A DNA stretch of 64,000 bases from Azonexus sp. R2A61. GTDB lineage: Bacteria; Pseudomonadota; Gammaproteobacteria; Burkholderiales; Rhodocyclaceae. Below are positions 1 through 64,000 of this stretch, in pieces; the first letter of the stretch is position 1, and each line of letters opens with the position of its first letter. Location: the NCBI RefSeq assembly GCF_021401135.1, contig NZ_JACBFO010000001.1, positions 744,001 to 808,000 on the forward strand, read 5' to 3'. The translations under genes were made by a program, and so were the position numbers. A model generated the notes under the pieces. That model was not told where the DNA came from, made no database searches, and was given only the letters and a program-made list of their open reading frames with translations.

Positions 1-58
1 GCGCCGGATGGGCAAACAGGAAGCGGAGGTCGGGTCTGCGTTGGCCGGATTCAGACAA
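1..58 (-). CDS. pgpA: Phosphatidylglycerophosphatase A, N-terminal fragment
   Basis: Only the first codons lie in the window; the gene runs off the left edge. The minus-strand frame from a TTG at 58-56 reads RPDLRFLFAHPAH. This matches the start of betaproteobacterial PgpA, which dephosphorylates phosphatidylglycerol phosphate at the inner membrane. pgpA commonly follows thiL, and here it would overlap the thiL stop codon by 8 nt. The TTG start is a guess, because no ATG or GTG is in frame nearby. With so few residues the call rests on the motif and the gene order. Confidence 0.5.
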   Translation of the reverse strand, partial: MSESGQRRPDLRFLFAHPA

Positions 59-1031
59 AGTGCTCGTACCCCCGGCGTGCGAATTCGACGGGGCGGCCGT
101 CGGGATCGGAAACCGTCACCTCGCCGGCCGGTCCGGCGACGATCTCGCCGATCGGCCACAGCGGCAGTTCGAGCTGCGCAGCGAGCCGGGCGATCTCGGG
201 GCTGCGTGCGGCGGGTACCGTGAAACACAGTTCGTAATCGTCGCCGCCCGCCACCTGGCAATCGAGTGCGATGCGTCGCAACTCGGCGTCGTAGTGCTGG
301 CCGCTGCCGGCCAGGTCGCGCAGTTGCGGCAGCTGGACCAGGCGCACCGCGGCGGCACAGCCCGAGCGCTCGGCAATATGGCCGAGATCGGCGAGCAGGC
401 CGTCGGAAACGTCGATCGCCGCACTGGCCAATCCGACCAGGGCCTGGCCGAGGGCAACGCGCGGCCGCGGTTTTTCGAGCGCCGCGACGCACAGGCGCGG
501 CCACGGCTCGGGCAGTTTGACCCGACCTTGCAGATGGGCCAGCCCGAGCGCGGCCAGACCGGGCCGACCGGAGACCCAGATCTGCTCGCCGGGGCGGGCA
601 CCGTCGCGGCGCAGGGCGCGGCCGGGTTCGATTTCGCCGAAGGCGGTGACGCAGAGGTTGAGTGGCCCTTGCGTGGTGTCGCCGCCGATCACGTCGACGC
701 CGTATTCGGCGGCACAGGCGAAGAAGCCGTCGGCGAATTTTGCGATCCACGGCTCGTCGACCGCAGGCAGTGCGCCGGCCAGCGTCACCCAGCGCGGCAC
801 CGCGCCCATGGCGGCGAGGTCGGAGAGATTGACGGCGAGCGCCTTCCAGCCGAGGTTCTTCGGGTCGGTGTCGGGCAGGAAATGCGTGCCGGCGACCAGC
901 ATGTCGGTGGTCACCGCCAACTGCTTGCCGGGCGACGGCTGGATCAGGGCGCAGTCGTCGCCGGGGCCGAGTACGGCCGACGGCGTCGGACGGGCGAAAT
1001 GGCGGGCAATCAGCCCGAATTCGCCGGCCAT
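51..1031 (-). CDS. thiL: Thiamine-monophosphate kinase
   Basis: ThiL phosphorylates thiamine monophosphate to the coenzyme thiamine pyrophosphate with ATP. The 326-residue product has the normal family length. It begins MAGEFGLIARHF, carries the GPGDDCALI metal/nucleotide-binding segment near residue 25, and VIGGDTTQGP and AIDVSDGLLADL further on, all typical of the ThiL/PurM-like fold. I chose ATG 1031 rather than an upstream in-frame ATG because the longer version would run back into nusB. It lies 4 nt after the nusB stop, in a ribBA-ribH-nusB-thiL-pgpA run on the minus strand. Confidence 0.95.
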   Translation of the reverse strand: MAGEFGLIARHFARPTPSAVLGPGDDCALIQPSPGKQLAVTTDMLVAGTHFLPDTDPKNLGWKALAVNLSDLAAMGAVPRWVTLAGALPAVDEPWIAKFADGFFACAAEYGVDVIGGDTTQGPLNLCVTAFGEIEPGRALRRDGARPGEQIWVSGRPGLAALGLAHLQGRVKLPEPWPRLCVAALEKPRPRVALGQALVGLASAAIDVSDGLLADLGHIAERSGCAAAVRLVQLPQLRDLAGSGQHYDAELRRIALDCQVAGGDDYELCFTVPAARSPEIARLAAQLELPLWPIGEIVAGPAGEVTVSDPDGRPVEFARRGYEHFV

Positions 1032-1035
1032 CGTC

Positions 1036-1500
1036 TTACTTGCCCTGGCGGCGCGCGGCGACCTCGGTCGGGCGCAGCACGGCGGCAATCTTGTCGAGCA
1101 CGCCGTTGACGTACTTGTGTCCGTCGGTACCGCCGAAGGACTTGGCCAGTTCGATGGCTTCGTTGATGATCACGCGGTACGGCGTTTCCGGATGGTTGGC
1201 CATCTCGAAGGTGCCGAGCAGCAGCAGGCTGGCCTCGACCGGCGATAGTTCGCCGAACGGCCGGTCGATGTGCGTGGCGATGCGCTCGGTCAGCGCGACG
1301 TGCTGGCCGATCACGCCGCGCAGTGTGCCGACGAAGAATTCGCGGTCGGCCTTGGCGAAGCCTTCCATTTCCGGCGCGTAGGCTTCGATGGCGGCCTCGT
1401 CGGCACCGCCGACGCGCCATTGGTAAAGCCCTTGCAGCACGAATTCGCGGGCCCGGCGGCGGGCCGATTTCGGCTTGGCGGTTTGGTTCTGTTCGCTCAT
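1036..1500 (-). CDS. nusB: Transcription antitermination factor NusB
   Basis: NusB binds boxA RNA together with ribosomal protein S10 and supports antitermination of rRNA operons. The 154-residue protein shows the family hallmarks: [18 protein letters not shown] near the N terminus, [16 protein letters not shown] in the middle and [16 protein letters not shown] followed by KYVNGVLD near the C terminus. Its ATG overlaps the ribH stop in an ATGA, so it is probably translationally coupled to ribH. The ribBA-ribH-nusB-thiL order is widespread in Proteobacteria. Confidence 0.96.
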
Positions 1501-1970
1501 TGACCCAGTGCCTTCTTCAGATTGGCCATTTCGACGGCGGCTTGTGCGCAGTCGGTCCCCTTCGGTTGCATGCGGACTTCGGCCTGTTCGTCGGTCTCGC
1601 AGGTCAGGATGCCGTTGGCGATCGGCACGCCGGTGTGCAGCTGGACTTCCATGATCGCGCGGCAGGCGTCGTTGGACACCACCTCGAAATGGTAGGTTTC
1701 GCCGCGGATGACCGCGCCGAGTGCGATCAGCGCGTCGTAGCGGCCGCTTTGCGCCATGGTCTGCAGGACCAGCGGAATCTCCAGTGCGCCGGGCACGCTG
1801 GCGATGCGCATGTCGCCATCGGCCACGCCGAGGCGCTTGAGTTCGGCGATGCAGGCGGAAAGCAGGCCTTCGCAGACCGGCAGGTTGAAGCGGCTCATCA
1901 CGACGCCGACACGCAGGCCGGTGCCGGAAAGGTCGTTGTCGTATTCGAAGACGTTGTCGAAGCGGGGCAT
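1497..1970 (-). CDS. ribH: 6,7-dimethyl-8-ribityllumazine synthase
   Basis: RibH condenses 5-amino-6-ribitylaminouracil with 3,4-dihydroxy-2-butanone 4-phosphate to give lumazine, the penultimate step of riboflavin synthesis. The 157-residue product has the usual lumazine synthase length. It contains the conserved [10 protein letters not shown] loop (around residues 58-67), [13 protein letters not shown] with the catalytic-region histidine, and [12 protein letters not shown]. The ATG at 1970 follows the ribBA stop by 3 nt and its own stop overlaps the nusB start, so it is the middle gene of a tight operon. Confidence 0.96.
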
Positions 1971-1973
1971 GAA

Positions 1974-3089
1974 TCAGAGTTCCGTGGGCGAGGTGACGAA
2001 GCCGGTGACTTCGAGCTGGAAGCCGGCCATGGAAGGCATCTTGCGCTGGCTGGCGAGCAGCCGCATCTGGGTGACGCCGAGGTCGCGCAGGATCTGCGCG
2101 CCGATGCCGTAGGTGCGCGGGTCCCATTTCTGTTGCGGGCGCGGCACGACGTTGCGGCCGGTCAGCCGGTCGAGCAGCGCCTCGCCGTCTTCCGGGCGGT
2201 GCATCAGCACGATCACGCCGTGGCCGTTGCGGGCCAGTGCGGCCTGCGCCTGGTCGATCGAGAAGGATTGCGCCTTGCTGTCCGGATCGAGGAAATCGAG
2301 CACGGACAGCGGCTCATGGACGCGGACCAGGGTTTCGCCGTCGGCCGGAATGCTGCCCTTGACCATCGCCAGGTGGGTGGCGCCGGCAGCACGGTCGACA
2401 TAGGCGATCAGCTGAAAATCGCCGTGCGGCGTGGCGACGGTTTTCTCGGTGACGCGCTCGACCAGGGTTTCCGAGGCGGCGCGATAGTGGATCAGATCGG
2501 CGATGGTGCCGATCTTCAGGCCGTGTGTGCGGGAAAATTCGATCAGTTCCGGCAGCCGGGCCATCGTGCCGTCGTCGTTCATGATCTCGCAGATCACGGC
2601 GGCCGGCTCGCAGCCGGCCATCGCCGACAGGTCGCAACCGGCTTCGGTATGGCCGGCGCGGACCAGCACGCCGCCTTCGCGGGCGGTGATCGGGAAGACG
2701 TGGCCGGGCTGCACGATGTCGTCGGCCACGGCGTTGCGGGCGACGGCGGTGCGGATGGTGTGCGCGCGGTCGGCGGCCGAGATGCCGGTGGTGACGCCTT
2801 CGGCGGCTTCGATGGAGACCGTGAAGGCGGTCCCGAACTGGGTGCCGTTGCTGCGCGCCATCTGGCTCAGGCCAAGGCGTTTGCAGCGGGCTTCGGTCAG
2901 GGTCAGGCAGATCAGGCCACGACCATGCTTGGCCATGAAATTGATGGCTTCCGGGGTGACGTATTCGGCGGCCATCAGCAGATCGCCCTCGTTTTCGCGG
3001 TCTTCTTCGTCGACCAGGACGACCATGCGGCCAGCCTTGAGTTCGGCAACGATTTCCTCGGTCGAGGCGATGGCGGGATGCGGAGGCAT
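1974..3089 (-). CDS. ribB: RibBA-type protein: DHBP synthase with degenerate GTP cyclohydrolase II domain
   Basis: The N-terminal half (about residues 10-205) is a complete 3,4-dihydroxy-2-butanone 4-phosphate synthase, with the acidic VLVDEEDRENEGDLLMAAE loop and RAGHTEAGCDL. The C-terminal half aligns with GTP cyclohydrolase II from HGDFQLIAY through RTYGIGAQILRDLGV. It lacks the zinc-binding CLTGD...CDCG cysteines and the RQEGRGIGL segment; the corresponding stretch reads HEPLSVLDFLDPD. By known behaviour of such RibBX proteins, the domain is probably not a working cyclohydrolase and a separate ribA should exist elsewhere. ATG 3089 gives 371 residues. Upstream in-frame starts add a non-conserved leader and have no better ribosome site. 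It heads the rib-nusB-thiL operon. Confidence 0.9.
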   Translation of the reverse strand: MPPHPAIASTEEIVAELKAGRMVVLVDEEDRENEGDLLMAAEYVTPEAINFMAKHGRGLICLTLTEARCKRLGLSQMARSNGTQFGTAFTVSIEAAEGVTTGISAADRAHTIRTAVARNAVADDIVQPGHVFPITAREGGVLVRAGHTEAGCDLSAMAGCEPAAVICEIMNDDGTMARLPELIEFSRTHGLKIGTIADLIHYRAASETLVERVTEKTVATPHGDFQLIAYVDRAAGATHLAMVKGSIPADGETLVRVHEPLSVLDFLDPDSKAQSFSIDQAQAALARNGHGVIVLMHRPEDGEALLDRLTGRNVVPRPQQKWDPRTYGIGAQILRDLGVTQMRLLASQRKMPSMAGFQLEVTGFVTSPTEL

Positions 3090-3168
3090 TTTGGGGGATT
3101 TCCGGTGCTGCGAGAGGACCCGTATTTTCGCAGAAACGGGGGGCGGCCGGGAGAGTTTCTGGGGTAGC

Positions 3169-4689
3169 ATGCGCGCCATGCAACAGGCGCTGCTCTTCTC
3201 GGTCTTCATCATCGCGTCCTGCGGGCTGGCCTACGAACTGGTCGCCGCGGCACTGTCGTCCTATCTGCTGGGCGATTCGGTGATGCAGTTCTCGACGGTG
3301 ATCGGCACCTATCTGTTCGCCATGGGCGTCGGCTCCTGGTTGTCGAAATACGTGACCCGCGACCTGATCGGCACCTTCATCCGGATCGAACTGCTGGTCG
3401 GCGTGATCGGCGGGTTTTCGGCGCTGGCGATGTTTGCCGCCTTCGTCTGGCTGCCCAGTCCGTTCCGGCTGCTGCTCTATGTTGCGGTGTTCGGGGTCGG
3501 CGTGCTGGTCGGCCTGGAGATTCCGCTGGTGATGCGCATCCTGAAGCGCGATCTGGCCTTTCGCGATCTGGTGTCGCAAGTGCTCACTTTCGATTATCTC
3601 GGCGCACTGGCAGTGTCTTTGCTGTTTCCGCTGCTGCTGGCGCCCTATCTCGGCATGATGCGTACCGGCTTGCTGTTCGGCTTGCTCAACGTTGCGGTCG
3701 CTTTCTGGGCCTTGCGCCTGTTCGCCGACCAGTTGCCGGCCCGTCGCGGCCTGTGGGTGCAGGGCGGGGTGGCCGGCGTGCTGCTGGCCGCGGGTTTTGC
3801 CGGTGCCGGGCAGTTGACCGCGCTGGCCGAGGCGCATGTCTATGCCGACGATATCGTCTATGCCCGTTCATCGCCGTACCAGCGCATCGTGGTCACCCGC
3901 TGGCGCGACGACCTGCGCCTGTTCCTCAACGGCAATCTGCAGTTCTCGTCGCACGACGAATACCGTTACCACGAGGCGTTGGTTCATCCCGGTCTGGCCG
4001 CCTTGCCGGCGGCGCGGCGGGTGCTGGTGCTGGGCGGCGGTGACGGACTGGCGCTGCGCGAAATCCTGAAATATCCGCAGGTCGAGAAGGTGACGCTGGT
4101 CGACCTCGATCCGGCGATGACCGAACTGTTCTCGACGGCGCCGGCGCTGGTCGAACTGAATGGCGGCGCCTTGAGTTCGCCGCGTGCCGAGGTGATCAAC
4201 GCCGACGCGCTGGTCTGGCTGGAATCCGGCCAGGGCTCGGCGGCCGACTTTTACGATTTCATCGTTGTCGATTTCCCCGATCCGAACAATTTTGCACTGG
4301 GCAAGCTGTATTCGTCGGCCTTCTACCGGTTGCTCGAAAAGCGGCTGGCCGCCAACGGGCTGATCGTCGTCCAGTCGACCTCGCCGTTCTATGCCCGCCA
4401 GTCCTTCTGGTGCGTGGTGACGACGCTCGAGGATGTCGGTCTGCAGACGGCGCCCTACCACACGCTGGTGCCGTCCTTCGGCGACTGGGGATTCATCCTG
4501 GCGGGGCGGAGAAATTATGCGTTTCCTGCGGTCGACCGCAGCAAAACCCGATTTTTGACCAGCGAGGCGCTGCCCGGCATGTTCGATTTCCCGGCCGACA
4601 TCGCGCGGCTGCCGGTCGACGTCAACCGCCTGAACAACCAGGCGCTGGTCCGTTATTTCGAGGCCGAGTGGGCGCGGGTCAACCGTTGA
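3169..4689 (+). CDS. Membrane-anchored spermidine synthase-like protein
   Basis: The first ~220 residues form about seven hydrophobic helices. The last ~280 are a polyamine aminopropyltransferase fold with the dcSAM-binding VLVLGGGDGLALREI glycine loop, VTLVDLDPAM, and the acidic YDFIVVDFPDPNN segment. Soluble SpeE transfers aminopropyl groups to putrescine; what this membrane-fused form uses is unknown. ATG 3169 is preceded by a GGGG-type site; ATG 3178 is an in-frame alternative. A copy of the GCGGTCGACCGC palindrome is read as AVDRSK near the C terminus (codons around 4528-4545). The gene is divergent from ribBA and its last 11 nt overlap the convergent GGDEF/EAL gene. Confidence 0.85.
   Translation: MRAMQQALLFSVFIIASCGLAYELVAAALSSYLLGDSVMQFSTVIGTYLFAMGVGSWLSKYVTRDLIGTFIRIELLVGVIGGFSALAMFAAFVWLPSPFRLLLYVAVFGVGVLVGLEIPLVMRILKRDLAFRDLVSQVLTFDYLGALAVSLLFPLLLAPYLGMMRTGLLFGLLNVAVAFWALRLFADQLPARRGLWVQGGVAGVLLAAGFAGAGQLTALAEAHVYADDIVYARSSPYQRIVVTRWRDDLRLFLNGNLQFSSHDEYRYHEALVHPGLAALPAARRVLVLGGGDGLALREILKYPQVEKVTLVDLDPAMTELFSTAPALVELNGGALSSPRAEVINADALVWLESGQGSAADFYDFIVVDFPDPNNFALGKLYSSAFYRLLEKRLAANGLIVVQSTSPFYARQSFWCVVTTLEDVGLQTAPYHTLVPSFGDWGFILAGRRNYAFPAVDRSKTRFLTSEALPGMFDFPADIARLPVDVNRLNNQALVRYFEAEWARVNR
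4527..4540. repeat. Dispersed palindrome, full 14-bp copy
   Basis: Perfect palindrome TGCGGTCGACCGCA inside the spermidine synthase-like gene, encoding part of an AVDRSKT peptide. It is followed by a short A-rich tract and a T tract, as at the copy in prmC. Confidence 0.85.
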
Positions 4690-6427
4690 GACGGGTCGGC
4701 CGGTAGCTGCGCAGGTATTCGACGATCCGGTCGGCCGGCAGCGGTTTGCTGTACAGGAAACCCTGCAGCGTGTCGCAGCCGAGACGGGCGAGAAAGTCGC
4801 GCTGGGTCGACGTTTCGACGCCTTCGGCAACCAGTTCGAGGCCGAGATTGTGGCCGAGGGCGACGGTCGCCGAGCAGATGGCGGCGTCGTTCTGGTCGGT
4901 TTCGATGTCCTGGACGAAGGAGCGGTCCAGCTTCAGGCGCTGGATCGGCAGATGCTTCAGGTAGGCGAGCGACGAATAGCCGGTACCGAAGTCGTCGATC
5001 GCCAGCACGATGCCCATGTCCGACAACTGGTTGAGGATGGACAGGGTCAGCTCGGGATTCTGCATCGCCGTGCTTTCGGTGATTTCCAGCTCGATGTCCT
5101 GCGGCGTCAGTTCGTAGCAGGCCAGCGCGCCGCGCACCACCGACGGCAGGTTCTCGTGGCGCAACTGCTGTGCCGAGATGTTCACCGCAACGCGGAAACC
5201 GTGCAGGCCGCAATCGCGGAAATGCCTGACGTTGCGGCAGGTTTCCCAGAACACCCAGTCGCCCAGCGGCTGGATCAGACCGGTTTCCTCGGCCACCGGA
5301 ATGAAGCGGCCGGGCGGGACCTCGCCCAGTTGCGGGTGACGCCAGCGGGCCAGCGCTTCCAGGCCGACGATCTGGCCGTCGCTGAGCCGCACCTGCGGCT
5401 GGAAGTGCAGCGTGAACGGGCTGTGTGTCGGGGTGATCGACGATAGCGCCTCGCGCAGCGCGTTTTCCAGTTCGAGACGGGCGGCAGCGGCGGCGTTCAT
5501 GTGCTTGGCGTAGAACTGGTAGTTGTTACGGCCGGCGCTCTTGGCGTGGTACATCGCCGTATCGGCGTTGCGCAGCAGCGTCTCTCCGTCGCGTCCGTCG
5601 CCCGGGTAAATGGCGATGCCGATGCTCGGCGTCGCATACAGCGTGTGCGGACCGACCCGGTGGCTGCTGTCGGAGAGGCTGCGCTGCACCTTGCCGGCGA
5701 TCGAGGCGATGGTCATCGCGCAGTCGATGTCGGGCAGCACGACGACGAATTCGTCGCCACCCAGCCGGGCAACGATGTCGCTGGCCCGCACGCAGTCGCG
5801 CAGCCGGTTGGCGACGCTTTTCAGCAGTTCGTCGCCGACATGGTGGCCGAGCGTGTCGTTGACCATCTTGAAATGGTCGAGGTCGATCAACATCAGTGCC
5901 ACCTGCTTGTGGTCCCGTTCGCAGGCGCGGATCGACAGCTCGATCTGCGATTCGAAGGACAGCCGGTTGGGCAGGTGGGTCAGCGGGTCGTGGTAGGCCA
6001 GATGCAGCAACTGGTTGCTGGCCTCGATCCGTTCGCCGATGTCGGCGAAGGTGGCGACGTAGTTGGCGATCCGGTTCTCGTTGTCGCGTACTGCCGATAC
6101 GGTCAGCCAGATCGGGTAGAGATTGCCGTCCTTGCGCCGGTCCCAGATTTCGCCGGACCACGCGCCGTCCTCGTTGATCGCCCGCCACATCTCGGCGTAG
6201 AACGCCGGTTCGTTGCGCCCCGACGAGAACATGCGCGGATTGCGCCCGATCACTTCTTCGGCCGAATAACCGGAAAGCTGGCTGAATGCGGCGTTGACCG
6301 CAATGATGCGGTTGTCGCGGTCGGTGACCAGGATCGCTTCGCTGCATTGCACGAAGATCCGGCGCAACACTGCCTCGCCCAATGCTCCGATGGGCGTTTG
6401 TACGGGTGAGGCAGTGGATGTCGTCAT
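4679..6427 (-). CDS. PAS-GGDEF-EAL cyclic-di-GMP signalling protein
   Basis: 582 residues. A PAS domain (about 25-140, with VTDRDNRIIAVNAAFSQLSGY) is followed by a diguanylate cyclase domain with intact GGDEF and an upstream RASD inhibitory site five residues before it. An EAL phosphodiesterase domain then carries EALARWRHP and DDFGTGYSSLAYLK. No transmembrane segment is visible, so it is probably cytosolic. Both catalytic motifs are intact, so net activity cannot be predicted. ATG 6427 was chosen because the frame upstream crosses into island DNA. There is no clear Shine-Dalgarno site. The start sits 10 nt beyond the relic ychF stop codon (TGA at 6440-6438), which suggests ancestral translational coupling to ychF that the island has broken. 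Confidence 0.9.
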   Translation of the reverse strand: MTTSTASPVQTPIGALGEAVLRRIFVQCSEAILVTDRDNRIIAVNAAFSQLSGYSAEEVIGRNPRMFSSGRNEPAFYAEMWRAINEDGAWSGEIWDRRKDGNLYPIWLTVSAVRDNENRIANYVATFADIGERIEASNQLLHLAYHDPLTHLPNRLSFESQIELSIRACERDHKQVALMLIDLDHFKMVNDTLGHHVGDELLKSVANRLRDCVRASDIVARLGGDEFVVVLPDIDCAMTIASIAGKVQRSLSDSSHRVGPHTLYATPSIGIAIYPGDGRDGETLLRNADTAMYHAKSAGRNNYQFYAKHMNAAAAARLELENALREALSSITPTHSPFTLHFQPQVRLSDGQIVGLEALARWRHPQLGEVPPGRFIPVAEETGLIQPLGDWVFWETCRNVRHFRDCGLHGFRVAVNISAQQLRHENLPSVVRGALACYELTPQDIELEITESTAMQNPELTLSILNQLSDMGIVLAIDDFGTGYSSLAYLKHLPIQRLKLDRSFVQDIETDQNDAAICSATVALGHNLGLELVAEGVETSTQRDFLARLGCDTLQGFLYSKPLPADRIVEYLRSYRPTRLNG

Positions 6428-6439
6428 CAGGGTGGGATC

Positions 6440-6455
6440 AGACGTTGAACAGGAA
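6440..6455. repeat. attL: 16-bp core, relic of the ychF 3' end
   Basis: AGACGTTGAACAGGAA, identical to 17712-17727. On the minus strand it encodes FLFNV and runs into TGA (6440-6438), the presumed original ychF stop codon. Confidence 0.9.
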
Positions 6456-6545
6456 ATGCGGGCTGGAAGGCTTGATTTCACTGGTCATGGCGTCGGGGGC
6501 TCTCATAAAGTGCCCCCAAAGGTGCCACCAATTTAATCGGATAGG

Positions 6546-6557
6546 GGCGAACACCTG
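6546..6557. repeat. Possible integrase arm site, left copy
   Basis: GGCGAACACCTG occurs here, about 90 bp inside the left end, and again at 17681-17692 inside the right end in the same orientation. Tyrosine integrases bind such repeated arm sites near their attachment cores. The assignment is inference from position. Confidence 0.4.
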
Positions 6558-6589
6558 CGTACAGTGGGGGCCGATTTGTCTCTAAATCA

Positions 6590-6616
6590 GGGCTGAGAAG
6601 CGAATCCCCTCAGCCC
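6590..6616 (-). terminator. Hairpin after the PD-(D/E)XK gene
   Basis: 8-bp stem GGGCTGAG/CTCAGCCC with an 11-nt loop just beyond the stop codon of the 6624-7586 gene. No clear U-tract follows on the minus strand, so it is a weak terminator candidate. Confidence 0.4.
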
Positions 6617-6623
6617 CGTCATT

Positions 6624-7586
6624 TTACCCAAAGATGGCTTGTTCCACCTTTCCGAAATCCAAGTAACGGCCATGTAGGGCATCGGCAGCCTCAGCATCTC
6701 CAATGGCACGAAAGGCGGCGATGCAGTCTTCCAGCGTGACGACTTGGAAACCCGACACTTGAGGATCGGTAGAGGCCAAGTGTTCCCGATAGGCATTCAC
6801 GCCCGCCCGGCATTGACGGTTCTGCTCTGGATGGATCACGACAAAGCGCCCGGTTGAGTACAGGCCATTGTGAATCATGGCCCGGCTAAGCATGTGTTCC
6901 CGCCACAACTGCTGCACTGGATTTCCCCGCAGGGCAGGAGCCTCCGGGTCTTTGTAGATTCCAGCCAGTCGGGAAAGCTCATCGTAGCGAGGGCGTAGCC
7001 CAGCCAACGGTTCGGCCATCGTCTCCGAATACTTCATCTCGATAGCGATAAAGCCAGTTTCACCATCCGGGGTGATGCAGACGACGAACACGTCAAAGGC
7101 GCTATTGTCATCCGTGAAGGCAGGATCACCGCGGCTCGGCGAATGCTCGAAGTAAATTCCCTTCACTGCTGCAACATAGTCGGGGAACATGTGGCGGAAA
7201 AACAGATTAGCCTTCTCCGCGTCCAGCTTCATCCAGCCAAACAGGTTGAAACACAGCGGCTGACTGGAGAGCATGTTGCTCCAGAGGCGTTCCTGCTCGA
7301 TGACAGCTCCAATTTCGCGATAGACCGACTCGCGAAGAGCCAGCTTGGCAATATCGGGAGTGAGGAAGTTGCCGCCCTGCTTGGCGCTCTCGGCATCAAT
7401 ACGGCTGCCCAGCTTGCGCCGCTTTCCCTTGGGAGAGCGATGAGTACCAATCGGCAAGCCTCTCTCGTCACGCCATAGCGATTGCAGGAAACGTGCTGCG
7501 GCCTTGAATCGAGTGTCGCCGGGTTCATTGACCCGATGTGCTTTTAGGATGGCAGCCGGGACAAGGGGGATTCGGTTGAACTGCAT
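6624..7586 (-). CDS. Putative PD-(D/E)XK nuclease-family protein
   Basis: 320 residues, function unknown. D165 lies on one hydrophobic strand (AFDVFVVCI) and E183-M184-K185 on the next (FIAIEMKYSE). This D...ExK spacing is that of a PD-(D/E)XK catalytic core, and the layout resembles PGN_0703-like restriction-endonuclease-fold proteins. ATG 7586 has a good AAGGAG site 7 nt upstream. It lies downstream of the XRE regulator on the same strand. No DNA methyltransferase is present, so it is not an obvious type II restriction enzyme. A nuclease role in element maintenance or defence is inference. Confidence 0.6.
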   Translation of the reverse strand: MQFNRIPLVPAAILKAHRVNEPGDTRFKAAARFLQSLWRDERGLPIGTHRSPKGKRRKLGSRIDAESAKQGGNFLTPDIAKLALRESVYREIGAVIEQERLWSNMLSSQPLCFNLFGWMKLDAEKANLFFRHMFPDYVAAVKGIYFEHSPSRGDPAFTDDNSAFDVFVVCITPDGETGFIAIEMKYSETMAEPLAGLRPRYDELSRLAGIYKDPEAPALRGNPVQQLWREHMLSRAMIHNGLYSTGRFVVIHPEQNRQCRAGVNAYREHLASTDPQVSGFQVVTLEDCIAAFRAIGDAEAADALHGRYLDFGKVEQAIFG

Positions 7587-7658
7587 GTGTGGCTCCTTGC
7601 GTAGTGAAGGCCAACGGTAGCCTTCTCAGCAATGGATTCAGTGAGCCACAGAATTTCT

Positions 7659-8039
7659 TTATGGCTTGCCCTTCACTGTGGCAAGTCGAACATGCCGCAT
7701 GTGGTCGCACAGTGCCTTGACTTGATCGATGACGAATTCGCCGTCTTCGGGTGGCAGGCTCTCCAGCCATGCCGAAATGCGGATGGCCTGATCGGTCGGA
7801 GACGCGGATGCCTCAGACAACAAATCTGCAACGCTGGTTTTCAATACGCCAGCCAGCCTGTCGAGTGTGACCAAGGCTGGCACTGTCACACCACGCTCAA
7901 ACCGGGAAACGGTTTCAGCATCCACTCCGAGTCGTTCGGCCAACTGATCTTGCGTCCAGCTAAGCGCCTTCCGCCGCTCGGCTATTCTCTGTCCGAGTCG
8001 CTTCCCGAGTTGCTGCCGCATAGCCCCTGTTTCGCCCAT
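7659..8039 (-). CDS. XRE-family helix-turn-helix regulator
   Basis: About 126 residues. A Cro/CI-type helix-turn-helix occupies the N-terminal half (RIAERRKALSWTQDQLAERL, then AETVSRFERGVTVPALVTLDRLA). A short C-terminal tail of unknown function follows. The start could be ATG 8039 (AAGG about 10 nt upstream) or the internal ATG of MRQQLGK. It is transcribed divergently from the 8155 gene, with the shared promoter region between, and upstream of the 6624-7586 nuclease-like gene. It probably represses one or both. Confidence 0.8.
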   Translation of the reverse strand: MGETGAMRQQLGKRLGQRIAERRKALSWTQDQLAERLGVDAETVSRFERGVTVPALVTLDRLAGVLKTSVADLLSEASASPTDQAIRISAWLESLPPEDGEFVIDQVKALCDHMRHVRLATVKGKP

Positions 8040-8154
8040 ATCTGTTGCCTTAAAAAACAACTCGTATGGTTGAGATGCCGACCGGCAATCAGAAGGGTGT
8101 GATATGTTGCCTATCTACATATTGATACGATTATTGGCTTCAAAGGAGTGGCGT

Positions 8155-8964
8155 GTGGGCAAGTCAGCTAGCAACCCGAAGTGGGTGGAGTACATTCAGA
8201 GCCGGATTGAAAGAGCCAAACAATGGCGAGAGGAATTGCCCACCCACGAACAACTGGCCGAGAACTATCGGTATGTACGAATTCTCGGTAAGAGCTTCCG
8301 CGCCATATCAATTAGTCCAACCAACCCCTGCGGGCGGTTACTCAGGAAGGACAACGGCAGCGAGGTATCAGGCTGTGCAACGATAAAAGGCGCCATACTG
8401 AGCGCACAAGGGGCTCACCCCTATGACCACTCTGCGGACTTCAAGCCTGCCCGACATAAAACAGCAAAAGCTGACACGCCAGCAAAGCCAGAACACAAAA
8501 TCCAAGCGTTTCTGATCCGTCATGCCCTGATGAATGGGCAAAAGCTCCATGGCATTCTGACGGGATTTGATGGCGACTTAGACGATCTGATATTCGTGAC
8601 CGATGAGCTTTCCACGGGTGAGTTACGTGCAGACATCATTGCACTGGGCGGGAAAAATGGACGATATTTCCCCGTTTTTATCGAGTTGAAGGTCAAGCGC
8701 GAGTTGAAGCGCCTGATGGGGCAGCTTGAAGGTGCGCAGGCCCTTATGAATATCGCGGGGCAAGATTTCATAAAAATGCTCTCGGCAGCTTCGGGTATTC
8801 CCAATGAAAAAATTTCTTTCGATGGCTACCGGCTCATGATCGTGTGGCCCCCTGTTTCAGGGGGCAAGGAGGCAAATCGAGTAGAGGATGCGCGCTCGAA
8901 AGGATTTCTGTTTGCCGAATATGGCCAGCAGGGCGATGCTAAATACGAGTTCAAACGTAACTGA
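8155..8964 (+). CDS. Uncharacterised protein with PD-(D/E)XK-like C-terminal region
   Basis: 269 residues from GTG 8155, chosen because AAGGAG lies at 8143-8148 with 6-nt spacing; an ATG at 8104 is in frame but has no such site. Residues 113-190 carry E113 in EHKIQAFLIRH, D160 in LRADIIAL, E177-x-K179 in FPVFIELKVKRE and Q190. This is the order of motifs in PD-(D/E)XK endonuclease folds. The N-terminal third is a charged region of unknown role. It is divergent from the XRE gene, and its last 14 nt overlap the convergent ardC-like gene. The substrate is unknown. Confidence 0.55.
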   Translation: MGKSASNPKWVEYIQSRIERAKQWREELPTHEQLAENYRYVRILGKSFRAISISPTNPCGRLLRKDNGSEVSGCATIKGAILSAQGAHPYDHSADFKPARHKTAKADTPAKPEHKIQAFLIRHALMNGQKLHGILTGFDGDLDDLIFVTDELSTGELRADIIALGGKNGRYFPVFIELKVKRELKRLMGQLEGAQALMNIAGQDFIKMLSAASGIPNEKISFDGYRLMIVWPPVSGGKEANRVEDARSKGFLFAEYGQQGDAKYEFKRN

Positions 8965-9850
8965 TCGGTGCAGGATTCAGTAACTGCAAGTATGCAACTG
9001 CCTGATTTGCTTTGGCGGCGGCGGTGAATATTGCTTGTTTGTCACCTTTCAGAATCCTGAGCCACGATTCGATGTAACGAGCATGGTCAATACGTGGCTC
9101 AGGAGAAATACCGAGTTCCGCGCACAGAAACGCTGAACCAAGTTCGGCAATCAGTTCCTCTGCAGCATAGGCCTCACTTCCGAATCGGTTGCGAAGGTCA
9201 CGGTCACAACGGCTGGCGTGACCCGACCAATGCACCAGTTCATGCAGTGCTACGCTGTAATAGCTCTGTGCATCCTTGAATGCACCATCGGGCGGCAAGT
9301 GGATTTCATCCTTACTGGGGATGTAGCAGGCCTGACGGCTATCGTGATAAAAGCTTGCCTTGCTGGCTTTGATGAAAATTTCGGCGGCTGCATGTCGTTC
9401 GATGGGGCCCAGTTCTGGAGCGGGTGAAGGAGTGAATCCATCCACCTGTGCCGCGTTGAACACATAGGCAGCTTTTGCGATGAAATGCCGACGTGGTTCC
9501 TGTTCGTCGCTCCCTGTCGATTGCTGGCCTGCCTCAATAGTCTTGAAGAACACGGTCAGCGTGCCTTTTTCTCCCTTGCGGACTTGCGCACCGATAGCTT
9601 GCCATTGTCGGAACGTTGCCCATTCAGCCGTGACATAGGTACTGTGTTGCTGGCTGGCCCATAGCGCCAAAACGTTGATGCCATGATAGGCATAGCGGCC
9701 GACTGGATTGTGCGGGAGGCCGATGGCTGGCCCGGTGCAGAGTTTCGGATTCCAGGGCATTTGATAGTCGCCAGCACCGGCCTCGATGGCTGCGATGATC
9801 TGATTGGTGATGCGCTGGTGAAGGTCTTCCCTCGGCGTATCCTGCCGCAT
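8951..9850 (-). CDS. ardC: ArdC-type antirestriction protein with zincin domain
   Basis: 299 residues. The N-terminal ssDNA-binding region is recognisable from ITNQIIAAIEAGAGDYQMPW, the GRYAYHGINVLALW segment and RQWQAIGAQVRKGEKGT. The C-terminal half is a zincin-like metallopeptidase domain with HELVHWSGH (HExxH) and a downstream AAEELIAELGSAF glutamate helix. ArdC proteins, carried by plasmids and integrative elements, protect incoming DNA from host restriction. The ATG at 9850 has GGGGA about 7 nt upstream; a TTG at 9865 is the alternative. A lone antirestriction gene fits an element that moves between hosts. Confidence 0.85.
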   Translation of the reverse strand: MRQDTPREDLHQRITNQIIAAIEAGAGDYQMPWNPKLCTGPAIGLPHNPVGRYAYHGINVLALWASQQHSTYVTAEWATFRQWQAIGAQVRKGEKGTLTVFFKTIEAGQQSTGSDEQEPRRHFIAKAAYVFNAAQVDGFTPSPAPELGPIERHAAAEIFIKASKASFYHDSRQACYIPSKDEIHLPPDGAFKDAQSYYSVALHELVHWSGHASRCDRDLRNRFGSEAYAAEELIAELGSAFLCAELGISPEPRIDHARYIESWLRILKGDKQAIFTAAAKANQAVAYLQLLNPAPISYV

Positions 9851-9920
9851 GTCTGAAATCCCCAATGGCTACGTGACACGGGGAATTCAATGCTAAGAGC
9901 CAAGAGTTTATCCTTTTGAA

Positions 9921-11111
9921 ATGATTCCTTGCCCTTTCGTCATCGGGCAACAACCAGCCAACTGTGGTCGCGCGTCTCTTCCAGAAAGTGGCTATCTAAA
10001 TGGCAGCTGCACACAGAAACCTCCTGAGGCAGAAGGCAGGGGTGCTGAGATAGAATGCAGCTGTCCTAACTTTTTGCCGGTAAATTCTGTGCAGCTGCGC
10101 CACCAAATATTCGCGCTTAACGTTACCGGCGAGATCGTATCGGTCGCGGACGTTTCACGCGGACTGGCCTGTGGCTGCTCCTGCTATGTGTGCGGTAGCC
10201 GGCTTGTAGCATGTCAAGGCACTGTACGCGAGTGGTACTTCGCGCACGAAGCAAAATCGAATTGCACTGGCGGACTTGAAACATTGCTGCACAAGGCGGC
10301 GAAACAGGTGCTGTTATTAGCACGCGACGTAATGCTGCCGGAGGTTACGGTGTCGAGCGTTTTCAGGCTGCCGGATGGTCGGCACGGTGGTGCCACCGCT
10401 AGACGTGAGGCTTGGTTACAGCACTACGAAGACCCAAGACCTGAGGTGGATTTTGGCAGTGTGCAACCAGACGTAGTGATCGAGACGGATTTAGGGCCGA
10501 TCTGGATTGAGATCGTGGTTACGAATCCAGTGAGTAGCGACAAACTCGTGAAACTGAAGGCGCTCGGCGTACCGGTGCTTGAACTGAAGCTGGGGTTGCC
10601 GCACTTTGCCGGGCAAAGCGCTTGGGGTCTGCTGCGTCAGGCGGTGTTATACGAGAAAACCACGCGAAAATGGCTCATCGAGCCGCGTATTCCAGAACTC
10701 GAAGCAGAAGCGGAGCGACTTTCCAAGGAAGAGGCAGAGCGACGAAAGTTGCCATTTCCCCCTGATCTGACCGCGGAGCATGAACGGTGTCCAGCGAATC
10801 CGGAACCAGCTCCGCCGTCCAAAAACAACTACCACTGTGGCCGAACGGTGGTGATTTTGCGCCAACTGAAATTTGGGGTTTCAGTAGCTGCGCAGACCTC
10901 TGATTTCGCGCTGGACCCTTATGTTACGCGTCAGTTGGCCCTCTGGGGCGGTCGGTACAGCGAAAAGCACAAAAACTGGATATTCCCGGCAGATAAAGAG
11001 GCAAGGTTGCGGGACGCACTAACTAGACTTGAAAAGAAGATTGCGCAGCAGTCTGCACAGGAAATACATAAGCGGGTGCTAGATGCATACTACGCGGAGC
11101 AGGCGGACTAA
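9921..11111 (+). CDS. CoiA-like protein (zinc-ribbon plus nuclease-like domain)
   Basis: Up to 396 residues. Near the N terminus CGCSCYVCGSRLVACQG followed by REWYFAHEAKSNC resembles the cysteine motif and FAH signature of CoiA-like proteins. A strand pair QPDVVIETD / PIWIEIVVTNPV follows, the CoiA form of a PD-(D/E)XK core with the usual lysine replaced. A charged coiled region rich in E/R and a C-terminal region (DPYVTRQLALWGGRYSEKHK) complete it. CoiA is a competence protein acting on transforming DNA; its role on an island is unknown. The start is uncertain: ATG 9921 gives a poorly conserved leader, and a GTG near 10092 just before QLRHQIFAL is a good alternative. Confidence 0.65.
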   Translation: MIPCPFVIGQQPANCGRASLPESGYLNGSCTQKPPEAEGRGAEIECSCPNFLPVNSVQLRHQIFALNVTGEIVSVADVSRGLACGCSCYVCGSRLVACQGTVREWYFAHEAKSNCTGGLETLLHKAAKQVLLLARDVMLPEVTVSSVFRLPDGRHGGATARREAWLQHYEDPRPEVDFGSVQPDVVIETDLGPIWIEIVVTNPVSSDKLVKLKALGVPVLELKLGLPHFAGQSAWGLLRQAVLYEKTTRKWLIEPRIPELEAEAERLSKEEAERRKLPFPPDLTAEHERCPANPEPAPPSKNNYHCGRTVVILRQLKFGVSVAAQTSDFALDPYVTRQLALWGGRYSEKHKNWIFPADKEARLRDALTRLEKKIAQQSAQEIHKRVLDAYYAEQAD

Positions 11112-11216
11112 GGTGCGGCAGTATTGGTTGCACCGCGTTGGCCGATGAATACTTAGCTGTAGAAGTCGCGACCTGATCTGACAGTTCCCCTCCGAACCAT
11201 GCCATTGCTTTCGACC

Positions 11217-11720
11217 TCAAGGCTTTATCAGCTTGCAAACGTAGCTATGCAGCCGGTCGCTCCATGCAGAGCGATAGCGTTGCAGAATCTCTTTGCCGAC
11301 GAAATAAAGCTCGGTCGGTTCTAGTTCGGTGACAGTCGAATTGCCGTCGAAATACGTCTCCTCGCTTTCCAGCACCTCGGCATTCTCATGTCCCTTGACC
11401 TGTTCAAGATGCCAATAATCATCAAGCCAGATCAGCGAGGCAGTGGCAACGCGATTGCCTGACAGGTCTTGGATCGAGAACACCCGCGCCAGCCCCCTAT
11501 GGCAAAGATCATCGTAGTGACCGGCGCAGTGCTTCATAGCTCGCCCCTCGGCCCTCAGTTGCTTTGAGGTGGTCAGCGGGATAATAAGGTATTCGCCGAT
11601 TTCGCACTCCGGCAAATCAGATGCCCATTCGAGATTCCGCTTCTTTTTGCGCTTGGCGCCCAGTCCGAACAGGGAATTCAGAAAATCTGGATGTGCCCGG
11701 TTTTCTTTTGCGTCGGCCAT
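11217..11720 (-). CDS. PcfJ-like protein
   Basis: 167 residues. The central AMKHCAGHYDDLCHRG followed by ARVFSIQDLSGNRVATASL matches the core of PcfJ-like proteins, found on conjugative and integrative elements and of unknown biochemical function. The N terminus is basic (KRKKKR). ATG 11720 lies only 2 nt beyond the stop of the MBL nuclease gene, with GGAGG 7 nt upstream, so the two are cotranscribed and probably translationally coupled. The pairing suggests a joint role, though neither sequence says what that is. Confidence 0.65.
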   Translation of the reverse strand: MADAKENRAHPDFLNSLFGLGAKRKKKRNLEWASDLPECEIGEYLIIPLTTSKQLRAEGRAMKHCAGHYDDLCHRGLARVFSIQDLSGNRVATASLIWLDDYWHLEQVKGHENAEVLESEETYFDGNSTVTELEPTELYFVGKEILQRYRSAWSDRLHSYVCKLIKP

Positions 11721-11722
11721 CT

Positions 11723-12952
11723 TCATACCTCCCACCATTCGCCGTCTTGGCGATAAACCACGTTGCTGAACAGTTCGCTGTATTTGTCCGTGGCGAAGCT
11801 GTGGATCGGGATCAATGCGCGGGGAGCCAATGCCTCGGCAAAGCGTTTTAAGTCCTTAGGGCTGGCGTGTCCGGAGGTGTGGATGTGGCGCATCTCGATG
11901 CCCAAGGTTTTCAGCCATGCTTCCGTCGAGGCATAGGTGCCCTGTTCAAGATAGCCCGCCCATTGGGAATAGATGTAACTGGCCTGATCCAGACAGCCGG
12001 CGTCGTCGAGGTCGGGGCGCATCAAGGGGCGGAACAGGATGACGGCGTTACGGCCAATCTCCTTCAGTTGCTCCTGATAGATGCGGTTTGCCGAGTGCTG
12101 CTTGAGCAGCGGGAACCACTCATTTTTCTTGACCTGAATGGCTTGCAGCTTCGGCAGGTAAAGGTGAATGCCCGGCCAGTCGGACTGCGGAATGTTCTTG
12201 TTTTCGGTGGCGGCGAGGATCGCTGCGGCATAAAGGTCGATGATGAGCGGGCGGCCAGTACGCTTGCAGGCTCGATAGAGGGTGACAACGCGGTCGATGT
12301 TCTGCGTTGACGTGTGGAACATCACCATGCCTTTGGTGGCCTTGAGGTGGGCGACGATTTCGGCCTCAAGATCGATTTCGGTCGGAAACGATTCATCCGA
12401 TTCCAGGCGCGACAGGGAGGAGCCTTCCATGAAGAGGGCGTCAATGTCCTTCGGCGGGTTCGCCACCAGATGCTCGTACAGCTTCGCCTTGCGGCCGTGT
12501 GCGCGGAAATCACCGCTGTAAAAAATGCGCTTGCCCTCGGCCTCGATCAGGAACGAATAGGCATCGTAGGCTGAGTGATCGACCAGATACGGGGTGATGC
12601 GGAATGCACCGATTTCGATGGTCTTGCCATGCTCCAGATCAGGGCCATTGAGCAATGGCAACGGTTGTCCGGTGAAGGGGGCGGCAGCTTGCACAATCCG
12701 ACGTGCGGCAGCGCCCATGACGACGGGCGTATTTCCTGACAGGTGGTGCAGCAGCCCGTAGTGGTCGATATGGGGATGAGAGATTACGATACCCCGCAGG
12801 TCGTCACCGGCGATTTCCGGCACCAGATTCGTATCGGTTGCATCGCCATCCAGTGGCAAGCCGAAATCCAGAGCGATGCGGTCGCCGGCTGCGGCCAACT
12901 CGATACAGGTTCCGCCAATTTGTTGCGTGCCACGGTGAATGCGAACTTTCAT
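11723..12952 (-). CDS. MBL-fold/beta-CASP metallo-hydrolase, RNase J/CPSF-like
   Basis: 409 residues. The metallo-beta-lactamase motif SHPHIDH supplies H59, H61, D63 and H64; H125 (VDHSAYDAY) and D147 (FYSGDFRAHGR) complete the dinuclear zinc site. An inserted beta-CASP-like region (HTSTQNIDRVVTLYRACKRT) and the terminal HTSGHAS and IPIHS motifs match RNase J/CPSF-73-type nucleases acting on RNA or DNA. The ATG at 12952 has AAGGAG at ideal spacing. It is transcribed divergently from the WYL regulator, whose start is 107 bp away, and is followed within 2 nt by the PcfJ-like gene. This is the likely effector of the cassette; the substrate is unknown. Confidence 0.85.
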   Translation of the reverse strand: MKVRIHRGTQQIGGTCIELAAAGDRIALDFGLPLDGDATDTNLVPEIAGDDLRGIVISHPHIDHYGLLHHLSGNTPVVMGAAARRIVQAAAPFTGQPLPLLNGPDLEHGKTIEIGAFRITPYLVDHSAYDAYSFLIEAEGKRIFYSGDFRAHGRKAKLYEHLVANPPKDIDALFMEGSSLSRLESDESFPTEIDLEAEIVAHLKATKGMVMFHTSTQNIDRVVTLYRACKRTGRPLIIDLYAAAILAATENKNIPQSDWPGIHLYLPKLQAIQVKKNEWFPLLKQHSANRIYQEQLKEIGRNAVILFRPLMRPDLDDAGCLDQASYIYSQWAGYLEQGTYASTEAWLKTLGIEMRHIHTSGHASPKDLKRFAEALAPRALIPIHSFATDKYSELFSNVVYRQDGEWWEV

Positions 12953-13059
12953 ACTGAACTCCTTGCGGGCTGGTTGATGTTGCCATTGTTGAACGGCCAA
13001 GCGACACTCTGCGTCGTTTGCGGAATGCATCATGGTATTCAAACAGTCAGGAGAGAACT

Positions 13060-14004
13060 TTGGACGCTTTGCTACGGCACTGGGCGATGCTGCGCCTGAT
13101 TCCCCGCCATCCACGGCGAATTGACACCGGCAGGATTCGTGATGAACTGGAGCGGCAGGGTTACGACATTACCTTGCGGTCGATTCAGCGTGATCTCAAT
13201 AAGCTTTCGGCAGTGCTGCCGTTGTGCAGTGACCAAAGCAAGCCGCAAGGCTGGTGGTGGCAGGCCGATGCCGATTTGTTGGAGATTCCCGGCCTCGATC
13301 CGCAAGCCGCCTTGGTCTTCAAGATGGCTGAGCAGCATTTGAAACAAGTGCTACCGGCTTCAACACTGGATTCTCTGCGTCCGTGGTTCCGGGCGGCGAA
13401 TGGCGTACTGGATGCACTGCCGGATGGCGTTGGCGACTGGAACAATAAAGTTCGCATCCTGCCCAGCGGCCCGCCATTGATCCCTCCGAGCATCAATGCG
13501 GATGTGCAGTCGGCCATTTACCAAGGGCTGTTTGAGAATCGGCGCTTGGCACTGAATTACAAGCCAAGGGGGGCGGCCAATGCCAAGTCCTACGAGATAA
13601 ATCCGATGGCAGTGGTTCAACGTGGGCATTCGATTTACATCGTCTGCACCAGCGGGGATGACAGTAATCCCAAGTCGTTCCTGATGCATCGCATCGAATC
13701 GGCCATGGTGCTTGATGACCCGGCTAGCTGCCCAGCGGGGTTCGATGTGGATGCCTACATTGCCGAGGGGGAGCTTGGTTATCGGCTGGGGCCTCCGATA
13801 AAGCTGGTTGCTGACTTCGATGCTAAGGCAGCATTAGTCCTTCACGAGACGCCTATTGCGACTGACCAAATTATCAGAGGGGAATCGGCGGGGAAGGTGC
13901 AACTCACGGCAACTGTTGCCGACACAAGAGAACTGCGAGCTTGGTTACGGGGTTTTGGCAGTGCTGTCCAAGTGCTCAGCCCAGTAGGATTCCTTGAAGA
14001 TTAA
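13060..14004 (+). CDS. WYL-domain transcriptional regulator
   Basis: 314 residues. The N terminus is a winged helix (PRRIDTGRIRDELERQGYD / LRSIQRDLNKLS). A WYL-type domain follows (ALNYKPRGAA ... YEINPMAVVQRGHSIYIVC) and then a C-terminal WCX-like segment. WYL regulators sense nucleic acid or nucleotide ligands and are common controllers of defence loci. The TTG start at 13060 was preferred because AGGAG lies at 13049-13053 with 6-nt spacing; a TTG at 13018 has no such site. It is divergent from the MBL nuclease and probably represses that promoter. Confidence 0.85.
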   Translation: MDALLRHWAMLRLIPRHPRRIDTGRIRDELERQGYDITLRSIQRDLNKLSAVLPLCSDQSKPQGWWWQADADLLEIPGLDPQAALVFKMAEQHLKQVLPASTLDSLRPWFRAANGVLDALPDGVGDWNNKVRILPSGPPLIPPSINADVQSAIYQGLFENRRLALNYKPRGAANAKSYEINPMAVVQRGHSIYIVCTSGDDSNPKSFLMHRIESAMVLDDPASCPAGFDVDAYIAEGELGYRLGPPIKLVADFDAKAALVLHETPIATDQIIRGESAGKVQLTATVADTRELRAWLRGFGSAVQVLSPVGFLED

Positions 14005-14106
14005 AGACCCATTCGGATCACTTCAGGAGCCGGAAATAAAAATTCCGTAGAGTCCTACCCCCTGTTTTTCTTATATGTAGCTCCTACAACCAACTTGGAG
14101 TACAAC

Positions 14107-15132
14107 ATGAGTAACGGCAATTTCGAACTCAACCAGAACGGTCATTGTAACGCACGTTTCCTGATTGAACGAGGAGATTGCGGCTATCGCCCCGGCGAAA
14201 AATTTCCGATCGTTTGGGGGCACTCTGATGACGCGCAAATTCTTAGGGCTGTTATCGGCAGGAACGAAGATGAGTATGAGAAAAGCCTGGAATATGAAGA
14301 TGCACGGCGGCGTTTCTCAACAGCTGTAGCACTTGGGTACGGCAAAAAAGTAGTGGCGGGGCCAAAACGTTGGAAGGCGGCTCGTGAGCATCAGCGTTGG
14401 CATCGAACGTTGAAAATTACGTTCAACGATCCTTTCGCGTTGCCACGGCACATAAAGGGCCATGAATTTGTGCGGCTCTACAATGCGGTAGCCTTCGCCA
14501 ACTCAAAAAATGCCATTCTGAACGTCCATCTGACAATTAGCTGGAAGCTGTTGGGGTATGGCAATGACGAGGCTGCTGACTTGCCTCTCAGCAAGCTTTT
14601 CATCAAGAACTATACCCAGTGGTGCTCTGACAACGACATCGACTGCATATGGATTTACTCGAACGAGTTTAGCGGGGTGGCCGGCTTGCATACGCATTTG
14701 ATGACTTCGGTTAGTGAGGAAATGCAGGATGCCTTTAGGGAGTTTGTCGAAAAGCGACTTCAAGAGATAAACAGACTGCAGAGCTTAAACGAGGCTGCCT
14801 GCGATATTTCAATTCCCAAGAGCAGGCAAGTTGCTCGGCAGTGGATTCGATTCCAGTACCTGTGCAAAGGGGTTGATCCGAATGCCAGGCTGAAACACGC
14901 CAACGGCATTGACAGCATGTTTGTCTCCGATCTGATTCGATTTGGGTACGAGAATCCGGGGAGCGTTGGCTGTAGGCGGCGCTGCGGGGTGTCTCGAAAC
15001 CTTGATAAATCAGCGCGAAAGGAAGCGGGCTTCGTATCAACGCTGGAGAAGGGGTATCTCAATGTGAGTCTTCTTTATCCTGATGACGAAAAAGCCGATG
15101 TGCCGTTTGACTTGACGTTGCTTAATTTGTAA
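14107..15132 (+). CDS. Putative rolling-circle (HUH-type) replication protein
   Basis: 341 residues, not recognised with certainty. H195-T196-H197 sits in a hydrophobic strand (VAGLHTHLMTSV), the position and form of an HUH metal-binding motif. Y251 with K254 (FQYLCKGVD) follows about 55 residues later, where rolling-circle Rep proteins carry the nicking tyrosine. The remaining sequence is polar and unassigned. ATG 14107 has TTGGAG at 14095-14100 with 6-nt spacing. A hairpin terminator follows the stop. A Rep would allow the excised element to replicate. The alternative is an uncharacterised element protein. Confidence 0.45.
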   Translation: MSNGNFELNQNGHCNARFLIERGDCGYRPGEKFPIVWGHSDDAQILRAVIGRNEDEYEKSLEYEDARRRFSTAVALGYGKKVVAGPKRWKAAREHQRWHRTLKITFNDPFALPRHIKGHEFVRLYNAVAFANSKNAILNVHLTISWKLLGYGNDEAADLPLSKLFIKNYTQWCSDNDIDCIWIYSNEFSGVAGLHTHLMTSVSEEMQDAFREFVEKRLQEINRLQSLNEAACDISIPKSRQVARQWIRFQYLCKGVDPNARLKHANGIDSMFVSDLIRFGYENPGSVGCRRRCGVSRNLDKSARKEAGFVSTLEKGYLNVSLLYPDDEKADVPFDLTLLNL

Positions 15133-15139
15133 GCGGGTG

Positions 15140-15172
15140 AAGGCCGTCAGGGATGGCGGCCTTGGCCTTTTT
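15140..15172 (+). terminator. Terminator after the Rep-like gene
   Basis: Hairpin with stem AAGGCCG/CGGCCTT (15140-15146, 15157-15163) followed by GGCCTTTTT, 7 nt after the stop codon. Confidence 0.55.
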
Positions 15173-15323
15173 GGGTCAGTATCTTCAAACGGCAGGAATC
15201 ATTGGTGCTTGATGAAAATTAGCATCTATTATTCATGTAGATAGCTCAGCCAATAAGGTGCCGAAGTTGACTATAAGGAGCGCCATCTCGGCGGTGGCGA
15301 TAAACGCCTCCGCAGACGCGCGC

Positions 15324-15575
15324 TCATCGGAATAATCGGGGCCATGCGCCATTGGCAGCCAAGATTGATTCGAGGCCGGCAAGCCCCTTCTCCGCGCGGC
15401 GTTGGCCTTCGCCATCAATCGTGATGGTGCCCGTTCTGGGCCAGAAATTGATGGGGCCAATCTTGATCTGGTCGGGCGGAAAATGCTGGTAATAAACTCC
15501 GCGCTGATCGAGCCACGCCATCGCCTCTTTCATGGCAAGGGCGGCAAGCTGTTCTTTGTTGATAGCTAAGCTCAT
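15324..15575 (-). CDS. Small hypothetical island protein
   Basis: 83 residues from ATG 15575, which has GAGGAGAA upstream. It contains KIGPINFWPRTGTITIDGEG and QRRAEKGLAGLESIL; I do not recognise a family. A second minus-strand frame (15233-15460) continues in similar style past this stop. The reading frame may therefore have shifted near 15335, or the two may simply overlap. No function is proposed. Confidence 0.5.
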   Translation of the reverse strand: MSLAINKEQLAALAMKEAMAWLDQRGVYYQHFPPDQIKIGPINFWPRTGTITIDGEGQRRAEKGLAGLESILAANGAWPRLFR

Positions 15576-15766
15576 CGGTCTTCTCCTCGGGGCCTTGGCA
15601 TGTTGGTAGGTTTTGTGGCTAAGGCTGTGGGTATCCATCGATGGATGGATAGATAGGCATGGCGGGATTGTGGGGGTAGGGGGGGTAAGAAATATCCAAC
15701 TGACCCGGCCACTGTGACTATTTTTTGCAAAAAATTTTTGTCGGCCAAGCGATGCGCTGAGGCCAT

Positions 15767-15799
15767 AAAAAACGGCACTGCCGGATGGTCAGTGCCGTT
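15767..15799 (-). terminator. Rho-independent terminator after the AlpA-like gene
   Basis: 10-bp perfect stem AACGGCACTG/CAGTGCCGTT (15771-15780, 15790-15799) with a 9-nt loop. On the minus strand it is followed by a run of six Ts, about 40 nt beyond the AlpA-like gene. Confidence 0.75.
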
Positions 15800-15840
15800 A
15801 TCCAGAGAGTTGGCGTTACCGGGAAACTCATCAGGGGAAA

Positions 15841-16047
15841 TTAGCAGCGTCGCTGGTCTGGAAGCGCTGCCAGCCAACGCTCAGCGTCATTCCTGATAAT
15901 GAATGTGCGCTTCCCAAATTTCTTCGCGGGAAGCCTCCCTGCCTTGATTTCGGCATAGGTGGCAGTTCTGCCGATGCCTGCCCATTGGCAGAATTCGTTG
16001 ATGGAGAAAACGCCCTTGAGCGGTTGTTGAATATCCTGCTGATCCAT
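15841..16047 (-). CDS. AlpA-like helix-turn-helix protein (putative excisionase)
   Basis: 68 residues. FSINEFCQWAGIGRTATYAEIK followed by LPAKKFGKRTFIIRNDAERWL is the MerR-like winged helix of AlpA/Xis-type proteins. These act as recombination directionality factors or activate integrase in P4-type islands. The ATG at 16047 (MDQQDIQQ) has AGGTG upstream; the longer frame to 16158 has no support. It lies immediately downstream of the integrase on the same strand, the usual arrangement for an excisionase partner. Confidence 0.8.
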   Translation of the reverse strand: MDQQDIQQPLKGVFSINEFCQWAGIGRTATYAEIKAGRLPAKKFGKRTFIIRNDAERWLAALPDQRRC

Positions 16048-16237
16048 GTGGCACCTGACTGGAAGTTTATGGTGCCGGATATAGAGTTGCAGGACGCCTC
16101 TTGCTAGGCGGCTGCAACGGCGAGGCCGGGGTACTGCCGTTGCGAAAAACCATCTCAAAAATGGCGCAAAAAGCTCGCCTGACGTGCCTGTGACATACTG
16201 CGCAAACCCTAACTACCTCCCGGCCTCCGGTACAGGG

Positions 16238-17533
16238 CTAAGCAGCCCGTTCTTGCTTGATCGGGATCACGTTGCTTTCGCCCTTTTTCCACTGATCGAG
16301 CAAATCCGCCCATTGCTGCATCATCACGGCGCGATCCTTGAAATAGTCGGCATGGTTGTAGGTGCGACGAACGGCGTTCGGTTCCTCATGGGCAAGCTGA
16401 CGCTCGATCCAATCAGGAGAGTAGCCCATCTCATTCAGGCGCGTGCTGCCGGTGGTGCGTGTGGCATGGGGGCTGAACTTCCCCGACCAGTCCAAGACAT
16501 GCAGCATCTGGCGAAACGAGGCTGTAACCATCGGCTTGGTTCTGTCGTCCCGGTGCGGGAAAAGATGTGTCTTGGTGCTGGTCAGAGTGTGCATCCCCTT
16601 GAGCAGGGTGACGGCCTGGTGTGGCAAGGGAATCAGATGCTCCTTGCGTTTCTTCATACGCTCGGCGGGGATACGCCAGACGGCAGCCTCAAGGTCGAAT
16701 TCTGCCCACTCGGCTTCGACAACTTCGGAAGGCCGGGCGAGGGTCAGCCACATCAGATTGAATGCGCACTGAGTTTGATAATTGCCGCCGTGACCATCGA
16801 CAGCTTTCAGCAATTCGCCAATCTCGACAGTGGTCAAAGGGCGTTTGTGCTGGGTCTTGTTGGCGGCAATCGCCTTGCGTACCGGATAAACAGGATCGGT
16901 TTCGGCACGAAGCGTGGCGACGGCGAATTCAAAGATGGCTGACATGGTGCGTTTCGCCTCTTGGCAAACGCTGTTGCCGTTGTTCTTGTCCGCCCGTTTC
17001 AGGATGTCGAGAATATGGACCGGTGCAACCTGCTTGGCAGGCAGCTTGCCGATGTGCGGGAAAACCACGCGCTCCAGCATGTTGATTCGGCGCTTCTTCG
17101 TGATTTCCTCCCAGTCCCGGAGGGCAACCCATTCTCTGGCAATCGCCTCGAAGGTGTTGGCTTGCTCAAGGCTGGCCTTGAGCCGGTCAAGGTGCTTTTG
17201 CTGGGCAGGATGGATGCCCTTCTTGACCAGTTTCCGGGCGGCCTCCATTGCATCTCGCGCTTCCTTGAGTGACAGATTCGGGTACTTGCCGAAAGCGCAG
17301 CGGTTTTCCTTGCCGAGCAGCCGGTATTTCCAGCGCCAGAGCTTCGAGCCGTTCGGCTTGATCTCAAGATAAAGGCCATCGCCTACCGCGATTTTGTAGG
17401 GCTTGTCGCTCGGCTTGGCTGCCCGTAGTGCCGCATCGCTAATCCCTCGTCTGGGTGCGCGGTTCTGGCTGCTGCCGGGGGCATGGTTTTCGGGGCTAAC
17501 GCCAGTATTGGCGCGGGTTTCAGTCGTTTGCAT
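16238..17533 (-). CDS. int: P4-type tyrosine integrase
   Basis: 431 residues. An N-terminal DUF4102-like arm-binding domain (GDGLYLEIKPNGSKLWRW, FGKYPNLSLKEARDA) precedes a SAM-like core-binding domain and the catalytic domain. Visible catalytic residues are R267 (ARPSEVV), H356-x-x-R359 (HATR), H382 and the nucleophile Y392 (RRTYNHADY). ATG 17533 has GGAGG 8 nt upstream. The gene ends the element next to attR and is co-oriented with ychF, as expected for an integrase recombining at the ychF 3' end. Confidence 0.95.
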   Translation of the reverse strand: MQTTETRANTGVSPENHAPGSSQNRAPRRGISDAALRAAKPSDKPYKIAVGDGLYLEIKPNGSKLWRWKYRLLGKENRCAFGKYPNLSLKEARDAMEAARKLVKKGIHPAQQKHLDRLKASLEQANTFEAIAREWVALRDWEEITKKRRINMLERVVFPHIGKLPAKQVAPVHILDILKRADKNNGNSVCQEAKRTMSAIFEFAVATLRAETDPVYPVRKAIAANKTQHKRPLTTVEIGELLKAVDGHGGNYQTQCAFNLMWLTLARPSEVVEAEWAEFDLEAAVWRIPAERMKKRKEHLIPLPHQAVTLLKGMHTLTSTKTHLFPHRDDRTKPMVTASFRQMLHVLDWSGKFSPHATRTTGSTRLNEMGYSPDWIERQLAHEEPNAVRRTYNHADYFKDRAVMMQQWADLLDQWKKGESNVIPIKQERAA

Positions 17534-17680
17534 GGGGACGTTTCCTCCGTGAAGGGAGGGCACGCACCGCGCGTGCCCCCAGCCTTGCCCCCATGTAGGC
17601 AGTTTGCCCGCGAACTCACTAGATCATTGGCGAACAAACTACCCCCTGTTTTCAATATGTTACGAAGTTCTTCGATCTTC

Positions 17681-17692
17681 GGCGAACACCTG
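17681..17692. repeat. Possible integrase arm site, right copy
   Basis: Second copy of GGCGAACACCTG, 20 bp inside attR. A partial copy, GGCGAACA, occurs about 50 bp further in, near 17630. Confidence 0.4.
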
Positions 17693-17709
17693 AGAACAGG
17701 ATTTGCTGC

Positions 17710-18801
17710 TTAGACGTTGAACAGGAAGTTCATCACATCGCCATCCTTGACGACATAATCCTTGCCTTCGGCGCGCATCTTGCCGGCTTCCTTGGCGCCC
17801 GATTCGCCCTTGAACTGGACGAAGTCCTCGAAGGCGATGGTCTGGGCGCGGATGAAGCCGCGCTCGAAGTCGGTGTGGATGACGCCGGCCGCCTGCGGCG
17901 CGGTGTCGCCGGCGTGGATGGTCCAGGCGCGCACTTCCTTGACGCCCGCCGTGAAGTAGGTCTGCAGGCCGAGCAGCTTGTAGCCGGCGCGGATCAGGCG
18001 GTCCAGGCCGGCTTCGTGCAGGCCCATCGATTCCAGGAATTCGATCTTGTCGGCGTCGTCCAGATCGGCGATCTCGGCCTCGATGTTGGCGCACAGCGCG
18101 ACGACCTGGGCGCCCTCGGCGGCAGCGTGCTGCTCGACGGCCGCGAGCAGCGGGTTGTCGGTGAAACCGGTGTCGGCGACGTTGGCGGCGTAGAGCACCG
18201 GCTTGGCGGTGATCAGGCAGAAGGGCTTGAGGCTGGCCCACTCTTCCTTGGACAGGTCGAGCGCGCGCACCGCCTTGCCCTGATCGAGCTGGGCCATGCA
18301 CTTCTCGAGCACGGCGACCAGGACCTTGGCTTCCTTATCGCCGGCATTGGCCGGTTTCTTGTAGCGGTTCAGCGCCTTTTCCACGGTCGACATGTCGGCC
18401 AGCGCCAATTCCGTATCGATGACCTCGATGTCGCGGATCGGATCGACGCTGCCGGAGACGTGCACGACGTTCGGGTCGTCGAAGCAGCGGACCACGTGCA
18501 CGATGGCATCGGTCTCGCGGATGTTGGCCAGGAACTGGTTGCCCAGGCCTTCGCCCTTGGAGGCGCCGGCAACCAGTCCGGCGATGTCGACGAACTCGAC
18601 GATGGCCGGCTGAATCTTCTGCGGCTTGACGATCTCGGACAGCGCCTTCAGGCGCGGGTCCGGCACCTCGACGATGCCGACGTTCGGCTCGATGGTGCAG
18701 AAGGGGTAGTTGGCGGCTTCGATGCCGGCCTTGGTGAGCGCGTTGAACAGGGTGGACTTGCCGACGTTGGGCAGGCCGACGATGCCGCATTTCAAAGACA
18801 T
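17710..18801 (-). CDS. ychF: Redox-regulated ATPase/GTPase YchF
   Basis: 363-residue OBG-family P-loop protein that binds the ribosome and hydrolyses ATP in preference to GTP. It shows [15 protein letters not shown] (G1), [19 protein letters not shown] (G3 with switch II) and a C-terminal TGS domain ending NFLFNV. The length is normal, so the gene is intact. Its last five codons and the first base of its stop lie in the attR repeat, so the 3' end and TAA stop come from the mobile element; the displaced relic at attL ends in TGA. Confidence 0.97.
17712..17727. repeat. attR: 16-bp core within the ychF 3' end
   Basis: AGACGTTGAACAGGAA, identical to 6440-6455. It covers the last codons of the intact ychF. 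Confidence 0.9.
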
Positions 18802-18811
18802 GATGTATTCC

Positions 18812-19390
18812 TCAGACGGCTTTGCCGTGCAACTGTTGCTGGGCGCCAGGGAAATCCCCGGCAGCGAGTTTGGGCCAGGCCAGCAGACTGCGCTGCAGGG
18901 CCTGTTCGATGTCGGGCGCTTCTTCCTTGCGCGGCGGATGCAGCACGAAGTCGACGACCTGCTGGGCCAGATTGAGCGTGCGCGGATGGCCGATGCCCAG
19001 GCGCAGACGCCAGAAGTCCGGCGTGCCCAGTCTGGCCTGGATGTCCTTCAGGCCGTTGTGGCCGCCGTTGCCGCCGCCCTGCTTGAGACGGATGCCGCCC
19101 GGCGGCAGGTCGAGCTCGTCGTGCACGACGAGGATCTCGGCCGGCGTGATCTTGTAGAAATTGGCCAGTGCAGCGACCGACTGACCGGAACGGTTCATGT
19201 AGGTCGAGGGTTGCAACAACCACAGTTCCCCGGCGCGGCCGGCCTTGCCGAAGAACTTGGCCTGCGGCGCGAGCGTGACGCGCAGCGCTTCGGCCAGACG
19301 GTCGACGAACCAGAAGCCGACGTTATGTCGGGTGGCTTCGTATTCCTGGCCCGGATTGCCGAGGCCGACGACGAGACGGGGCGTGGTCAT
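18812..19390 (-). CDS. pth: Peptidyl-tRNA hydrolase
   Basis: Releases tRNA from peptidyl-tRNA that drops off ribosomes. 192 residues, the normal length. [19 protein letters not shown] carries the catalytic-region Asn and His, and [11 protein letters not shown] the conserved Asp. ATG 19390 gives the canonical [14 protein letters not shown] start; an ATG 6 nt upstream is also possible. It lies between rplY and ychF on the minus strand, a conserved betaproteobacterial order. Confidence 0.96.
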
Positions 19391-19458
19391 GTGCATGTAT
19401 GTGAAAAGGCCGCCGGGGCATCTGCCTGCGGCGGCCAAGTATAGCGAAGGAGCCGGGA

Positions 19459-20061
19459 TTATTCGGCGGCGGCTTCGCCTTCGGCTTCCTGCGCGCCACC
19501 CTTGCCGACGATGCTGACGACGATCGGGTCGTCTTCGCCGTGCTTGACCAGGGCCACGCCCTTCGGCAGCTTGACCTGGGAAGCGTGGATGTTCTCACCG
19601 ACCTTCATCGCGCTGAGGTTGACTTCGATGAACTCGGGCAGGTCCTTGGCCAGGCAGTGCACGTCCAGTTCGGTCGTCACGTGGTTGACCAGGCCGCCGC
19701 CCAGCTTGACGCCCGGTGCGTCTTCTTCGCCGACGAAGTGCAGCGGCACCTTGATGTGCAGTTCGTGCGTGGCGTCGACGCGCTGGAAGTCGATGTGCAG
19801 GATCTGTTGCTTGTAGGCGTGCGTCTGGTAATCGCGCAGCAGGACCTGTTCCTTCTTGCCGTCGATGACCAGGTTGATGATCGAAGCGTAGAAGGCTTCC
19901 TTCTTCATCTTCAGCAGCAGGTCGTTGTGGTGGGTTTCGATGGCGACCGGGGCGGCGTCGCCGCCGTAGACGATACCCGGAACCATGCCGGCGCGACGCA
20001 GGCGGCGGCTCGCACTCGTGCCCTGCAGATCACGCTTGTTGGCGATAACTTCGAATTGCAT
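19459..20061 (-). CDS. rplY: Ribosomal protein bL25, long CTC form
   Basis: 200 residues. An N-terminal bL25 domain binds 5S rRNA ([28 protein letters not shown]). A C-terminal Ctc/TL5 beta domain follows ([22 protein letters not shown]), and an acidic alanine-rich tail ends the protein. This is the long form found in most betaproteobacteria, not the short E. coli RplY. It is located between prs and pth. Confidence 0.95.
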
Positions 20062-20115
20062 GTTGATACTCCAGAATGTTTCCCGAACCGCGACCAGAAC
20101 GGGAGGTTGAAAAAA

Positions 20116-21066
20116 TCAGTCGATGAACAGCGAGGACACGGAATCGTCGTTGCTGATCCTGCGGATGGTTTCGGCCAGGATGTCGGCGACCGACAGCTGG
20201 CGGATGCGCGGCGACGCAGCAGCATCGTCGCGCAGCGGAATGGTGTCGGTGACCACCAGGGCGTCGAGGTCGGAAGTGTTCACGCGCTCGACGGCCGGGC
20301 CGGACAGCACCGGGTGCGTGCAGTAGGCGACGACCTTGCTGGCACCGTTGGCTTTCAGCGCGGTGGCGGCCTTGCACAGCGTGCCGGCGGTATCGACCAT
20401 GTCGTCCATGATGATGCAGGTGCGGCCCTTGACGTCGCCGATGATGTTCATCACTTCGGAAACGTTGGCCTTGGGGCGGCGCTTGTCGATGATCGCCAGA
20501 TCGCATTCGAGGCGCTTGGCCAGCGAGCGGGCGCGGACGACGCCGCCGTGGTCGGGCGAAACGACCATCGGGTTTTCGTAGTCCTGCTTCTTGATGTCTT
20601 CGAGCAGGATCGGCAGGGCGTAGATGTTGTCGACCGGGATATCGAAGAAGCCCTGGATCTGCTCGGCGTGCAGGTCCATGGTCAGCACGCGGTCGACGCC
20701 GGAGGCGACGAGCATGTTGGCGACCAGCTTGGCGGCGATGGGCACGCGCGACGAACGCGAGCGGCGATCCTGGCGGGCATAGCCGAAATACGGGATGGCG
20801 GCGGTGATGCGACCGGCCGAGGCGCGCTTCAGCGAATCGACGACGACCAGCAGTTCCATCAGGTTGTCGTTGGTCGGGGCGCAGGTCGATTGCAGCACGA
20901 AGATGTCGCGACCGCGGACGTGTTCCTGCAGCTCGACGCTGACTTCACCGTCCGAGAAGCGGCCGACGTTGGCGCGGCCGAGATCGACGTTCAGATTCTT
21001 CGCGACGGTTGCCGCCAGCTTGGGGTTGGCGTTGCCGGTGAAAACCATCAGGCTGTTGTAGGCCAT
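20116..21066 (-). CDS. prs: Ribose-phosphate pyrophosphokinase
   Basis: Makes PRPP from ribose 5-phosphate and ATP for purine, pyrimidine, histidine, tryptophan and NAD synthesis. 316 residues with [10 protein letters not shown], the ATP-binding [35 protein letters not shown] and the PRPP loop [17 protein letters not shown] 21066 is preferred; a second ATG three codons upstream is too close to the GGAGG site. It sits downstream of ispE and tRNA-Gln, separated from them by a hairpin terminator. Confidence 0.97.
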
Positions 21067-21118
21067 GTTTCTCATTCCTCCGGGTTCCCGCTGGCGCCGC
21101 GGATTTGCCCGATACAAT

Positions 21119-21148
21119 GAAAATCGGGCAGGCCTAAGACCTGCCCGA
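21119..21148 (-). terminator. Terminator between tRNA-Gln and prs
   Basis: 9-bp stem TCGGGCAGG/CCTGCCCGA (21124-21132, 21140-21148) followed on the minus strand by TTTTC. It separates the tRNA transcript from prs. Confidence 0.65.
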
Positions 21149-21156
21149 AGGGAATC

Positions 21157-21233
21157 TGGCAGAGGAGGAAGGATTCGAACCTTCGAATGCCGGAATCAAA
21201 ATCCGGTGCCTTGACCAACTTGGCGACTCCCCT
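21157..21233 (-). tRNA. glnT: tRNA-Gln (anticodon TTG)
   Basis: A 77-nt cloverleaf including the encoded CCA (21159-21157). The acceptor stem AGGGGAG pairs with CTCCTCT with one G-T wobble. The anticodon stem CCGGA/TCCGG encloses the loop with TTG, and the T arm contains GGTTCGAATCC. A tRNA-Gln between ispE and prs is a conserved arrangement in beta- and gammaproteobacteria. No integrative element is present at this tRNA. Confidence 0.93.
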
Positions 21234-21306
21234 GCGGTCGTTCAAACGGGCTCCGTCCGAACGAGGCGCGAATGATACAGGAGGGTTGGCGGGAAAGCCA
21301 GCCTTT

Positions 21307-22167
21307 TCAGCAGATTTTTGCCAACGGATGTTCGCTCAGCCCGTCGGCCAGCCAGCCGCGCATGCCGGCCGGCAGTTCGGCGAGCGTTGCCGCCGCCGCC
21401 GCCGGATCGGCATAGGGTGCGAAGACGCAGGCGCCGGAGCCGGTCATCATGGCTTGCGGATTGCGTGCCTTGAGCCAGGCCAGGTGTTCGGCGACGGCCG
21501 GAAAACGGGCGCAGGCGACCGCTTCCAGATCGTTGTGGCCGATGCCGGGGCGCCAGTCGGCGGCGGCGATGGCCGGCGTCGAACGGCACAGTTCCGGGGC
21601 CGTGAAAATTGCCGCGGTCGGCACGTGGACCGCAGGATGCAATACCAGGTAGGTGGCCGGCGGCAGGTCGATGTCGGTGAAGGTTTCGCCGACCCCTTCG
21701 GCGAAAGTGTTGTGGCCGTGGATGAAGACCGGGACGTCGGCGCCCAGCGTCAGGCCGATTTTTTCCAGTTCGCTGCGGTCGACCGCAAGATTCCACAAAA
21801 AATTGAGTGCCAGCAGCACGGTGGCGGCATCGGATGAGCCGCCACCCAGTCCGCCGCCCATCGGCAGCGTCTTGTCCAGGCGGATCGTGGCGCCCTGGCG
21901 GCAGCCGGTGGCCTGTTGCAGCAGGCGGGCGGCACGTACGGTCAGGTCGTCGCCGGGCGCGACGCCGGGCGTCGGCGTGGCGAGGACGATGGCGCCGTCG
22001 TCGCGCGGGGCGAAGTGCAGGGTGTCCTGGCGGTCGATGAAGCGGAAGACGGTCTGCAGCAGGTGATAGCCGTCGGTACGGCGGCCGGTGACGTGCAGGA
22101 AAAGGTTGAGCTTGGCCGGTGCCGGCCAGGCGCTGTGCCAGTTCCAGTCGGCGGAAGGGGCGTTCAT
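21307..22167 (-). CDS. ispE: 4-diphosphocytidyl-2-C-methyl-D-erythritol kinase
   Basis: GHMP-family kinase of the MEP isoprenoid pathway. 286 residues with APAKLNLFLHVTGRRTDGYH at the N terminus, the ATP-binding LPMGGGLGGGSSDAATVLLA loop and MMTGSGACVFA near the C terminus. A full palindrome copy is read as LAVDRSEL in the helix where other IspE proteins have a similar L-x-x-x-E-L pattern. The palindrome therefore appears to fit without adding length. The ATG overlaps the lolB stop as ATGA. Confidence 0.95.
   Translation of the reverse strand: MNAPSADWNWHSAWPAPAKLNLFLHVTGRRTDGYHLLQTVFRFIDRQDTLHFAPRDDGAIVLATPTPGVAPGDDLTVRAARLLQQATGCRQGATIRLDKTLPMGGGLGGGSSDAATVLLALNFLWNLAVDRSELEKIGLTLGADVPVFIHGHNTFAEGVGETFTDIDLPPATYLVLHPAVHVPTAAIFTAPELCRSTPAIAAADWRPGIGHNDLEAVACARFPAVAEHLAWLKARNPQAMMTGSGACVFAPYADPAAAAATLAELPAGMRGWLADGLSEHPLAKIC
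21774..21787. repeat. Dispersed palindrome, full 14-bp copy
   Basis: TGCGGTCGACCGCA inside ispE, read as AVDR on the coding strand. T-rich and A-rich tracts lie about 10 bp on either side. Confidence 0.85.
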
Positions 22168-22724
22168 GGCAGGGCTTTCCAGTTTTCCAGGCGCAGGCGC
22201 AGGTCGACCGCAGGGCCGCGGGCGTTGAGCCGGCCGGGCGGCAGATCCGGGGCGTCGCCGTCGTAGAAGTAGTCGATTCGCCAGTCGCCTTCGTCCAGGC
22301 GCAGCGGTCGTTGTTGCGCATCGCGTTCGAGCCGGCCGTCCGGTGTCGGCCGGCCGAGCAGCCAGCCGGCCAGCCGCGAGACCGGCAGCGCCTGGCCGGT
22401 CAGGTCGGCGAGCAGGCGTTCGGGGTCGCTGTCGGTGTAGGTCTTGTCGTCGGCGGTGCGCAGCGTGGCGCCGTCCGGCGTCATGTCGATCTCGGCCAGG
22501 CCGATGCCGAGCGGATTGGCGAGCAGTACGCGGTCGTGGCCGTCGCGGTGCGTCCAGCTCAGGCGGCCGCCGCTGTTCTGCGGTCGACCGTCGGCATCGA
22601 CCGTTTTCAGCGCAAAACGGCCGTCGACCGCAAAGTCGGCAATGCCGTCGCGGACGGGCGGCGGCGCCAGGCTGATGCAACCGGCCAGCAGGCCGCTCAG
22701 CAGCCCGGCAAACAGTCGGTTCAA
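22164..22724 (-). CDS. lolB: Outer-membrane lipoprotein LolB
   Basis: LolB receives lipoproteins from LolA and inserts them in the outer membrane. 186 residues from a TTG start, with lipobox GLLAGC (the lipidated Cys near residue 16), FAVDGRFALKTVD and LSWTHRDGHDRVLL. The TTG at 22724 overlaps the upstream TPR stop codon as TTGA, and the lolB stop overlaps the ispE start as ATGA. Two degenerate copies of the palindrome (22579-22590 and 22623-22632) lie in the N-terminal coding region, 33 bp apart. Confidence 0.88.
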   Translation of the reverse strand: MNRLFAGLLSGLLAGCISLAPPPVRDGIADFAVDGRFALKTVDADGRPQNSGGRLSWTHRDGHDRVLLANPLGIGLAEIDMTPDGATLRTADDKTYTDSDPERLLADLTGQALPVSRLAGWLLGRPTPDGRLERDAQQRPLRLDEGDWRIDYFYDGDAPDLPPGRLNARGPAVDLRLRLENWKALP

Positions 22725-24412
22725 GGCAGGAATTTCTTCAGCGTGTCGGCCAGCGTGCTGTTGTCCGGATGGTGCTGGCGGGCTTCCAGCCAGATGCGGC
22801 GGGCTTCGTCGCGACGTTCGGCGATCCACAGCACTTCGCCGAGGTGGGCGGCGATTTCGGGATCGGGCTTGATCCGGTAGGCACGTTGCAGCGTGTCCAG
22901 CGCTTCGCCGATGCGGCCGCGCCGGTACTGAACCCAGCCCAGGCTGTCGAGGATGAAGGGGTCTTCCGGCGCCAGCTTGTTGGCCCGGCCGATCAGCGTT
23001 TCGGCTTCCGGCAGGCGGATGTTGCGGTCGGCCAGCGAATAGCCGAGCGCGTTCAGCGCATGGGCGTGATCCGGCTGCAGGGTCAGCAAGCGCTTGAGCC
23101 AGGTTTCCATCTGCTCGTGCTTGCCGATGCGTTCGGCGCTGAGCGCCGCGTCGTAGAGCAGTTCGGGGTCGTCCGGTTGCGTGGTCAGCGCCTTGTCGAG
23201 CGTTGCGTAGGCTTCGTCGTGGCGTCCGGCCTCGCGCAGCAACTGGGCTTCCGACAGCACCAGCTGGGTGCGTTCGCCGGGCGTCGTGCCGCGGGTTTCG
23301 TGCAGCAGTGCGCGTGCTTCCTCGCCGCGGCCGAGTTCGAGCAGCAACTGCGCGCTGCGCGCCCGTGCAGCGACGTAGCGTTCGCCGCTGGTGACCTGCT
23401 GGAAATGTCCCAGGGCCTTGTCCTTTTCGCCGGCTTCCTGGGCGATCTGGCCGAGCAGGAAATGTATCGTGCTGCGGTCCGGGAAAGGCGTCTTCAGCAG
23501 GCGTTCGAGGCGGTCGCGGCCGATCTCCCGCTGGTTCTGCTGCAGGGCCAGCATGGCGCCCGGATAGAGCAGGGCAGGATCGTCCGGGCTGGCCTTGATC
23601 AGCGCATCGTAGTGACCCAGCGCTTCGTCGTAGCGCTTTTCGCCGATCAGCAGGCGAGCCAGTGCGAGACGGGCTTCGCGGGCTTCGGGGTAGCGCTTGA
23701 CGAAGGCTTGCAGGTCCTCGAAGGCCTTGGTATTCGACTGGCGGGACTGGATCTGGGCCCGGGCGATCGCGGCGATCTCCCAGTCGGGACGCAGGCGCAG
23801 CGCCTGTTCGACCGAGGTCAGCGCGCGTGGCTCCTGGCCGGCGGCCAGTGCTGCCTGGGTCAGCGCGAAATGCGCTTCCGGCAGATCGAGGTAGGGCGCG
23901 GTCAGGCGGTCGACCAGTTCGAGTACGGCATTCTTGTCCTGGATGCGGGCCAGCGTGCGGTTGAGGTGGAGCAGGTTGCCCGGCAGGTTTTCCTTGTCCT
24001 GGGCGAGCAGGGCCGCCAGTTGCGGGCCGAGTTCGTCGATCCGGCCGGCCTGGATGAGCAGCGCGGCTTCGGCCTGGCGGGCCCGGGTCGATTCCGGTTC
24101 GGCCTGTCGCCAGCGTTCGGCCAGGGCCAGCGCCAGGTCGTTGCGCCCGGCAAAGCCGGCGATTTCGGTGGCGCGGGCCAGCGCCTGCGGGTCGCCGGTG
24201 CGTTCGGCGAGGTCGGCCCAGGCTTCGAGGGCCAGCCGGGCATCGCCGCGCTGCAGCGCGAACTCGCCGAGCAGGACCTGAAAGACGGAGCGCGCCACCA
24301 TGTCTTCGGCGACACCGTCGCGCGAAGCCTGGGCAAAGGCGGCAGGCGGCAGTGCGAGGCAGCTGGCCAGGGAAAGGGCGACGACGATTTTCTTCGGCAA
24401 CATGGCGGACAT
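22721..24412 (-). CDS. Exported TPR-repeat protein
   Basis: 563 residues. A signal peptide (MLPKKIVVALSLASCLALPPAAFA) precedes many tetratricopeptide units with G/A/Y/P spacing, e.g. LLYPGAMLALQQNQREIGRD, LGHFQQVTSGERYVAARARS and PFILDSLGWVQYRRGRIGEA. Such proteins commonly sit upstream of lolB-ispE and probably act as periplasmic scaffolds in envelope assembly; the partner is unknown. The start is ATG 24412 or 24403. The gene is divergent from mutM. Confidence 0.85.
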   Translation of the reverse strand: MSAMLPKKIVVALSLASCLALPPAAFAQASRDGVAEDMVARSVFQVLLGEFALQRGDARLALEAWADLAERTGDPQALARATEIAGFAGRNDLALALAERWRQAEPESTRARQAEAALLIQAGRIDELGPQLAALLAQDKENLPGNLLHLNRTLARIQDKNAVLELVDRLTAPYLDLPEAHFALTQAALAAGQEPRALTSVEQALRLRPDWEIAAIARAQIQSRQSNTKAFEDLQAFVKRYPEAREARLALARLLIGEKRYDEALGHYDALIKASPDDPALLYPGAMLALQQNQREIGRDRLERLLKTPFPDRSTIHFLLGQIAQEAGEKDKALGHFQQVTSGERYVAARARSAQLLLELGRGEEARALLHETRGTTPGERTQLVLSEAQLLREAGRHDEAYATLDKALTTQPDDPELLYDAALSAERIGKHEQMETWLKRLLTLQPDHAHALNALGYSLADRNIRLPEAETLIGRANKLAPEDPFILDSLGWVQYRRGRIGEALDTLQRAYRIKPDPEIAAHLGEVLWIAERRDEARRIWLEARQHHPDNSTLADTLKKFLP

Positions 24413-24491
24413 TCCGGATCGGGGGTGTGTTTGAACACGATAAATCGGGTAAGTTTGCGATGTTATTTGGGATTCCACGGAGGAACAAGCG

Positions 24492-25334
24492 ATGCCCGAG
24501 TTGCCCGAGGTCGAGGTCTGCCGGTTGGGGATAGCGCCGGAACTCGAAGGACGGGAAATCCGCGGGGTGACGATACGTGCGCCGAAGCTGCGCCACGAAA
24601 TCCCGCGCGAACTGTCCGGCCTGCTGCCGGGCTGCCTGATCGTTGCCGTGCGCCGACGCGGCAAGTACCTGCTGATCGACTGCCGGCGGGACGGGAAATC
24701 GGCCGTCGAAGGCACGCTGATCCTGCACCTGGGGATGTCGGGCAACCTGCGCTTCGTGCCGCCCGAACTGCCGCCCGGCAAGCACGATCACTTCGACCTG
24801 GTGCTGTCCGGCACGATCCTGCGTTTCGCCGATCCGCGCCGCTTCGGCGTGATCCTGTGGCAGCCGGGACCGCCGGCCGAGGCCGAGCGGCATCCGCTGA
24901 TCGCCGTGCTCGGCATCGAGCCGCTGTCCGACGCGTTTACGGTCGACTGGCTGTACGAGCGGATTTCCCGCCGTGGCGGGCCGATCAAGCCGATATTGAT
25001 GGACGGCCATCTGGTGGTCGGTATCGGCAATATCTACGCCTCGGAAAGTCTCTTCCGGGCGGGGATTTCACCGCTGCGTGCCGCCGGCCGCATCAGTCGG
25101 CTGCGTTATGAAGCCCTGGTACCGGCGATCCGTTCGACATTGCTGGACGCCATCGCGGCCGGCGGCAGCAGCATTCACGATTACGTGCACAGCGACGGCG
25201 GCGCCGGCTGCTTCCAGATCCAGGCCGGCGTCTACGACCGGGCCGGTCAGCCCTGCCTGCGTTGCGGCGGCGTCGTCCGCCAGGTCCGCCAGGGCGGGCG
25301 CAGCACCTATTACTGTGCCGGTTGTCAGCACTGA
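24492..25334 (+). CDS. mutM: Formamidopyrimidine-DNA glycosylase
   Basis: Removes 8-oxoguanine and other oxidised purines and cleaves the abasic site. 280 residues starting MPELPEVEV, where the exposed P2 and E3 are catalytic. It carries LGMSGNLRF, NIYASESLFRAGISP (helix-two-turn-helix region) and a C-terminal zinc finger CLRCGG...YYCAGC. GGAGG lies 8-12 nt before the ATG. Confidence 0.97.
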   Translation: MPELPEVEVCRLGIAPELEGREIRGVTIRAPKLRHEIPRELSGLLPGCLIVAVRRRGKYLLIDCRRDGKSAVEGTLILHLGMSGNLRFVPPELPPGKHDHFDLVLSGTILRFADPRRFGVILWQPGPPAEAERHPLIAVLGIEPLSDAFTVDWLYERISRRGGPIKPILMDGHLVVGIGNIYASESLFRAGISPLRAAGRISRLRYEALVPAIRSTLLDAIAAGGSSIHDYVHSDGGAGCFQIQAGVYDRAGQPCLRCGGVVRQVRQGGRSTYYCAGCQH

Positions 25335-25402
25335 ATGCCGGCGGCAACTTGCTGTTTTCATGCTAAATTGGAATGTCGGATTTTTCCGGAGCCATAACCG
25401 TC

Positions 25403-27352
25403 ATGTCGCTCGCCAACCAATTCGCCGCCTACACTGCCTGGCGCACGCTGCTGTCCAACGATATCGGGGAGTTCCAGGCCTGGCTGGGCGATAACGAACT
25501 GTCCGACGGCCAGACCGATCTGCGCCTGTCGCAACTGCAGGAACGCCTGCGCGAGGACCGGCTGAACGTTGCCTTCGTCGCCGAGTTCTCGCGCGGCAAG
25601 TCCGAACTGATCAACGCCATCTTCTTCGCCGACTACGGCAACCGCATGCTGCCCTCGTCGGCCGGACGGACGACGATGTGTCCGACCGAACTGCTGTTCG
25701 ACGGCAACAAGCTGCCCTGCGTCGAACTGCTGCCCATCCAGACGCGTGCCTCGAACGCCGGCGTCGGCGAATACAAGCGCTTCCCCGAGGAGTGGACGGT
25801 GTTGCCGCTCGACATCGAGTCGCCGGAAGCGATGCAGGAAGCCCTGCGTCACGTCAGCGAGACGACGCGGGTGACGCCTGAGGAGGCCGGGCGTCTCGGC
25901 TTCGAGGTGGGCGGCGGCGAGATCGACCTGTATCGCGTCGGCGACGATGGTCTGGTCGAGGTTCCGCGCTGGCGCCACGCGCTGATCAATTTTCCGCATC
26001 CGCTGCTCAAGCAGGGGCTGGTCATCCTCGACACGCCGGGCCTCAACGCGATCGGCGCCGAACCGGAGCTGACCCTGTCGCTGCTGCCCAACGCGCACGC
26101 GGTGCTGTTCATCCTGGCGGCTGACACCGGTGTTACCCAGTCCGACCTGACGATCTGGAAGGAGCACATCTGTACCGGCGGCTCGACCCGGCGCGGACGC
26201 ATGGTCGTGCTGAACAAGATCGACGGCCAGTGGGACGAGCTGAAAAGCCCGGCCGAGATCGATGCCGAGATTGCCCGCCAGGCGCAGTCCTGTGCCGACA
26301 TTCTCGATCTGTCGGTCGCTCAGGTGTTCCCGGTTTCGGCACAGAAGGGGCTGGTCGCCAAGGTGAACGGCGATGCCGGGCTGCTGGCCCGCAGCCGTCT
26401 GCCGGCGCTGGAGAACGCGCTATCCGGCGAACTGATTCCGGCCAAGCGCGACATCGTCTGCGAGAGCACCGAAAGCGAATTCGGCGACGTCAGCAAGCGC
26501 GTGCGCGGCCTGCTCGACTCGCGGCTGCGCGGCCTGCACGAGCAGTTGTCCGAGCTGACCGAACTGCGCGGCAAGAACAAGGGCGTCGTCGAATACATGA
26601 TGGGCAAGGTGCGCGCCGAGAAGGAAGAGTTCGAGGCCGGCCTGCAGCGCTACTACGCGGTGCGCAGCGTGTTCTCGACGCTGACCAACAACCTGTTTGG
26701 CCATCTCGGTCTCGACGGCCTGCGCCAGCTCACCGGCCAGACGCGCGAGGCGATGCTGGAGGCCAGCTTTTCCAAGACACTGTCGGATGCGATGGGCGGT
26801 TTCTTCGCCAAGGCCCGCGAATCGCTGGCCAAGTCCAATCACGAAGTTGGCGAGATCCTGGCGATGATGGAGGCGGTGTACAAGCGGTTCGCCGTCGAGC
26901 ACGGGCTCAAGCTGGGGGCACCGACGGCATTTTCGCTGCTGCGCTACGAGAAGGAGCTGGACCGCCTGCAAGCCTGGTGCGATACGCACCTGAATACGGT
27001 GGTGACGCTGCTGACGCACGACAAGCGGAACATCACGCAGAAGTTCTTCGAGGAAGTGGCGATTCAGGTCCGGCGTGCTTTCGAGCGGGCCAACAAGGAT
27101 GCCGAGGTGTGGTTGCGGGCGATCATGGCGCCGATGGAAACGCAGGTCCGCGAACACCAGATCCAGCTGAAGCGGCGGCTGGAAAGCATCAAGCGCATCC
27201 ACCAAGCGACCGATACGCTGGAAGACCGCATTGTCGAACTGGAAAGCGTCGAACAGTCGCTGCAGCGGCAACTCGCCGAACTGCACGGCATCGTCGCCCG
27301 CGTCGAGCAATTGCTGTCGCCCGCCCAGATGGCCGAGTTGCGCGCCGCCTGA
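25403..27352 (+). CDS. Dynamin-family large GTPase with atypical P-loop
   Basis: 649 residues. The P-loop reads VAEFSRGKSELINA, where dynamins usually have GEFSRGKST: the first Gly is Ala and the residue after Ser is Glu. The other G motifs are intact: DTPGL (G3), with NKID (G4) after RMVVL. The C-terminal half is a long alpha-helical region ending in a coiled coil (LEDRIVELESVEQSLQRQLA). Bacterial dynamin-like proteins remodel or protect membranes. Whether this P-loop hydrolyses GTP is open. ATG 25403 or the in-frame ATG 25373 could be the start. Confidence 0.8.
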   Translation: MSLANQFAAYTAWRTLLSNDIGEFQAWLGDNELSDGQTDLRLSQLQERLREDRLNVAFVAEFSRGKSELINAIFFADYGNRMLPSSAGRTTMCPTELLFDGNKLPCVELLPIQTRASNAGVGEYKRFPEEWTVLPLDIESPEAMQEALRHVSETTRVTPEEAGRLGFEVGGGEIDLYRVGDDGLVEVPRWRHALINFPHPLLKQGLVILDTPGLNAIGAEPELTLSLLPNAHAVLFILAADTGVTQSDLTIWKEHICTGGSTRRGRMVVLNKIDGQWDELKSPAEIDAEIARQAQSCADILDLSVAQVFPVSAQKGLVAKVNGDAGLLARSRLPALENALSGELIPAKRDIVCESTESEFGDVSKRVRGLLDSRLRGLHEQLSELTELRGKNKGVVEYMMGKVRAEKEEFEAGLQRYYAVRSVFSTLTNNLFGHLGLDGLRQLTGQTREAMLEASFSKTLSDAMGGFFAKARESLAKSNHEVGEILAMMEAVYKRFAVEHGLKLGAPTAFSLLRYEKELDRLQAWCDTHLNTVVTLLTHDKRNITQKFFEEVAIQVRRAFERANKDAEVWLRAIMAPMETQVREHQIQLKRRLESIKRIHQATDTLEDRIVELESVEQSLQRQLAELHGIVARVEQLLSPAQMAELRAA

Positions 27353-27387
27353 CGGCATTGTCGCGGTCAACCCGCGGTCGACGCAAA

Positions 27388-27417
27388 AAAGCCCGCGTTT
27401 CCCCAACGCGGGCTTTT
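27388..27417. terminator. Bidirectional terminator between the dynamin gene and fdx
   Basis: 9-bp stem GCCCGCGTT/AACGCGGGC (27391-27399, 27405-27413) with A and T tracts outside. A degenerate palindrome copy (CGCGGTCGACGCA) abuts its left side. Confidence 0.85.
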
Positions 27418-27433
27418 GCTGGCGGGCGCAGCC

Positions 27434-30025
<2,592 letters not shown>

Positions 30026-30036
30026 GGTGATTTTCC

Positions 30037-31419
30037 TCAGTGACGGACGGCCGTGGCGGGGCGGCGCGGCTTGCCGTCGAGCGGCTGCGGGTCGAGGATG
30101 CCGACGGTCAGCGCGTCGTCGGAGAAATACTTGCGGGCGACCGCCTGCACCTCTTCGGCGGTGACCTTCTGCAACCGGTCGAGCATCGTGTCGACATCCT
30201 TCCACGACAGGCCGACGGCTTCCATCTGGCCGATTTCCATGGCCTGGCCGAACATCGAGTCGAGTTTGTAGACCTGGCCGGCGACCAGTTGCGCCTTGGT
30301 CCGCTTCAGTTCGGCCGGCGTCACGCCGTCCTGCTGGATGCGGGCGATCTCGGCGCGCAGCGCGGCTTCGACGTCGGCAACGCTCCTGCCTTCGGCCGGG
30401 CTGGCATACAGGTAGAGCATGCCCGGGCCGCGTGCCGTGTTGTCGTATTCGATGCCGGCCGAGACGGCGATCTTGTCCTCGCGGACCAGCTTCTTGTTGA
30501 ACCGGGCGGCGTCGTGGCCGTCGAGAATGCCGGCCAGAATTTCCAGCGCGTAAGGGTCGCGGTCCGTCGCCGGATTGCGCAGGATCGGCGCCTTGTAGCC
30601 CATCACCAGGATCGGCAGTTCGGCCGGTGCCTTGACGGTGATCCGGCGCGGACCTTCCTGGCGCGGTTCGACCAGTTGCCGACGCGCCGGCAAGGCGCGG
30701 CCGGCCAGGCTGCCGTAGATCCGCTCGGCATCGGCGAAGACCTGCTTGTGGTCGACATCGCCGGCGATCACGACGTAGGCGTTGTTGGGCACGTACCACT
30801 GGTCGTACCAGGCCTTGGCGTCGGCCGCGGTCATCGTTTCCAGGTCGTCCATCCAGCCGATGATCGGGCGGCGGTAGGGATGTACCAGGAAGGCGGCCGC
30901 CGTCATCTGTTCGAACAGTTTCGACTGCGGGTTGTCGTCGGTGCGCATGCGGCGCTCTTCCATGACCACCTTGATCTCCTGTTCGAACTCCTTGGGATCG
31001 ACGTTCAGATGGCGCATGCGGTCGGCCTCGAGTGCCATCATCTCGGGCAGCTTTTCCTTCGGCACCTGCTGGAAGTAGGCGGTGTAGTCACGGCTGGTGA
31101 ACGCGTTGTCGCGGCCGCCGGCGGCGGCCACGCGCTTGTTGAACTCGCCGGGACCGACTGTCGGCGTGCCCTTGAACATCATGTGCTCGAGCACGTGGGC
31201 GACGCCGGAATGGCCGTCCACCTCATCCATGCTGCCGATCCGGTACCACACCATGTTGACCGCCGTGGGCGCCCGGCGGTCTTCCTTGACGATCACGCGC
31301 AGGCCGTTGCTCAGCGTTGTTTCGTAAGGATTGGCCAGGGCTGCGGTCGACAGCCAGGGGGCCAGGAAAAGGGCCAGGACAAGAGGAGGGGCTTGGCGAA
31401 GCAGTCGTCGCATGATCAT
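30037..31419 (-). CDS. M16-family zinc peptidase, catalytic subunit
   Basis: 460 residues with an N-terminal signal peptide (LVLALFLAPWLSTAALA). HVLEHMMFKGT gives the HxxEH zinc and catalytic motif, and the distal glutamate lies in EQEIKVVMEERRMR. It probably works in the periplasm with the non-catalytic partner downstream. Start ATG 31419 or 31413; neither has a strong ribosome site. It is divergent from ftsY. Confidence 0.92.
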   Translation of the reverse strand: MIMRRLLRQAPPLVLALFLAPWLSTAALANPYETTLSNGLRVIVKEDRRAPTAVNMVWYRIGSMDEVDGHSGVAHVLEHMMFKGTPTVGPGEFNKRVAAAGGRDNAFTSRDYTAYFQQVPKEKLPEMMALEADRMRHLNVDPKEFEQEIKVVMEERRMRTDDNPQSKLFEQMTAAAFLVHPYRRPIIGWMDDLETMTAADAKAWYDQWYVPNNAYVVIAGDVDHKQVFADAERIYGSLAGRALPARRQLVEPRQEGPRRITVKAPAELPILVMGYKAPILRNPATDRDPYALEILAGILDGHDAARFNKKLVREDKIAVSAGIEYDNTARGPGMLYLYASPAEGRSVADVEAALRAEIARIQQDGVTPAELKRTKAQLVAGQVYKLDSMFGQAMEIGQMEAVGLSWKDVDTMLDRLQKVTAEEVQAVARKYFSDDALTVGILDPQPLDGKPRRPATAVRH

Positions 31420-31551
31420 GGGAAATTGGGCTTTCTGCTAGAATTCGGGGCTGTTTTCGCAGCGCTTCGGCTGCGCCATCCGCATCATGTAGGGCGGCAT
31501 CTTAACCGGCGCGCCGCCCGCCTGTCAGCCTGCCCTGAGACACCGATTCCC

Positions 31552-32520
31552 ATGTTCAGTTTCCTGAAGAAATCCACGCCCGACGCCGCCCCGAGCGAAG
31601 CGCCGGCCGCGCCGTCGTGGCGCGAGCGCCTGTTCAAGGGCTTGTCCAAGACCCGTGCGCAATGGGGCGGCAAGCTCAAGTCGCTGTTTTCGCGCGGCAA
31701 GGTCGACGACGAACTGCTCGAAGAACTGGAAACCCTGCTGCTGACGTCCGACGTCGGCATCGAGGCGACCACCCACCTGCTTGACGAGCTGAAGGCCGCC
31801 GCCAAGCGCGACAAGCTGGAAACGCCGGAAGCGATCCAGCAGGCGCTGCACGATGCGCTGCTGACCACGCTTCAGCCGCTCGAATCGCCGCTCGATGTGA
31901 GCACCCACAAACCCTACGTGATCATGATCGCCGGGGTGAACGGTGCCGGCAAGACGACCTCGATCGGCAAGCTGGCCAAGTATTTCCAGAGCCAGGGCAG
32001 GAGCGTGCTGCTGGCCGCCGGCGATACCTTCCGCGCCGCTGCCCGCGAACAGCTGCAGACCTGGGGCGAGCGCAACAACGTCACGGTCATCGCCCAGGAA
32101 TCCGGCGATCCGGCGGCCGTCATCTTCGACGCCATCTCGGCCGCCAAGGCGCGCGGCATCGACGTCGTGCTGGCCGACACCGCCGGCCGGCTGCCCACCC
32201 AGCTGCACCTGATGGACGAAATCGCCAAGGTCCGTCGCGTCATCCAGAAAATCGAGCCGGACGGCCCGCACGAAACCCTGCTGGTGCTCGACGCCAACAT
32301 CGGCCAGAACGCGCTGCAGCAGGTCAAGGCCTTCGACAAGGCAATCAACGTCACCGGCCTGGTCGTCACCAAGCTCGACGGTACCGCCAAGGGCGGCGTC
32401 GTCGCGGCGATCGCCCGCCAGTGCCCGAAGCCGATCCGCTTCATCGGTGTCGGCGAGCAGATCGACGACCTCCGTCCGTTCTCCGCCAAAGACTTCGTCG
32501 ACGCGTTGTTCGAACAATGA
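31552..32520 (+). CDS. ftsY: Signal recognition particle receptor FtsY
   Basis: 322 residues. A short basic/amphipathic N domain (MFSFLKKS, WRERLFKGLSKTRAQWG) is followed by the NG GTPase core with GVNGAGKTTSIGKLA (G1), ADTAGRLPTQ (G3) and TKLDGTAKGG (G4). It docks SRP-ribosome complexes at the membrane. It is the first gene of ftsY-ftsE-ftsX; its stop overlaps the ftsE start as ATGA. Confidence 0.97.
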   Translation: MFSFLKKSTPDAAPSEAPAAPSWRERLFKGLSKTRAQWGGKLKSLFSRGKVDDELLEELETLLLTSDVGIEATTHLLDELKAAAKRDKLETPEAIQQALHDALLTTLQPLESPLDVSTHKPYVIMIAGVNGAGKTTSIGKLAKYFQSQGRSVLLAAGDTFRAAAREQLQTWGERNNVTVIAQESGDPAAVIFDAISAAKARGIDVVLADTAGRLPTQLHLMDEIAKVRRVIQKIEPDGPHETLLVLDANIGQNALQQVKAFDKAINVTGLVVTKLDGTAKGGVVAAIARQCPKPIRFIGVGEQIDDLRPFSAKDFVDALFEQ

Positions 32521-33167
32521 TCGTCGCCAGCCAGCTCACCAAACGCTATCCCGGCGGCTTCGATGCGCTGGGCGGCGTCAGCTTCACCATCGGGGCCGGC
32601 GAAATGGTGCTGATCACCGGTCATTCTGGTGCCGGCAAGACGACGCTGGTCAAGTTGCTGGCGTCGATCGAACGACCGACCTCGGGCAGCCTGGTGGTCA
32701 ACGGGCAGAACCTGTCGGCCCTGCGGCGCAGCGCGATTCCCTACGTGCGCCGGCATTTCGGCCTGATCTTCCAGGATCAGAAGCTGTTGTTCGACCGCAG
32801 CGCGCTGGATAACGTCATGCTGCCCCTGCAGATCGCCGGTCTGTCGCGGCGCGAAGCGGTGCGCCGGGCGCAGGCGGCGCTCGACAAGGTCGGCCTGCTG
32901 GCGCGCGAAAAGGCCAATCCGATCGCCCTGTCCGGCGGCGAACAGCAGCGCCTGGCGATCGCCCGGGCGGTGGTCAACCGGCCGACCGTGTTGCTGGCCG
33001 ACGAGCCGACCGCCAACCTCGATCCCGAATCGGCGCAGGACATCCTCGATCTGTTCACCGATTTCCACCGGGTCGGCGTGACCATCGTCGTCGCCACCCA
33101 CGACCGTGCCTGGGTCGAACGCTGCGCGCCCAACGTGCTGCGCCTGGATCACGGGAGACTGATATGA
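32517..33167 (+). CDS. ftsE: Cell-division ATP-binding protein FtsE
   Basis: 216-residue ABC ATPase with Walker A GHSGAGKTTL, signature LSGGEQQR, Walker B VLLADEPTANLD and the H-loop ATHD. With FtsX it transmits a signal to periplasmic murein hydrolases at the septum. It is coupled by ATGA overlaps to ftsY upstream and ftsX downstream. Confidence 0.97.
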   Translation: MIVASQLTKRYPGGFDALGGVSFTIGAGEMVLITGHSGAGKTTLVKLLASIERPTSGSLVVNGQNLSALRRSAIPYVRRHFGLIFQDQKLLFDRSALDNVMLPLQIAGLSRREAVRRAQAALDKVGLLAREKANPIALSGGEQQRLAIARAVVNRPTVLLADEPTANLDPESAQDILDLFTDFHRVGVTIVVATHDRAWVERCAPNVLRLDHGRLI

Positions 33168-34063
33168 ACCGCTGGCTTTCCCAGCACCGCGCGGCCTTCG
33201 GCCTGGCCTTGCGCCGGCTTGGTGCGACGCCGTTCAACACGCTGCTGTCGCTGCTCGCCATCGGCATCGCGCTGACCCTGCCGGCCTTCGGCTACGTCGC
33301 GCTCGACAACCTGCGCAATCTCGGCGGCAGCGCTTCCGGCGTGCAGCAGATCAGCGTCTTCATGGACGTCGGGGCCAGCCGCGAAGCCGTGGCCGATACC
33401 GAAAAACGCCTGCGCGCGCTGTCGACCGCAAGAATCACCTTCGTCTCCCGCGACGAGGCGCTGAAGCGCCTGCAGACCAGCGAAGGGATGGCCGAAATCG
33501 TCGCCAGCCTGCCGCGCAACCCGCTGCCCGACGCGTTTATCGTCGAACCGGCGAATCTCGACCCGGATGCGCTGGAAGTGCTGCGCAAGGAACTCGCCGG
33601 CTGGCCCAGGGTTGCCCACGTCCAGCTCGATTCGGCCTGGGTCAAGCGCTTCGATGCTTTCCTGCGGCTCGGCAAGCTGGCCCTGCTGATGCTGGCCGGG
33701 CTGTTCGGCGCCGGGCTGATCGCCGTCACCTTCAATACCATCCGCCTCCAGGTCATGGCCCAGGCGGCCGAAATCGAGGTGGCGCGGATGATCGGTGCGA
33801 CCGATGGCTTCATCCGCCGGCCTTTCCTGTATTTCGGTGCGCTGCAGGGCGCGCTTGGCGGCCTGATCGCCGCCGGTCTGGTGGCCGGCGCTTTGCGCCT
33901 GCTCAACGGGCCGGTCGGTGAACTGGCCGCGTTGTACGGCGGCGATTTCGCGTTGCGTCTGCCGGCCGTGCCGGAAATCGCCGCACTGGCCGGCATCGGC
34001 GCCGTGCTTGGCTGGGTCGGCGCGCAACTGTCGGTCGGCCTGTCGCTGCGCCGGTTTGACTGA
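33164..34063 (+). CDS. ftsX: Cell-division ABC permease FtsX
   Basis: 299 residues with four transmembrane helices: one near residue 30, and three in the C-terminal half (LALLMLAGLFGAGLIAVTF, LIAAGLVAGALRLL, IAALAGIGAVLGWVGAQL). A periplasmic domain follows the first helix. It partners FtsE. A half-palindrome GTCGACCGCA (33421-33430) lies in the periplasmic-domain coding region. The last 8 nt overlap the TTG start of the next gene. Confidence 0.95.
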   Translation: MNRWLSQHRAAFGLALRRLGATPFNTLLSLLAIGIALTLPAFGYVALDNLRNLGGSASGVQQISVFMDVGASREAVADTEKRLRALSTARITFVSRDEALKRLQTSEGMAEIVASLPRNPLPDAFIVEPANLDPDALEVLRKELAGWPRVAHVQLDSAWVKRFDAFLRLGKLALLMLAGLFGAGLIAVTFNTIRLQVMAQAAEIEVARMIGATDGFIRRPFLYFGALQGALGGLIAAGLVAGALRLLNGPVGELAALYGGDFALRLPAVPEIAALAGIGAVLGWVGAQLSVGLSLRRFD

Positions 34064-35663
34064 CCGGCGGGAATTCCTCGTCAGTCTGGGGGCGGCCGCG
34101 CTGGCCGCCTGTGCGCCCAACGCAACAATTCCGCTGCCGCCCGGTGAACTGCTCGGCATGAACCACACCAGCGCGCACCGCCTGCTCGGCGGCATCGGCG
34201 GCGCGCCGCAGGCAACCCGACGGACCGGGGTCGTGATCGTCGGCGCCGGCGTTTCCGGGCTGTCGGCGGCGTGGACGCTGGCCCGTGCCGGAATCGACGA
34301 TTTCCTCGTCCTCGATCTCGAAGACTCGCCCGGCGGCAACGCCCGCGCCGGCCATTCGCCGCTGACCGCCTATCCGTGGGGTGCGCACTACCTGCCGCTG
34401 CCCGGCCGCGACGCGGTGTACGTCCGCGAACTGCTCGCCGAACTGGGCGTGCTGATCGGCGATCCCGCCGCCGAGCGGCCGCGTTACGACGAGCGCTACC
34501 TGTGCGCCGCGCCGCAGGAGCGTGTCTTCAAGGACGGCCTGTGGCACGACGGACTGTTGCCGCAGCGCGGTCGCAGCGACGACGAGTGGGAACAGCAGCA
34601 GCGTTTCCAGGCCCGCATGGCCGAGCTGAAACAGGCACGCGGCCGTGACGGCCGCTGGGTCTTTGCGCTGCCGATGGCCTTGTCGTCGGCCGATGCCGAA
34701 TGGCGCGCGCTCGACCGGCAGAACTTCCGCGACTGGCTGAACGGCGAAGGCTTCACCTCGCCGGCGCTGCACTGGCTGGCCAACTACGCCTGCCGCGACG
34801 ATTACGGCACCGACTACGCGCAGACCTCGGCCTGGGCCGGGCTGCATTACTTCGCCTGCCGCCGCGGCCACGGCCTGGATGCGGCCGACGACGCCGTGCT
34901 CACCGCGCCGGAAGGCAACGCCTGGCTGGTCGCCGGTTTGGCCCGCCATGCCGCCGGCCGTATCCTGACCGATGCGCTGGCCTGGCGTATCGAGGCTGGC
35001 CAGCGGCAGGTTGCGGTCGACGTGCTGCACGGCGAAAAAACGCTGCGCATCGAAGCCGGCCGGCTGATCTGGGCGGCACCGGCCTTCGTGTTGCCGCGCG
35101 TCTGGCCGGCGATGCCCGGGACGCTGCGCGAGGCGGCGCTGGCCGCCGACTATGCGCCCTGGCTGGTCGCCAACCTGCACCTGTCGGCGCTGCCGCAGGA
35201 ACGCCACGGTGCGCCGCCGGCCTGGGACAACGTGCTGCACGCCAGCAGCGGCCTCGGCTACGTCAACGCCATGCACCAGACCCTGCGCCGCCAGCCGCTC
35301 GGCACCGTGTTCACCTGGTATCGCGCGCTGCACGACCTGCCGCCGGCGCAGGCTCGGCAACGGCTGCTGGAAACGCCGCGCGAAACCTGGGCCGAGGGCA
35401 TCCTGCGCGAACTGGAAGTCGTCCATCCGGACATCCGCCGCTTGTGCACCCGACTCGACGTATTCCGCTACGGCCACGCCATGCGCCGACCGATACCGGG
35501 CGCGCTGTTCGACGGCCATCGGGGAAAACTGACGGCTTTCCGCCACCCGCGCATCGCGCTGGCGCATGCCGACCTGTCCGGCTTTTCGCTGTTCGAGGAA
35601 GCGCAGTACCGCGGTGTCGAGGCAGCGCGGCAGGTGCTGGCTGCGGCGCGCGGTTCAGCCTAG
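34056..35663 (+). CDS. Tat-exported FAD-dependent oxidoreductase, predicted lipoprotein
   Basis: 535 residues from TTG 34056, overlapping ftsX. The N terminus MTDRREFLVSLGAAALAAC combines a twin-arginine signal with a lipobox ending at Cys19, so a folded, flavin-loaded enzyme is probably exported and lipid-anchored. VVIVGAGVSGLSAAWTLARAG is the FAD-binding GxGxxG fold. RGHGLDAADDAVLTAPEGNA and the C-terminal GFSLFEEAQYRGVEAA resemble the amine-oxidase/phytoene-desaturase superfamily. The substrate is unknown. Translational overlap with ftsX is unusual and suggests an envelope-linked role. Confidence 0.75.
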   Translation: MTDRREFLVSLGAAALAACAPNATIPLPPGELLGMNHTSAHRLLGGIGGAPQATRRTGVVIVGAGVSGLSAAWTLARAGIDDFLVLDLEDSPGGNARAGHSPLTAYPWGAHYLPLPGRDAVYVRELLAELGVLIGDPAAERPRYDERYLCAAPQERVFKDGLWHDGLLPQRGRSDDEWEQQQRFQARMAELKQARGRDGRWVFALPMALSSADAEWRALDRQNFRDWLNGEGFTSPALHWLANYACRDDYGTDYAQTSAWAGLHYFACRRGHGLDAADDAVLTAPEGNAWLVAGLARHAAGRILTDALAWRIEAGQRQVAVDVLHGEKTLRIEAGRLIWAAPAFVLPRVWPAMPGTLREAALAADYAPWLVANLHLSALPQERHGAPPAWDNVLHASSGLGYVNAMHQTLRRQPLGTVFTWYRALHDLPPAQARQRLLETPRETWAEGILRELEVVHPDIRRLCTRLDVFRYGHAMRRPIPGALFDGHRGKLTAFRHPRIALAHADLSGFSLFEEAQYRGVEAARQVLAAARGSA

Positions 35664-36926
35664 CCAGAAGCCGACGATGGCCAGCGTCAGCAGCGTGACC
35701 GGGACGCCGATCCGGGCGTGCTGGCGCCAGTCGATGGCGATGCCCTGCTTGGCCGCCAGATCGGCGACGATCAGGTTGGCGATCGAACCGACCAGCAACA
35801 GGTTGCCGGCCAGCGTGCTGACCAGCGCCAGCGTGACGCCGGCTTGCGGCGTCTGCAGGTGCGGCAGCAGCAACATCACCGCGGGGACGTTGGAGACCAG
35901 GTTGGACAGGCCGACGCCGACGACGAACAACGGGCCGGTATCGCCCAGGTGGATGCCGTGGCCGGCCAGCCAATCGACCGCCAGTCCGGCCAGCCCGGTC
36001 TGCTGGAAGGCGTGATTGACGACGAACAGGCCGATGAACAGCACCAGCAGTTCCCAGTCGACGAAACCCATCACGCGGGAGGAATGGAAGCGGCTCGACA
36101 ACAGCAGCAGACCGGCACCGACCAGCGCGGCGACGTCGCGCGGCCAGTCGGTGCACAGGAAGACGACGAGCAGCACGCCGGCAACCAGCAGGCCCTTGGC
36201 GGTCTGCCAGCGGTCGAAAACCGGCGTTTCCTCGCGGTCGACCGCAAGATCGGCGATTTTTGCGGTCGACCGCCGGTTTTGCGCAAAATCCGGCCCGAAA
36301 ACCAGCCACAGCCACAGCGCGAGCAGACCGAGCGCGACCGGCGGCAGCGCCCGCCACAGGTAGTCGGCGAAATGCAGCTGCAGTACCGAGCCGATCAGCA
36401 TGTTCTGCGGGTTGCCGATCAGCGTCGCCGCCGAACCGATATTGGCGGCGCAGGCCAGGCCGACCAGCCAGCGTACCGGCGGGTAACCGCGCTGGAGGCA
36501 CAGGCGGGCGACCATCGGCGTCATCGCCAGGCAGACGATGTCGTTCGAGAACACCGCCGACAGTGCGCCGGCCACGGCGATGACCGCGCCGAGCAGGCCG
36601 CGCTCGCCGAACGGCAGTGCAACGACGCGCCGGGTCACTTCGCTGTAGAAGCCGCCCAGCCGCATTTGCGCCGAAACGACCATGAAGGCGAACAGCAACA
36701 GCAGGGTCGGCAGGTGAATGGCCCGTGCCGCGTCTTCGGTGCTCACCGCGCCGATGCCGACGACGGCGATGCCGCCGAGCAGCGCGACGCCGCTGCGGTC
36801 GAGCTTGAGCCTGGGCAGGCCGCCGAGGAACATGCCGAGATAGACGATGGCGAAGACGGCGACGATGGCGGTCTGCAGCGGATGCGTCTCGATGGCGAGC
36901 CAGGGCGCGACGAGGTCGGGATTCAA
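35655..36926 (-). CDS. SLC13/ArsB-type anion permease
   Basis: 423 residues, about 11 hydrophobic helices. The two repeat motifs of the ion-transporter superfamily are present: AATLIGNPQNMLIG and GLSNLVSNVPAVMLL. The substrate (dicarboxylate, arsenite or another anion) cannot be told. The cytoplasmic loop in the middle contains RRSTAKIADLAVDREE, encoded by two palindrome copies 27 bp apart. A TTG at 36926 gives the longest product; no clear ribosome site is seen. It follows the DUF1343 gene by 7 nt and its end overlaps the convergent flavoprotein gene. Confidence 0.8.
   Translation of the reverse strand: MNPDLVAPWLAIETHPLQTAIVAVFAIVYLGMFLGGLPRLKLDRSGVALLGGIAVVGIGAVSTEDAARAIHLPTLLLLFAFMVVSAQMRLGGFYSEVTRRVVALPFGERGLLGAVIAVAGALSAVFSNDIVCLAMTPMVARLCLQRGYPPVRWLVGLACAANIGSAATLIGNPQNMLIGSVLQLHFADYLWRALPPVALGLLALWLWLVFGPDFAQNRRSTAKIADLAVDREETPVFDRWQTAKGLLVAGVLLVVFLCTDWPRDVAALVGAGLLLLSSRFHSSRVMGFVDWELLVLFIGLFVVNHAFQQTGLAGLAVDWLAGHGIHLGDTGPLFVVGVGLSNLVSNVPAVMLLLPHLQTPQAGVTLALVSTLAGNLLLVGSIANLIVADLAAKQGIAIDWRQHARIGVPVTLLTLAIVGFWLG
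36234..36246. repeat. Dispersed palindrome, copy 1 in the permease gene
   Basis: GCGGTCGACCGCA, read as AVDR in the minus-strand permease frame. Confidence 0.85.
36261..36273. repeat. Dispersed palindrome, copy 2 in the permease gene
   Basis: TGCGGTCGACCGC, read as RRSTA in the permease frame. Next to it is TTTTGCGCAAAA, a further small palindrome (36278-36289). Confidence 0.85.
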
Positions 36927-36933
36927 GGGGCGT

Positions 36934-38154
36934 TCAGCGGTAGATCAGGAAAGCGTCGCGGGCTGCGGTCCACACTGCCTCGTCGGCAGAAACCGCCTGA
37001 TCGAGGTCGCTCGGTGTCGCCGCCGGGTCGTCGACCCACTCGCGCAGCAGCGGCGAGCCGTTGATCAGGTCGATCGCCAGCCGCTCGAATTCGTACTCGT
37101 AGCCGAAGTCGCGCCAGATCGGGTAGTCCGGATAAAGCCGGCGGATTGCCTTGAAGGCCAGCGCCTGCAGCCGCCAGGGCCGGAACGCGGCGTGGTCGTA
37201 ATACGGGCCTTCGCTGTGGATTTGCAGCGCCTGGCACAGTTGACCGTGGAATTTGTGGAAGGTCGGCTCGAACCAGCAGACGCGCAGCTTGCCGCCGGCC
37301 AGCCAGTCCGGCGCGAGCGCTTGCATCTCGGCGAGCACGGCGGCGGCGTCGATGTCCGGCGCGCCGAACAGGAATTCCAGCGGTCGCGTCGTGCCGCGCC
37401 CTTCGCTCAAGGTCGTCCCTTCGAGCATCACGGTGCCGGCGTAGGCGCGCGCCATCGACAGGTTGGGCGCGTTCGGGCTGGGGTTGATCCAGGTCCGCTC
37501 GCCGAGCGGCCAGCCGTAGCCGGGCGCCGCGTCGGGCTGCCAGCCGCTCATTTCGACGACGCGGTAATCGACGTCGAGCTGCAACTGGGCGATGAACCAG
37601 GCACCGAGCTCGCCCATGGTCAGGCCGTGGCGCATCGGCAGCGGGCCGGCGCCGACGAAGCTTTCCCAGCCCTCGCGCAGCGTGAAGCCTTCGACCGGCC
37701 GGCCGGCCGGGTTCGGGCGGTCGAGCACCCAGACCGACTTGCCGTGTTCGGCAGCGGCTTCGAGCACGTAGCGCAGCGTGGTGATGAAGGTGTAGATGCG
37801 GCAGCCGAGGTCCTGCAGGTCGACCAGCAGCACGTCGAAAGTGTCCATCATCGCCGCCGTCGGACGGCGCACTTCGCCGTACAGGCTGAAGATCGGGATG
37901 CCGTGCTGCGGATCGACGAAATCCGGCGATTCGACCATGTTGTCCTGCTTGTCGCCCTTGATGCCGTGTTGCGGGCCGAAGGCGGCGGTCAGCTTGAGGT
38001 CGGGCAGCGCGGCCAGCGCGTCGAGGCTGTGCGTCAGCTCGGCGGTGACCGAGGCCGGATGGGCGAGCAGGGCGAGGCGGCGGCCGGCGAGCGGGCGGCG
38101 CAGTTCGGGATCGGCCAGCAGGCGGTCGATGCCGAACAGGAGGTTTTGCGTCAT
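36934..38154 (-). CDS. DUF1343 protein, NamZ-like exo-N-acetylmuramidase
   Basis: 406 residues. LLAHPASVTAELTHSLDAL, GPQHGIKGDKQDNM, DVLLVDLQDLGCRIYTF and LDRPNPAGRPVEG are diagnostic of DUF1343. Characterised members (NamZ) cleave N-acetylmuramic acid from the non-reducing end of peptidoglycan fragments. No signal peptide is visible, so it would act in the cytosol on imported muropeptides unless exported otherwise. The ATG overlaps the stop of the DOMON-like gene (ATGA). The next gene is an anion permease. Confidence 0.85.
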   Translation of the reverse strand: MTQNLLFGIDRLLADPELRRPLAGRRLALLAHPASVTAELTHSLDALAALPDLKLTAAFGPQHGIKGDKQDNMVESPDFVDPQHGIPIFSLYGEVRRPTAAMMDTFDVLLVDLQDLGCRIYTFITTLRYVLEAAAEHGKSVWVLDRPNPAGRPVEGFTLREGWESFVGAGPLPMRHGLTMGELGAWFIAQLQLDVDYRVVEMSGWQPDAAPGYGWPLGERTWINPSPNAPNLSMARAYAGTVMLEGTTLSEGRGTTRPLEFLFGAPDIDAAAVLAEMQALAPDWLAGGKLRVCWFEPTFHKFHGQLCQALQIHSEGPYYDHAAFRPWRLQALAFKAIRRLYPDYPIWRDFGYEYEFERLAIDLINGSPLLREWVDDPAATPSDLDQAVSADEAVWTAARDAFLIYR

Positions 38155-38678
38155 GGCAAGGGCAGCATGAAGCTGTCGCGAAGGTGGAAGTCGGGGCGCT
38201 CGGCCGTGTGGCGCAGGGCCCAGTAGCTGAGTTCGCCGTCGGCGTGCTCGGCGACCATGGTCAGGCCGATGCGCGTGGCGTCGGGCGGCAGTACGCCAGC
38301 CGGTAGTTCGACGACGAGATGCAGCATGCGGCCGTCGTCCATGCGGTCGACGCGCAGCGGCTGCGGAATTTGCCAGTTTTCGTCGCGCTGGCGGGTATCG
38401 GTGAAGCGGTAGGCGGCCCAGCAGCCGGACGGAGAGAAGTTGAATTCGTGGTAGCTGCTGTCGGTATCGCCGGCGACGAACGCCTCGCAGCAGGTATGAC
38501 GCCACAGACCGTCGACCGGCATGGCCGGGCGCCGCGCCGGAATGCGTAGCGCATCGATACCGAAAATCCGGTAGTGCAGACGCAGGCCGCCGGTCGCCAG
38601 ACGGCCGACTTCGGCAGCGACGACCAGGCCGGCAGGCGGCTTGCTGGCGGCATGGCAGTGCAGGGCGTGGAAGCTCAC
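38151..38678 (-). CDS. DOMON-like domain protein
   Basis: 175 residues from GTG 38678. CCEAFVAGDTDSSYHEFNFS followed by PSGCWAAYRF is the signature of the single-domain DOMON-like family, and the whole protein is one beta-sandwich. DOMON folds bind sugars or haem. There is no signal peptide or membrane segment. It is translationally coupled to the DUF1343 gene, so a role with sugar or muropeptide substrates is plausible. Confidence 0.7.
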   Translation of the reverse strand: MSFHALHCHAASKPPAGLVVAAEVGRLATGGLRLHYRIFGIDALRIPARRPAMPVDGLWRHTCCEAFVAGDTDSSYHEFNFSPSGCWAAYRFTDTRQRDENWQIPQPLRVDRMDDGRMLHLVVELPAGVLPPDATRIGLTMVAEHADGELSYWALRHTAERPDFHLRDSFMLPLP

Positions 38679-38801
38679 GGTCGACGCAGGAAATAGGGCG
38701 GTTAACAGACGCTACTTTACCCGCTCCTCCCTTGGTCGGCACAGGCTTTTGGAGTAATTTAGCGCATTTGCGGCGTCGACCGCAGGGAGAGAGAAAAAAG
38801 C

Positions 38802-40166
38802 ATGACACCGTTGCGCATCAACCTTGAACAGGACGAAATCCCCACCCACTGGTACAACGTCGTCGCCGACATGCCCAACCCGCCGGCACCGCCGCTCGGG
38901 CCGGACGGCAAGCCGGTGCCGCCGGAAGCGATGGGGGCGATCTTCCCGGATCCCATCCTCGAGCAGGAAATGACCGCCGAGCGCTGGATTCCGATTCCCG
39001 AGGAAGTGCGCCAGATCTACGCGCAATGGCGCCCGGCGCCGCTGGTTCGCGCCTTGCGCCTGGAGCAGATGCTGGGCACGCCGGCGAAGATATTCTTCAA
39101 GTACGAAGGCGTCTCGCCGGCCGGTTCGCACAAGCCGAATTCGGCCGTGCCGCAGGCCTACTACAACAAGCTGGCCGGCACCCAGAAGCTGACCACCGAG
39201 ACCGGCGCCGGCCAGTGGGGTTCGTCGATCGCCTATGCCGGCCAGATGTTCGGCCTGCCGGTGCGCGTCTTCATGGTCAACGTCAGCTACCAGCAGAAGC
39301 CCTTCCGCCGCTCGATGATGCAGACCTGGGGCGCCGAAGTCTTCGCCTCGCCGACCAATCTGACCAACGCCGGGCGCGCCGCGCTGGCCGCCGATCCCGA
39401 CTGCCAGGGCTCGCTCGGCCTGGCGATCTCGGAAGCCGTCGAGGAAGCCGCCGCCGATCCCAATACCTGCTACACGCTCGGCTCGGTGCTCAACCATGTG
39501 CTGCTGCACCAGACGGTGATCGGCCTGGAAGCGAAGAAGCAGTTCGACAAGATCGGCGGCTATCCGGACGTGATCTTCGGGCCCTGCGGCGGCGGTTCCA
39601 GCTTCGGCGGCATTGCCTTCCCGTTCCTCGCCGACAAGGCAGCCGGCGATCCGCGCGCCAGGAACCTGCGCTGCGTCGCCGTCGAGCCGACCTCCTGCCC
39701 GACGCTGACCAAGGGCGCCTACACCTACGACTACGGCGACGCTTCCGGCTACACGCCGATCATGAAGATGTACACGCTCGGCCACGACTTCATGCCGCCC
39801 GGCATCCACGCCGGCGGCCTGCGCTACCACGGTGCCTCGCCGCTGCTCTCGCAGCTCTTCCACGAAAAGCTGCTGGAAGCGGTGGCTGTGCCGCAGGTCG
39901 GTACCTTCGAGGCCGGCGTCCAGTTCGCCCGCGCCGAAGGCATCATCCCGGCGCCGGAATCCTGCCACGCGATCCGCGCGACCATCGACGAGGCGCTGCG
40001 CTGCAAGGCGACCGGCGAAGCCAAGACGCTGCTCTTCTGCCTGACCGGCCACGGCCACTTCGACATGGCGTCCTACGACAAGTACTTCACCGGCAAGCTG
40101 GAAGACTACGACTATCCGGCCGAAGCCATCGTCGAGTCGCTGAAGCACCTGCCCAAGGTCGGCTGA
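38802..40166 (+). CDS. trpB2: TrpB2-type tryptophan synthase beta-like protein
   Basis: 454 residues, longer than TrpB1 (about 400). It has the PLP-lysine motif GSHKPNSA, the phosphate loop GPCGGGSSFGG and the TrpB2-typical N-terminal extension (NVVADMPNPPAPPLGPDG). TrpB2 makes tryptophan from indole and serine independently of TrpA; no trpA is nearby. The ATG has a weak GAGAG site. A half-palindrome GTCGACCGCA (38775-38784) lies in its leader. Confidence 0.93.
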   Translation: MTPLRINLEQDEIPTHWYNVVADMPNPPAPPLGPDGKPVPPEAMGAIFPDPILEQEMTAERWIPIPEEVRQIYAQWRPAPLVRALRLEQMLGTPAKIFFKYEGVSPAGSHKPNSAVPQAYYNKLAGTQKLTTETGAGQWGSSIAYAGQMFGLPVRVFMVNVSYQQKPFRRSMMQTWGAEVFASPTNLTNAGRAALAADPDCQGSLGLAISEAVEEAAADPNTCYTLGSVLNHVLLHQTVIGLEAKKQFDKIGGYPDVIFGPCGGGSSFGGIAFPFLADKAAGDPRARNLRCVAVEPTSCPTLTKGAYTYDYGDASGYTPIMKMYTLGHDFMPPGIHAGGLRYHGASPLLSQLFHEKLLEAVAVPQVGTFEAGVQFARAEGIIPAPESCHAIRATIDEALRCKATGEAKTLLFCLTGHGHFDMASYDKYFTGKLEDYDYPAEAIVESLKHLPKVG

Positions 40167-40170
40167 TTCC

Positions 40171-40872
40171 GTGAAAGCGATCGTCTTCCTGCTGGTGCTG
40201 GCCAACCTGCTGTTCTACGCTTTCACCGAAGGTTATTTCGGTCAGTCGGACAATCCGGATGCAATGCGCGTCGCGCAGCAGGTGGCGCCGGACGCGATGC
40301 GTATCGTCGCGCGCGGCGAGGCGCCGCCGGCCGCCGAGCCGCAGGCGGTGGCCGAACCGGCCCAGGCCGTCGGGGAAACCCCGGTCGAGGCGCCGGCCGG
40401 GACGGCCGCCGAAGCCCGTGCGGAAACGCTTTGTCAGGCTTGGGGGCCGCTGACGCTGGGCGAGGCGGAGAAATTCAGCGCCTTGGTCGGCGAGCGCTTC
40501 GCCGATTTTCGCCTGTCCCGCCAGGGTGGGGGCGACGGCTGGTGGGTGCACATCCCGCCGCTGGCCGACAAGGCGGCGGCCGACAAGAAGGGCGCCGAGC
40601 TGAAGGCGCTCGGCATCGGCGATTACTTCATCGTGCAGGACGGCCTGAGCCGCAACGCCATTTCGCTCGGCGTGTTCACCACCGAAAAGGGCGGCCGGGA
40701 ACGGTTGAACGAACTGAAGGGCAAGGGCGTGCGCTCGGCCCGTCTGGGGCTGCGGCCGGACAAGGACGGCGGCGTGCGTTTCGAGCTCAGCGGGCCGGCG
40801 GCGCAGGCCGATGCCCTGCAGACGGAACTGGCTGCCGCACTGCCCAAACGCAGTCCCCGCGACTGTCCATGA
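40171..40872 (+). CDS. Membrane-anchored SPOR-domain protein
   Basis: 233 residues from GTG 40171. One N-terminal transmembrane helix (IVFLLVLANLLFYAF), an Ala/Glu/Pro-rich periplasmic linker, then a SPOR domain (WWVHIPPLADKAAADKKGAE ... ISLGVFTTEKGGRERL). SPOR domains bind denuded septal glycan. Many betaproteobacteria carry such a protein next to coaE. The stop overlaps the coaE start (ATGA). Confidence 0.85.
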   Translation: MKAIVFLLVLANLLFYAFTEGYFGQSDNPDAMRVAQQVAPDAMRIVARGEAPPAAEPQAVAEPAQAVGETPVEAPAGTAAEARAETLCQAWGPLTLGEAEKFSALVGERFADFRLSRQGGGDGWWVHIPPLADKAAADKKGAELKALGIGDYFIVQDGLSRNAISLGVFTTEKGGRERLNELKGKGVRSARLGLRPDKDGGVRFELSGPAAQADALQTELAAALPKRSPRDCP

Positions 40873-41480
40873 GCCGTTACGTCGTTGGCCTGACCGGCGG
40901 CATCGGCAGCGGCAAGTCGACGGTGGCCGACGCTTTCGTCGCACAGGGGGCGGCGCTGGTCGATACCGACGCGATCGCCCACGAACTGACCGCGCCGCAA
41001 GGCGCGGCCATGCCCGAACTGATTGCCGCTTTCGGCGACGACATCGTCGATGCCGACGGTGCGCTCGACCGGGCGGCGATGCGTCGGCGGGTATTTGCCG
41101 ATCCGGCGGCGCGAGGCCGGCTGGAAGCCATCCTGCATCCGCGCATCCGCGCCCTGTCGGCCGAACGCGTCCAGGCGGCGTCGGCAGCCTACGCGATCCT
41201 TGCCGTGCCGCTGCTGGTCGAAAGCGGCCAGTGGCAGACGCGCTGCGACCGCGTACTGGTCGTCGACTGCCCGGAAGCGGTGCAGATCGAGCGGGTCGGC
41301 CGGCGCAGCGGGCTGTCGGCCGACGAGGTCCGGGCGATCATGGCCGCCCAGGCCAGCCGCGAGCAGCGGCTGGCGGTGGCCGACGACATCGTGCGCAACG
41401 ACGGCGAGCGAACGAATCTTTACCGTCAGGTCGCGGCGCTGCATCTAAAATATCTCGAATTGGCCGCAGAAAAAACTTAA
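40869..41480 (+). CDS. coaE: Dephospho-CoA kinase
   Basis: Last step of CoA synthesis. 203 residues with P-loop GLTGGIGSGKSTVADAF, DTDAIAHELT and the lid HPRIRA segment, then PLLVESG. In proteobacteria coaE usually lies before zapD and yacG, as here. Confidence 0.96.
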   Translation: MSRYVVGLTGGIGSGKSTVADAFVAQGAALVDTDAIAHELTAPQGAAMPELIAAFGDDIVDADGALDRAAMRRRVFADPAARGRLEAILHPRIRALSAERVQAASAAYAILAVPLLVESGQWQTRCDRVLVVDCPEAVQIERVGRRSGLSADEVRAIMAAQASREQRLAVADDIVRNDGERTNLYRQVAALHLKYLELAAEKT

Positions 41481-41553
41481 AGCAAGCTGTTGAGATTTGC
41501 ATGCAAATAGCTCAGAATTCAGGCAATTTTTCCGATTTACGGAAGCCGGCCGC

Positions 41554-42312
41554 GTGATCACCTACGAATATCCGTTCAACGAGCGCATCCGCACACTGTT
41601 GCGGCTCGAAGACCTCTTCGAGAAAACCGCGTACTTCGTGCGGGCGGACGGCCGTCAGGAACACCATGCGGCGCTGGTCACGCTGTTCGAGATTCTCGAA
41701 GTCGCCGGTCGCGCCGATCTGAAAATGGATCTGATCCAGGAACTGGAGCGTCAGCGCCAGACCTTGCTCGCCTTCCGCAACAACCCCGACATTTCCGAAG
41801 AAGCGCTGTCCGGCGCGCTCTACGAGATCGAGCAGTCGTCGGCCGCGCTGCTGGCGATGACCGGCAAGATCGGCCAGTACCTGCGCGACAACGACTGGCT
41901 GATGGGCATCAAGAGCCGCGCTGCGATTCCCGGCGGGGTCTGCGAGTTCGACCTGCCGTCCTATCACTGGTGGCTGCACCGCTCGCCCGAGGTCCGGCGC
42001 GAGGCGCTGGAGGGCTGGTGCAAGCCGATGTTCGCGTTGCGCGACGCCTCCGACATCGTGTTGCGCCTGCTCCGTTCGAGCGGCCGGCCCAAGCGCTACA
42101 CCGCCGCGCACGGCCAGTTCCAGCTGAATCTGGGCGGCACCTCGGCGCAAATGGTGCGCGTCGTGGTCGGTGTCGACGAGGCGGCGATTCCTGAAGTCAG
42201 CGCCAACAAGTATTTCCTGAACATCCGCTTCACCAAGCCGCCGGCCGGCGAGATCAAGGCCCGCGGCTGCGAGCGCGATGTCGATTTCGATCTGACCTTC
42301 TGCAACCTGTGA
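41554..42312 (+). CDS. zapD: Cell-division protein ZapD
   Basis: 252 residues starting [20 protein letters not shown], the family N terminus. ZapD crosslinks FtsZ filaments at the septal ring. GTG 41554 is chosen over the in-frame ATG 41497 because the family begins at this point and GGAAG precedes it by about 9 nt. The stop overlaps the yacG start as GTGA. Confidence 0.94.
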
Positions 42313-42509
42313 CCAAACCGCGTAAAGTCCGCTGCCCGCAATGCGGCCAGGACGCCCTGTGGGCGCCCGAGAATCCCTGGCGTCCGTTCTGTTCCGAGCG
42401 CTGCAAGCAGATCGACCTGGGCGCCTGGGCCAACGAGAGTTATCGCATCGCCGGCAAGTCGACCGACGACGAGATGCCGGGTACGGATTTCCCCGAAACG
42501 CGCAGTTGA
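42309..42509 (+). CDS. yacG: DNA gyrase inhibitor YacG
   Basis: 66 residues with the four-cysteine zinc site CPQCG ... [20 protein letters not shown]. YacG binds GyrB and inhibits gyrase. It starts at GTG 42309, coupled to zapD. The coaE-zapD-yacG order is the standard one. Confidence 0.95.
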
Positions 42510-42548
42510 CCGCAGCGTTTGCCGGGCGACCGGTTTTTTGCCGATTTC

Positions 42549-42562
42549 TGCGGTCGACCGCA
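42549..42562. repeat. Dispersed palindrome, intergenic full copy
   Basis: TGCGGTCGACCGCA between the convergent yacG and Nudix-ThiE genes. T-rich tracts lie on both sides (42535-42540 and 42572-42576), so it may also serve as a terminator-like hairpin. Confidence 0.85.
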
Positions 42563-42585
42563 GGAATTCCCGCTTTTTCTCCGCT

Positions 42586-43530
42586 TTACCAGCCGCGCAT
42601 CAATGCTACGCCGTGCGCGCCGTGCGCCTGCGCTTCGTCGTGCTGTGCCGGGCGCAGGCCGCCCAGCGCAAAGACCGGAATGCGGTTGTCGGCCGCCCGT
42701 TCGGCAAATCCCTGCCAGCCGATGCCGGGCGCTTCCGGATGGCTCGGCGTCGGCAGTACCGGGCCGAGCAGCGCGTAATCCAGGTCCAGTTCGCCGGCGC
42801 GGCGAATTTCTGCCGCGTCGTGGCAGGAGGCGCCGACCCAGGCAAAATCCGGGCGGGCCGTGCAGGCGGCCAGCTGGTCGGCGCTCAGGTGGAGGCCGTC
42901 GGCCGCGATGCGGCGGGCCAGCGTCGCGTCGCCATTGACCACGACCAGCGCACCGTGCGCGTGCGCCAGCCGGCAGACGGCTTCGCCGAAGTGTTGGCGC
43001 TGTGCCGGCGGCAGCGCTTTGTCGCGCAGCTGGATCAGCCGCAGGCCCTTGTCCAGCGCCGCTTCCAGTCGTTCGAGCTGGCGCTCGATGCCTTCGCTTT
43101 CGGCATTGGTAATGGCCATCGTGGTCGGCAGCGACAGGCCTTTCAGGATCGGGTCGTTGGCCGGCAGGATCGGCGCGACGTGGATGCTTTTGCCGCATTC
43201 GAACCAGTCGACCGCACTATGTTCGAGCGGGCCGGTGACGCCGATTTCTCCGGTCCACGCGGTGACCCGCCAGAAATTCAGGTGCACCGTCGCGTGCGGG
43301 TAGGTGAAGCGCTTGTGCAGCCAGGGGGCGCAGTCGGTGACGGTGATCCCCATTTCTTCCTGCAGTTCGCGAATCAGCGCCTGGCGCACGCTTTCGCCGG
43401 CTTCCAGCTTGCCGCCGGGAAACTCCCAGTAGCCCGCGTAAACCTTGCCGACCGGCCGCTGGGCGAGCAGGAAACGGCGGCCGTCGTCGCGCAGCATGAC
43501 CGCCGCGGCTACCTGCACGGCATCGCTCAT
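42586..43530 (-). CDS. Nudix hydrolase fused to a thiamine-phosphate-synthase-like domain
   Basis: 314 residues. Residues 1-135 are a MutT-type Nudix domain (FPGGKLEAGESVRQAL followed by RELQEEMG). Residues 140-314 are a ThiE/TenI-like TIM barrel (GLRLIQLRDKALPPAQR, VVVNGDATLARRIAADGLHL, LLGPVLPTPSHPEAPGIGW, VFALGGL). The fusion is known in betaproteobacteria. MutT removes oxidised nucleotides; the ThiE-like part may not make thiamine phosphate. The start overlaps the stop of the AAA ATPase gene (ATGA). Confidence 0.9.
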   Translation of the reverse strand: MSDAVQVAAAVMLRDDGRRFLLAQRPVGKVYAGYWEFPGGKLEAGESVRQALIRELQEEMGITVTDCAPWLHKRFTYPHATVHLNFWRVTAWTGEIGVTGPLEHSAVDWFECGKSIHVAPILPANDPILKGLSLPTTMAITNAESEGIERQLERLEAALDKGLRLIQLRDKALPPAQRQHFGEAVCRLAHAHGALVVVNGDATLARRIAADGLHLSADQLAACTARPDFAWVGASCHDAAEIRRAGELDLDYALLGPVLPTPSHPEAPGIGWQGFAERAADNRIPVFALGGLRPAQHDEAQAHGAHGVALMRGW

Positions 43531-44429
43531 GGCCGGTTCCGCCGGGCGGTTTTCTTCTGGCGGCCGGCCAGGTCGCGGGCGAACTGCCAGGCGACGCGGC
43601 CCGAGCGCGAACCGCGGCCGAGCGCCCAGTTCAGTGCTTCGCGCTCGTTGGCGGCGATCTGCTTGTCGCTGACGCCGAAACTGCGGGCCCAGTGGGCGTA
43701 GACCGCCAGATAGTCGTCCTGCGAGAAGGGATAGAAGGAAATCCACAGGCCGAAACGTTCGGACAGCGAAATCTTTTCCTCTACCGCTTCGCCGGGGTGG
43801 ATTTCGTCGTCGACGCGCTGCGTTTCGAGGTTTTCGGCGTGGTATTCCGGCATCAGGTGGCGGCGGTTCGACGTGGCGTAGATCAGCACGTTGTCGGGCG
43901 GCGCCGAGACCGAACCGTCGAGCACCGATTTCAGCGCCTTGTACGCCGTTTCGCCGGCTTCGAAGGAAATGTCGTCGCAGAAAATGATGAATTTTTCCGG
44001 TCGACCGTCGAGCAGGTCGGTAATGTCCGGCAAGTCGACCAGATCGTTCTTGTCCACCTCGATCAGGCGCAGGCCCTGGTCCGAGAATTCATTCAGCACG
44101 GCCTTCACCAGCGACGACTTGCCGCAGCCGCGGGCGCCGGTCAGCAGTACGTTGTTGGCGCCGCGACCGCCGACGAATTGACGCGTGTTGGCGACGATGC
44201 GCGCCTTCTGGTCGTCTACCGTCTCGATGTCGTCGAGCCCGATCGGGTGCGGCTTGGCGACCGGCTGCAGCCAGCCGCGGCCCTGCGATTTGCGCCAGCG
44301 GTAAGCCGGTGCCGACCAGTCGACGGCCGGTGCCGGCGGCGGCAGGAAAGTCTCCAGGCGGCCGAGCAGACTTTCGGCGCGTTCGAGCAGACGGGCGAGC
44401 TGGGCGGGGTTCAGGGCGGGAGCGTTCAT
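43527..44429 (-). CDS. DUF815-family AAA ATPase
   Basis: 300 residues. Walker A is LLTGARGCGKSSLVKAVL, Walker B IIFCDDISFE, followed by sensor IYATSNRRHL and an arginine-rich C-terminal region (RGSRSGRVAWQFARDLAG). The biochemical role of this conserved AAA family is unknown. It is upstream of and coupled to the Nudix-ThiE gene, and divergent from mltA. Confidence 0.9.
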   Translation of the reverse strand: MNAPALNPAQLARLLERAESLLGRLETFLPPPAPAVDWSAPAYRWRKSQGRGWLQPVAKPHPIGLDDIETVDDQKARIVANTRQFVGGRGANNVLLTGARGCGKSSLVKAVLNEFSDQGLRLIEVDKNDLVDLPDITDLLDGRPEKFIIFCDDISFEAGETAYKALKSVLDGSVSAPPDNVLIYATSNRRHLMPEYHAENLETQRVDDEIHPGEAVEEKISLSERFGLWISFYPFSQDDYLAVYAHWARSFGVSDKQIAANEREALNWALGRGSRSGRVAWQFARDLAGRQKKTARRNRP

Positions 44430-44474
44430 CGCGGCGGGTATACTGACGAAAAGTCGATCACTCTAACCAAAGCC

Positions 44475-45695
44475 ATGTCAAAACGCCACGCCGTCGCCCT
44501 GTTGTCCGCCCTGTTGCTGAGTGCCTGCGGCAGCCTGTCGCCGACCCGGGAAAAAACCGCCGAGCCGGCGCCGAGCTGCCCGCCCTGCGCCGCCTGTCCG
44601 GTCTGCCCGTCGCCCGACAAGCCCAAGCCGCCGGAATTCTCGCGCACGCTGACCGAAGTGGACTGGGCCGAACTGCCAGGCTGGCGCGACGACGATCATG
44701 CCGCCGCCTGGCCGGCCTTCATGCAGAGCTGCCGCGGCCTGCGCAACCGTGCCGGTGCCGAAGCCTGGCGGCCGGTCTGTGCCGCCGCCGCCCAGGTCGA
44801 CGGCAAGTCGGCCGACGCCGTGCGCCGGTTCTTCGAAAGTCACTTGGTACCGCATCGCATCGCCAGCGGCGACGGTGCGGTCGACGGCATGGTCACCGGT
44901 TATTACGAGCCGCTGCTGCAGGGCAGCCGCACGCGCAGCCGGCAGTTTGCCCAGCCGGTGCTCGGCGTGCCCGGCGATCTGCTGACCGTCGACCTCGGCG
45001 ATCTTTTCCCCGAGCTGAAAGGCAAGCGCGTGCGCGGCCGGGTCGAAGGCAACAAGGTCGTTCCCTACTGGTCGCGCGGCGAACTGCTGGCACGCGGCGA
45101 CAAGCTGCCGGCGCGCACCCTGGCCTACGTGGACGACGCCATCGAACTGTTCTTCCTGCAGGTGCAGGGCTCCGGCCGCATCCGCCTGCCCGACGGCAGC
45201 CTGATGCGCGTCAACTATGCCGACCAGAACGGTCATCCCTACCGCTCGATCGGCCGCGTGTTGGTCGACCGCGGCGACCTCAAGCTCGAAGAAGCCTCGA
45301 TGCAGGGCATTCAGGCCTGGGCGCGCGCCAATCCGGCGCGCCTGGACGAACTGCTCAACAGCAACCCGAGCTACGTCTTCTTCCGCGAAACCCCGGCCAA
45401 CGACGATGGCCCGCAGGGGGCGCTCGGCGTGCCGCTGACCGCCGAACGCAGCATCGCCGTGGATACCCGCTCGGTACCGCTGGGTGCGCCGGTCTTCCTG
45501 GCCACCACCCGGCCCAATTCCCCGCAGCCGCTGCAGCGCCTGGTGATGGCCCAGGACGTCGGCGGTGCGATCCGTGGAGCGGTGCGCGCCGATTTCTTCT
45601 GGGGCTTCGGCAAGGAGGCGGGGGCGCTGGCCGGCCGCATGAAACAGTCCGGCCGGATGTGGGTACTGCTGCCGCGCGGCTACGCACCGAAATAG
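44475..45695 (+). CDS. mltA: Membrane-bound lytic murein transglycosylase A
   Basis: 406-residue lipoprotein with lipobox LLLSAC. It has a cysteine-rich linker (CPPCAACPVC), the MltA barrel (VTGYYEPLLQGSRTRS) and the 3D domain with the catalytic aspartate region (MAQDVGGAIRGAVRADFFWG). It cleaves glycan strands to 1,6-anhydro products at the outer membrane. Only a weak ribosome site precedes ATG 44475. Confidence 0.95.
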   Translation: MSKRHAVALLSALLLSACGSLSPTREKTAEPAPSCPPCAACPVCPSPDKPKPPEFSRTLTEVDWAELPGWRDDDHAAAWPAFMQSCRGLRNRAGAEAWRPVCAAAAQVDGKSADAVRRFFESHLVPHRIASGDGAVDGMVTGYYEPLLQGSRTRSRQFAQPVLGVPGDLLTVDLGDLFPELKGKRVRGRVEGNKVVPYWSRGELLARGDKLPARTLAYVDDAIELFFLQVQGSGRIRLPDGSLMRVNYADQNGHPYRSIGRVLVDRGDLKLEEASMQGIQAWARANPARLDELLNSNPSYVFFRETPANDDGPQGALGVPLTAERSIAVDTRSVPLGAPVFLATTRPNSPQPLQRLVMAQDVGGAIRGAVRADFFWGFGKEAGALAGRMKQSGRMWVLLPRGYAPK

Positions 45696-45703
45696 CAAAC
45701 GGA

Positions 45704-45720
45704 TGCACAAAAACAATGCG
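45704..45720. promoter_or_regulatory. NtrC-like binding site 1 upstream of amt
   Basis: TGCACAAAAACAATGCG resembles the NtrC box TGCAC-N7-GTGCA with imperfect right half. It lies about 110 bp upstream of the sigma-54 promoter. Confidence 0.5.
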
Positions 45721-45733
45721 CATCCTTGTTTGA

Positions 45734-45750
45734 TGCACAAACAAGGTGCG
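45734..45750. promoter_or_regulatory. NtrC-like binding site 2 upstream of amt
   Basis: TGCACAAACAAGGTGCG matches TGCAC-N7-GTGCA at nine of ten specified bases. It is 30 bp from site 1, about three helical turns, as in paired NtrC enhancers. Confidence 0.65.
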
Positions 45751-45816
45751 AATAGCGCCGAATCCCGGCGAGTGAGCGAAGATCTAATGCACTGATTTAA
45801 AACATCATTGACGCAC

Positions 45817-45832
45817 TGGAATGGTGCTTGCT
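45817..45832 (+). promoter_or_regulatory. Sigma-54 promoter of amt
   Basis: TGGAATGGTGCTTGCT has GG and GC at the -24/-12 spacing (consensus TGGCAC-N5-TTGCW). Transcription would start near 45843, giving a leader of about 25 nt before ATG 45867. Confidence 0.7.
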
Positions 45833-45866
45833 TTTCGTGCTCCCGATTTCAACTCGGGGATATCCC

Positions 45867-47069
45867 ATGGATAGCTATCAATCTGGCGGCAATGTGCTGT
45901 TCATCCTGCTGGGTGCCATCATGGTGCTCGCCATGCATGCCGGCTTCGCCTTTCTCGAAGTCGGCACCGTGCGCAAAAAGAACCAGGTCAACGCGCTGGT
46001 TAAGATTTTGACCGACTTCAGCGTGTCGACCGTGGCCTACTTCTTCATCGGTTACGGCATCGCCTACGGCGTGCATTTCTTCGACGGCGTCGACACGCTG
46101 GCCCAAGTGCACGGTTTCCAATTGACCAAGTTTTTCTTCCTGCTGACCTTTGCCGCGGCCATTCCGGCGATCATCTCCGGCGGCATCGCCGAGCGTGCCA
46201 AGTTCCAGCCGCAACTGGCCGCCACCTTCCTGCTGGTCGGCTTCGTCTATCCCTTCTTCGAAGGTATCGCCTGGAATCAGGCCTTCGGCATCCAGGCCTG
46301 GCTGCTGGCCACCTTCGGCGCCGAATTCCACGATTTCGCCGGTTCCATCGTGGTGCATGCGATGGGTGGCTGGATCGCGCTACCCGCCGTGCTGCTGCTC
46401 GGCGCGCGTTACGGCCGCTATACCAAGGACGGTCGGATGTCGGCCCATCCGCCGTCGTCGATCCCCTTCCTGGCGCTCGGCGCCTGGATTCTCGCGGTGG
46501 GCTGGTTCGGCTTCAACGTGATGAGTGCGCAGACGCTGGACAAGATTTCCGGCCTGGTCGCCGTCAATTCTCTGATGGCGATGGTCGGCGGCACCTTGGC
46601 CGCGCTGGTGATCGGCAAGAACGACCCCGGTTTCGTGCATAACGGCCCGCTCGCCGGCCTGGTGGCCATCTGCGCGGGCTCCGATCTGGTGCATCCGATC
46701 GGCGCGCTGGCCATCGGCGCCGTGGCCGGCGGCCTGTTCGTGCATATGTTCACGCTGACCCAGAACCGCTGGAAGATTGACGATGTCCTCGGCGTCTGGC
46801 CGCTGCACGGCCTGTGCGGCGCCTGGGGCGGCATCGCCGCCGGCATCTTCGGCCAGCATGCGCTGGGTGGCGCCGGCGGTGTCTCCTTCATGTCGCAACT
46901 GATCATGACGCTGCTCGCCATCGCCATTGCGCTGATCGGCGGCTTTGCGGTCTACGGCGGCCTGAAGGCAATTTTCGGCCTGCGCCTGGATCAGGAACAG
47001 GAATACGAAGGCGCCGATCTGAGCATCCACCGCATCACGGCGACGCCGGAGCGCGAACCGAACTGGTGA
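45867..47069 (+). CDS. amt: Ammonium transporter
   Basis: 400 residues, 11 predicted helices, no obvious cleavable signal. AGFAFLEVGTVRKKNQVNAL is the family signature near the N terminus. The twin-histidine pore residues lie in VVHAMGGWIALPAVLLLG and PLHGLCGAWGGIAAGIFG. The ATG at 45867 has GGGGA upstream. No glnK lies next to it, unlike most amt loci. Upstream NtrC-like boxes and a sigma-54 promoter predict induction under nitrogen limitation. A strong terminator follows. Confidence 0.95.
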   Translation: MDSYQSGGNVLFILLGAIMVLAMHAGFAFLEVGTVRKKNQVNALVKILTDFSVSTVAYFFIGYGIAYGVHFFDGVDTLAQVHGFQLTKFFFLLTFAAAIPAIISGGIAERAKFQPQLAATFLLVGFVYPFFEGIAWNQAFGIQAWLLATFGAEFHDFAGSIVVHAMGGWIALPAVLLLGARYGRYTKDGRMSAHPPSSIPFLALGAWILAVGWFGFNVMSAQTLDKISGLVAVNSLMAMVGGTLAALVIGKNDPGFVHNGPLAGLVAICAGSDLVHPIGALAIGAVAGGLFVHMFTLTQNRWKIDDVLGVWPLHGLCGAWGGIAAGIFGQHALGGAGGVSFMSQLIMTLLAIAIALIGGFAVYGGLKAIFGLRLDQEQEYEGADLSIHRITATPEREPNW

Positions 47070-47117
47070 TTGGCGGTTGATCGACAACAATTAAGTCGGT
47101 TGGATGAATGATGTGAG

Positions 47118-47148
47118 AAAGGCCCGGTGTTTGCCGGGCCTTTCTTTT
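47118..47148 (+). terminator. Terminator of amt
   Basis: 10-bp stem AAAGGCCCGG/CCGGGCCTTT with a 6-nt loop, followed by CTTTTT. Confidence 0.9.
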
Positions 47149-47356
47149 TGAAGTCAGGAACTCGGCCAATCCGGTCGTTGATGCGCTACGGCCCATTACG
47201 ACCGCTGTGACCCGCTATCCTGTCGGGTGCGAGATGCCATCGGTCTGCCTAGAGCGTTAGACATAATCTGTAGCTTGACCAAATCCAAAACGATTCATCA
47301 ACTATTGATTAGAAATTAACGTCTCCTACTTGCCTTGACTATTCGTTGAGGCAAAT

Positions 47357-47980
47357 TCAGTCCACGAGATTTTCTCCTGAAACGGAAATGGACAGCATAC
47401 AGGTGTGATAGATGTTAAATATGAAACCTTGCAGGAGTAGCGCAAGATAGACAATCCAGCCAGAAAATATGGAGAGCCCGATGGTTGCCAGTATTCGTTT
47501 GATGTCCGGGAGATCACCAGCTGCCATGAGGATTGCATTCCCAAGCATCCCGCTTGGGAGTGCAAAAATCTTTACCATCAAGGCAGCAATCAAGAACCAT
47601 GTGTAATGGGCGAACGTGTGCATAAATATCGCAAATGTCGCCTTCAGCCATGAAATTCCGCTGTTGTTGCTGTTTATTTCAGCCATCTTCACGAACAGTC
47701 GGGGGTTTGTAATTGTGGCGAACACAGTGAACCCAGCGATTAAGAAGCCTAGGATTGTTGTTACGAATGATATTCCTAGGTCAATTACTTGCCTAGAATG
47801 ACTGACAACAACGCTAGTTTCGATAGAAGTGGTTAAATAAATCCATAGAACTACAAAAGTTAACAATACAGAGGGAATAACAGACCCCCAAGGAAATGCA
47901 AGCTTCCAAGTTAGTCGGTAAACATCCCACAGGCTGGAATCAGCCAGGAGCTCATCAGCAATCTTCTGATTGTTCGGCAT
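47357..47980 (-). CDS. Four-helix membrane protein of an A+T-rich gene pair
   Basis: 207 residues, not recognised. Four hydrophobic segments lie at about 34-53, 70-90, 113-141 and 163-190, with a short cytosolic N terminus and no signal peptide. The start lies inside the preceding gene (26-nt overlap), so expression is coupled. Codon use and base composition are strikingly A+T-rich beside the flanking core genes, indicating acquisition by transfer. A small multi-helix protein encoded with a cytosolic partner resembles membrane-effector pairs of abortive phage-exclusion type (compare RexA/RexB); that role is inference. Confidence 0.7.
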   Translation of the reverse strand: MPNNQKIADELLADSSLWDVYRLTWKLAFPWGSVIPSVLLTFVVLWIYLTTSIETSVVVSHSRQVIDLGISFVTTILGFLIAGFTVFATITNPRLFVKMAEINSNNSGISWLKATFAIFMHTFAHYTWFLIAALMVKIFALPSGMLGNAILMAAGDLPDIKRILATIGLSIFSGWIVYLALLLQGFIFNIYHTCMLSISVSGENLVD

Positions 47981-48986
47981 CGCTCTTTGATGCTGATTTA
48001 GAAATATTTTCCAGCTTATTAGAGGCCTGTCCGGCAGCTCGGTGAACCACTATTTCCTTTTCGGCTTTGAGCTGTGAAAAAATTGAAAAGACCGATTGAA
48101 CAAAATCTTTCATTTTTTTTGGAATTCCGTCGAGCGGTATTGATAACCGAAAATTTTCATTCGTTCCTTTGATGGTTTCTCCGGAATGACCCTTTCCATT
48201 TACTTTAGCCTCAATGTTGCCATCCTTTGTTACCTCTTCAAGTTGTTTTCCCAGCTCTGACGTATTTGTTGGGCTGGTTTCTACTATTGTTATACCCTTA
48301 GATCCGGTTGCTTGTTTTTCTGCTCTCAGTTGCTCAATCAACGGTTTGAATGAGGTGGAGTGGTTGGTGTCATTAATTTTAAACTCCACTCGATTGATTT
48401 TCTTGAACCTATTGAGAAAATCAGAAATTGAAATGGTGCTTGGAAGTTCAACAATATTTAGTTCAGGACGAGGCAACTCTTTGAGCAATTCCGTCAAAAT
48501 GTCTCCAGCCTTAAGTCCTTTACGTTCCTTGCGCCGGCGTTTGACCTCTCCCTTCATATATTTCGCCCAAGCTTGAATTAGATGGTAGTGCATTGTCGAG
48601 CGAAACATTCCCAGCGGGGGCGCGTGGGGCGTTTCTGGAACGTATAACAAGGTGTGTGAAGAAAGCACCAATACAAATCGAGCACTAGTTGCTGACTCCA
48701 TTTCTCCGGGGCTTGGAACAAGCTCTGTATCTCGAAGTACGTGACTTCGCGTTAATGCCAGATCCCTTACGAATTTTCCCGCTAGAACCGGCTCTGGCGC
48801 GCCCCCTTTATCAGCGACATCTATAAGAGCGAGGTCAAAAATGAAAAACTCGTTTTTTCCATATTTTCGAGGCGGGCTGTCAAAGAAGGCGGGGCGGACG
48901 ATTTCATCAAACATGTCGAGCAGCACTTTCTTGTCGCCGAAACGACAAGTGAAATTTGCAATAAGCATCGATGGTTTGAAGGACAT
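47955..48986 (-). CDS. Cytosolic partner protein, possibly DUF4747-like
   Basis: 343 residues without membrane segments. The N-terminal ~130 residues form a beta-rich region (SMLIANFTCRFGDKKVLLDM, FFIFDLALIDVADKGG). A basic patch KGEVKRRRKERKG at about 150 precedes a second half with KINRVEFKIND and a lysine/serine-rich tail. I think it resembles DUF4747 proteins but cannot confirm. It is A+T-rich and is first in the operon with the membrane protein. The ATG at 48986 has only a weak ribosome site. A sensor or nucleic-acid-binding role is guesswork from the basic patch. Confidence 0.6.
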   Translation of the reverse strand: MSFKPSMLIANFTCRFGDKKVLLDMFDEIVRPAFFDSPPRKYGKNEFFIFDLALIDVADKGGAPEPVLAGKFVRDLALTRSHVLRDTELVPSPGEMESATSARFVLVLSSHTLLYVPETPHAPPLGMFRSTMHYHLIQAWAKYMKGEVKRRRKERKGLKAGDILTELLKELPRPELNIVELPSTISISDFLNRFKKINRVEFKINDTNHSTSFKPLIEQLRAEKQATGSKGITIVETSPTNTSELGKQLEEVTKDGNIEAKVNGKGHSGETIKGTNENFRLSIPLDGIPKKMKDFVQSVFSIFSQLKAEKEIVVHRAAGQASNKLENISKSASKSDAEQSEDC

Positions 48987-49313
48987 AGAGGTTCTCTAAT
49001 TTGCTAGGTCGACAATGCTTAAAGAATAAACGACATCGTCGTAGTTTTGCAATTTTTTCGTTCGACTATCCGATAGTTTTGTAATTTGATCGGTGCGTAT
49101 TTAATTTGTAGTTAGTTTCGAATGAATCCGTGGCGCCGCATGTGCAGGGATAGTCGAGCGGCGGGATCTGCTGAAGAGCGGGTTGGACTCAAATACCGGA
49201 CGCTAAAGTGATTGCTGTCGAAGGACCGCAAAGGCCGATGACCAGTCACTCAGAATGCAAACAAGGCCCGGCAGATGCCGGGCCTTATCTTTCGCTATTC
49301 CGCCAAGCGATGT
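48987..49313. promoter_or_regulatory. Intergenic control region with operator-like repeats
   Basis: This 327-bp gap holds two near-identical 14-mers, TAGTTTTGCAATTT (49042-49055) and TAGTTTTGTAATTT (49074-49087), 32 bp apart or about three helical turns. An 11-bp perfect inverted repeat CTATCCGATAG (49066-49076) lies between and touches the second. They are 56-101 bp upstream of the 48986 start, where an operator and promoter should be. The rest (49101-49260) contains nothing I recognise; a terminator for the next gene closes it. Confidence 0.5.
49263..49286 (-). terminator. Terminator of the DUF1501-DUF1800 operon
   Basis: 10-bp stem AAGGCCCGGC/GCCGGGCCTT with loop AGAT, 28 nt past the stop of the DUF1501 gene. 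The trailing sequence is not T-rich. Confidence 0.65.
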
Positions 49314-50534
49314 TCAGCCAAACACCGGCAAGCTCTCGTAATCCCCTTTCAGGATGTCGCGGCTGTCCAGTTTGAGCCAGCCTTCGATGGCTGTTGCGTA
49401 AACGCGGCGGAAGTCGGTGGTGTATTGCAGGTTGTCGGTGGCATCGAGTGCGGTCAGCGACGGGGGTTGTCCGTAGTGGCCGCCGCGGATGCCTTTGCCG
49501 ATGAGGTACATCGGGTTGGCGGTGCCGTGGTCGGTGCCCAGGCTGGTGTTTTCCCGGGCCCGCCGGCCGAATTCGGAGAAGGCCAGCAGGCAGACGCGGT
49601 CGGCCTGGCCGATCCGTTCGAGGTCGCGCATGAAGCCGAGCACGGCGTCGGCGGTGTAGGTCAGCAGGCGCTGGTGCAGGTCGCTCTGCTGCACGTGCGT
49701 GTCGAAGGCGTTGTGCGGGTAGGCGGTGTAGTAGAGCTGCGTCGGCAGGCCGGCAGCGATGCAGGCGGCGATCTTGTTCAGGCCGAGCGGGAAGATGCCG
49801 TAGTCCACCGGCGTCGTGTATTTCCGCCAGGCTTCGCGGACGATGGCGGAGGAGTCGCGGGCGCTGCGGGCGATGTCGTTCAGGTAGGCGCGCGAGGCGT
49901 TGCGCCCGGCGTATTCGGGGACGTGGTCGAGCAGCGCGTGTTCCTGCTGGTAGCCGTCGCGCATGAATTTCTCGGGGTCGTCGAAAACCACCGGCGTGTG
50001 CAGCCGGCTGCGCACCGCGAGCGATTGCGCTTCGTCGATGTTGATCAGCAGGTTGGGCGTCGGCTGCGGCGACAGCGCGTCGGCGGTGCGGCCGAACCAG
50101 CCGTATTCGGCGCCGCTGTTGGGGGCGGCGGTGTGCCACCAGGCCATCGACGTGAAGTGCGAGAAGGACGGCGCCGCATAACCGCAGCCATGCACGATGG
50201 CCAGCCGGCCGTCGTGCCACAGCCGTTCCATGCCGGCCATGCCGGGGTTGAAACCGTAGTGGTCGTCCAGCCGGCGCAGGCGCTGGCGAGGAATGCCGAT
50301 GTTGGGGCGCAGCCGGTAGTAGGCATCGTCACCGTAGGGGACGACGGTGTTGAGTCCGTCGTTGCCGCCGGACAGTTCGAGGACGACGAGGATGCGTCCG
50401 GTGCTGGCGGCCTGGGCGGCTGCGTGGGCGATGCTGCCGAACAGCGAGGGCGCGGCCAGGGGCGCCAGGGTATTCAGGCCGAGGCCGGCAAGGGTGCCTT
50501 GCAGCAGTCGGCGGCGGGTGGCGGAGGGGTTCAT
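49314..50534 (-). CDS. DUF1501 exported protein
   Basis: 406 residues with a Tat-type signal (RRRLLQGTLAGLGLNTLAPLA). The DUF1501 core shows LVVLELSGGNDGLNTVVPYG, FGRRARENTSLGTDHGTANP and IRGGHYG. The fold belongs to the alkaline phosphatase/sulfatase superfamily, but the function is unknown. It follows the DUF1800 gene by 11 nt. The two families are almost always paired and exported, which suggests a joint envelope or extracellular function. Confidence 0.9.
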   Translation of the reverse strand: MNPSATRRRLLQGTLAGLGLNTLAPLAAPSLFGSIAHAAAQAASTGRILVVLELSGGNDGLNTVVPYGDDAYYRLRPNIGIPRQRLRRLDDHYGFNPGMAGMERLWHDGRLAIVHGCGYAAPSFSHFTSMAWWHTAAPNSGAEYGWFGRTADALSPQPTPNLLINIDEAQSLAVRSRLHTPVVFDDPEKFMRDGYQQEHALLDHVPEYAGRNASRAYLNDIARSARDSSAIVREAWRKYTTPVDYGIFPLGLNKIAACIAAGLPTQLYYTAYPHNAFDTHVQQSDLHQRLLTYTADAVLGFMRDLERIGQADRVCLLAFSEFGRRARENTSLGTDHGTANPMYLIGKGIRGGHYGQPPSLTALDATDNLQYTTDFRRVYATAIEGWLKLDSRDILKGDYESLPVFG

Positions 50535-50545
50535 GCGTGTCCTTG

Positions 50546-52372
50546 TCAGCCGAGTTGATATTCGGGGCGGCTCAGCAGCAGATGCAGCGTCAGGCGCAGC
50601 GGTTCTTCGGCATAGCTTGCCGCCGCCGGCAGGTCGGTCGTGCCCAGTTCCCGTTCGAGAAAGCCGGCCAGCGCCTGGCGGTCGGCGTCGCCCAGGCGCA
50701 CCGACAGGAAGCGTCGTTCGAGATGCAGCACGGCATCCTGCGGTGTCCGGCAACCGGCCTTGAGCAGCATGCCGGTCAGGTCGATGCGGGCCAGCGTGCG
50801 CGGAATCGGTTTGACGCGCTCGATGGCCATCTGCCAGCCGCGATAACTGGCATAGCGGGTGTTGAAGTCTTCATCGCGGTCGGTGTTGAGGTTGGCCATG
50901 GCCAGGTTGCCCGGCGTTTCGTCCTTGCCGACCGGGCGGGTGGCGCTGGTGATGTCCTGGCCGGCACGGATGCGCTCATGCACGGCGCGGATTTCGGTGC
51001 CGGTGGCCAGGCTCGGATAGCGGTCCTGCGGGATGAAACCGATGTCGGGGAACATCAGGTCGAAGGCGAAGTTGCCGCGTTGCAGCAGCAGCCCCGGCGT
51101 GATCCAGCTGCGCCCGCCGGCCCAGCCGGCGACCGTCGGCGGGTAGAGCAGGCGCTGGCCGAGCGCCGCCGTGGTTTCGTTGAAATCCGGCGCGCCGGGC
51201 AGTTCGTGCAGGCCGAGCTTGCGGTAGGTGGAAACGACCAGTTCGACCGGGCTCTTGATATGGGTGGCGACGGCCGGTTCGGCATAGAAGTCGCGCGACA
51301 GCAGCAGGCTTTCCATGAACGGCGCGATTTCGTAGTTGCCGCTGCGCAGCATGTCGCCCAGTTGCTTGCGCAATGCCGGTTCGGGGTCGGCCCGGACGAA
51401 GAAGGCGTAGAGCTTGGCGGCGACGTATTCGGCGGTGACCGGCTGGGCGAGGATGAGGTCGATGACGTCGGTGCCGTCGAAGCGGCCGCGACGGCCGAGC
51501 ACGGTCTTTTCGCCGTCGTCGTGCAACTGGCGGTCGACGCGGAAGCTCAGGTCGTCGTAGCGCCAGCCGGTGAATGCCCGGGCCGCTTCCCGGATGTCCT
51601 GCTCGCTGTAGTTGCCGACGCCCATCGAGAACAGTTCCATGATCTCGCGGGCGAAGTTCTCGTTCGGCGCGCCCTTCACGTTCACGCCGGCGTCGAGGAA
51701 GGCGAGCATGGCCGGGTCCTGCGCCACGCTGACGAGGAGCCGGCGGAAGTTGCCGCGTCCCTGCTGCTGGAACAACTGCAGCTGACGCTGCATCTTGCGG
51801 TAGTCGCGTACCTTTTCTTCGGTGGTGGCGAAATGGCCGTGCCAGAACAGCGCCATCTTTTCCTCGAACGGCCGCGGCGAAGCGAGCATGCGTTGCGCCC
51901 ACCAGTAGTTCAGCCGGTGCGTTTCGAGGCGGCTGGCCCGCAGCCAGTAGAAGAACTGGTTGGTCACCGGTTGCAGCCGGCGATTGCCTTCCGGCTTGAC
52001 CTTGACGCCCATGGCGGCGCCGGTCTTCTTGGCCAGGTCGGTGGCGGCCGGGCGGCTGGGAGGAAAGTCCTCGAGCCCGGGCATGAATACCCCGGAAGCG
52101 TCGAAGGGCGGCAGCGCCGTCCTGGGCGCGCCTTCGAAATAGACCAGCCGGCGCACGGCCTGGCGGGGAGAGAGTGCGGCCAGCCGGTCGATCTCTTCCG
52201 GCGTGCCGCCGAAGCCGGCACGTTCGAGCAGGTGGGCCGCTTTATCGCGGTTCCATTCGCTGGCCGGGAGCGGAGAAAAGTCGCCCTGGCCGCGGTCGAC
52301 CGCAAGTACGGCCGAGGTCGCGAAGAGGGCGGCGAGCAGTCCGCCGAGGCGGAATTTTTGTGCGAGGTTCAT
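50546..52372 (-). CDS. DUF1800 exported protein
   Basis: 608 residues with an N-terminal signal (LGGLLAALFATSAVLA). DUF1800 features include HLLERAGFGGTPEEIDRLA, MALFWHGHFATTEEKVRD, NENFAREIMELFSMGVGNYS, EAARAFTGW and VAGWAGGRSWI. The function is unknown; it is the partner of DUF1501. A palindrome copy is read as LAVDRG just after the signal cleavage region. Its ATG lies 2 nt after the TonB receptor stop, so the three genes form one operon. Confidence 0.9.
   Translation of the reverse strand: MNLAQKFRLGGLLAALFATSAVLAVDRGQGDFSPLPASEWNRDKAAHLLERAGFGGTPEEIDRLAALSPRQAVRRLVYFEGAPRTALPPFDASGVFMPGLEDFPPSRPAATDLAKKTGAAMGVKVKPEGNRRLQPVTNQFFYWLRASRLETHRLNYWWAQRMLASPRPFEEKMALFWHGHFATTEEKVRDYRKMQRQLQLFQQQGRGNFRRLLVSVAQDPAMLAFLDAGVNVKGAPNENFAREIMELFSMGVGNYSEQDIREAARAFTGWRYDDLSFRVDRQLHDDGEKTVLGRRGRFDGTDVIDLILAQPVTAEYVAAKLYAFFVRADPEPALRKQLGDMLRSGNYEIAPFMESLLLSRDFYAEPAVATHIKSPVELVVSTYRKLGLHELPGAPDFNETTAALGQRLLYPPTVAGWAGGRSWITPGLLLQRGNFAFDLMFPDIGFIPQDRYPSLATGTEIRAVHERIRAGQDITSATRPVGKDETPGNLAMANLNTDRDEDFNTRYASYRGWQMAIERVKPIPRTLARIDLTGMLLKAGCRTPQDAVLHLERRFLSVRLGDADRQALAGFLERELGTTDLPAAASYAEEPLRLTLHLLLSRPEYQLG
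52292..52304. repeat. Dispersed palindrome in the DUF1800 gene
   Basis: GCGGTCGACCGCA, read as AVDR right after the signal peptide. Confidence 0.85.
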
Positions 52373-52374
52373 GA

Positions 52375-54485
52375 TCAGAAGGCGTAGCTGGCCGATACGC
52401 CGGCCATGTAGTTGCGCCCGGGGGCGGGGCGAAATAGCGCTCGTTGGCATCGTTGACCGAAACCCCGCCGACGTAGCGCTTGTCGGCCAGGTTTTCGATC
52501 CGGACGAATTCCTTGAAACGCCACGATCCGGTTTTCTGTTCGAAGCCGGCGCGCCAGTTGACGACGGCGTAGCTGTCGGCCGCATCGCTGTTCAGGTCGT
52601 TGACGTAGACCTTGCCGCTGTAGCGGGCTTCCAGCGCCGTCGTGAAGCCGATCGACGGTGCCTGCCACGAGAGTTCGCCGTAGCCGCTGATGCGCGGGGC
52701 GCCGGGCAGCCGGTTGCCCTGGTTGACGGTGCCGGCACCGTTGCCGGACAGGAAGGCGTCCTCGAAACGGGCATCGAGCAGCGCGTAGGCCAGGTAGAGG
52801 TTCAGGTTGCCGGGCAACTGGCTGTCGAAGGACAGCTCGACGCCCTGGCGTCGCGTCCGGCCGGCATTGCGGTAGGTGTTGCGGCCGCCGAGGCTGACGC
52901 CGGTGACGATTTCGTCGTCCGTGCGGATGTCGAAGACGGCGAGGTTCAGGCGGCTGCTGTCGCCGATCACCGCCTTGATGCCGGCTTCGGCATTGCGCGA
53001 GGTGCTGGGCTGCAGTGCGAAATTGAGGCCGGAACCGACCGGGCGATAGGCCAGTTCGATGAAGGTCGGCGTTTCGAAGCCCTTGCCGTAGTTGGCGTAG
53101 AGATTGACCGTCGGGGTCAGCCGGTAGAGCACGCCGAATACCGGGCTGGTGTTGCTGTAGTTGATGCTGCCGCTGTCGTCCGGGTTGCCGCCGTTGATGT
53201 AGCGGTCGTTGGCGGCGAAATGCAGGCTGCTGTGGCGCAGGCCGCCGGTCAGCACCCAGTGCTCGCCGGCCAGCCATTCGGCCTGCAGGTACTGGCTGGT
53301 GCTGCGCACGATGTTGTCTTCGTCGCGGCGCAGGTCGCCCTGCTCGCCGTTGTTGTTGACGTAGCCCTTGCGCACGTCCTTCATGTATTGGTATTCGATG
53401 CCGCCGGTCAGGGTCAGCAGGCCGGCGGCGGTCGGCAATTTGTGCGTCCAGCGCGCGTCGACCCCGCTGAAGTTGCGGTCGACGACGCTGATCCCGCCGG
53501 AACTGGTCGGGCCGGCGCCGGTGATGCCCAGCCGGCCGAAGACTTCGCGCTGGCCGGCATGGGCGACGATGGCGAAGCTGTTGCGCCCGTCGACGCGGTG
53601 TTCCAGGTTGAGGCCGGCGTGGGTCTGGCGCTTGCTGCCGCCGGTGTTGAAGGTCGATGCGCTGGCGGCCGCCTGGCGGGGATCGGCGGCCATCTGGGCG
53701 CGGGTCAGACCTTGCGGATCTTCGTTGTAAGGCTGGTCGAGCGCATTCAGGATCAGGGTCAGCTTGGTGTCGTCGTCGGGCCGGTAGCTGAACTTGCCGT
53801 TGAACTGGTCGCGCCGCGCTGCACTGTGCTCGCGGTAACCGTCGGTTTCGTAGCGGGTGAGATCGACCAGGTAATTGAATTTGCCTTGCTGGCCGCCAAG
53901 CTGCAGGCCGCTGCGCCAGGTGTTGAAGCTGCCGGCGTAGTAGTTCGCCGTGACCGTCGGCCGGGCCGGGCCGTCCTGCGTGAACAGCTGGATCACGCCG
54001 CCGGACGAGTTGCCGTACAGCGTGGAGAACGGCCCGCGCATGACTTCCAGCCGCTCCGCCGAACCGAGGCTGAAACTGCCGCTCTGGCCTTGGCCGTCCG
54101 GCATCGATAACGGGATGCCGTCGGCGTAGACGCGGATGCCGCGGATGCCGAAGGCCGAGCGGGCGCCGAAGCCGCGCGACGAGACCTGCTGGTCGGACGA
54201 CAGGCGGTACTGGTTCGGCGCGACGATGCCGGGAATCCGCGACAGCGATTCCGAGGCGTTGACCTGAAACTGCCCTTCGCGCAGTTGCTCGCCGCTGACG
54301 ACGTCGATCGAGACCGGGACATCGAAGCTCGACTGCTCGATGCGCGTTGCCGTCATGACCACCGGCGCCAGCGTCAGCGCCGCCTCGTCGGCGGCCCAGG
54401 CGCCGGCCGGGAACAGCCCGGCGATCAGCCAGGCAATCGGGGAAAGGGCGGGGCGGGCGGTGGGTCGGTGCTGTGCTGCGTTCAT
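52375..54485 (-). CDS. TonB-dependent outer-membrane receptor, frameshifted near the C terminus
   Basis: About 703 residues if the frame is restored. Signal peptide, then a plug domain (VVMTATRIEQSSFDVPVSID, LSRIPGIV, QQVSSRGFGARSAFGIRGIR, MRGPFSTLYGNSSGGVI) and a 22-strand barrel. The long frame leaves the family pattern at DANERYFAP (around 52425) and would end at 52242 inside the DUF1800 gene. The -1/+2 frame instead continues PGRNYMAGVSASYAF and stops at 52375, with the C-terminal Phe needed by outer-membrane barrels. One base seems missing in the C-rich tract around 52416-52430, either a real mutation or a sequencing error. The ligand is unknown; the Mo-storage genes are divergent from it. 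Confidence 0.85.
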
Positions 54486-54745
54486 GTCGGGGCGGAGGCG
54501 GAAAGTGGATCGATCCGTGCAGCTTAGATTTCGCTGCCTCCGGGCGCCTCATGAAAGCCGCCGGAATCGCCTCATGATTTTCTGGATTCCAGGCATCGGT
54601 CAGCGCTATTCGCGTATGCGGTTGAGTTTATACAGCGCATTTTCCTATGCTTGTCGGCGGCGTCTCCGGCATGGCCGCGAACGGGGGGCGACCGGCGGCA
54701 TCAACGACAACGGCGGCAGAGAACGGAAACGAGGAAAGGATCCCC

Positions 54746-55558
54746 ATGAGCCATACGACGACGGAGCTCGAAACGCTCCTGATGCAGCGCTCGCTGACCG
54801 ATGCCCAGTTGCAGGCGGCGGCGGAAGCGGCTGCCGATTTCCGCATCCTGCCGGATGCGACGGTACTCAAGATCGGCGGTCAGAGCGTCATCGACCGCGG
54901 CCGTTCCGGCCTGTATCCGCTGGTCGACGAAATCGTCGCCGCGCGCCGGGATCACAAGCTGTTGATCGGCACCGGTGCCGGCACGCGTGCCCGTCACTTG
55001 TATTCGATCGCCGCCGGGCTGAATCTGCCGGCCGGCGTGCTGGCCCAACTGGGTGCCTCGGTGGCCGACCAGAACGCGGCGATGCTCGGCCAGCTGCTGG
55101 CCAAGTACGGCATTCCGGTGGTCGGCGGGGCCGGCCTGTCGACCGTGCCCCTGTCGATTGCCGAGGTCAATGCGGTGGTCTTCAGCGGCATGCCGCCGTA
55201 CAAGCTGTGGGTACGTCCGTCGGCCGACAGCGTGATTCCGCCGTACCGCACCGACGCCGGCTGTTTCCTGCTGGCCGAACAGTTCGGCTGCAAGGCGATG
55301 ATCTACGTCAAGGACGAGAACGGCCTGTACACCGACAACCCGAAGACGGCGAAGAACGCCACTTTCATCCCGAAGATTTCGGTTGGCGAGATGAAGGCCC
55401 GGGGCTTGCACGACTCGATCCTCGAGTTCCCGGTGCTCGACCTGATCCAGTCCGCCCGTCATGTCCGCCAGGTCCAGGTCATCAACGGCCTGGTGCCGGG
55501 CAACCTGAGCCGCGCGCTCGCCGGCGAACACGTCGGCACCATCATCACCGCAGACTGA
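54746..55558 (+). CDS. mosB: Molybdenum storage protein, beta subunit
   Basis: 270 residues, the length of Azotobacter MosB, with strong similarity throughout: [89 protein letters not shown] and [17 protein letters not shown]. It has an amino-acid-kinase (UMP kinase-like) fold. MosA3B3 cages store over a hundred Mo atoms as polyoxomolybdates, filled with ATP. The ATG at 54746 has AAGGA upstream; the longer frame lacks similarity. It is followed 10 nt later by mosA. Confidence 0.95.
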
Positions 55559-55568
55559 GGACGAAGCC

Positions 55569-56402
55569 ATGGCCGAAATCACCAATACCATCAAGCATGT
55601 CGCTTCGCCGCTCGCCCGCCAGACGCTGCAGGACGGCGCGCTGACCCTGCCGGTCGCCGGCGTTCGCCCGATCCGCATGCTGCCCTGGCTGCAGGTCGTC
55701 AAGATCGGCGGCCGCTCGATCATGGACCGCGGCGCCGAAGCGATCCTGCCGATCGTCGACGAAATCCGCAAACTGCTGCCCGAGCATCGCCTGCTGATCC
55801 TGACCGGCGCCGGCATCCGTGCCCGCCACCTCTACGGCGTCGGCCTCGACCTCGGTCTGCCGGTCGGTTCGCTGGCGCCGCTGGCGGCCAGCGAGGCCGG
55901 CCAGAACGGCCACATCCTGGCGTCGATGCTGGCGCCGGAAGGCGTCTCCTACGTCGAGCATCCGACCATCGCCAGCCAGCTGGCAATCCACCTGCAGGCG
56001 GCGCGTGCCGTGGTCGGCAGCGGCTTCCCGCCCTACCACCATCACGAATTCCCGACCTCGCGGATTCCGATGCACCGGGCCGATACCGGCGCCTTCCTGC
56101 TGGCCGACGCGCTGGGCGCCGCCGGGCTGACCATCGTCGAGGACGTCGATGGCGTTTACAGCACCGATCCGCAAGGCGCGGACGGCGCCCGCGCCGAGTT
56201 CCTGCCCGAGGTGAGCGCTGCCGAACTGGCCGCCGGCAACGGTACCCTGCCTTTCGACCGGGCGCTGCTCGACGTGATGGCCAACGCACGTCACCTGGAG
56301 CGGGTGCAGGTGGTCAACGGCCTGGTGCCGGGACGCCTGACCGCCGCCCTGCGCGGCGAGCATGTCGGCACGCTGATCCATACCGGCGCCGCCGCGCGCT
56401 GA
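55569..56402 (+). CDS. mosA: Molybdenum storage protein, alpha subunit
   Basis: 277 residues. [53 protein letters not shown] and the [14 protein letters not shown] histidine cluster that nucleates polymolybdate in the alpha subunit are all present. The C terminus [20 protein letters not shown] parallels MosB. It forms the hexameric cage with MosB. The presence of MoSto usually goes with a large Mo demand such as nitrogenase, which is not in this window. A bidirectional terminator follows. Confidence 0.95.
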
Positions 56403-56420
56403 ACCGGAGGCGGCATTATT

Positions 56421-56444
56421 GCGGTCGACCGCGTGTCGACCGCA
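56421..56444. repeat. Dispersed palindrome pair at the mosA terminator
   Basis: GCGGTCGACCGC (56421-56432) followed by half-copy GTCGACCGCA (56435-56444), directly abutting the terminator A tract. Confidence 0.85.
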
Positions 56445-56446
56445 AA

Positions 56447-56470
56447 AAAGCCCGGCGCAAGCCGGGCTTT
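56447..56470. terminator. Bidirectional terminator between mosA and the cytochrome gene
   Basis: 10-bp stem AAAGCCCGGC/GCCGGGCTTT with loop GCAA. A tract before and T tract after serve both convergent transcripts. Confidence 0.9.
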
Positions 56471-56489
56471 GTCTTTGCCGGTGTCGGGT

Positions 56490-57434
56490 TTATTTGATGC
56501 CCTGGCCGAGCTTGACCCCATTCACCACGACGCCGTACAGATTGACGCCGTCGTTCTCGTGGTAGCGCTTGCGCGTTTCGTCGATGCTGCCGTTCACCAG
56601 TCGCGGGTCCTGCGGCCGTTCGTGCGAGTTGATGAAGGCGGCGACGTCCCAGGCTTCCTGATCGCTCAGGGTCTCGCCCTTGCCGAGCGGCATGTTGTGC
56701 TGGATGAAGCCGGCGGCGGTGTTGATGCGGTGCATGCCGGCACCCCAGTTGTAGGAATCCTTGCCCCACAGCGCCGGGAAGACCGAAGTCACGCCGACCT
56801 TCTGGCCTTCTCCGTCGGCGCCGTGGCAGATGGCGCACTGCTTGTCGTAGACAACCTTGCCGCGCGCGATGTCGTAGCCGCCCCTGGGCGGCGGCGGTTC
56901 GTCGAAGCCGCGGCCGGGCAGCGATTTGCCGACCGGTGCGCCGGTCGACAGCCAGTGGGAATAGACCGTCAGCGCGGTCAGGATCTCGCTGTCGGCAGCC
57001 GGCGGCTTGCCGTTCATGCTGAACTGGAAGCAGCCCTGCATGCGCTCGACAAAGGTGTTCACCTTGTTGTTTTTCTTGCGGTAAGCCGGGTACATCGGAT
57101 AAGCCGCCCACAGCGGCGCCGAATTGGCTTTGCGACCACGGTCGATGTGGCAGTTCACGCAGTTCATTTCGTTGCCGACGTAATCGGGCGCCAGCGCCTT
57201 GGTGTTCATGAACAGGTCCTGGCCGCGGCGTACCAGATCGCCGAACGCATTGTTCGGGATGTCACGCTCTTCGGGGGGCTGGAAATACGGCTGGCCTTTC
57301 GTCCTGGCCGGTGCGCCGGGCAACTGGCTCTGGTCGTCGAAGCGCGACGGGTCGGCGCCGGCGGCGCCCAGGCTGATGCCGGCAAGCAGCAGCGGGAGGA
57401 GGCGGGTCAGGGTCGGGGTGAGATGGCTTTGCAT
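56490..57434 (-). CDS. Diheme cytochrome c, TsdA (thiosulfate dehydrogenase)-like
   Basis: 314 residues with a signal peptide. Two haem sites are visible: CVNCH in NEMNCVNCHIDRGR and CAICH in YDKQCAICHGADG. The segment MQGCFQFSMNGKPP matches the region of TsdA that supplies a cysteine ligand to the active-site haem, and NMPLGKGETLSDQEAWDVAA the C-terminal domain. TsdA oxidises thiosulfate to tetrathionate (or the reverse) in the periplasm. The TsdB-like gene precedes it, as in tsdBA operons. A generic diheme cytochrome remains possible. Confidence 0.75.
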   Translation of the reverse strand: MQSHLTPTLTRLLPLLLAGISLGAAGADPSRFDDQSQLPGAPARTKGQPYFQPPEERDIPNNAFGDLVRRGQDLFMNTKALAPDYVGNEMNCVNCHIDRGRKANSAPLWAAYPMYPAYRKKNNKVNTFVERMQGCFQFSMNGKPPAADSEILTALTVYSHWLSTGAPVGKSLPGRGFDEPPPPRGGYDIARGKVVYDKQCAICHGADGEGQKVGVTSVFPALWGKDSYNWGAGMHRINTAAGFIQHNMPLGKGETLSDQEAWDVAAFINSHERPQDPRLVNGSIDETRKRYHENDGVNLYGVVVNGVKLGQGIK

Positions 57435-57470
57435 CGGGGAATCCTCTGGATTTTGGCGTTTTTCGACGGT

Positions 57471-58211
57471 TTACCGCAGGCGGTGCTGGCTTTCGTCGAA
57501 AGCCTCCGGAGATTCGCCCAGGCCGGCGAAATAGGCGGCGACCGCCTTGATTTCGGCCTCGCTCAGATCGGCCGCGATGTGCTGCATCAGGCCGTTCGGG
57601 TCGTTGCGCCGGGTCGGCGGCACGGCGGCGACCGCCTTCGTCTTCTTCGTCGCCGGTACGGCCCTGGTGCCTCGCCAGGCCTGCAGTTGCGCTTCGATGT
57701 ACTCGGCTCCCTGGCCGGCCAGCGGCGGAAAGGCGCTACCGACGCCGACCCCGGACGGGCCGTGGCAGAGCGTGCATTCCGGGATATTGCGTTCCCAGGC
57801 GCCGCGCAGTGCCAGCCAGGCGCCGCTGCCCGGCTGCGGTCGCTCACCCGCTGCTGCCGGCTTGACGTTGACCTTGGGGCGCGCGGCATAGGCTTTGGCC
57901 ACGGCGGCGATTTCCTCGTCGCTCAGCGACTGGGCGATCGGCTGCATCACCGGGTTTTCCCGGCGGCCGGCGCGAAAGTCGGCCAGTTGCTTGGCGATGT
58001 AGGCTTCGGGCAATCCGGCCAGGCGCGGAAAGCCGGCAGCGGCCATGCCCTTGCCGTCGGCGCCGTGGCAGGTGATGCAAGGCAGTGCCGCCGGGTTGGC
58101 GCCGCCTTTCTGCATCAGGGTCTCGCCGTCGTTGGCGTGGACGTACAGTGGGACGAGCAACAGGATCGAGGCGAACCGGGCCGCGATCCCCTTCGGGGTC
58201 GGGTATCTCAT
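57471..58211 (-). CDS. Diheme cytochrome c4-type protein, TsdB-like
   Basis: 246 residues. Signal peptide, then two repeated class I cytochrome domains with CITCHGADGKG and CTLCHGPSGVG; each is followed by FPRLAGLPEAYIAKQL or FPPLAGQGAEYIEAQL, the c4 pattern. It is the likely electron acceptor of the TsdA-like protein encoded 36 nt downstream. An Ala/Lys/Thr-rich linker interrupts the second domain. Confidence 0.85.
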   Translation of the reverse strand: MRYPTPKGIAARFASILLLVPLYVHANDGETLMQKGGANPAALPCITCHGADGKGMAAAGFPRLAGLPEAYIAKQLADFRAGRRENPVMQPIAQSLSDEEIAAVAKAYAARPKVNVKPAAAGERPQPGSGAWLALRGAWERNIPECTLCHGPSGVGVGSAFPPLAGQGAEYIEAQLQAWRGTRAVPATKKTKAVAAVPPTRRNDPNGLMQHIAADLSEAEIKAVAAYFAGLGESPEAFDESQHRLR

Positions 58212-58402
58212 CGGACTACTCCGTTGTGCCGGCATGCCCGGTCGGCCTTGCGGTCGACGGTCGGGAAGCGGCTTTTTTTATCGGTTGGGGTCGGGGGCGA
58301 AAGTCGCCGGGGCATCAGGCCGCCGGGCCATGCACGTACCGGTGACTGTCGGTACAGTCTAGGAAAGCCGTTCGGCGGCGGCTATTCCCGCTTCGGGCTA
58401 AG

Positions 58403-58426
58403 GCGCTAATCGGTTTTGATTAGCGC
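58403..58426. promoter_or_regulatory. Inverted repeat upstream of tsdB-like gene
   Basis: 9-bp perfect arms GCGCTAATC/GATTAGCGC around GGTTTT, about 200 bp upstream of the cytochrome operon and 80 bp past the Pal-like gene. It may be an operator or a second terminator hairpin; no T tract follows. Confidence 0.35.
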
Positions 58427-58429
58427 GGG

Positions 58430-58442
58430 GCGGTCGACCGCA
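58430..58442. repeat. Dispersed palindrome beside the Pal-like gene terminator
   Basis: GCGGTCGACCGCA in the intergenic region, 18 bp from the terminator of the Pal-like gene. Confidence 0.85.
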
Positions 58443-58460
58443 GCCGGCGGCGCCGCCAAA

Positions 58461-58486
58461 AGAAAAGCCCCGCCGGGGCGGGGCCT
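58461..58486 (-). terminator. Terminator of the Pal-like gene
   Basis: 8-bp stem GCCCCGCC/GGCGGGGC followed on the minus strand by TTTTCTTTT, 22 nt past the stop codon. Confidence 0.85.
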
Positions 58487-58507
58487 TGTCGCGCGCCGGT
58501 GGCCGGC

Positions 58508-59089
58508 TTATTTCTCGCGTTCGTAGATCACGTCGGCGCGGCGGTTTTCGGCCCAGGCCTCGTCATTGTGGCCGAGCAGCTTGGGCTTGGCCTTGCCGAA
58601 GGTCTTGACGGTGACCTGCTTGCCGTCGGCGCCGTGACCGACCAGCGTGGCCCGCACGCTTTGCGCACGACGCAGGCCGAGGCGCTGGTTGTAGTCGGCG
58701 CTGCCGCGTTCGTCGGCGTGGCCTTCGATGCGCACGCGGGCTTCCGGATGCTTGGCCAGATAGCGGGCATGGGCCTGCAGGATCGGGGCGTAGTCGGACT
58801 TGAGGTCGGATTTGTCGAGATCGAAGTAAACGCTGCGCTGGGTGCGCAGGCCTTCCTCGTCCATGCGGATCGGGGTTTCCTCGACCGGCTTGGCGGCAGC
58901 CACCGCCGTCGTCTGCGGTCCCTGCAGTTCCGGCGGCACCGGCTGGCCGAGCAGGCCGGGGTGAACCTTCAGCGCACCGCTCTGGCTGACGTGCTTGCTG
59001 GGCGGAATCTCGCCGCGGGTGCTGCAGGCGCCGAGGGCGGCAGCCAGCAGCAGGGACAGGGTGACGGAGCGGATGAGCGAGGCGCGCAT
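58508..59089 (-). CDS. OmpA-family lipoprotein, Pal-like
   Basis: 193 residues. Lipobox ALGAC, a Pro-rich linker (PVPPELQGPQ), then an OmpA/Pal peptidoglycan-binding domain (SVYFDLDKSDLKSDY, RIEGHADERGSADYNQRLG, ENRRADVIYE). It is probably anchored in the outer membrane and bound to diaminopimelate of peptidoglycan. It is not in a tol-pal operon, so it is a Pal paralogue rather than Pal itself. It is divergent from hemA. Confidence 0.88.
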   Translation of the reverse strand: MRASLIRSVTLSLLLAAALGACSTRGEIPPSKHVSQSGALKVHPGLLGQPVPPELQGPQTTAVAAAKPVEETPIRMDEEGLRTQRSVYFDLDKSDLKSDYAPILQAHARYLAKHPEARVRIEGHADERGSADYNQRLGLRRAQSVRATLVGHGADGKQVTVKTFGKAKPKLLGHNDEAWAENRRADVIYEREK

Positions 59090-59228
59090 GGCGAAGCGGT
59101 TCGGCAGGGAAAGTGCGCATGATAGCGACTTGGCGGGTTTCCGGCCAGCGGCGACGCGTCGGCTCGGGCAGGGCGGCCGGGGGCGAATGTTATAATCGGC
59201 GCCCCTTGTCCTGCCTGTCTGCTTTCCG

Positions 59229-60479
59229 GTGATCTTTTCGCTCGGCATCAACCATCATTCGGCCCCGCTCGCCATCCGCGAACGCGTGGCGTTCGGTGCC
59301 GACCGCCTGCAGCACGCGCTGGGCGAACTGGCCCAGGGGCAGGGGGTGCGCGAGGTGGCGATCCTCTCGACCTGCAACCGGACGGAAATCTATTGTTCCG
59401 CCGAATCGCCGCAGCAGGTCGTGGACTGGCTGAGCGCCTATCACCAGGTCGCGCAGGCCGATCTGGCGCCTTACCTGTACGTGCATGATCAGCCCGATGC
59501 GATCCGCCATGCTTTCCGGGTGGCCTGCGGGCTCGATTCGATGGTCATCGGTGAGCCGCAGATCCTCGGACAGGTCAAGGACGCCGTGCGTGCCGCCGAA
59601 ACGGCCGGCACGCTGGGCACGCAATTGCACAAGCTGTTCCAGCGCGCCTTCTCGGTGGCCAAGGAAGTGCGGTCGACGACGGCGATCGGCGCCAACATCG
59701 TGTCGATGGCGGCGGCCGGCGTGCATCTGGCCGAGCGCATCTTCGAGTCGGTGGCCGGCCAGCGCATCCTGTTCATCGGCGCCGGCGAGATGATCGAACT
59801 GTGCGCCGCGCATTTCTGCGCCGAGAAGCCGAAGGCGGTGACCGTCGCCAACCGTACCGTCGAACGCGGCCGGACGCTGGCCGAGCGTTACGGCGGCACG
59901 GCGATCCGCCTGGACGAACTGCCGGACCATCTGGCCCAGCACGACATCGTCGTTTCCTGCACCGCCAGCCCGCTGCCGATCATCGGCCTGGGCATGGTCG
60001 AACGGGCGGTCAAGGCACGCCGCCACCGGCCGATGTTCATCGTCGATCTGGCGGTGCCGCGCGACGTCGAGCAGGAAGTCGGCGAACTCGACGACGTCTT
60101 TCTCTACACCGTCGACGACCTCGCGCAGATCGTCGAGAGCGGCCTGGAATCGCGCCAGGCGGCGGTCGTCGAAGCCGAGGGCATCATCGGCCAGCGGGTC
60201 CAGGAATTCCTCGGCTGGCTGCAGTCGCGCGATACCGTGCCGGTGATCCGTTCGCTGCGCGATTCGGTCGAGCGCATGCGCCGGCACGAACTCGAACATG
60301 CCCAGAAACTGCTGGCCAAGGGCGAGTCGCCGGAAAAGGTGCTGGAACTGTTGTCGCAGCGTCTGAGCAACAAGCTGCTGCACGCGCCGACCAGCACGCT
60401 GAATGCTGCCGAAGGCGAGGATCGCAACGCGCTGCAGGCGGCGGCCAGCCGTCTGTTCCACCTGCATCCCGGCGATTGA
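59229..60479 (+). CDS. hemA: Glutamyl-tRNA reductase
   Basis: First committed step of C5 tetrapyrrole synthesis. 416 residues starting at [23 protein letters not shown], catalytic cysteine in [22 protein letters not shown], the NADPH fold [13 protein letters not shown] and the dimerisation helix at the C terminus. The hemA then prfA-prmC order is widespread; here a diguanylate cyclase gene on the opposite strand interrupts it. Confidence 0.96.
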
Positions 60480-60512
60480 TCCGGCCGGCGGCCGGGTTCG
60501 CCGGCCGCCGTT

Positions 60513-62141
60513 TCAGGACGGCGTGTCCTGGCGCGCCAGTTCGCGGGCCGAGACGAGACAGTTGCGGCCGCTGCGCTTGGCGGCCAGCAATGCCTTGTCG
60601 GCGGCTTCGATCAGCGTGTCGCCGCTCAGGTAATCGGGCAGACCGGCGACGCCGCAGCTGAAGGTGGCGCGCAGTGCGCCGCGTGCGTGGGCTTGCGGCA
60701 GGCGGGCGAAATCCTCGCGGATGCGGTCGATCAAGGCCATCGCCCGGCTCGGTTCGACGCCCGGCAGGACGACGATGAATTCCTCGCCGCCGTAACGGCC
60801 GATCAGGTCGCTGGCGCGCAGCCGGCCGCGCAGCAGCCAGGCCAGGCTGCGGATCACCTGGTCGCCGACCGGGTGGCCGTAGCTGTCGTTGATCGACTTG
60901 AAGCGGTCGATGTCGATCATCGCCACGGTCAGGTGGCCGGCCGGCAGCGCGCGGCGCAGCAGTTGTTCGAGTTGTTCCTTGGAGGCCGAATGGTTGAGCA
61001 GGCCGGTCAGGCTGTCGTGGCGGCCGGAGCGCAGCATGTCGCGGTGGCGCTCGACCTTGGTCTTGACCACCGAGGCCAGGATGATCGGATTGGTCGGCTT
61101 GGTCAGGAACTGGTCGCCGCCCAGGCGCAGCGCTTCGACCTGCAGCGCGATGTCGGTCTCGCCGGACAGGTAGATGACCGGCGTGGACTTGAATTCCGGA
61201 ATCTGGCGCAGCGCACGGGTGACTTCGACGCCGGTGCAGAACGGCATGTACATGTCCATCAGGATGGCGTGCGGCCGGTAATCGCTGGCCGCATCGAGCA
61301 GTTCGCGCGGGTCGTTGATCGCCCGGCTGTCGATGTTGTGCAGCGCCAGCGCCTTGCGGATGTGGGCGACGGCGGTCGGTGAATCCTCGACGATCAATAC
61401 CCGGCAGATTTCCTGTTCGCGGGCTTCGATCAGGTCGAGGATGCGCGACAGGATGTCGCTGATGCGTACGCCGGCCGGTACGCAGACGTTGGCGCCGGCC
61501 CGCTGCAGGCCGATCACGGTTTCCAGCGACGAGGGCACCGACAGGCAGTAGAAATAGCTGCCGATATAGCGGTTGCGCAGACGCTGGATGTCGGCGATGG
61601 CCTGTTGCGACCAGACGCTGTCCTCGCGGTCGGGGACGAAGATCACCGCCAGCGGCGCTTCGCCGTCCGGCGGTTCGTCGCGCCAACGGCAGTCGGCCAC
61701 GGTGAAACCGAAGAAATCCAGTTGCTCGCGCAGGGCTGCGGTCCACGGGTGTCCGTTGCGGGAAACGATCAGGATGCCGCGCTGGCAGGCCCAGGCGTCC
61801 TGGTCGCCGGATTCGTCGTGGCGCTTGCTGGCGATGGCCGGCGTCTCGTGGCGGTAGAGCACGGTCAGCAGCGTGTCGAGCTGTTGCGAAATCTGCGCGG
61901 CCAGCGTTTCGCCGACCGGGTGGGCGTCGCGTTCGCCGAACAGCGTCAGCGCCCGGTTTTCCAGCTCCTGGCAGGCGGCCGCCAGGCCCGGCAGGTTATG
62001 CTGGTCCAGCCGCTCGGTCAGGCCGTTCAGCGACAGCGTGAACTCGATGAAATGATCGAAGTTGCCGCTGTTCAGATAGGCCTGCCAACGACGGTCGAGC
62101 GTCTTGGCGAGAGCGATGAGGACGTGGGGAAGGGAGCGCAT
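60513..62141 (-). CDS. Response regulator with GGDEF domain
   Basis: 542 residues. An N-terminal helical region (1-95) is followed by a receiver-like domain without clear acidic pocket (120-240), then a full REC domain ([16 protein letters not shown], phosphoacceptor Asp in [16 protein letters not shown]). The C-terminal diguanylate cyclase has GGEEF and an upstream RASD inhibitory site. This double-receiver plus GGDEF plan resembles PleD-type regulators. It lies on the opposite strand between hemA and prfA. ATG 62141 ([11 protein letters not shown]) is the chosen start. Confidence 0.88.
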
Positions 62142-62267
62142 GCCGGGTCGGGAGCAAAAAGGGATTATCCCGTTCGCTTCCGGGCTTGGCAATCGCAGCG
62201 GACGAAAGGCATGCATTGTCGGTTAACATATGGCCCCTTTGCGCCCTTCCCGCCTGCCGGCCGCTGC

Positions 62268-63350
62268 ATGAAGCCCTCCATTCGCCAGAAACTCGATCTG
62301 CTGGTCGACCGCCTCGATGAAATCGACCGCATGCTGTCGTCGCCCGACGCGGCCGGCGACATGGCGCAGTTCACTCGGCTGTCGCGCGAGCGCGCCGAGG
62401 TCGAGCCGGTGGTTGTGCAGTACACCGCCTTCCGCCAGGCTGAGAACGACATCGTCGAAGCCGAGGCGATGCTGGCCGATCCCGACATGCGCGAATTCGC
62501 CGAGGAGGAGATGGCGGTTGCCCGCGGCAAGCTGCCGGCGCTCGAGGTCGAGCTGCAGAAGCTGCTGCTGCCCCGGGACCCCAACGACGAGCGCAACGTC
62601 ATCCTGGAAATCCGTGCCGGTACCGGCGGCGACGAGTCGGCGCTGTTTGCCGGCGACCTGTTCCGCATGTACTCGCGTTACGCCGAGCGCCAGCGCTGGC
62701 CGGTCGAAGTGCTGTCGGCCAGCGAATCCGATCTCGGCGGCTACAAGGAAGTGATCTGCCGCATCGCCGGCAACGGCGCCTATTCGCGGCTCAAGTTCGA
62801 ATCCGGCGGCCACCGTGTGCAGCGCGTGCCGGAAACCGAAACCCAGGGGCGTATCCATACCTCGGCCTGCACCGTCGCGGTGATGCCGGAAGCCGACGAG
62901 GTCGAGGATGTCGACCTCAACCCGGCCGACCTGCGCATCGACACCTTCCGCGCCTCGGGTGCCGGTGGTCAGCACATCAACAAGACCGATTCGGCGGTGC
63001 GCATCACCCACCTGCCGACCGGCATCGTCGCCGAATGTCAGGACGGCCGCTCGCAGCACGCCAACAAGGCGTCGGCGATGCGCGTGCTGGCGGCACGGAT
63101 CAAGGACGTGCAGGTGCGCGCCCAGCAAAGCCACATCGCCAGCACGCGCAAGAGCCTGATCGGTTCCGGCGACCGCTCCGAGCGCATCCGCACCTACAAC
63201 TTCCCGCAGTGCCGGGTCACCGATCACCGCATCAACCTGACGCTGTACAAGATCGCCGCGATCATGGAAGGCGACATGGACGAAGTGCTCGACGCGCTGG
63301 CCGCCGAACACCAGGCCGACCTGCTGGCCGAACTGGCCGAGCAGCAATGA
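62268..63350 (+). CDS. prfA: Peptide chain release factor 1
   Basis: 360 residues with GGQ in [15 protein letters not shown] (peptidyl-tRNA hydrolysis) and the stop-codon-reading P-x-T as PET in [15 protein letters not shown]. It reads UAA and UAG. The stop overlaps the prmC start as ATGA, coupling the factor to its own methylase. Confidence 0.97.
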
Positions 63351-64000
63351 CGCTGGGCGAGGCGCTGGCCGCCGCGCGCGGCCGCATCGACCGGCTCGAC
63401 GCCCGCTTGCTGCTGCAAACCGTCAGCGGCTGCACGCATGCGGATTTGCTGGCGCGGCCCGAAACGCCGCTGCTCGGGCCGGCCGCCGAGCAGTTTCTGG
63501 CCTGGGTCGACCGTCGTGCCGGCGGCGAACCGCTGGCCTATCTGGTCGGCGAGGCCGAGTTTCGCGGCCGGGTCTTCCAGGTATCGCCCGACGTGCTGAT
63601 TCCGCGGCCGGAAACCGAAATCCTGATCGATCTTGCGGTCGACCGCAGCAAAACGCTAAAAAATCCGCGACTGCTCGATCTCGGCACCGGTTCCGGCATC
63701 GTCGCCATTTCGCTGGCGCTGGAATGTCCGGCGGCCGAGCTTGTTGCGGTCGACCTGTCGCCGGCGGCAATTTCCGTCGCCCGCAACAATGCCGGGCGGC
63801 TGGGCGCGCGCGTCGGCTTCGTTGAGAGCGACTGGTTCTCGGCGCTGGCCGGGCAAAAATTCGACCTGATCGTTTCGAACCCGCCTTACGTCGCCGACGG
63901 CGATCCGCACCTGGCGCTGAACGGCCTGCCCTTCGAGCCGCAGATGGCGCTGACCGACGGCGAGCCGGGCGGCAACGGGCTGGCCTGCATCCGCCGTATC
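63347..64000 (+). CDS. prmC: Release factor glutamine methyltransferase, truncated by window end
   Basis: 218 codons are present; the 3' part is outside the window. PrmC methylates the GGQ glutamine of RF1 and RF2. An N-terminal helical domain precedes the SAM domain with [26 protein letters not shown] and the catalytic [12 protein letters not shown] palindrome copy is read as LAVDRSKT in the linker just before the SAM motif. Confidence 0.95.
63634..63647. repeat. Dispersed palindrome, full 14-bp copy
   Basis: TGCGGTCGACCGCA in prmC, followed by GCAAAA and an A tract exactly as in the copy at 4527. A degenerate copy, TGCGGTCGACC, lies about 110 bp downstream. Confidence 0.85.

Follow-up and report, generated by a model that had tools for sequence, protein, structure and literature searches.

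To our knowledge, only two other bacterial families have yet been reported to mark 'self' DNA for uptake. We compared a repeat of Azonexus sp. R2A61 with the USS of the Pasteurellaceae and the DUS of the Neisseriaceae, and also with HIP1 of cyanobacteria, which, like the repeat here, is an abundant palindrome in the core chromosome. The window, the whole stretch of DNA that was analyzed, is 64,000 nucleotides long. Judged from sequence, the repeat is a strong candidate for an uptake signal sequence, by which cells would recognize 'self' DNA in natural transformation. We also think it rather likely that a DNA-uptake signal system has evolved here independently, as the third in bacteria, that it is present in one betaproteobacterial genus only and that it has converged on the Pasteurellaceae design (a GCGGT-containing core with helically phased A/T tracts). 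It would have several dialects among close species and a history of repeated loss or gain, and its core would be palindromic in some species so that one site works both ways.

A preliminary description of this DNA reported nine copies of a 12-bp palindrome where less than one was expected by chance. All nine copies of GCGGTCGACCGC are exact, at 4528, 21775, 36234, 36262, 42550, 52292, 56421, 58430 and 63635, and 100 dinucleotide shuffles gave a mean of 0.02 and a maximum of 1. On both strands, 18 were counted versus 0.27 expected from a third-order Markov model of the window. The extension to TGCGGTCGACCGCA was found in four copies, as reported (a both-strand count of 8, which is four places), and the half sites are genuine, with TGCGGTCGAC occurring 29 times versus 0.99 expected. 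Genome-wide, there were 234 copies of GCGGTCGACCGC versus 12 for the reversed control. A pattern of core plus A/T tract, CGGTCRAC-N15-WWWW, matched 1,785 times in the organism's own genome (3.73 Mb) and 7 times when reversed, and another pattern pair gave 1,067 matches versus 2 for the reversed pattern. The density of the unit is ~0.5 per kb; that of USS and DUS is about twice as high according to PMC1626085. The claim that the palindrome lies across the core chromosome stands for the Azonexus sp. R2A61 genome but not for several species of the same genus, which are without the motif. The features of the window are as follows; a strand is given for lone units only.

4511–4556: palindrome 4528–4539, two opposed units (10-mers at 4527 plus and 4531 minus) with tracts on both sides; spermidine synthase-domain ORF
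21758–21803: palindrome 21775–21786, two opposed units, in ispE (minus strand)
36217–36262: palindrome 36234–36245, TG form on minus and CG form on plus; CitMHS transporter gene (minus strand)
36261–36290, plus: unit with palindrome 36262–36273, in the CitMHS transporter gene
42533–42578: palindrome 42550–42561, two opposed units, convergent genes on either side; centre of an 11-pair terminator-like hairpin (42543–42568) followed by a T run
52275–52304, minus: unit with palindrome 52292–52303, at the overlap of a DUF1800 ORF and a TonB-dependent receptor ORF
56415–56449: palindrome 56421–56432 with a plus unit, and a minus unit at 56435; amid convergent amino-acid-kinase and cytochrome c genes
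58413–58442, minus: unit with palindrome 58430–58441, intergenic by rough gene calls
63618–63663: palindrome 63635–63646, two opposed units; downstream of prfA and probably within the following ORF, which would extend beyond the window
736–765, minus: single unit, TG form
2390–2419, plus: single unit, CA form
3793–3822, minus: single unit, CG form
6273–6302, minus: single unit, TG form, CAAC, three-A/T tract
6500–17650 (limits approximate): unit-free island with integrase, ArdC and PD-(D/E)XK nuclease genes; G+C 0.549
18382–18411, plus: single unit, CA form
19297–19326, plus: single unit, GA form
22183–22212, minus: single unit, TG form
22579–22608, plus: single unit, TG form
22603–22632, minus: single unit, TG form
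24938–24967, plus: single unit, TA form; unit also in relatives L006, L007 and L008
27362–27391, plus: single unit, CG form
28788–28817, minus: single unit, CA form
30005–30034, plus: single unit, TG form, CAAC
31342–31371, plus: single unit, TG form
33401–33430, minus: single unit, TG form
35012–35041, plus: single unit, TG form
37219–37248, minus: single unit, CA form
38342–38371, plus: single unit, TG form
38676–38705, plus: single unit, CA form
38755–38784, minus: single unit, TG form
42438–42467, minus: single unit, GT form, possibly a chance match
42485–42514, minus: single unit, TG form, CAAC
43187–43216, minus: single unit, TG form
43980–44025: opposed pair, GA form on minus and TC form on plus
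44876–44905, plus: single unit, TG form
46005–46034, minus: single unit, CA form
52432–52461, minus: single unit, TT form, possibly a chance match
58249–58278, plus: single unit, TG form
63745–63774, plus: single unit, TG form; five of nine aligned relatives also have a unit at this site, with AG in G448 and TA in G369

The palindrome was ruled out as the unit because half sites bear the same A/T tract. The true unit is asymmetric, consisting of TGCGGTC(G/A)AC, a gap of 14–16 bp and an A/T tract of 4–5 bp, with a weaker tract between, and the 12-bp palindrome is two such units opposed back to back with GTCGAC in common. The preliminary description had missed both the A/T tract that is conserved some two helical turns away from the core and the fact that every palindrome half is a unit by itself. 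At 125 non-palindromic GTCGACCGCA sites in a 464-kb sample (A/T background 0.36), the A/T share was 0.94–0.98 at three positions 17–19 bp upstream, and the corresponding share at 47 GTTGACCGCA sites was 0.87–1.00. The tract was present at 30 of the 32 TGCGGTCRAC sites in the window. Counted from TGCGGTC, W4 showed a weak peak at +14 to +16 and a strong one at +24 to +26, 10–11 bp apart; both peaks were strong in the relative G002. No flank conservation was seen beyond the A/T tracts. The consensus is strong, with 328 perfect core-plus-tract copies versus 93 with a single mismatch. For the 10-mer with a tract, 178 were perfect versus 131 with one mismatch, and 213 versus 314 when the tract was not required.

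This anatomy is like that of the Pasteurellaceae USS, a ~10-bp core with two A/T-rich downstream segments, which are 12 bp apart in USS. Further likenesses are copy numbers in the hundreds to thousands, no preferred orientation, a mostly coding location with non-coding DNA enriched, opposed pairs, more perfect than mismatched copies, origin by substitution, a core edge specific to a subclade, and the letters GCGGT, which USS have in common with the TG and CG forms. The cores themselves differ: the USS cores Hin AAGTGCGGT and Apl ACAAGCGGT are not those of the repeat, which has TGCGGTCRAC and its dialects, and the inner core common to dialects is CGGTCRAC here versus GCGG in USS. By our reckoning, the A/T tracts also start roughly 5–9 bp farther from GCGGT. 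Unlike USS, the Azonexus repeat has half the density and can have a palindromic core. Its host belongs to a betaproteobacterial genus, not to the Pasteurellaceae, the nearest named records being an uncultured betaproteobacterium, Azonexus sp. and Rhodocyclaceae MAGs. With the Neisseriaceae DUS, the repeat shares dialects that differ between related species while the inner core stays fixed, and a ComP-family pilin in the genome; DUS inverted pairs serve as terminators (PMC12616744), a role that the Azonexus opposed pairs may share. The DUS core GCCGTCTGAA (inner CTG) differs and no DUS-like core was found here, and DUS are without flanking motifs, unlike the Azonexus unit (PMC12616744; PMC1626085). 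Most of the features that speak for an uptake signal are named as traits of USS and DUS in PMC1626085. The suggested likeness to HIP1 was not supported, because the A/T tract at a fixed distance is nearly invariant at half sites and several species have mostly non-palindromic forms; the Azonexus palindrome arises where two asymmetric units, which carry A/T tracts, overlap.

The placement of the copies was then considered. The 1,785 copies divided 929/856 between strands (p 0.09) and a sample of units divided into 97 along and 100 opposite to gene direction, so there was neither strand nor gene polarity, and orientation in the sample did not shift across the GC-skew sign change. About two-thirds of copies are coding, yet non-coding DNA is enriched: 179 of 266 sampled TGCGGTCRAC sites were coding and 87 non-coding, and 300 core-plus-tract units gave 203 and 97, versus a non-coding share of 18.7% from rough gene calls (p 2e-8 for 97/300). 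Three of the six reading frames held 165 of 181 copies. The preliminary description held that the motif in ispE arose by substitution rather than insertion, and this was borne out: a protein alignment with five homologues was gap-free at the VDR peptide that the motif encodes, and orthologous sites were mostly gap-free and of equal length, although several DNA alignments do have gaps. Out of 59 palindromes, 28 were called intergenic, at least one wrongly (that in ispE), and 11 of the 28 lay between convergent genes. Stems were longer in the convergent intergenic palindromes than in coding ones, and some copies are terminator-like hairpins between convergent genes. Even spacing was not found: the CV was 1.13 versus 0.96 for random sets, 499 of 500 of which were lower, so the units were clumpier than random in stretches that were picked for containing palindromes and are thus a biased sample. 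USS and DUS spacing, in contrast, is reported to be somewhat more even than random.

The island was unit-free, as described, with none of the window's 44 core-plus-A/T units (37 distinct sites). The Poisson chance of zero is 9e-5 for units and 4e-4 for distinct sites, and G+C elsewhere in the window is 0.657. PADLOC matched only a WYL-domain protein in the island. Among viral contigs, the strict unit occurred in 36, of which 35 had a single copy and one had two, and enrichment was not seen.

Comparison with related genomes showed 553–1,785 copies in 18 of the 22 genomes of the genus, which is probably Azonexus. None of 373 genomes from other genera of the family had more than 27 core-plus-tract copies, and across 393 genomes from the rest of the order the count never exceeded 37. 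Motif-poor species were scattered on a one-gene (HemA) tree, and even a close pair had unlike counts, 88 in G452 versus 1,234 in its neighbour G008. The letters before CGGTC varied by species, while the inner core and tract distance were constant. The commonest were TG in G000 (309 units), CA in G031 and G011 (21), CCA in G002 (34), CG in G400 (20), AG in G448 (15, weak) and TA in G369 (4/5), and dialect letters were also exchanged at orthologous sites. No hidden dialect was found in the poor genomes G016, G018 and G035 (140 kb each) by 10-mer or 7-mer-plus-A/T-tract enrichment.

What the analysis itself establishes is how the unit is built, how many copies exist, how they are oriented and distributed, that there are dialects, that copies arise by substitution and that some pairs are terminator-like; recognition at uptake, a receptor, a drive and a terminator function are inferred. 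In natural transformation, the tag would be recognized by a DNA receptor at the cell surface, probably part of the type IV pilus, which would contact the core CGGTC(G/A)AC and the two preceding dialect letters (TG in this genome). As the duplex enters, its bending or kinking would be eased by the A/T tracts, which follow the core at one and two helical turns. Preferential uptake of tagged DNA, followed by recombination, would let copies build up by point substitution in both orientations where coding permits, and a palindromic form at a useful intergenic hairpin may double as a transcription terminator.

A long open ComEC frame was found together with GspH-family (FimT-like) and ComP_DUS-family pilins. 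Loss of ComEC was rejected as the cause of motif loss since its defects do not follow that loss: among six poor genomes, G018 had a truncated ComEC and G035 one divided over two frames, but the frame was long and open in G016, G022, G027 and G013. Motif-rich G008 had an interrupted ComEC, and in G002, G019 and G005 it was either split or short. No ComEC match was found in G021, a 74% complete genome. Presence of a ComP-like pilin was likewise rejected as a receptor marker, since a ComP_DUS pilin was found in 29 of 30 genomes, including all six poor ones, with no association. By eye, 28 aligned ComP-like pilins did not sort by dialect (G400 and G017 are absent from this alignment, and the G024 row is another pilin). 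Among 90 pilins, no similarity group was in all of G000, G008 and G002 yet in none of the poor G016, G018 and G035. Clumpy spacing, the ComEC mismatch, ComP_DUS in poor species, half density, the differing core-to-tract spacing of USS and near-empty close relatives all count against the uptake reading.

Another possible explanation is that the unit is a site for an abundant intracellular protein that organizes, segregates or protects the chromosome (a nucleoid protein or occlusion factor), with the A/T tracts as wrapped or bent DNA. A core with helically phased A/T tracts suits any DNA-bending protein, a symmetric form exists, and the motif is found throughout the sampled chromosome and is missing from the island. 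We consider this unlikely, given that perfect copies exceed single-mismatch copies (328 versus 93), an excess unusual for regulator sites according to PMC1626085. In addition, two-thirds of the copies are within genes, the sample had no orientation or replichore pattern, and close relatives alter the core edge or are without the motif, which is unexpected for a housekeeping factor. It is very improbable that the repeat is a Chi/KOPS-type recombination or segregation signal, or a HIP1-like or methylation-linked motif, even though its many copies and spread in the core genome would fit. Chi and KOPS follow the direction of replication, and they were rejected because the repeat has no preferred orientation on either side of the GC-skew switch and no strand bias. 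We know of no spaced A/T tract in HIP1 or ordinary type II methylation sites, and the tract is nearly invariant in the Azonexus motif.

REP and MITE are inserted or copied elements that are mainly extragenic. The intergenic palindromes with extended stems resemble such a mobile or self-copying repeat, but this origin was rejected, and we give it hardly any weight, on account of the two-thirds coding share (with the preference for three of six frames), the mostly equal-length orthologous sites and the gap-free ispE protein; flanks beyond the tracts are not conserved either. The preliminary description's view of an uptake-like sequence that arises by substitution, rather than a mobile repeat, was supported by orientation, coding share, consensus, dialects and orthologous sites, but the palindrome that it described is not the unit. 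No point was found in support of an artefact of chance or composition, which was ruled out by the reversed patterns (2 versus 1,067 and 7 versus 1,785) and by the 27 or fewer copies in the 373 other-genus genomes.

If the repeat is an uptake signal, this third case, with the Pasteurellaceae architecture in a distant group, would show that a core plus A/T tracts is a repeatable solution, and it would hint at a physical need that is shared at the pore of the outer membrane. Origin, drive, dialect change and loss could then be compared within one genus, whose sister species are motif-rich, motif-poor or switched in dialect, and the receptor could be sought there by coevolution. The unit would also provide a ready tag for transforming these bacteria.

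The preliminary description had reported nine copies of a 12-mer palindrome in the window, and each was found at its position. This over-representation is real, with nine copies versus 0.02 predicted by shuffles. The genome-wide count that it had proposed gave 234 copies in Azonexus sp. R2A61 (3.73 Mb, 13 contigs) and 12 of the reversed 12-mer. The window spans positions 744001-808000 of contig C5 in this assembly. In a 464-kb sample of this genome, made up of the window and 20 stretches picked because they hold a palindrome, the top over-represented 10-mer was the half site, TGCGGTCGAC (206 copies, 9 expected), and its variant, TGCGGTCAAC, was seen 47 times with 3 expected. Half sites outside palindromes in this sample have an A/T run at a constant distance. 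For 125 such copies of GTCGACCGCA, the A/T share was 0.94, 0.98, and 0.97 at positions -19 to -17, with a smaller rise at -8. In the reverse reading, the unit is TGCGGTC(G/A)AC, then 14-16 bp, then 4-5 bp of A/T. The tract is present at 30 of the 32 TGCGGTC(G/A)AC in the window, taking three consecutive A/T at the set distance as the criterion. The palindrome is two opposite-facing units overlapping at GTCGAC, with a tract on either side. Among 266 cores in 514 kb of the genome, a four-letter A/T run began at +24 in 44%, at +25 in 72%, and at +26 in 44%. The share was 9-14% for starts from +14 to +16, and the background was 2%.

Copy counts, which depend on fixed patterns, were 1,067 for TGCGGTCGAC-N16-WWW in the whole genome (556 + 511 by strand; reversed pattern, 2) and 322 for TGCGGTCAAC-N16-WWW (170 + 152; reversed, 0). 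The core with its tract, CGGTCRAC-N15-WWWW, was found 929 + 856 times by strand, and its reversed pattern seven times. There were 328 perfect copies of core and tract, and 93 copies in which the core deviated at one position. For the tract-bearing 10-mer, 131 copies had a single mismatch, compared to 0 to 5 for five control words; 48 mismatches were at letter 1, 58 at letter 8 (43 of them G>A), and five at letters 4-7. The strand and replichore bias raised for checking in the preliminary description was not found in the 514 kb: 300 units split 162 to 138 by strand, 97 ran along and 100 against the gene, and the strand ratio did not shift consistently with the sign of the GC skew from block to block. 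Unit spacing was not more even than random in a sample of stretches picked for palindromes.

Placement was assessed in the same 514 kb with rough gene calls, under which 81% was coding, probably an underestimate. By these calls, 203 of the 300 core and tract units were coding and 97 non-coding, an excess over the 18.7% non-coding share (p = 2e-8), and 266 TGCGGTCRAC divided into 179 and 87. Nearly all genic 10-mers (165/181) fall in three of six frames, encoding mostly AVD, VDR, or STA-like peptides. Of 59 palindromes, the calls placed 31 in coding DNA and the other 28 between genes, including 11 between convergent genes; at least one of the 28 was miscalled, since the copy at window 21775 is within ispE. 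As had been claimed for that copy, the IspE protein alignment is gap-free at the motif, and the palindrome is missing in all three relatives compared by DNA alignment. Mean inverted-repeat extension was 3.8 bp for convergent-intergenic palindromes versus 0.45 bp for coding ones (p = 0.001). Between 41 and 60 kb of the window there are 26 terminator-like matches, where shuffles give 19, including the following:

42543-42568: hairpin of 11 pairs, then a T run

The island described as free of the motif indeed has no units at about 6.5-17.65 kb, where about nine units (eight sites) were expected. Only its WYL protein matched in PADLOC.

6500-17650 (approximate): low-G+C island with phage-type integrase, ArdC anti-restriction protein, and PDDEXK_13/REase-ARP (PD-(D/E)XK) nuclease
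6500-17650: further island genes for WYL regulator, metallo-beta-lactamase-fold protein, and PcfJ-like protein

Other words also stood out. GAATTC occurs 35 times in the window (18 expected), its palindromic extensions are also in excess, and GGAATTCC occurs 5 times (0.7 expected). CGAATTCG is in excess in the motif-poor species G018 too (60 versus 24), and the GAATTC-type word is possibly a second abundant palindrome of the genus. CGATCG (34 versus 103), TCGCGA (12 versus 49), and GGATCC (2 versus 17) are depleted in the window, which resembles restriction avoidance. CACGTGAAAC was found five times in each of three relatives' samples (G030, 40 kb; G035 and G002, 140 kb each) and resembles parS sites.

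Among relatives, whose genomes are partly incomplete, the palindrome alone is patchy: counts of 33 or more are confined to a single genus and do not extend to all its members (surveys of 60 genomes and 395 family genomes). The core with tract occurs 553-1,785 times in 18 of the 22 genus members among the 395, own genome included; the other four have 98, 105, 40, and 19 copies. The maximum in the 373 family members of other genera was 27, and none of the 393 outsiders among 399 genomes of the order exceeded 37. Of 17 chosen genus members, two of which were also in the family survey, nine have 532-1,639 copies, G005 159, G452 88, and six 13-41. The nearest named DNA, with 75-79% identity in IspE, comes from an uncultured betaproteobacterium, two MAGs of Azonexus sp., and one Rhodocyclaceae MAG. 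Core and tract units numbered 4 in Azonexus GS18 (17 kb), 2 in Azonexus GS9 (11 kb), and 2 in the Rhodocyclaceae MAG mtb01 (17 kb), with no reversed patterns, and zero in the 3-kb betaproteobacterial piece and a Pseudomonas locus. The genus of these relatives is therefore probably Azonexus.

The letters preceding CGGTC vary among 18 genomes, for each of which 20 to 533 kb was sampled. Most frequent are TG in our genome, G008, G030, and G015; CA in G031 and G011; CG in G400; CCA in G002, where two or three A/T tracts are strong; AG, weakly, in G448; and TA in G369 (four of just five available units). The search pattern imposed the inner core and main tract distance in this survey; both were recovered without it in our genome and G002. 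The CCACGGTCAACCGG dialect of G002 (loci L030-L031 and L047-L051), whose strong tracts span +11 to +16 and +22 to +27 from the CGGTC start and are followed by a third tract (+29 to +32), is the most complete form observed. Dialects switch in place at orthologous sites: at window 63745, our genome, G452, G008, and G400 have TGCGGTCGAC, G448 has AGCGGTCGAC, and G369 has TACGGTCGAC, with no unit in four further aligned relatives. A HemA DNA tree of 30 genus members, with good support for 9 of its 27 inner branches, does not unite the six motif-poor genomes as a clade (AU p = 2e-79), and at least seven state changes are required if two weak genomes are scored poor. The motif has likely been lost or gained repeatedly, although one gene offers weak footing in a genus that may recombine.

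In our genome, the ComEC frame is open over 876 aa. The N-terminal prepilin motif occurs in 11 proteins, which include a FimT-like protein of the GspH family and a single pilin of ComP_DUS, the Pfam family named after the Neisseria DUS receptor. This family is in 29 of 30 genus members, including all six poor ones, and its sequences show no visible sorting by dialect; therefore, the family alone does not identify the receptor. ComEC is truncated in motif-poor G018 (C8:1085724-1086371), split between two frames in motif-poor G035 (C1:1959178-1959913), and interrupted in motif-rich G008 (one stop, two contigs, C10 and C17). ComEC defects do not cleanly track motif loss among the genus members compared.

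PMC12616744 gives Neisseriaceae and Pasteurellaceae as the only families known for uptake sequences, GCGG as common to USS, and paired motifs as often acting as terminators. Among the open-access papers listed, titles and opening lines of abstracts report no such motif for Rhodocyclaceae, Azonexus, Dechloromonas, or Betaproteobacteria, nor do those of recent uptake-sequence papers for this group. PMC1626085 describes USS and DUS at about one copy per kb, with no orientation bias, a preference for non-coding DNA despite many coding copies (65% for H. influenzae USS), some opposed pairs, a spread somewhat more even than random, and more perfect than mismatched copies. For USS, it adds a mutational origin, two downstream A/T-rich segments, and subclade-specific cores. 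The Azonexus motif shares these listed traits except the even spread, at about half the density. It belongs to neither known family because its core, host, and tract distance differ. As far as computation can say, the Azonexus motif is predicted to work like USS.
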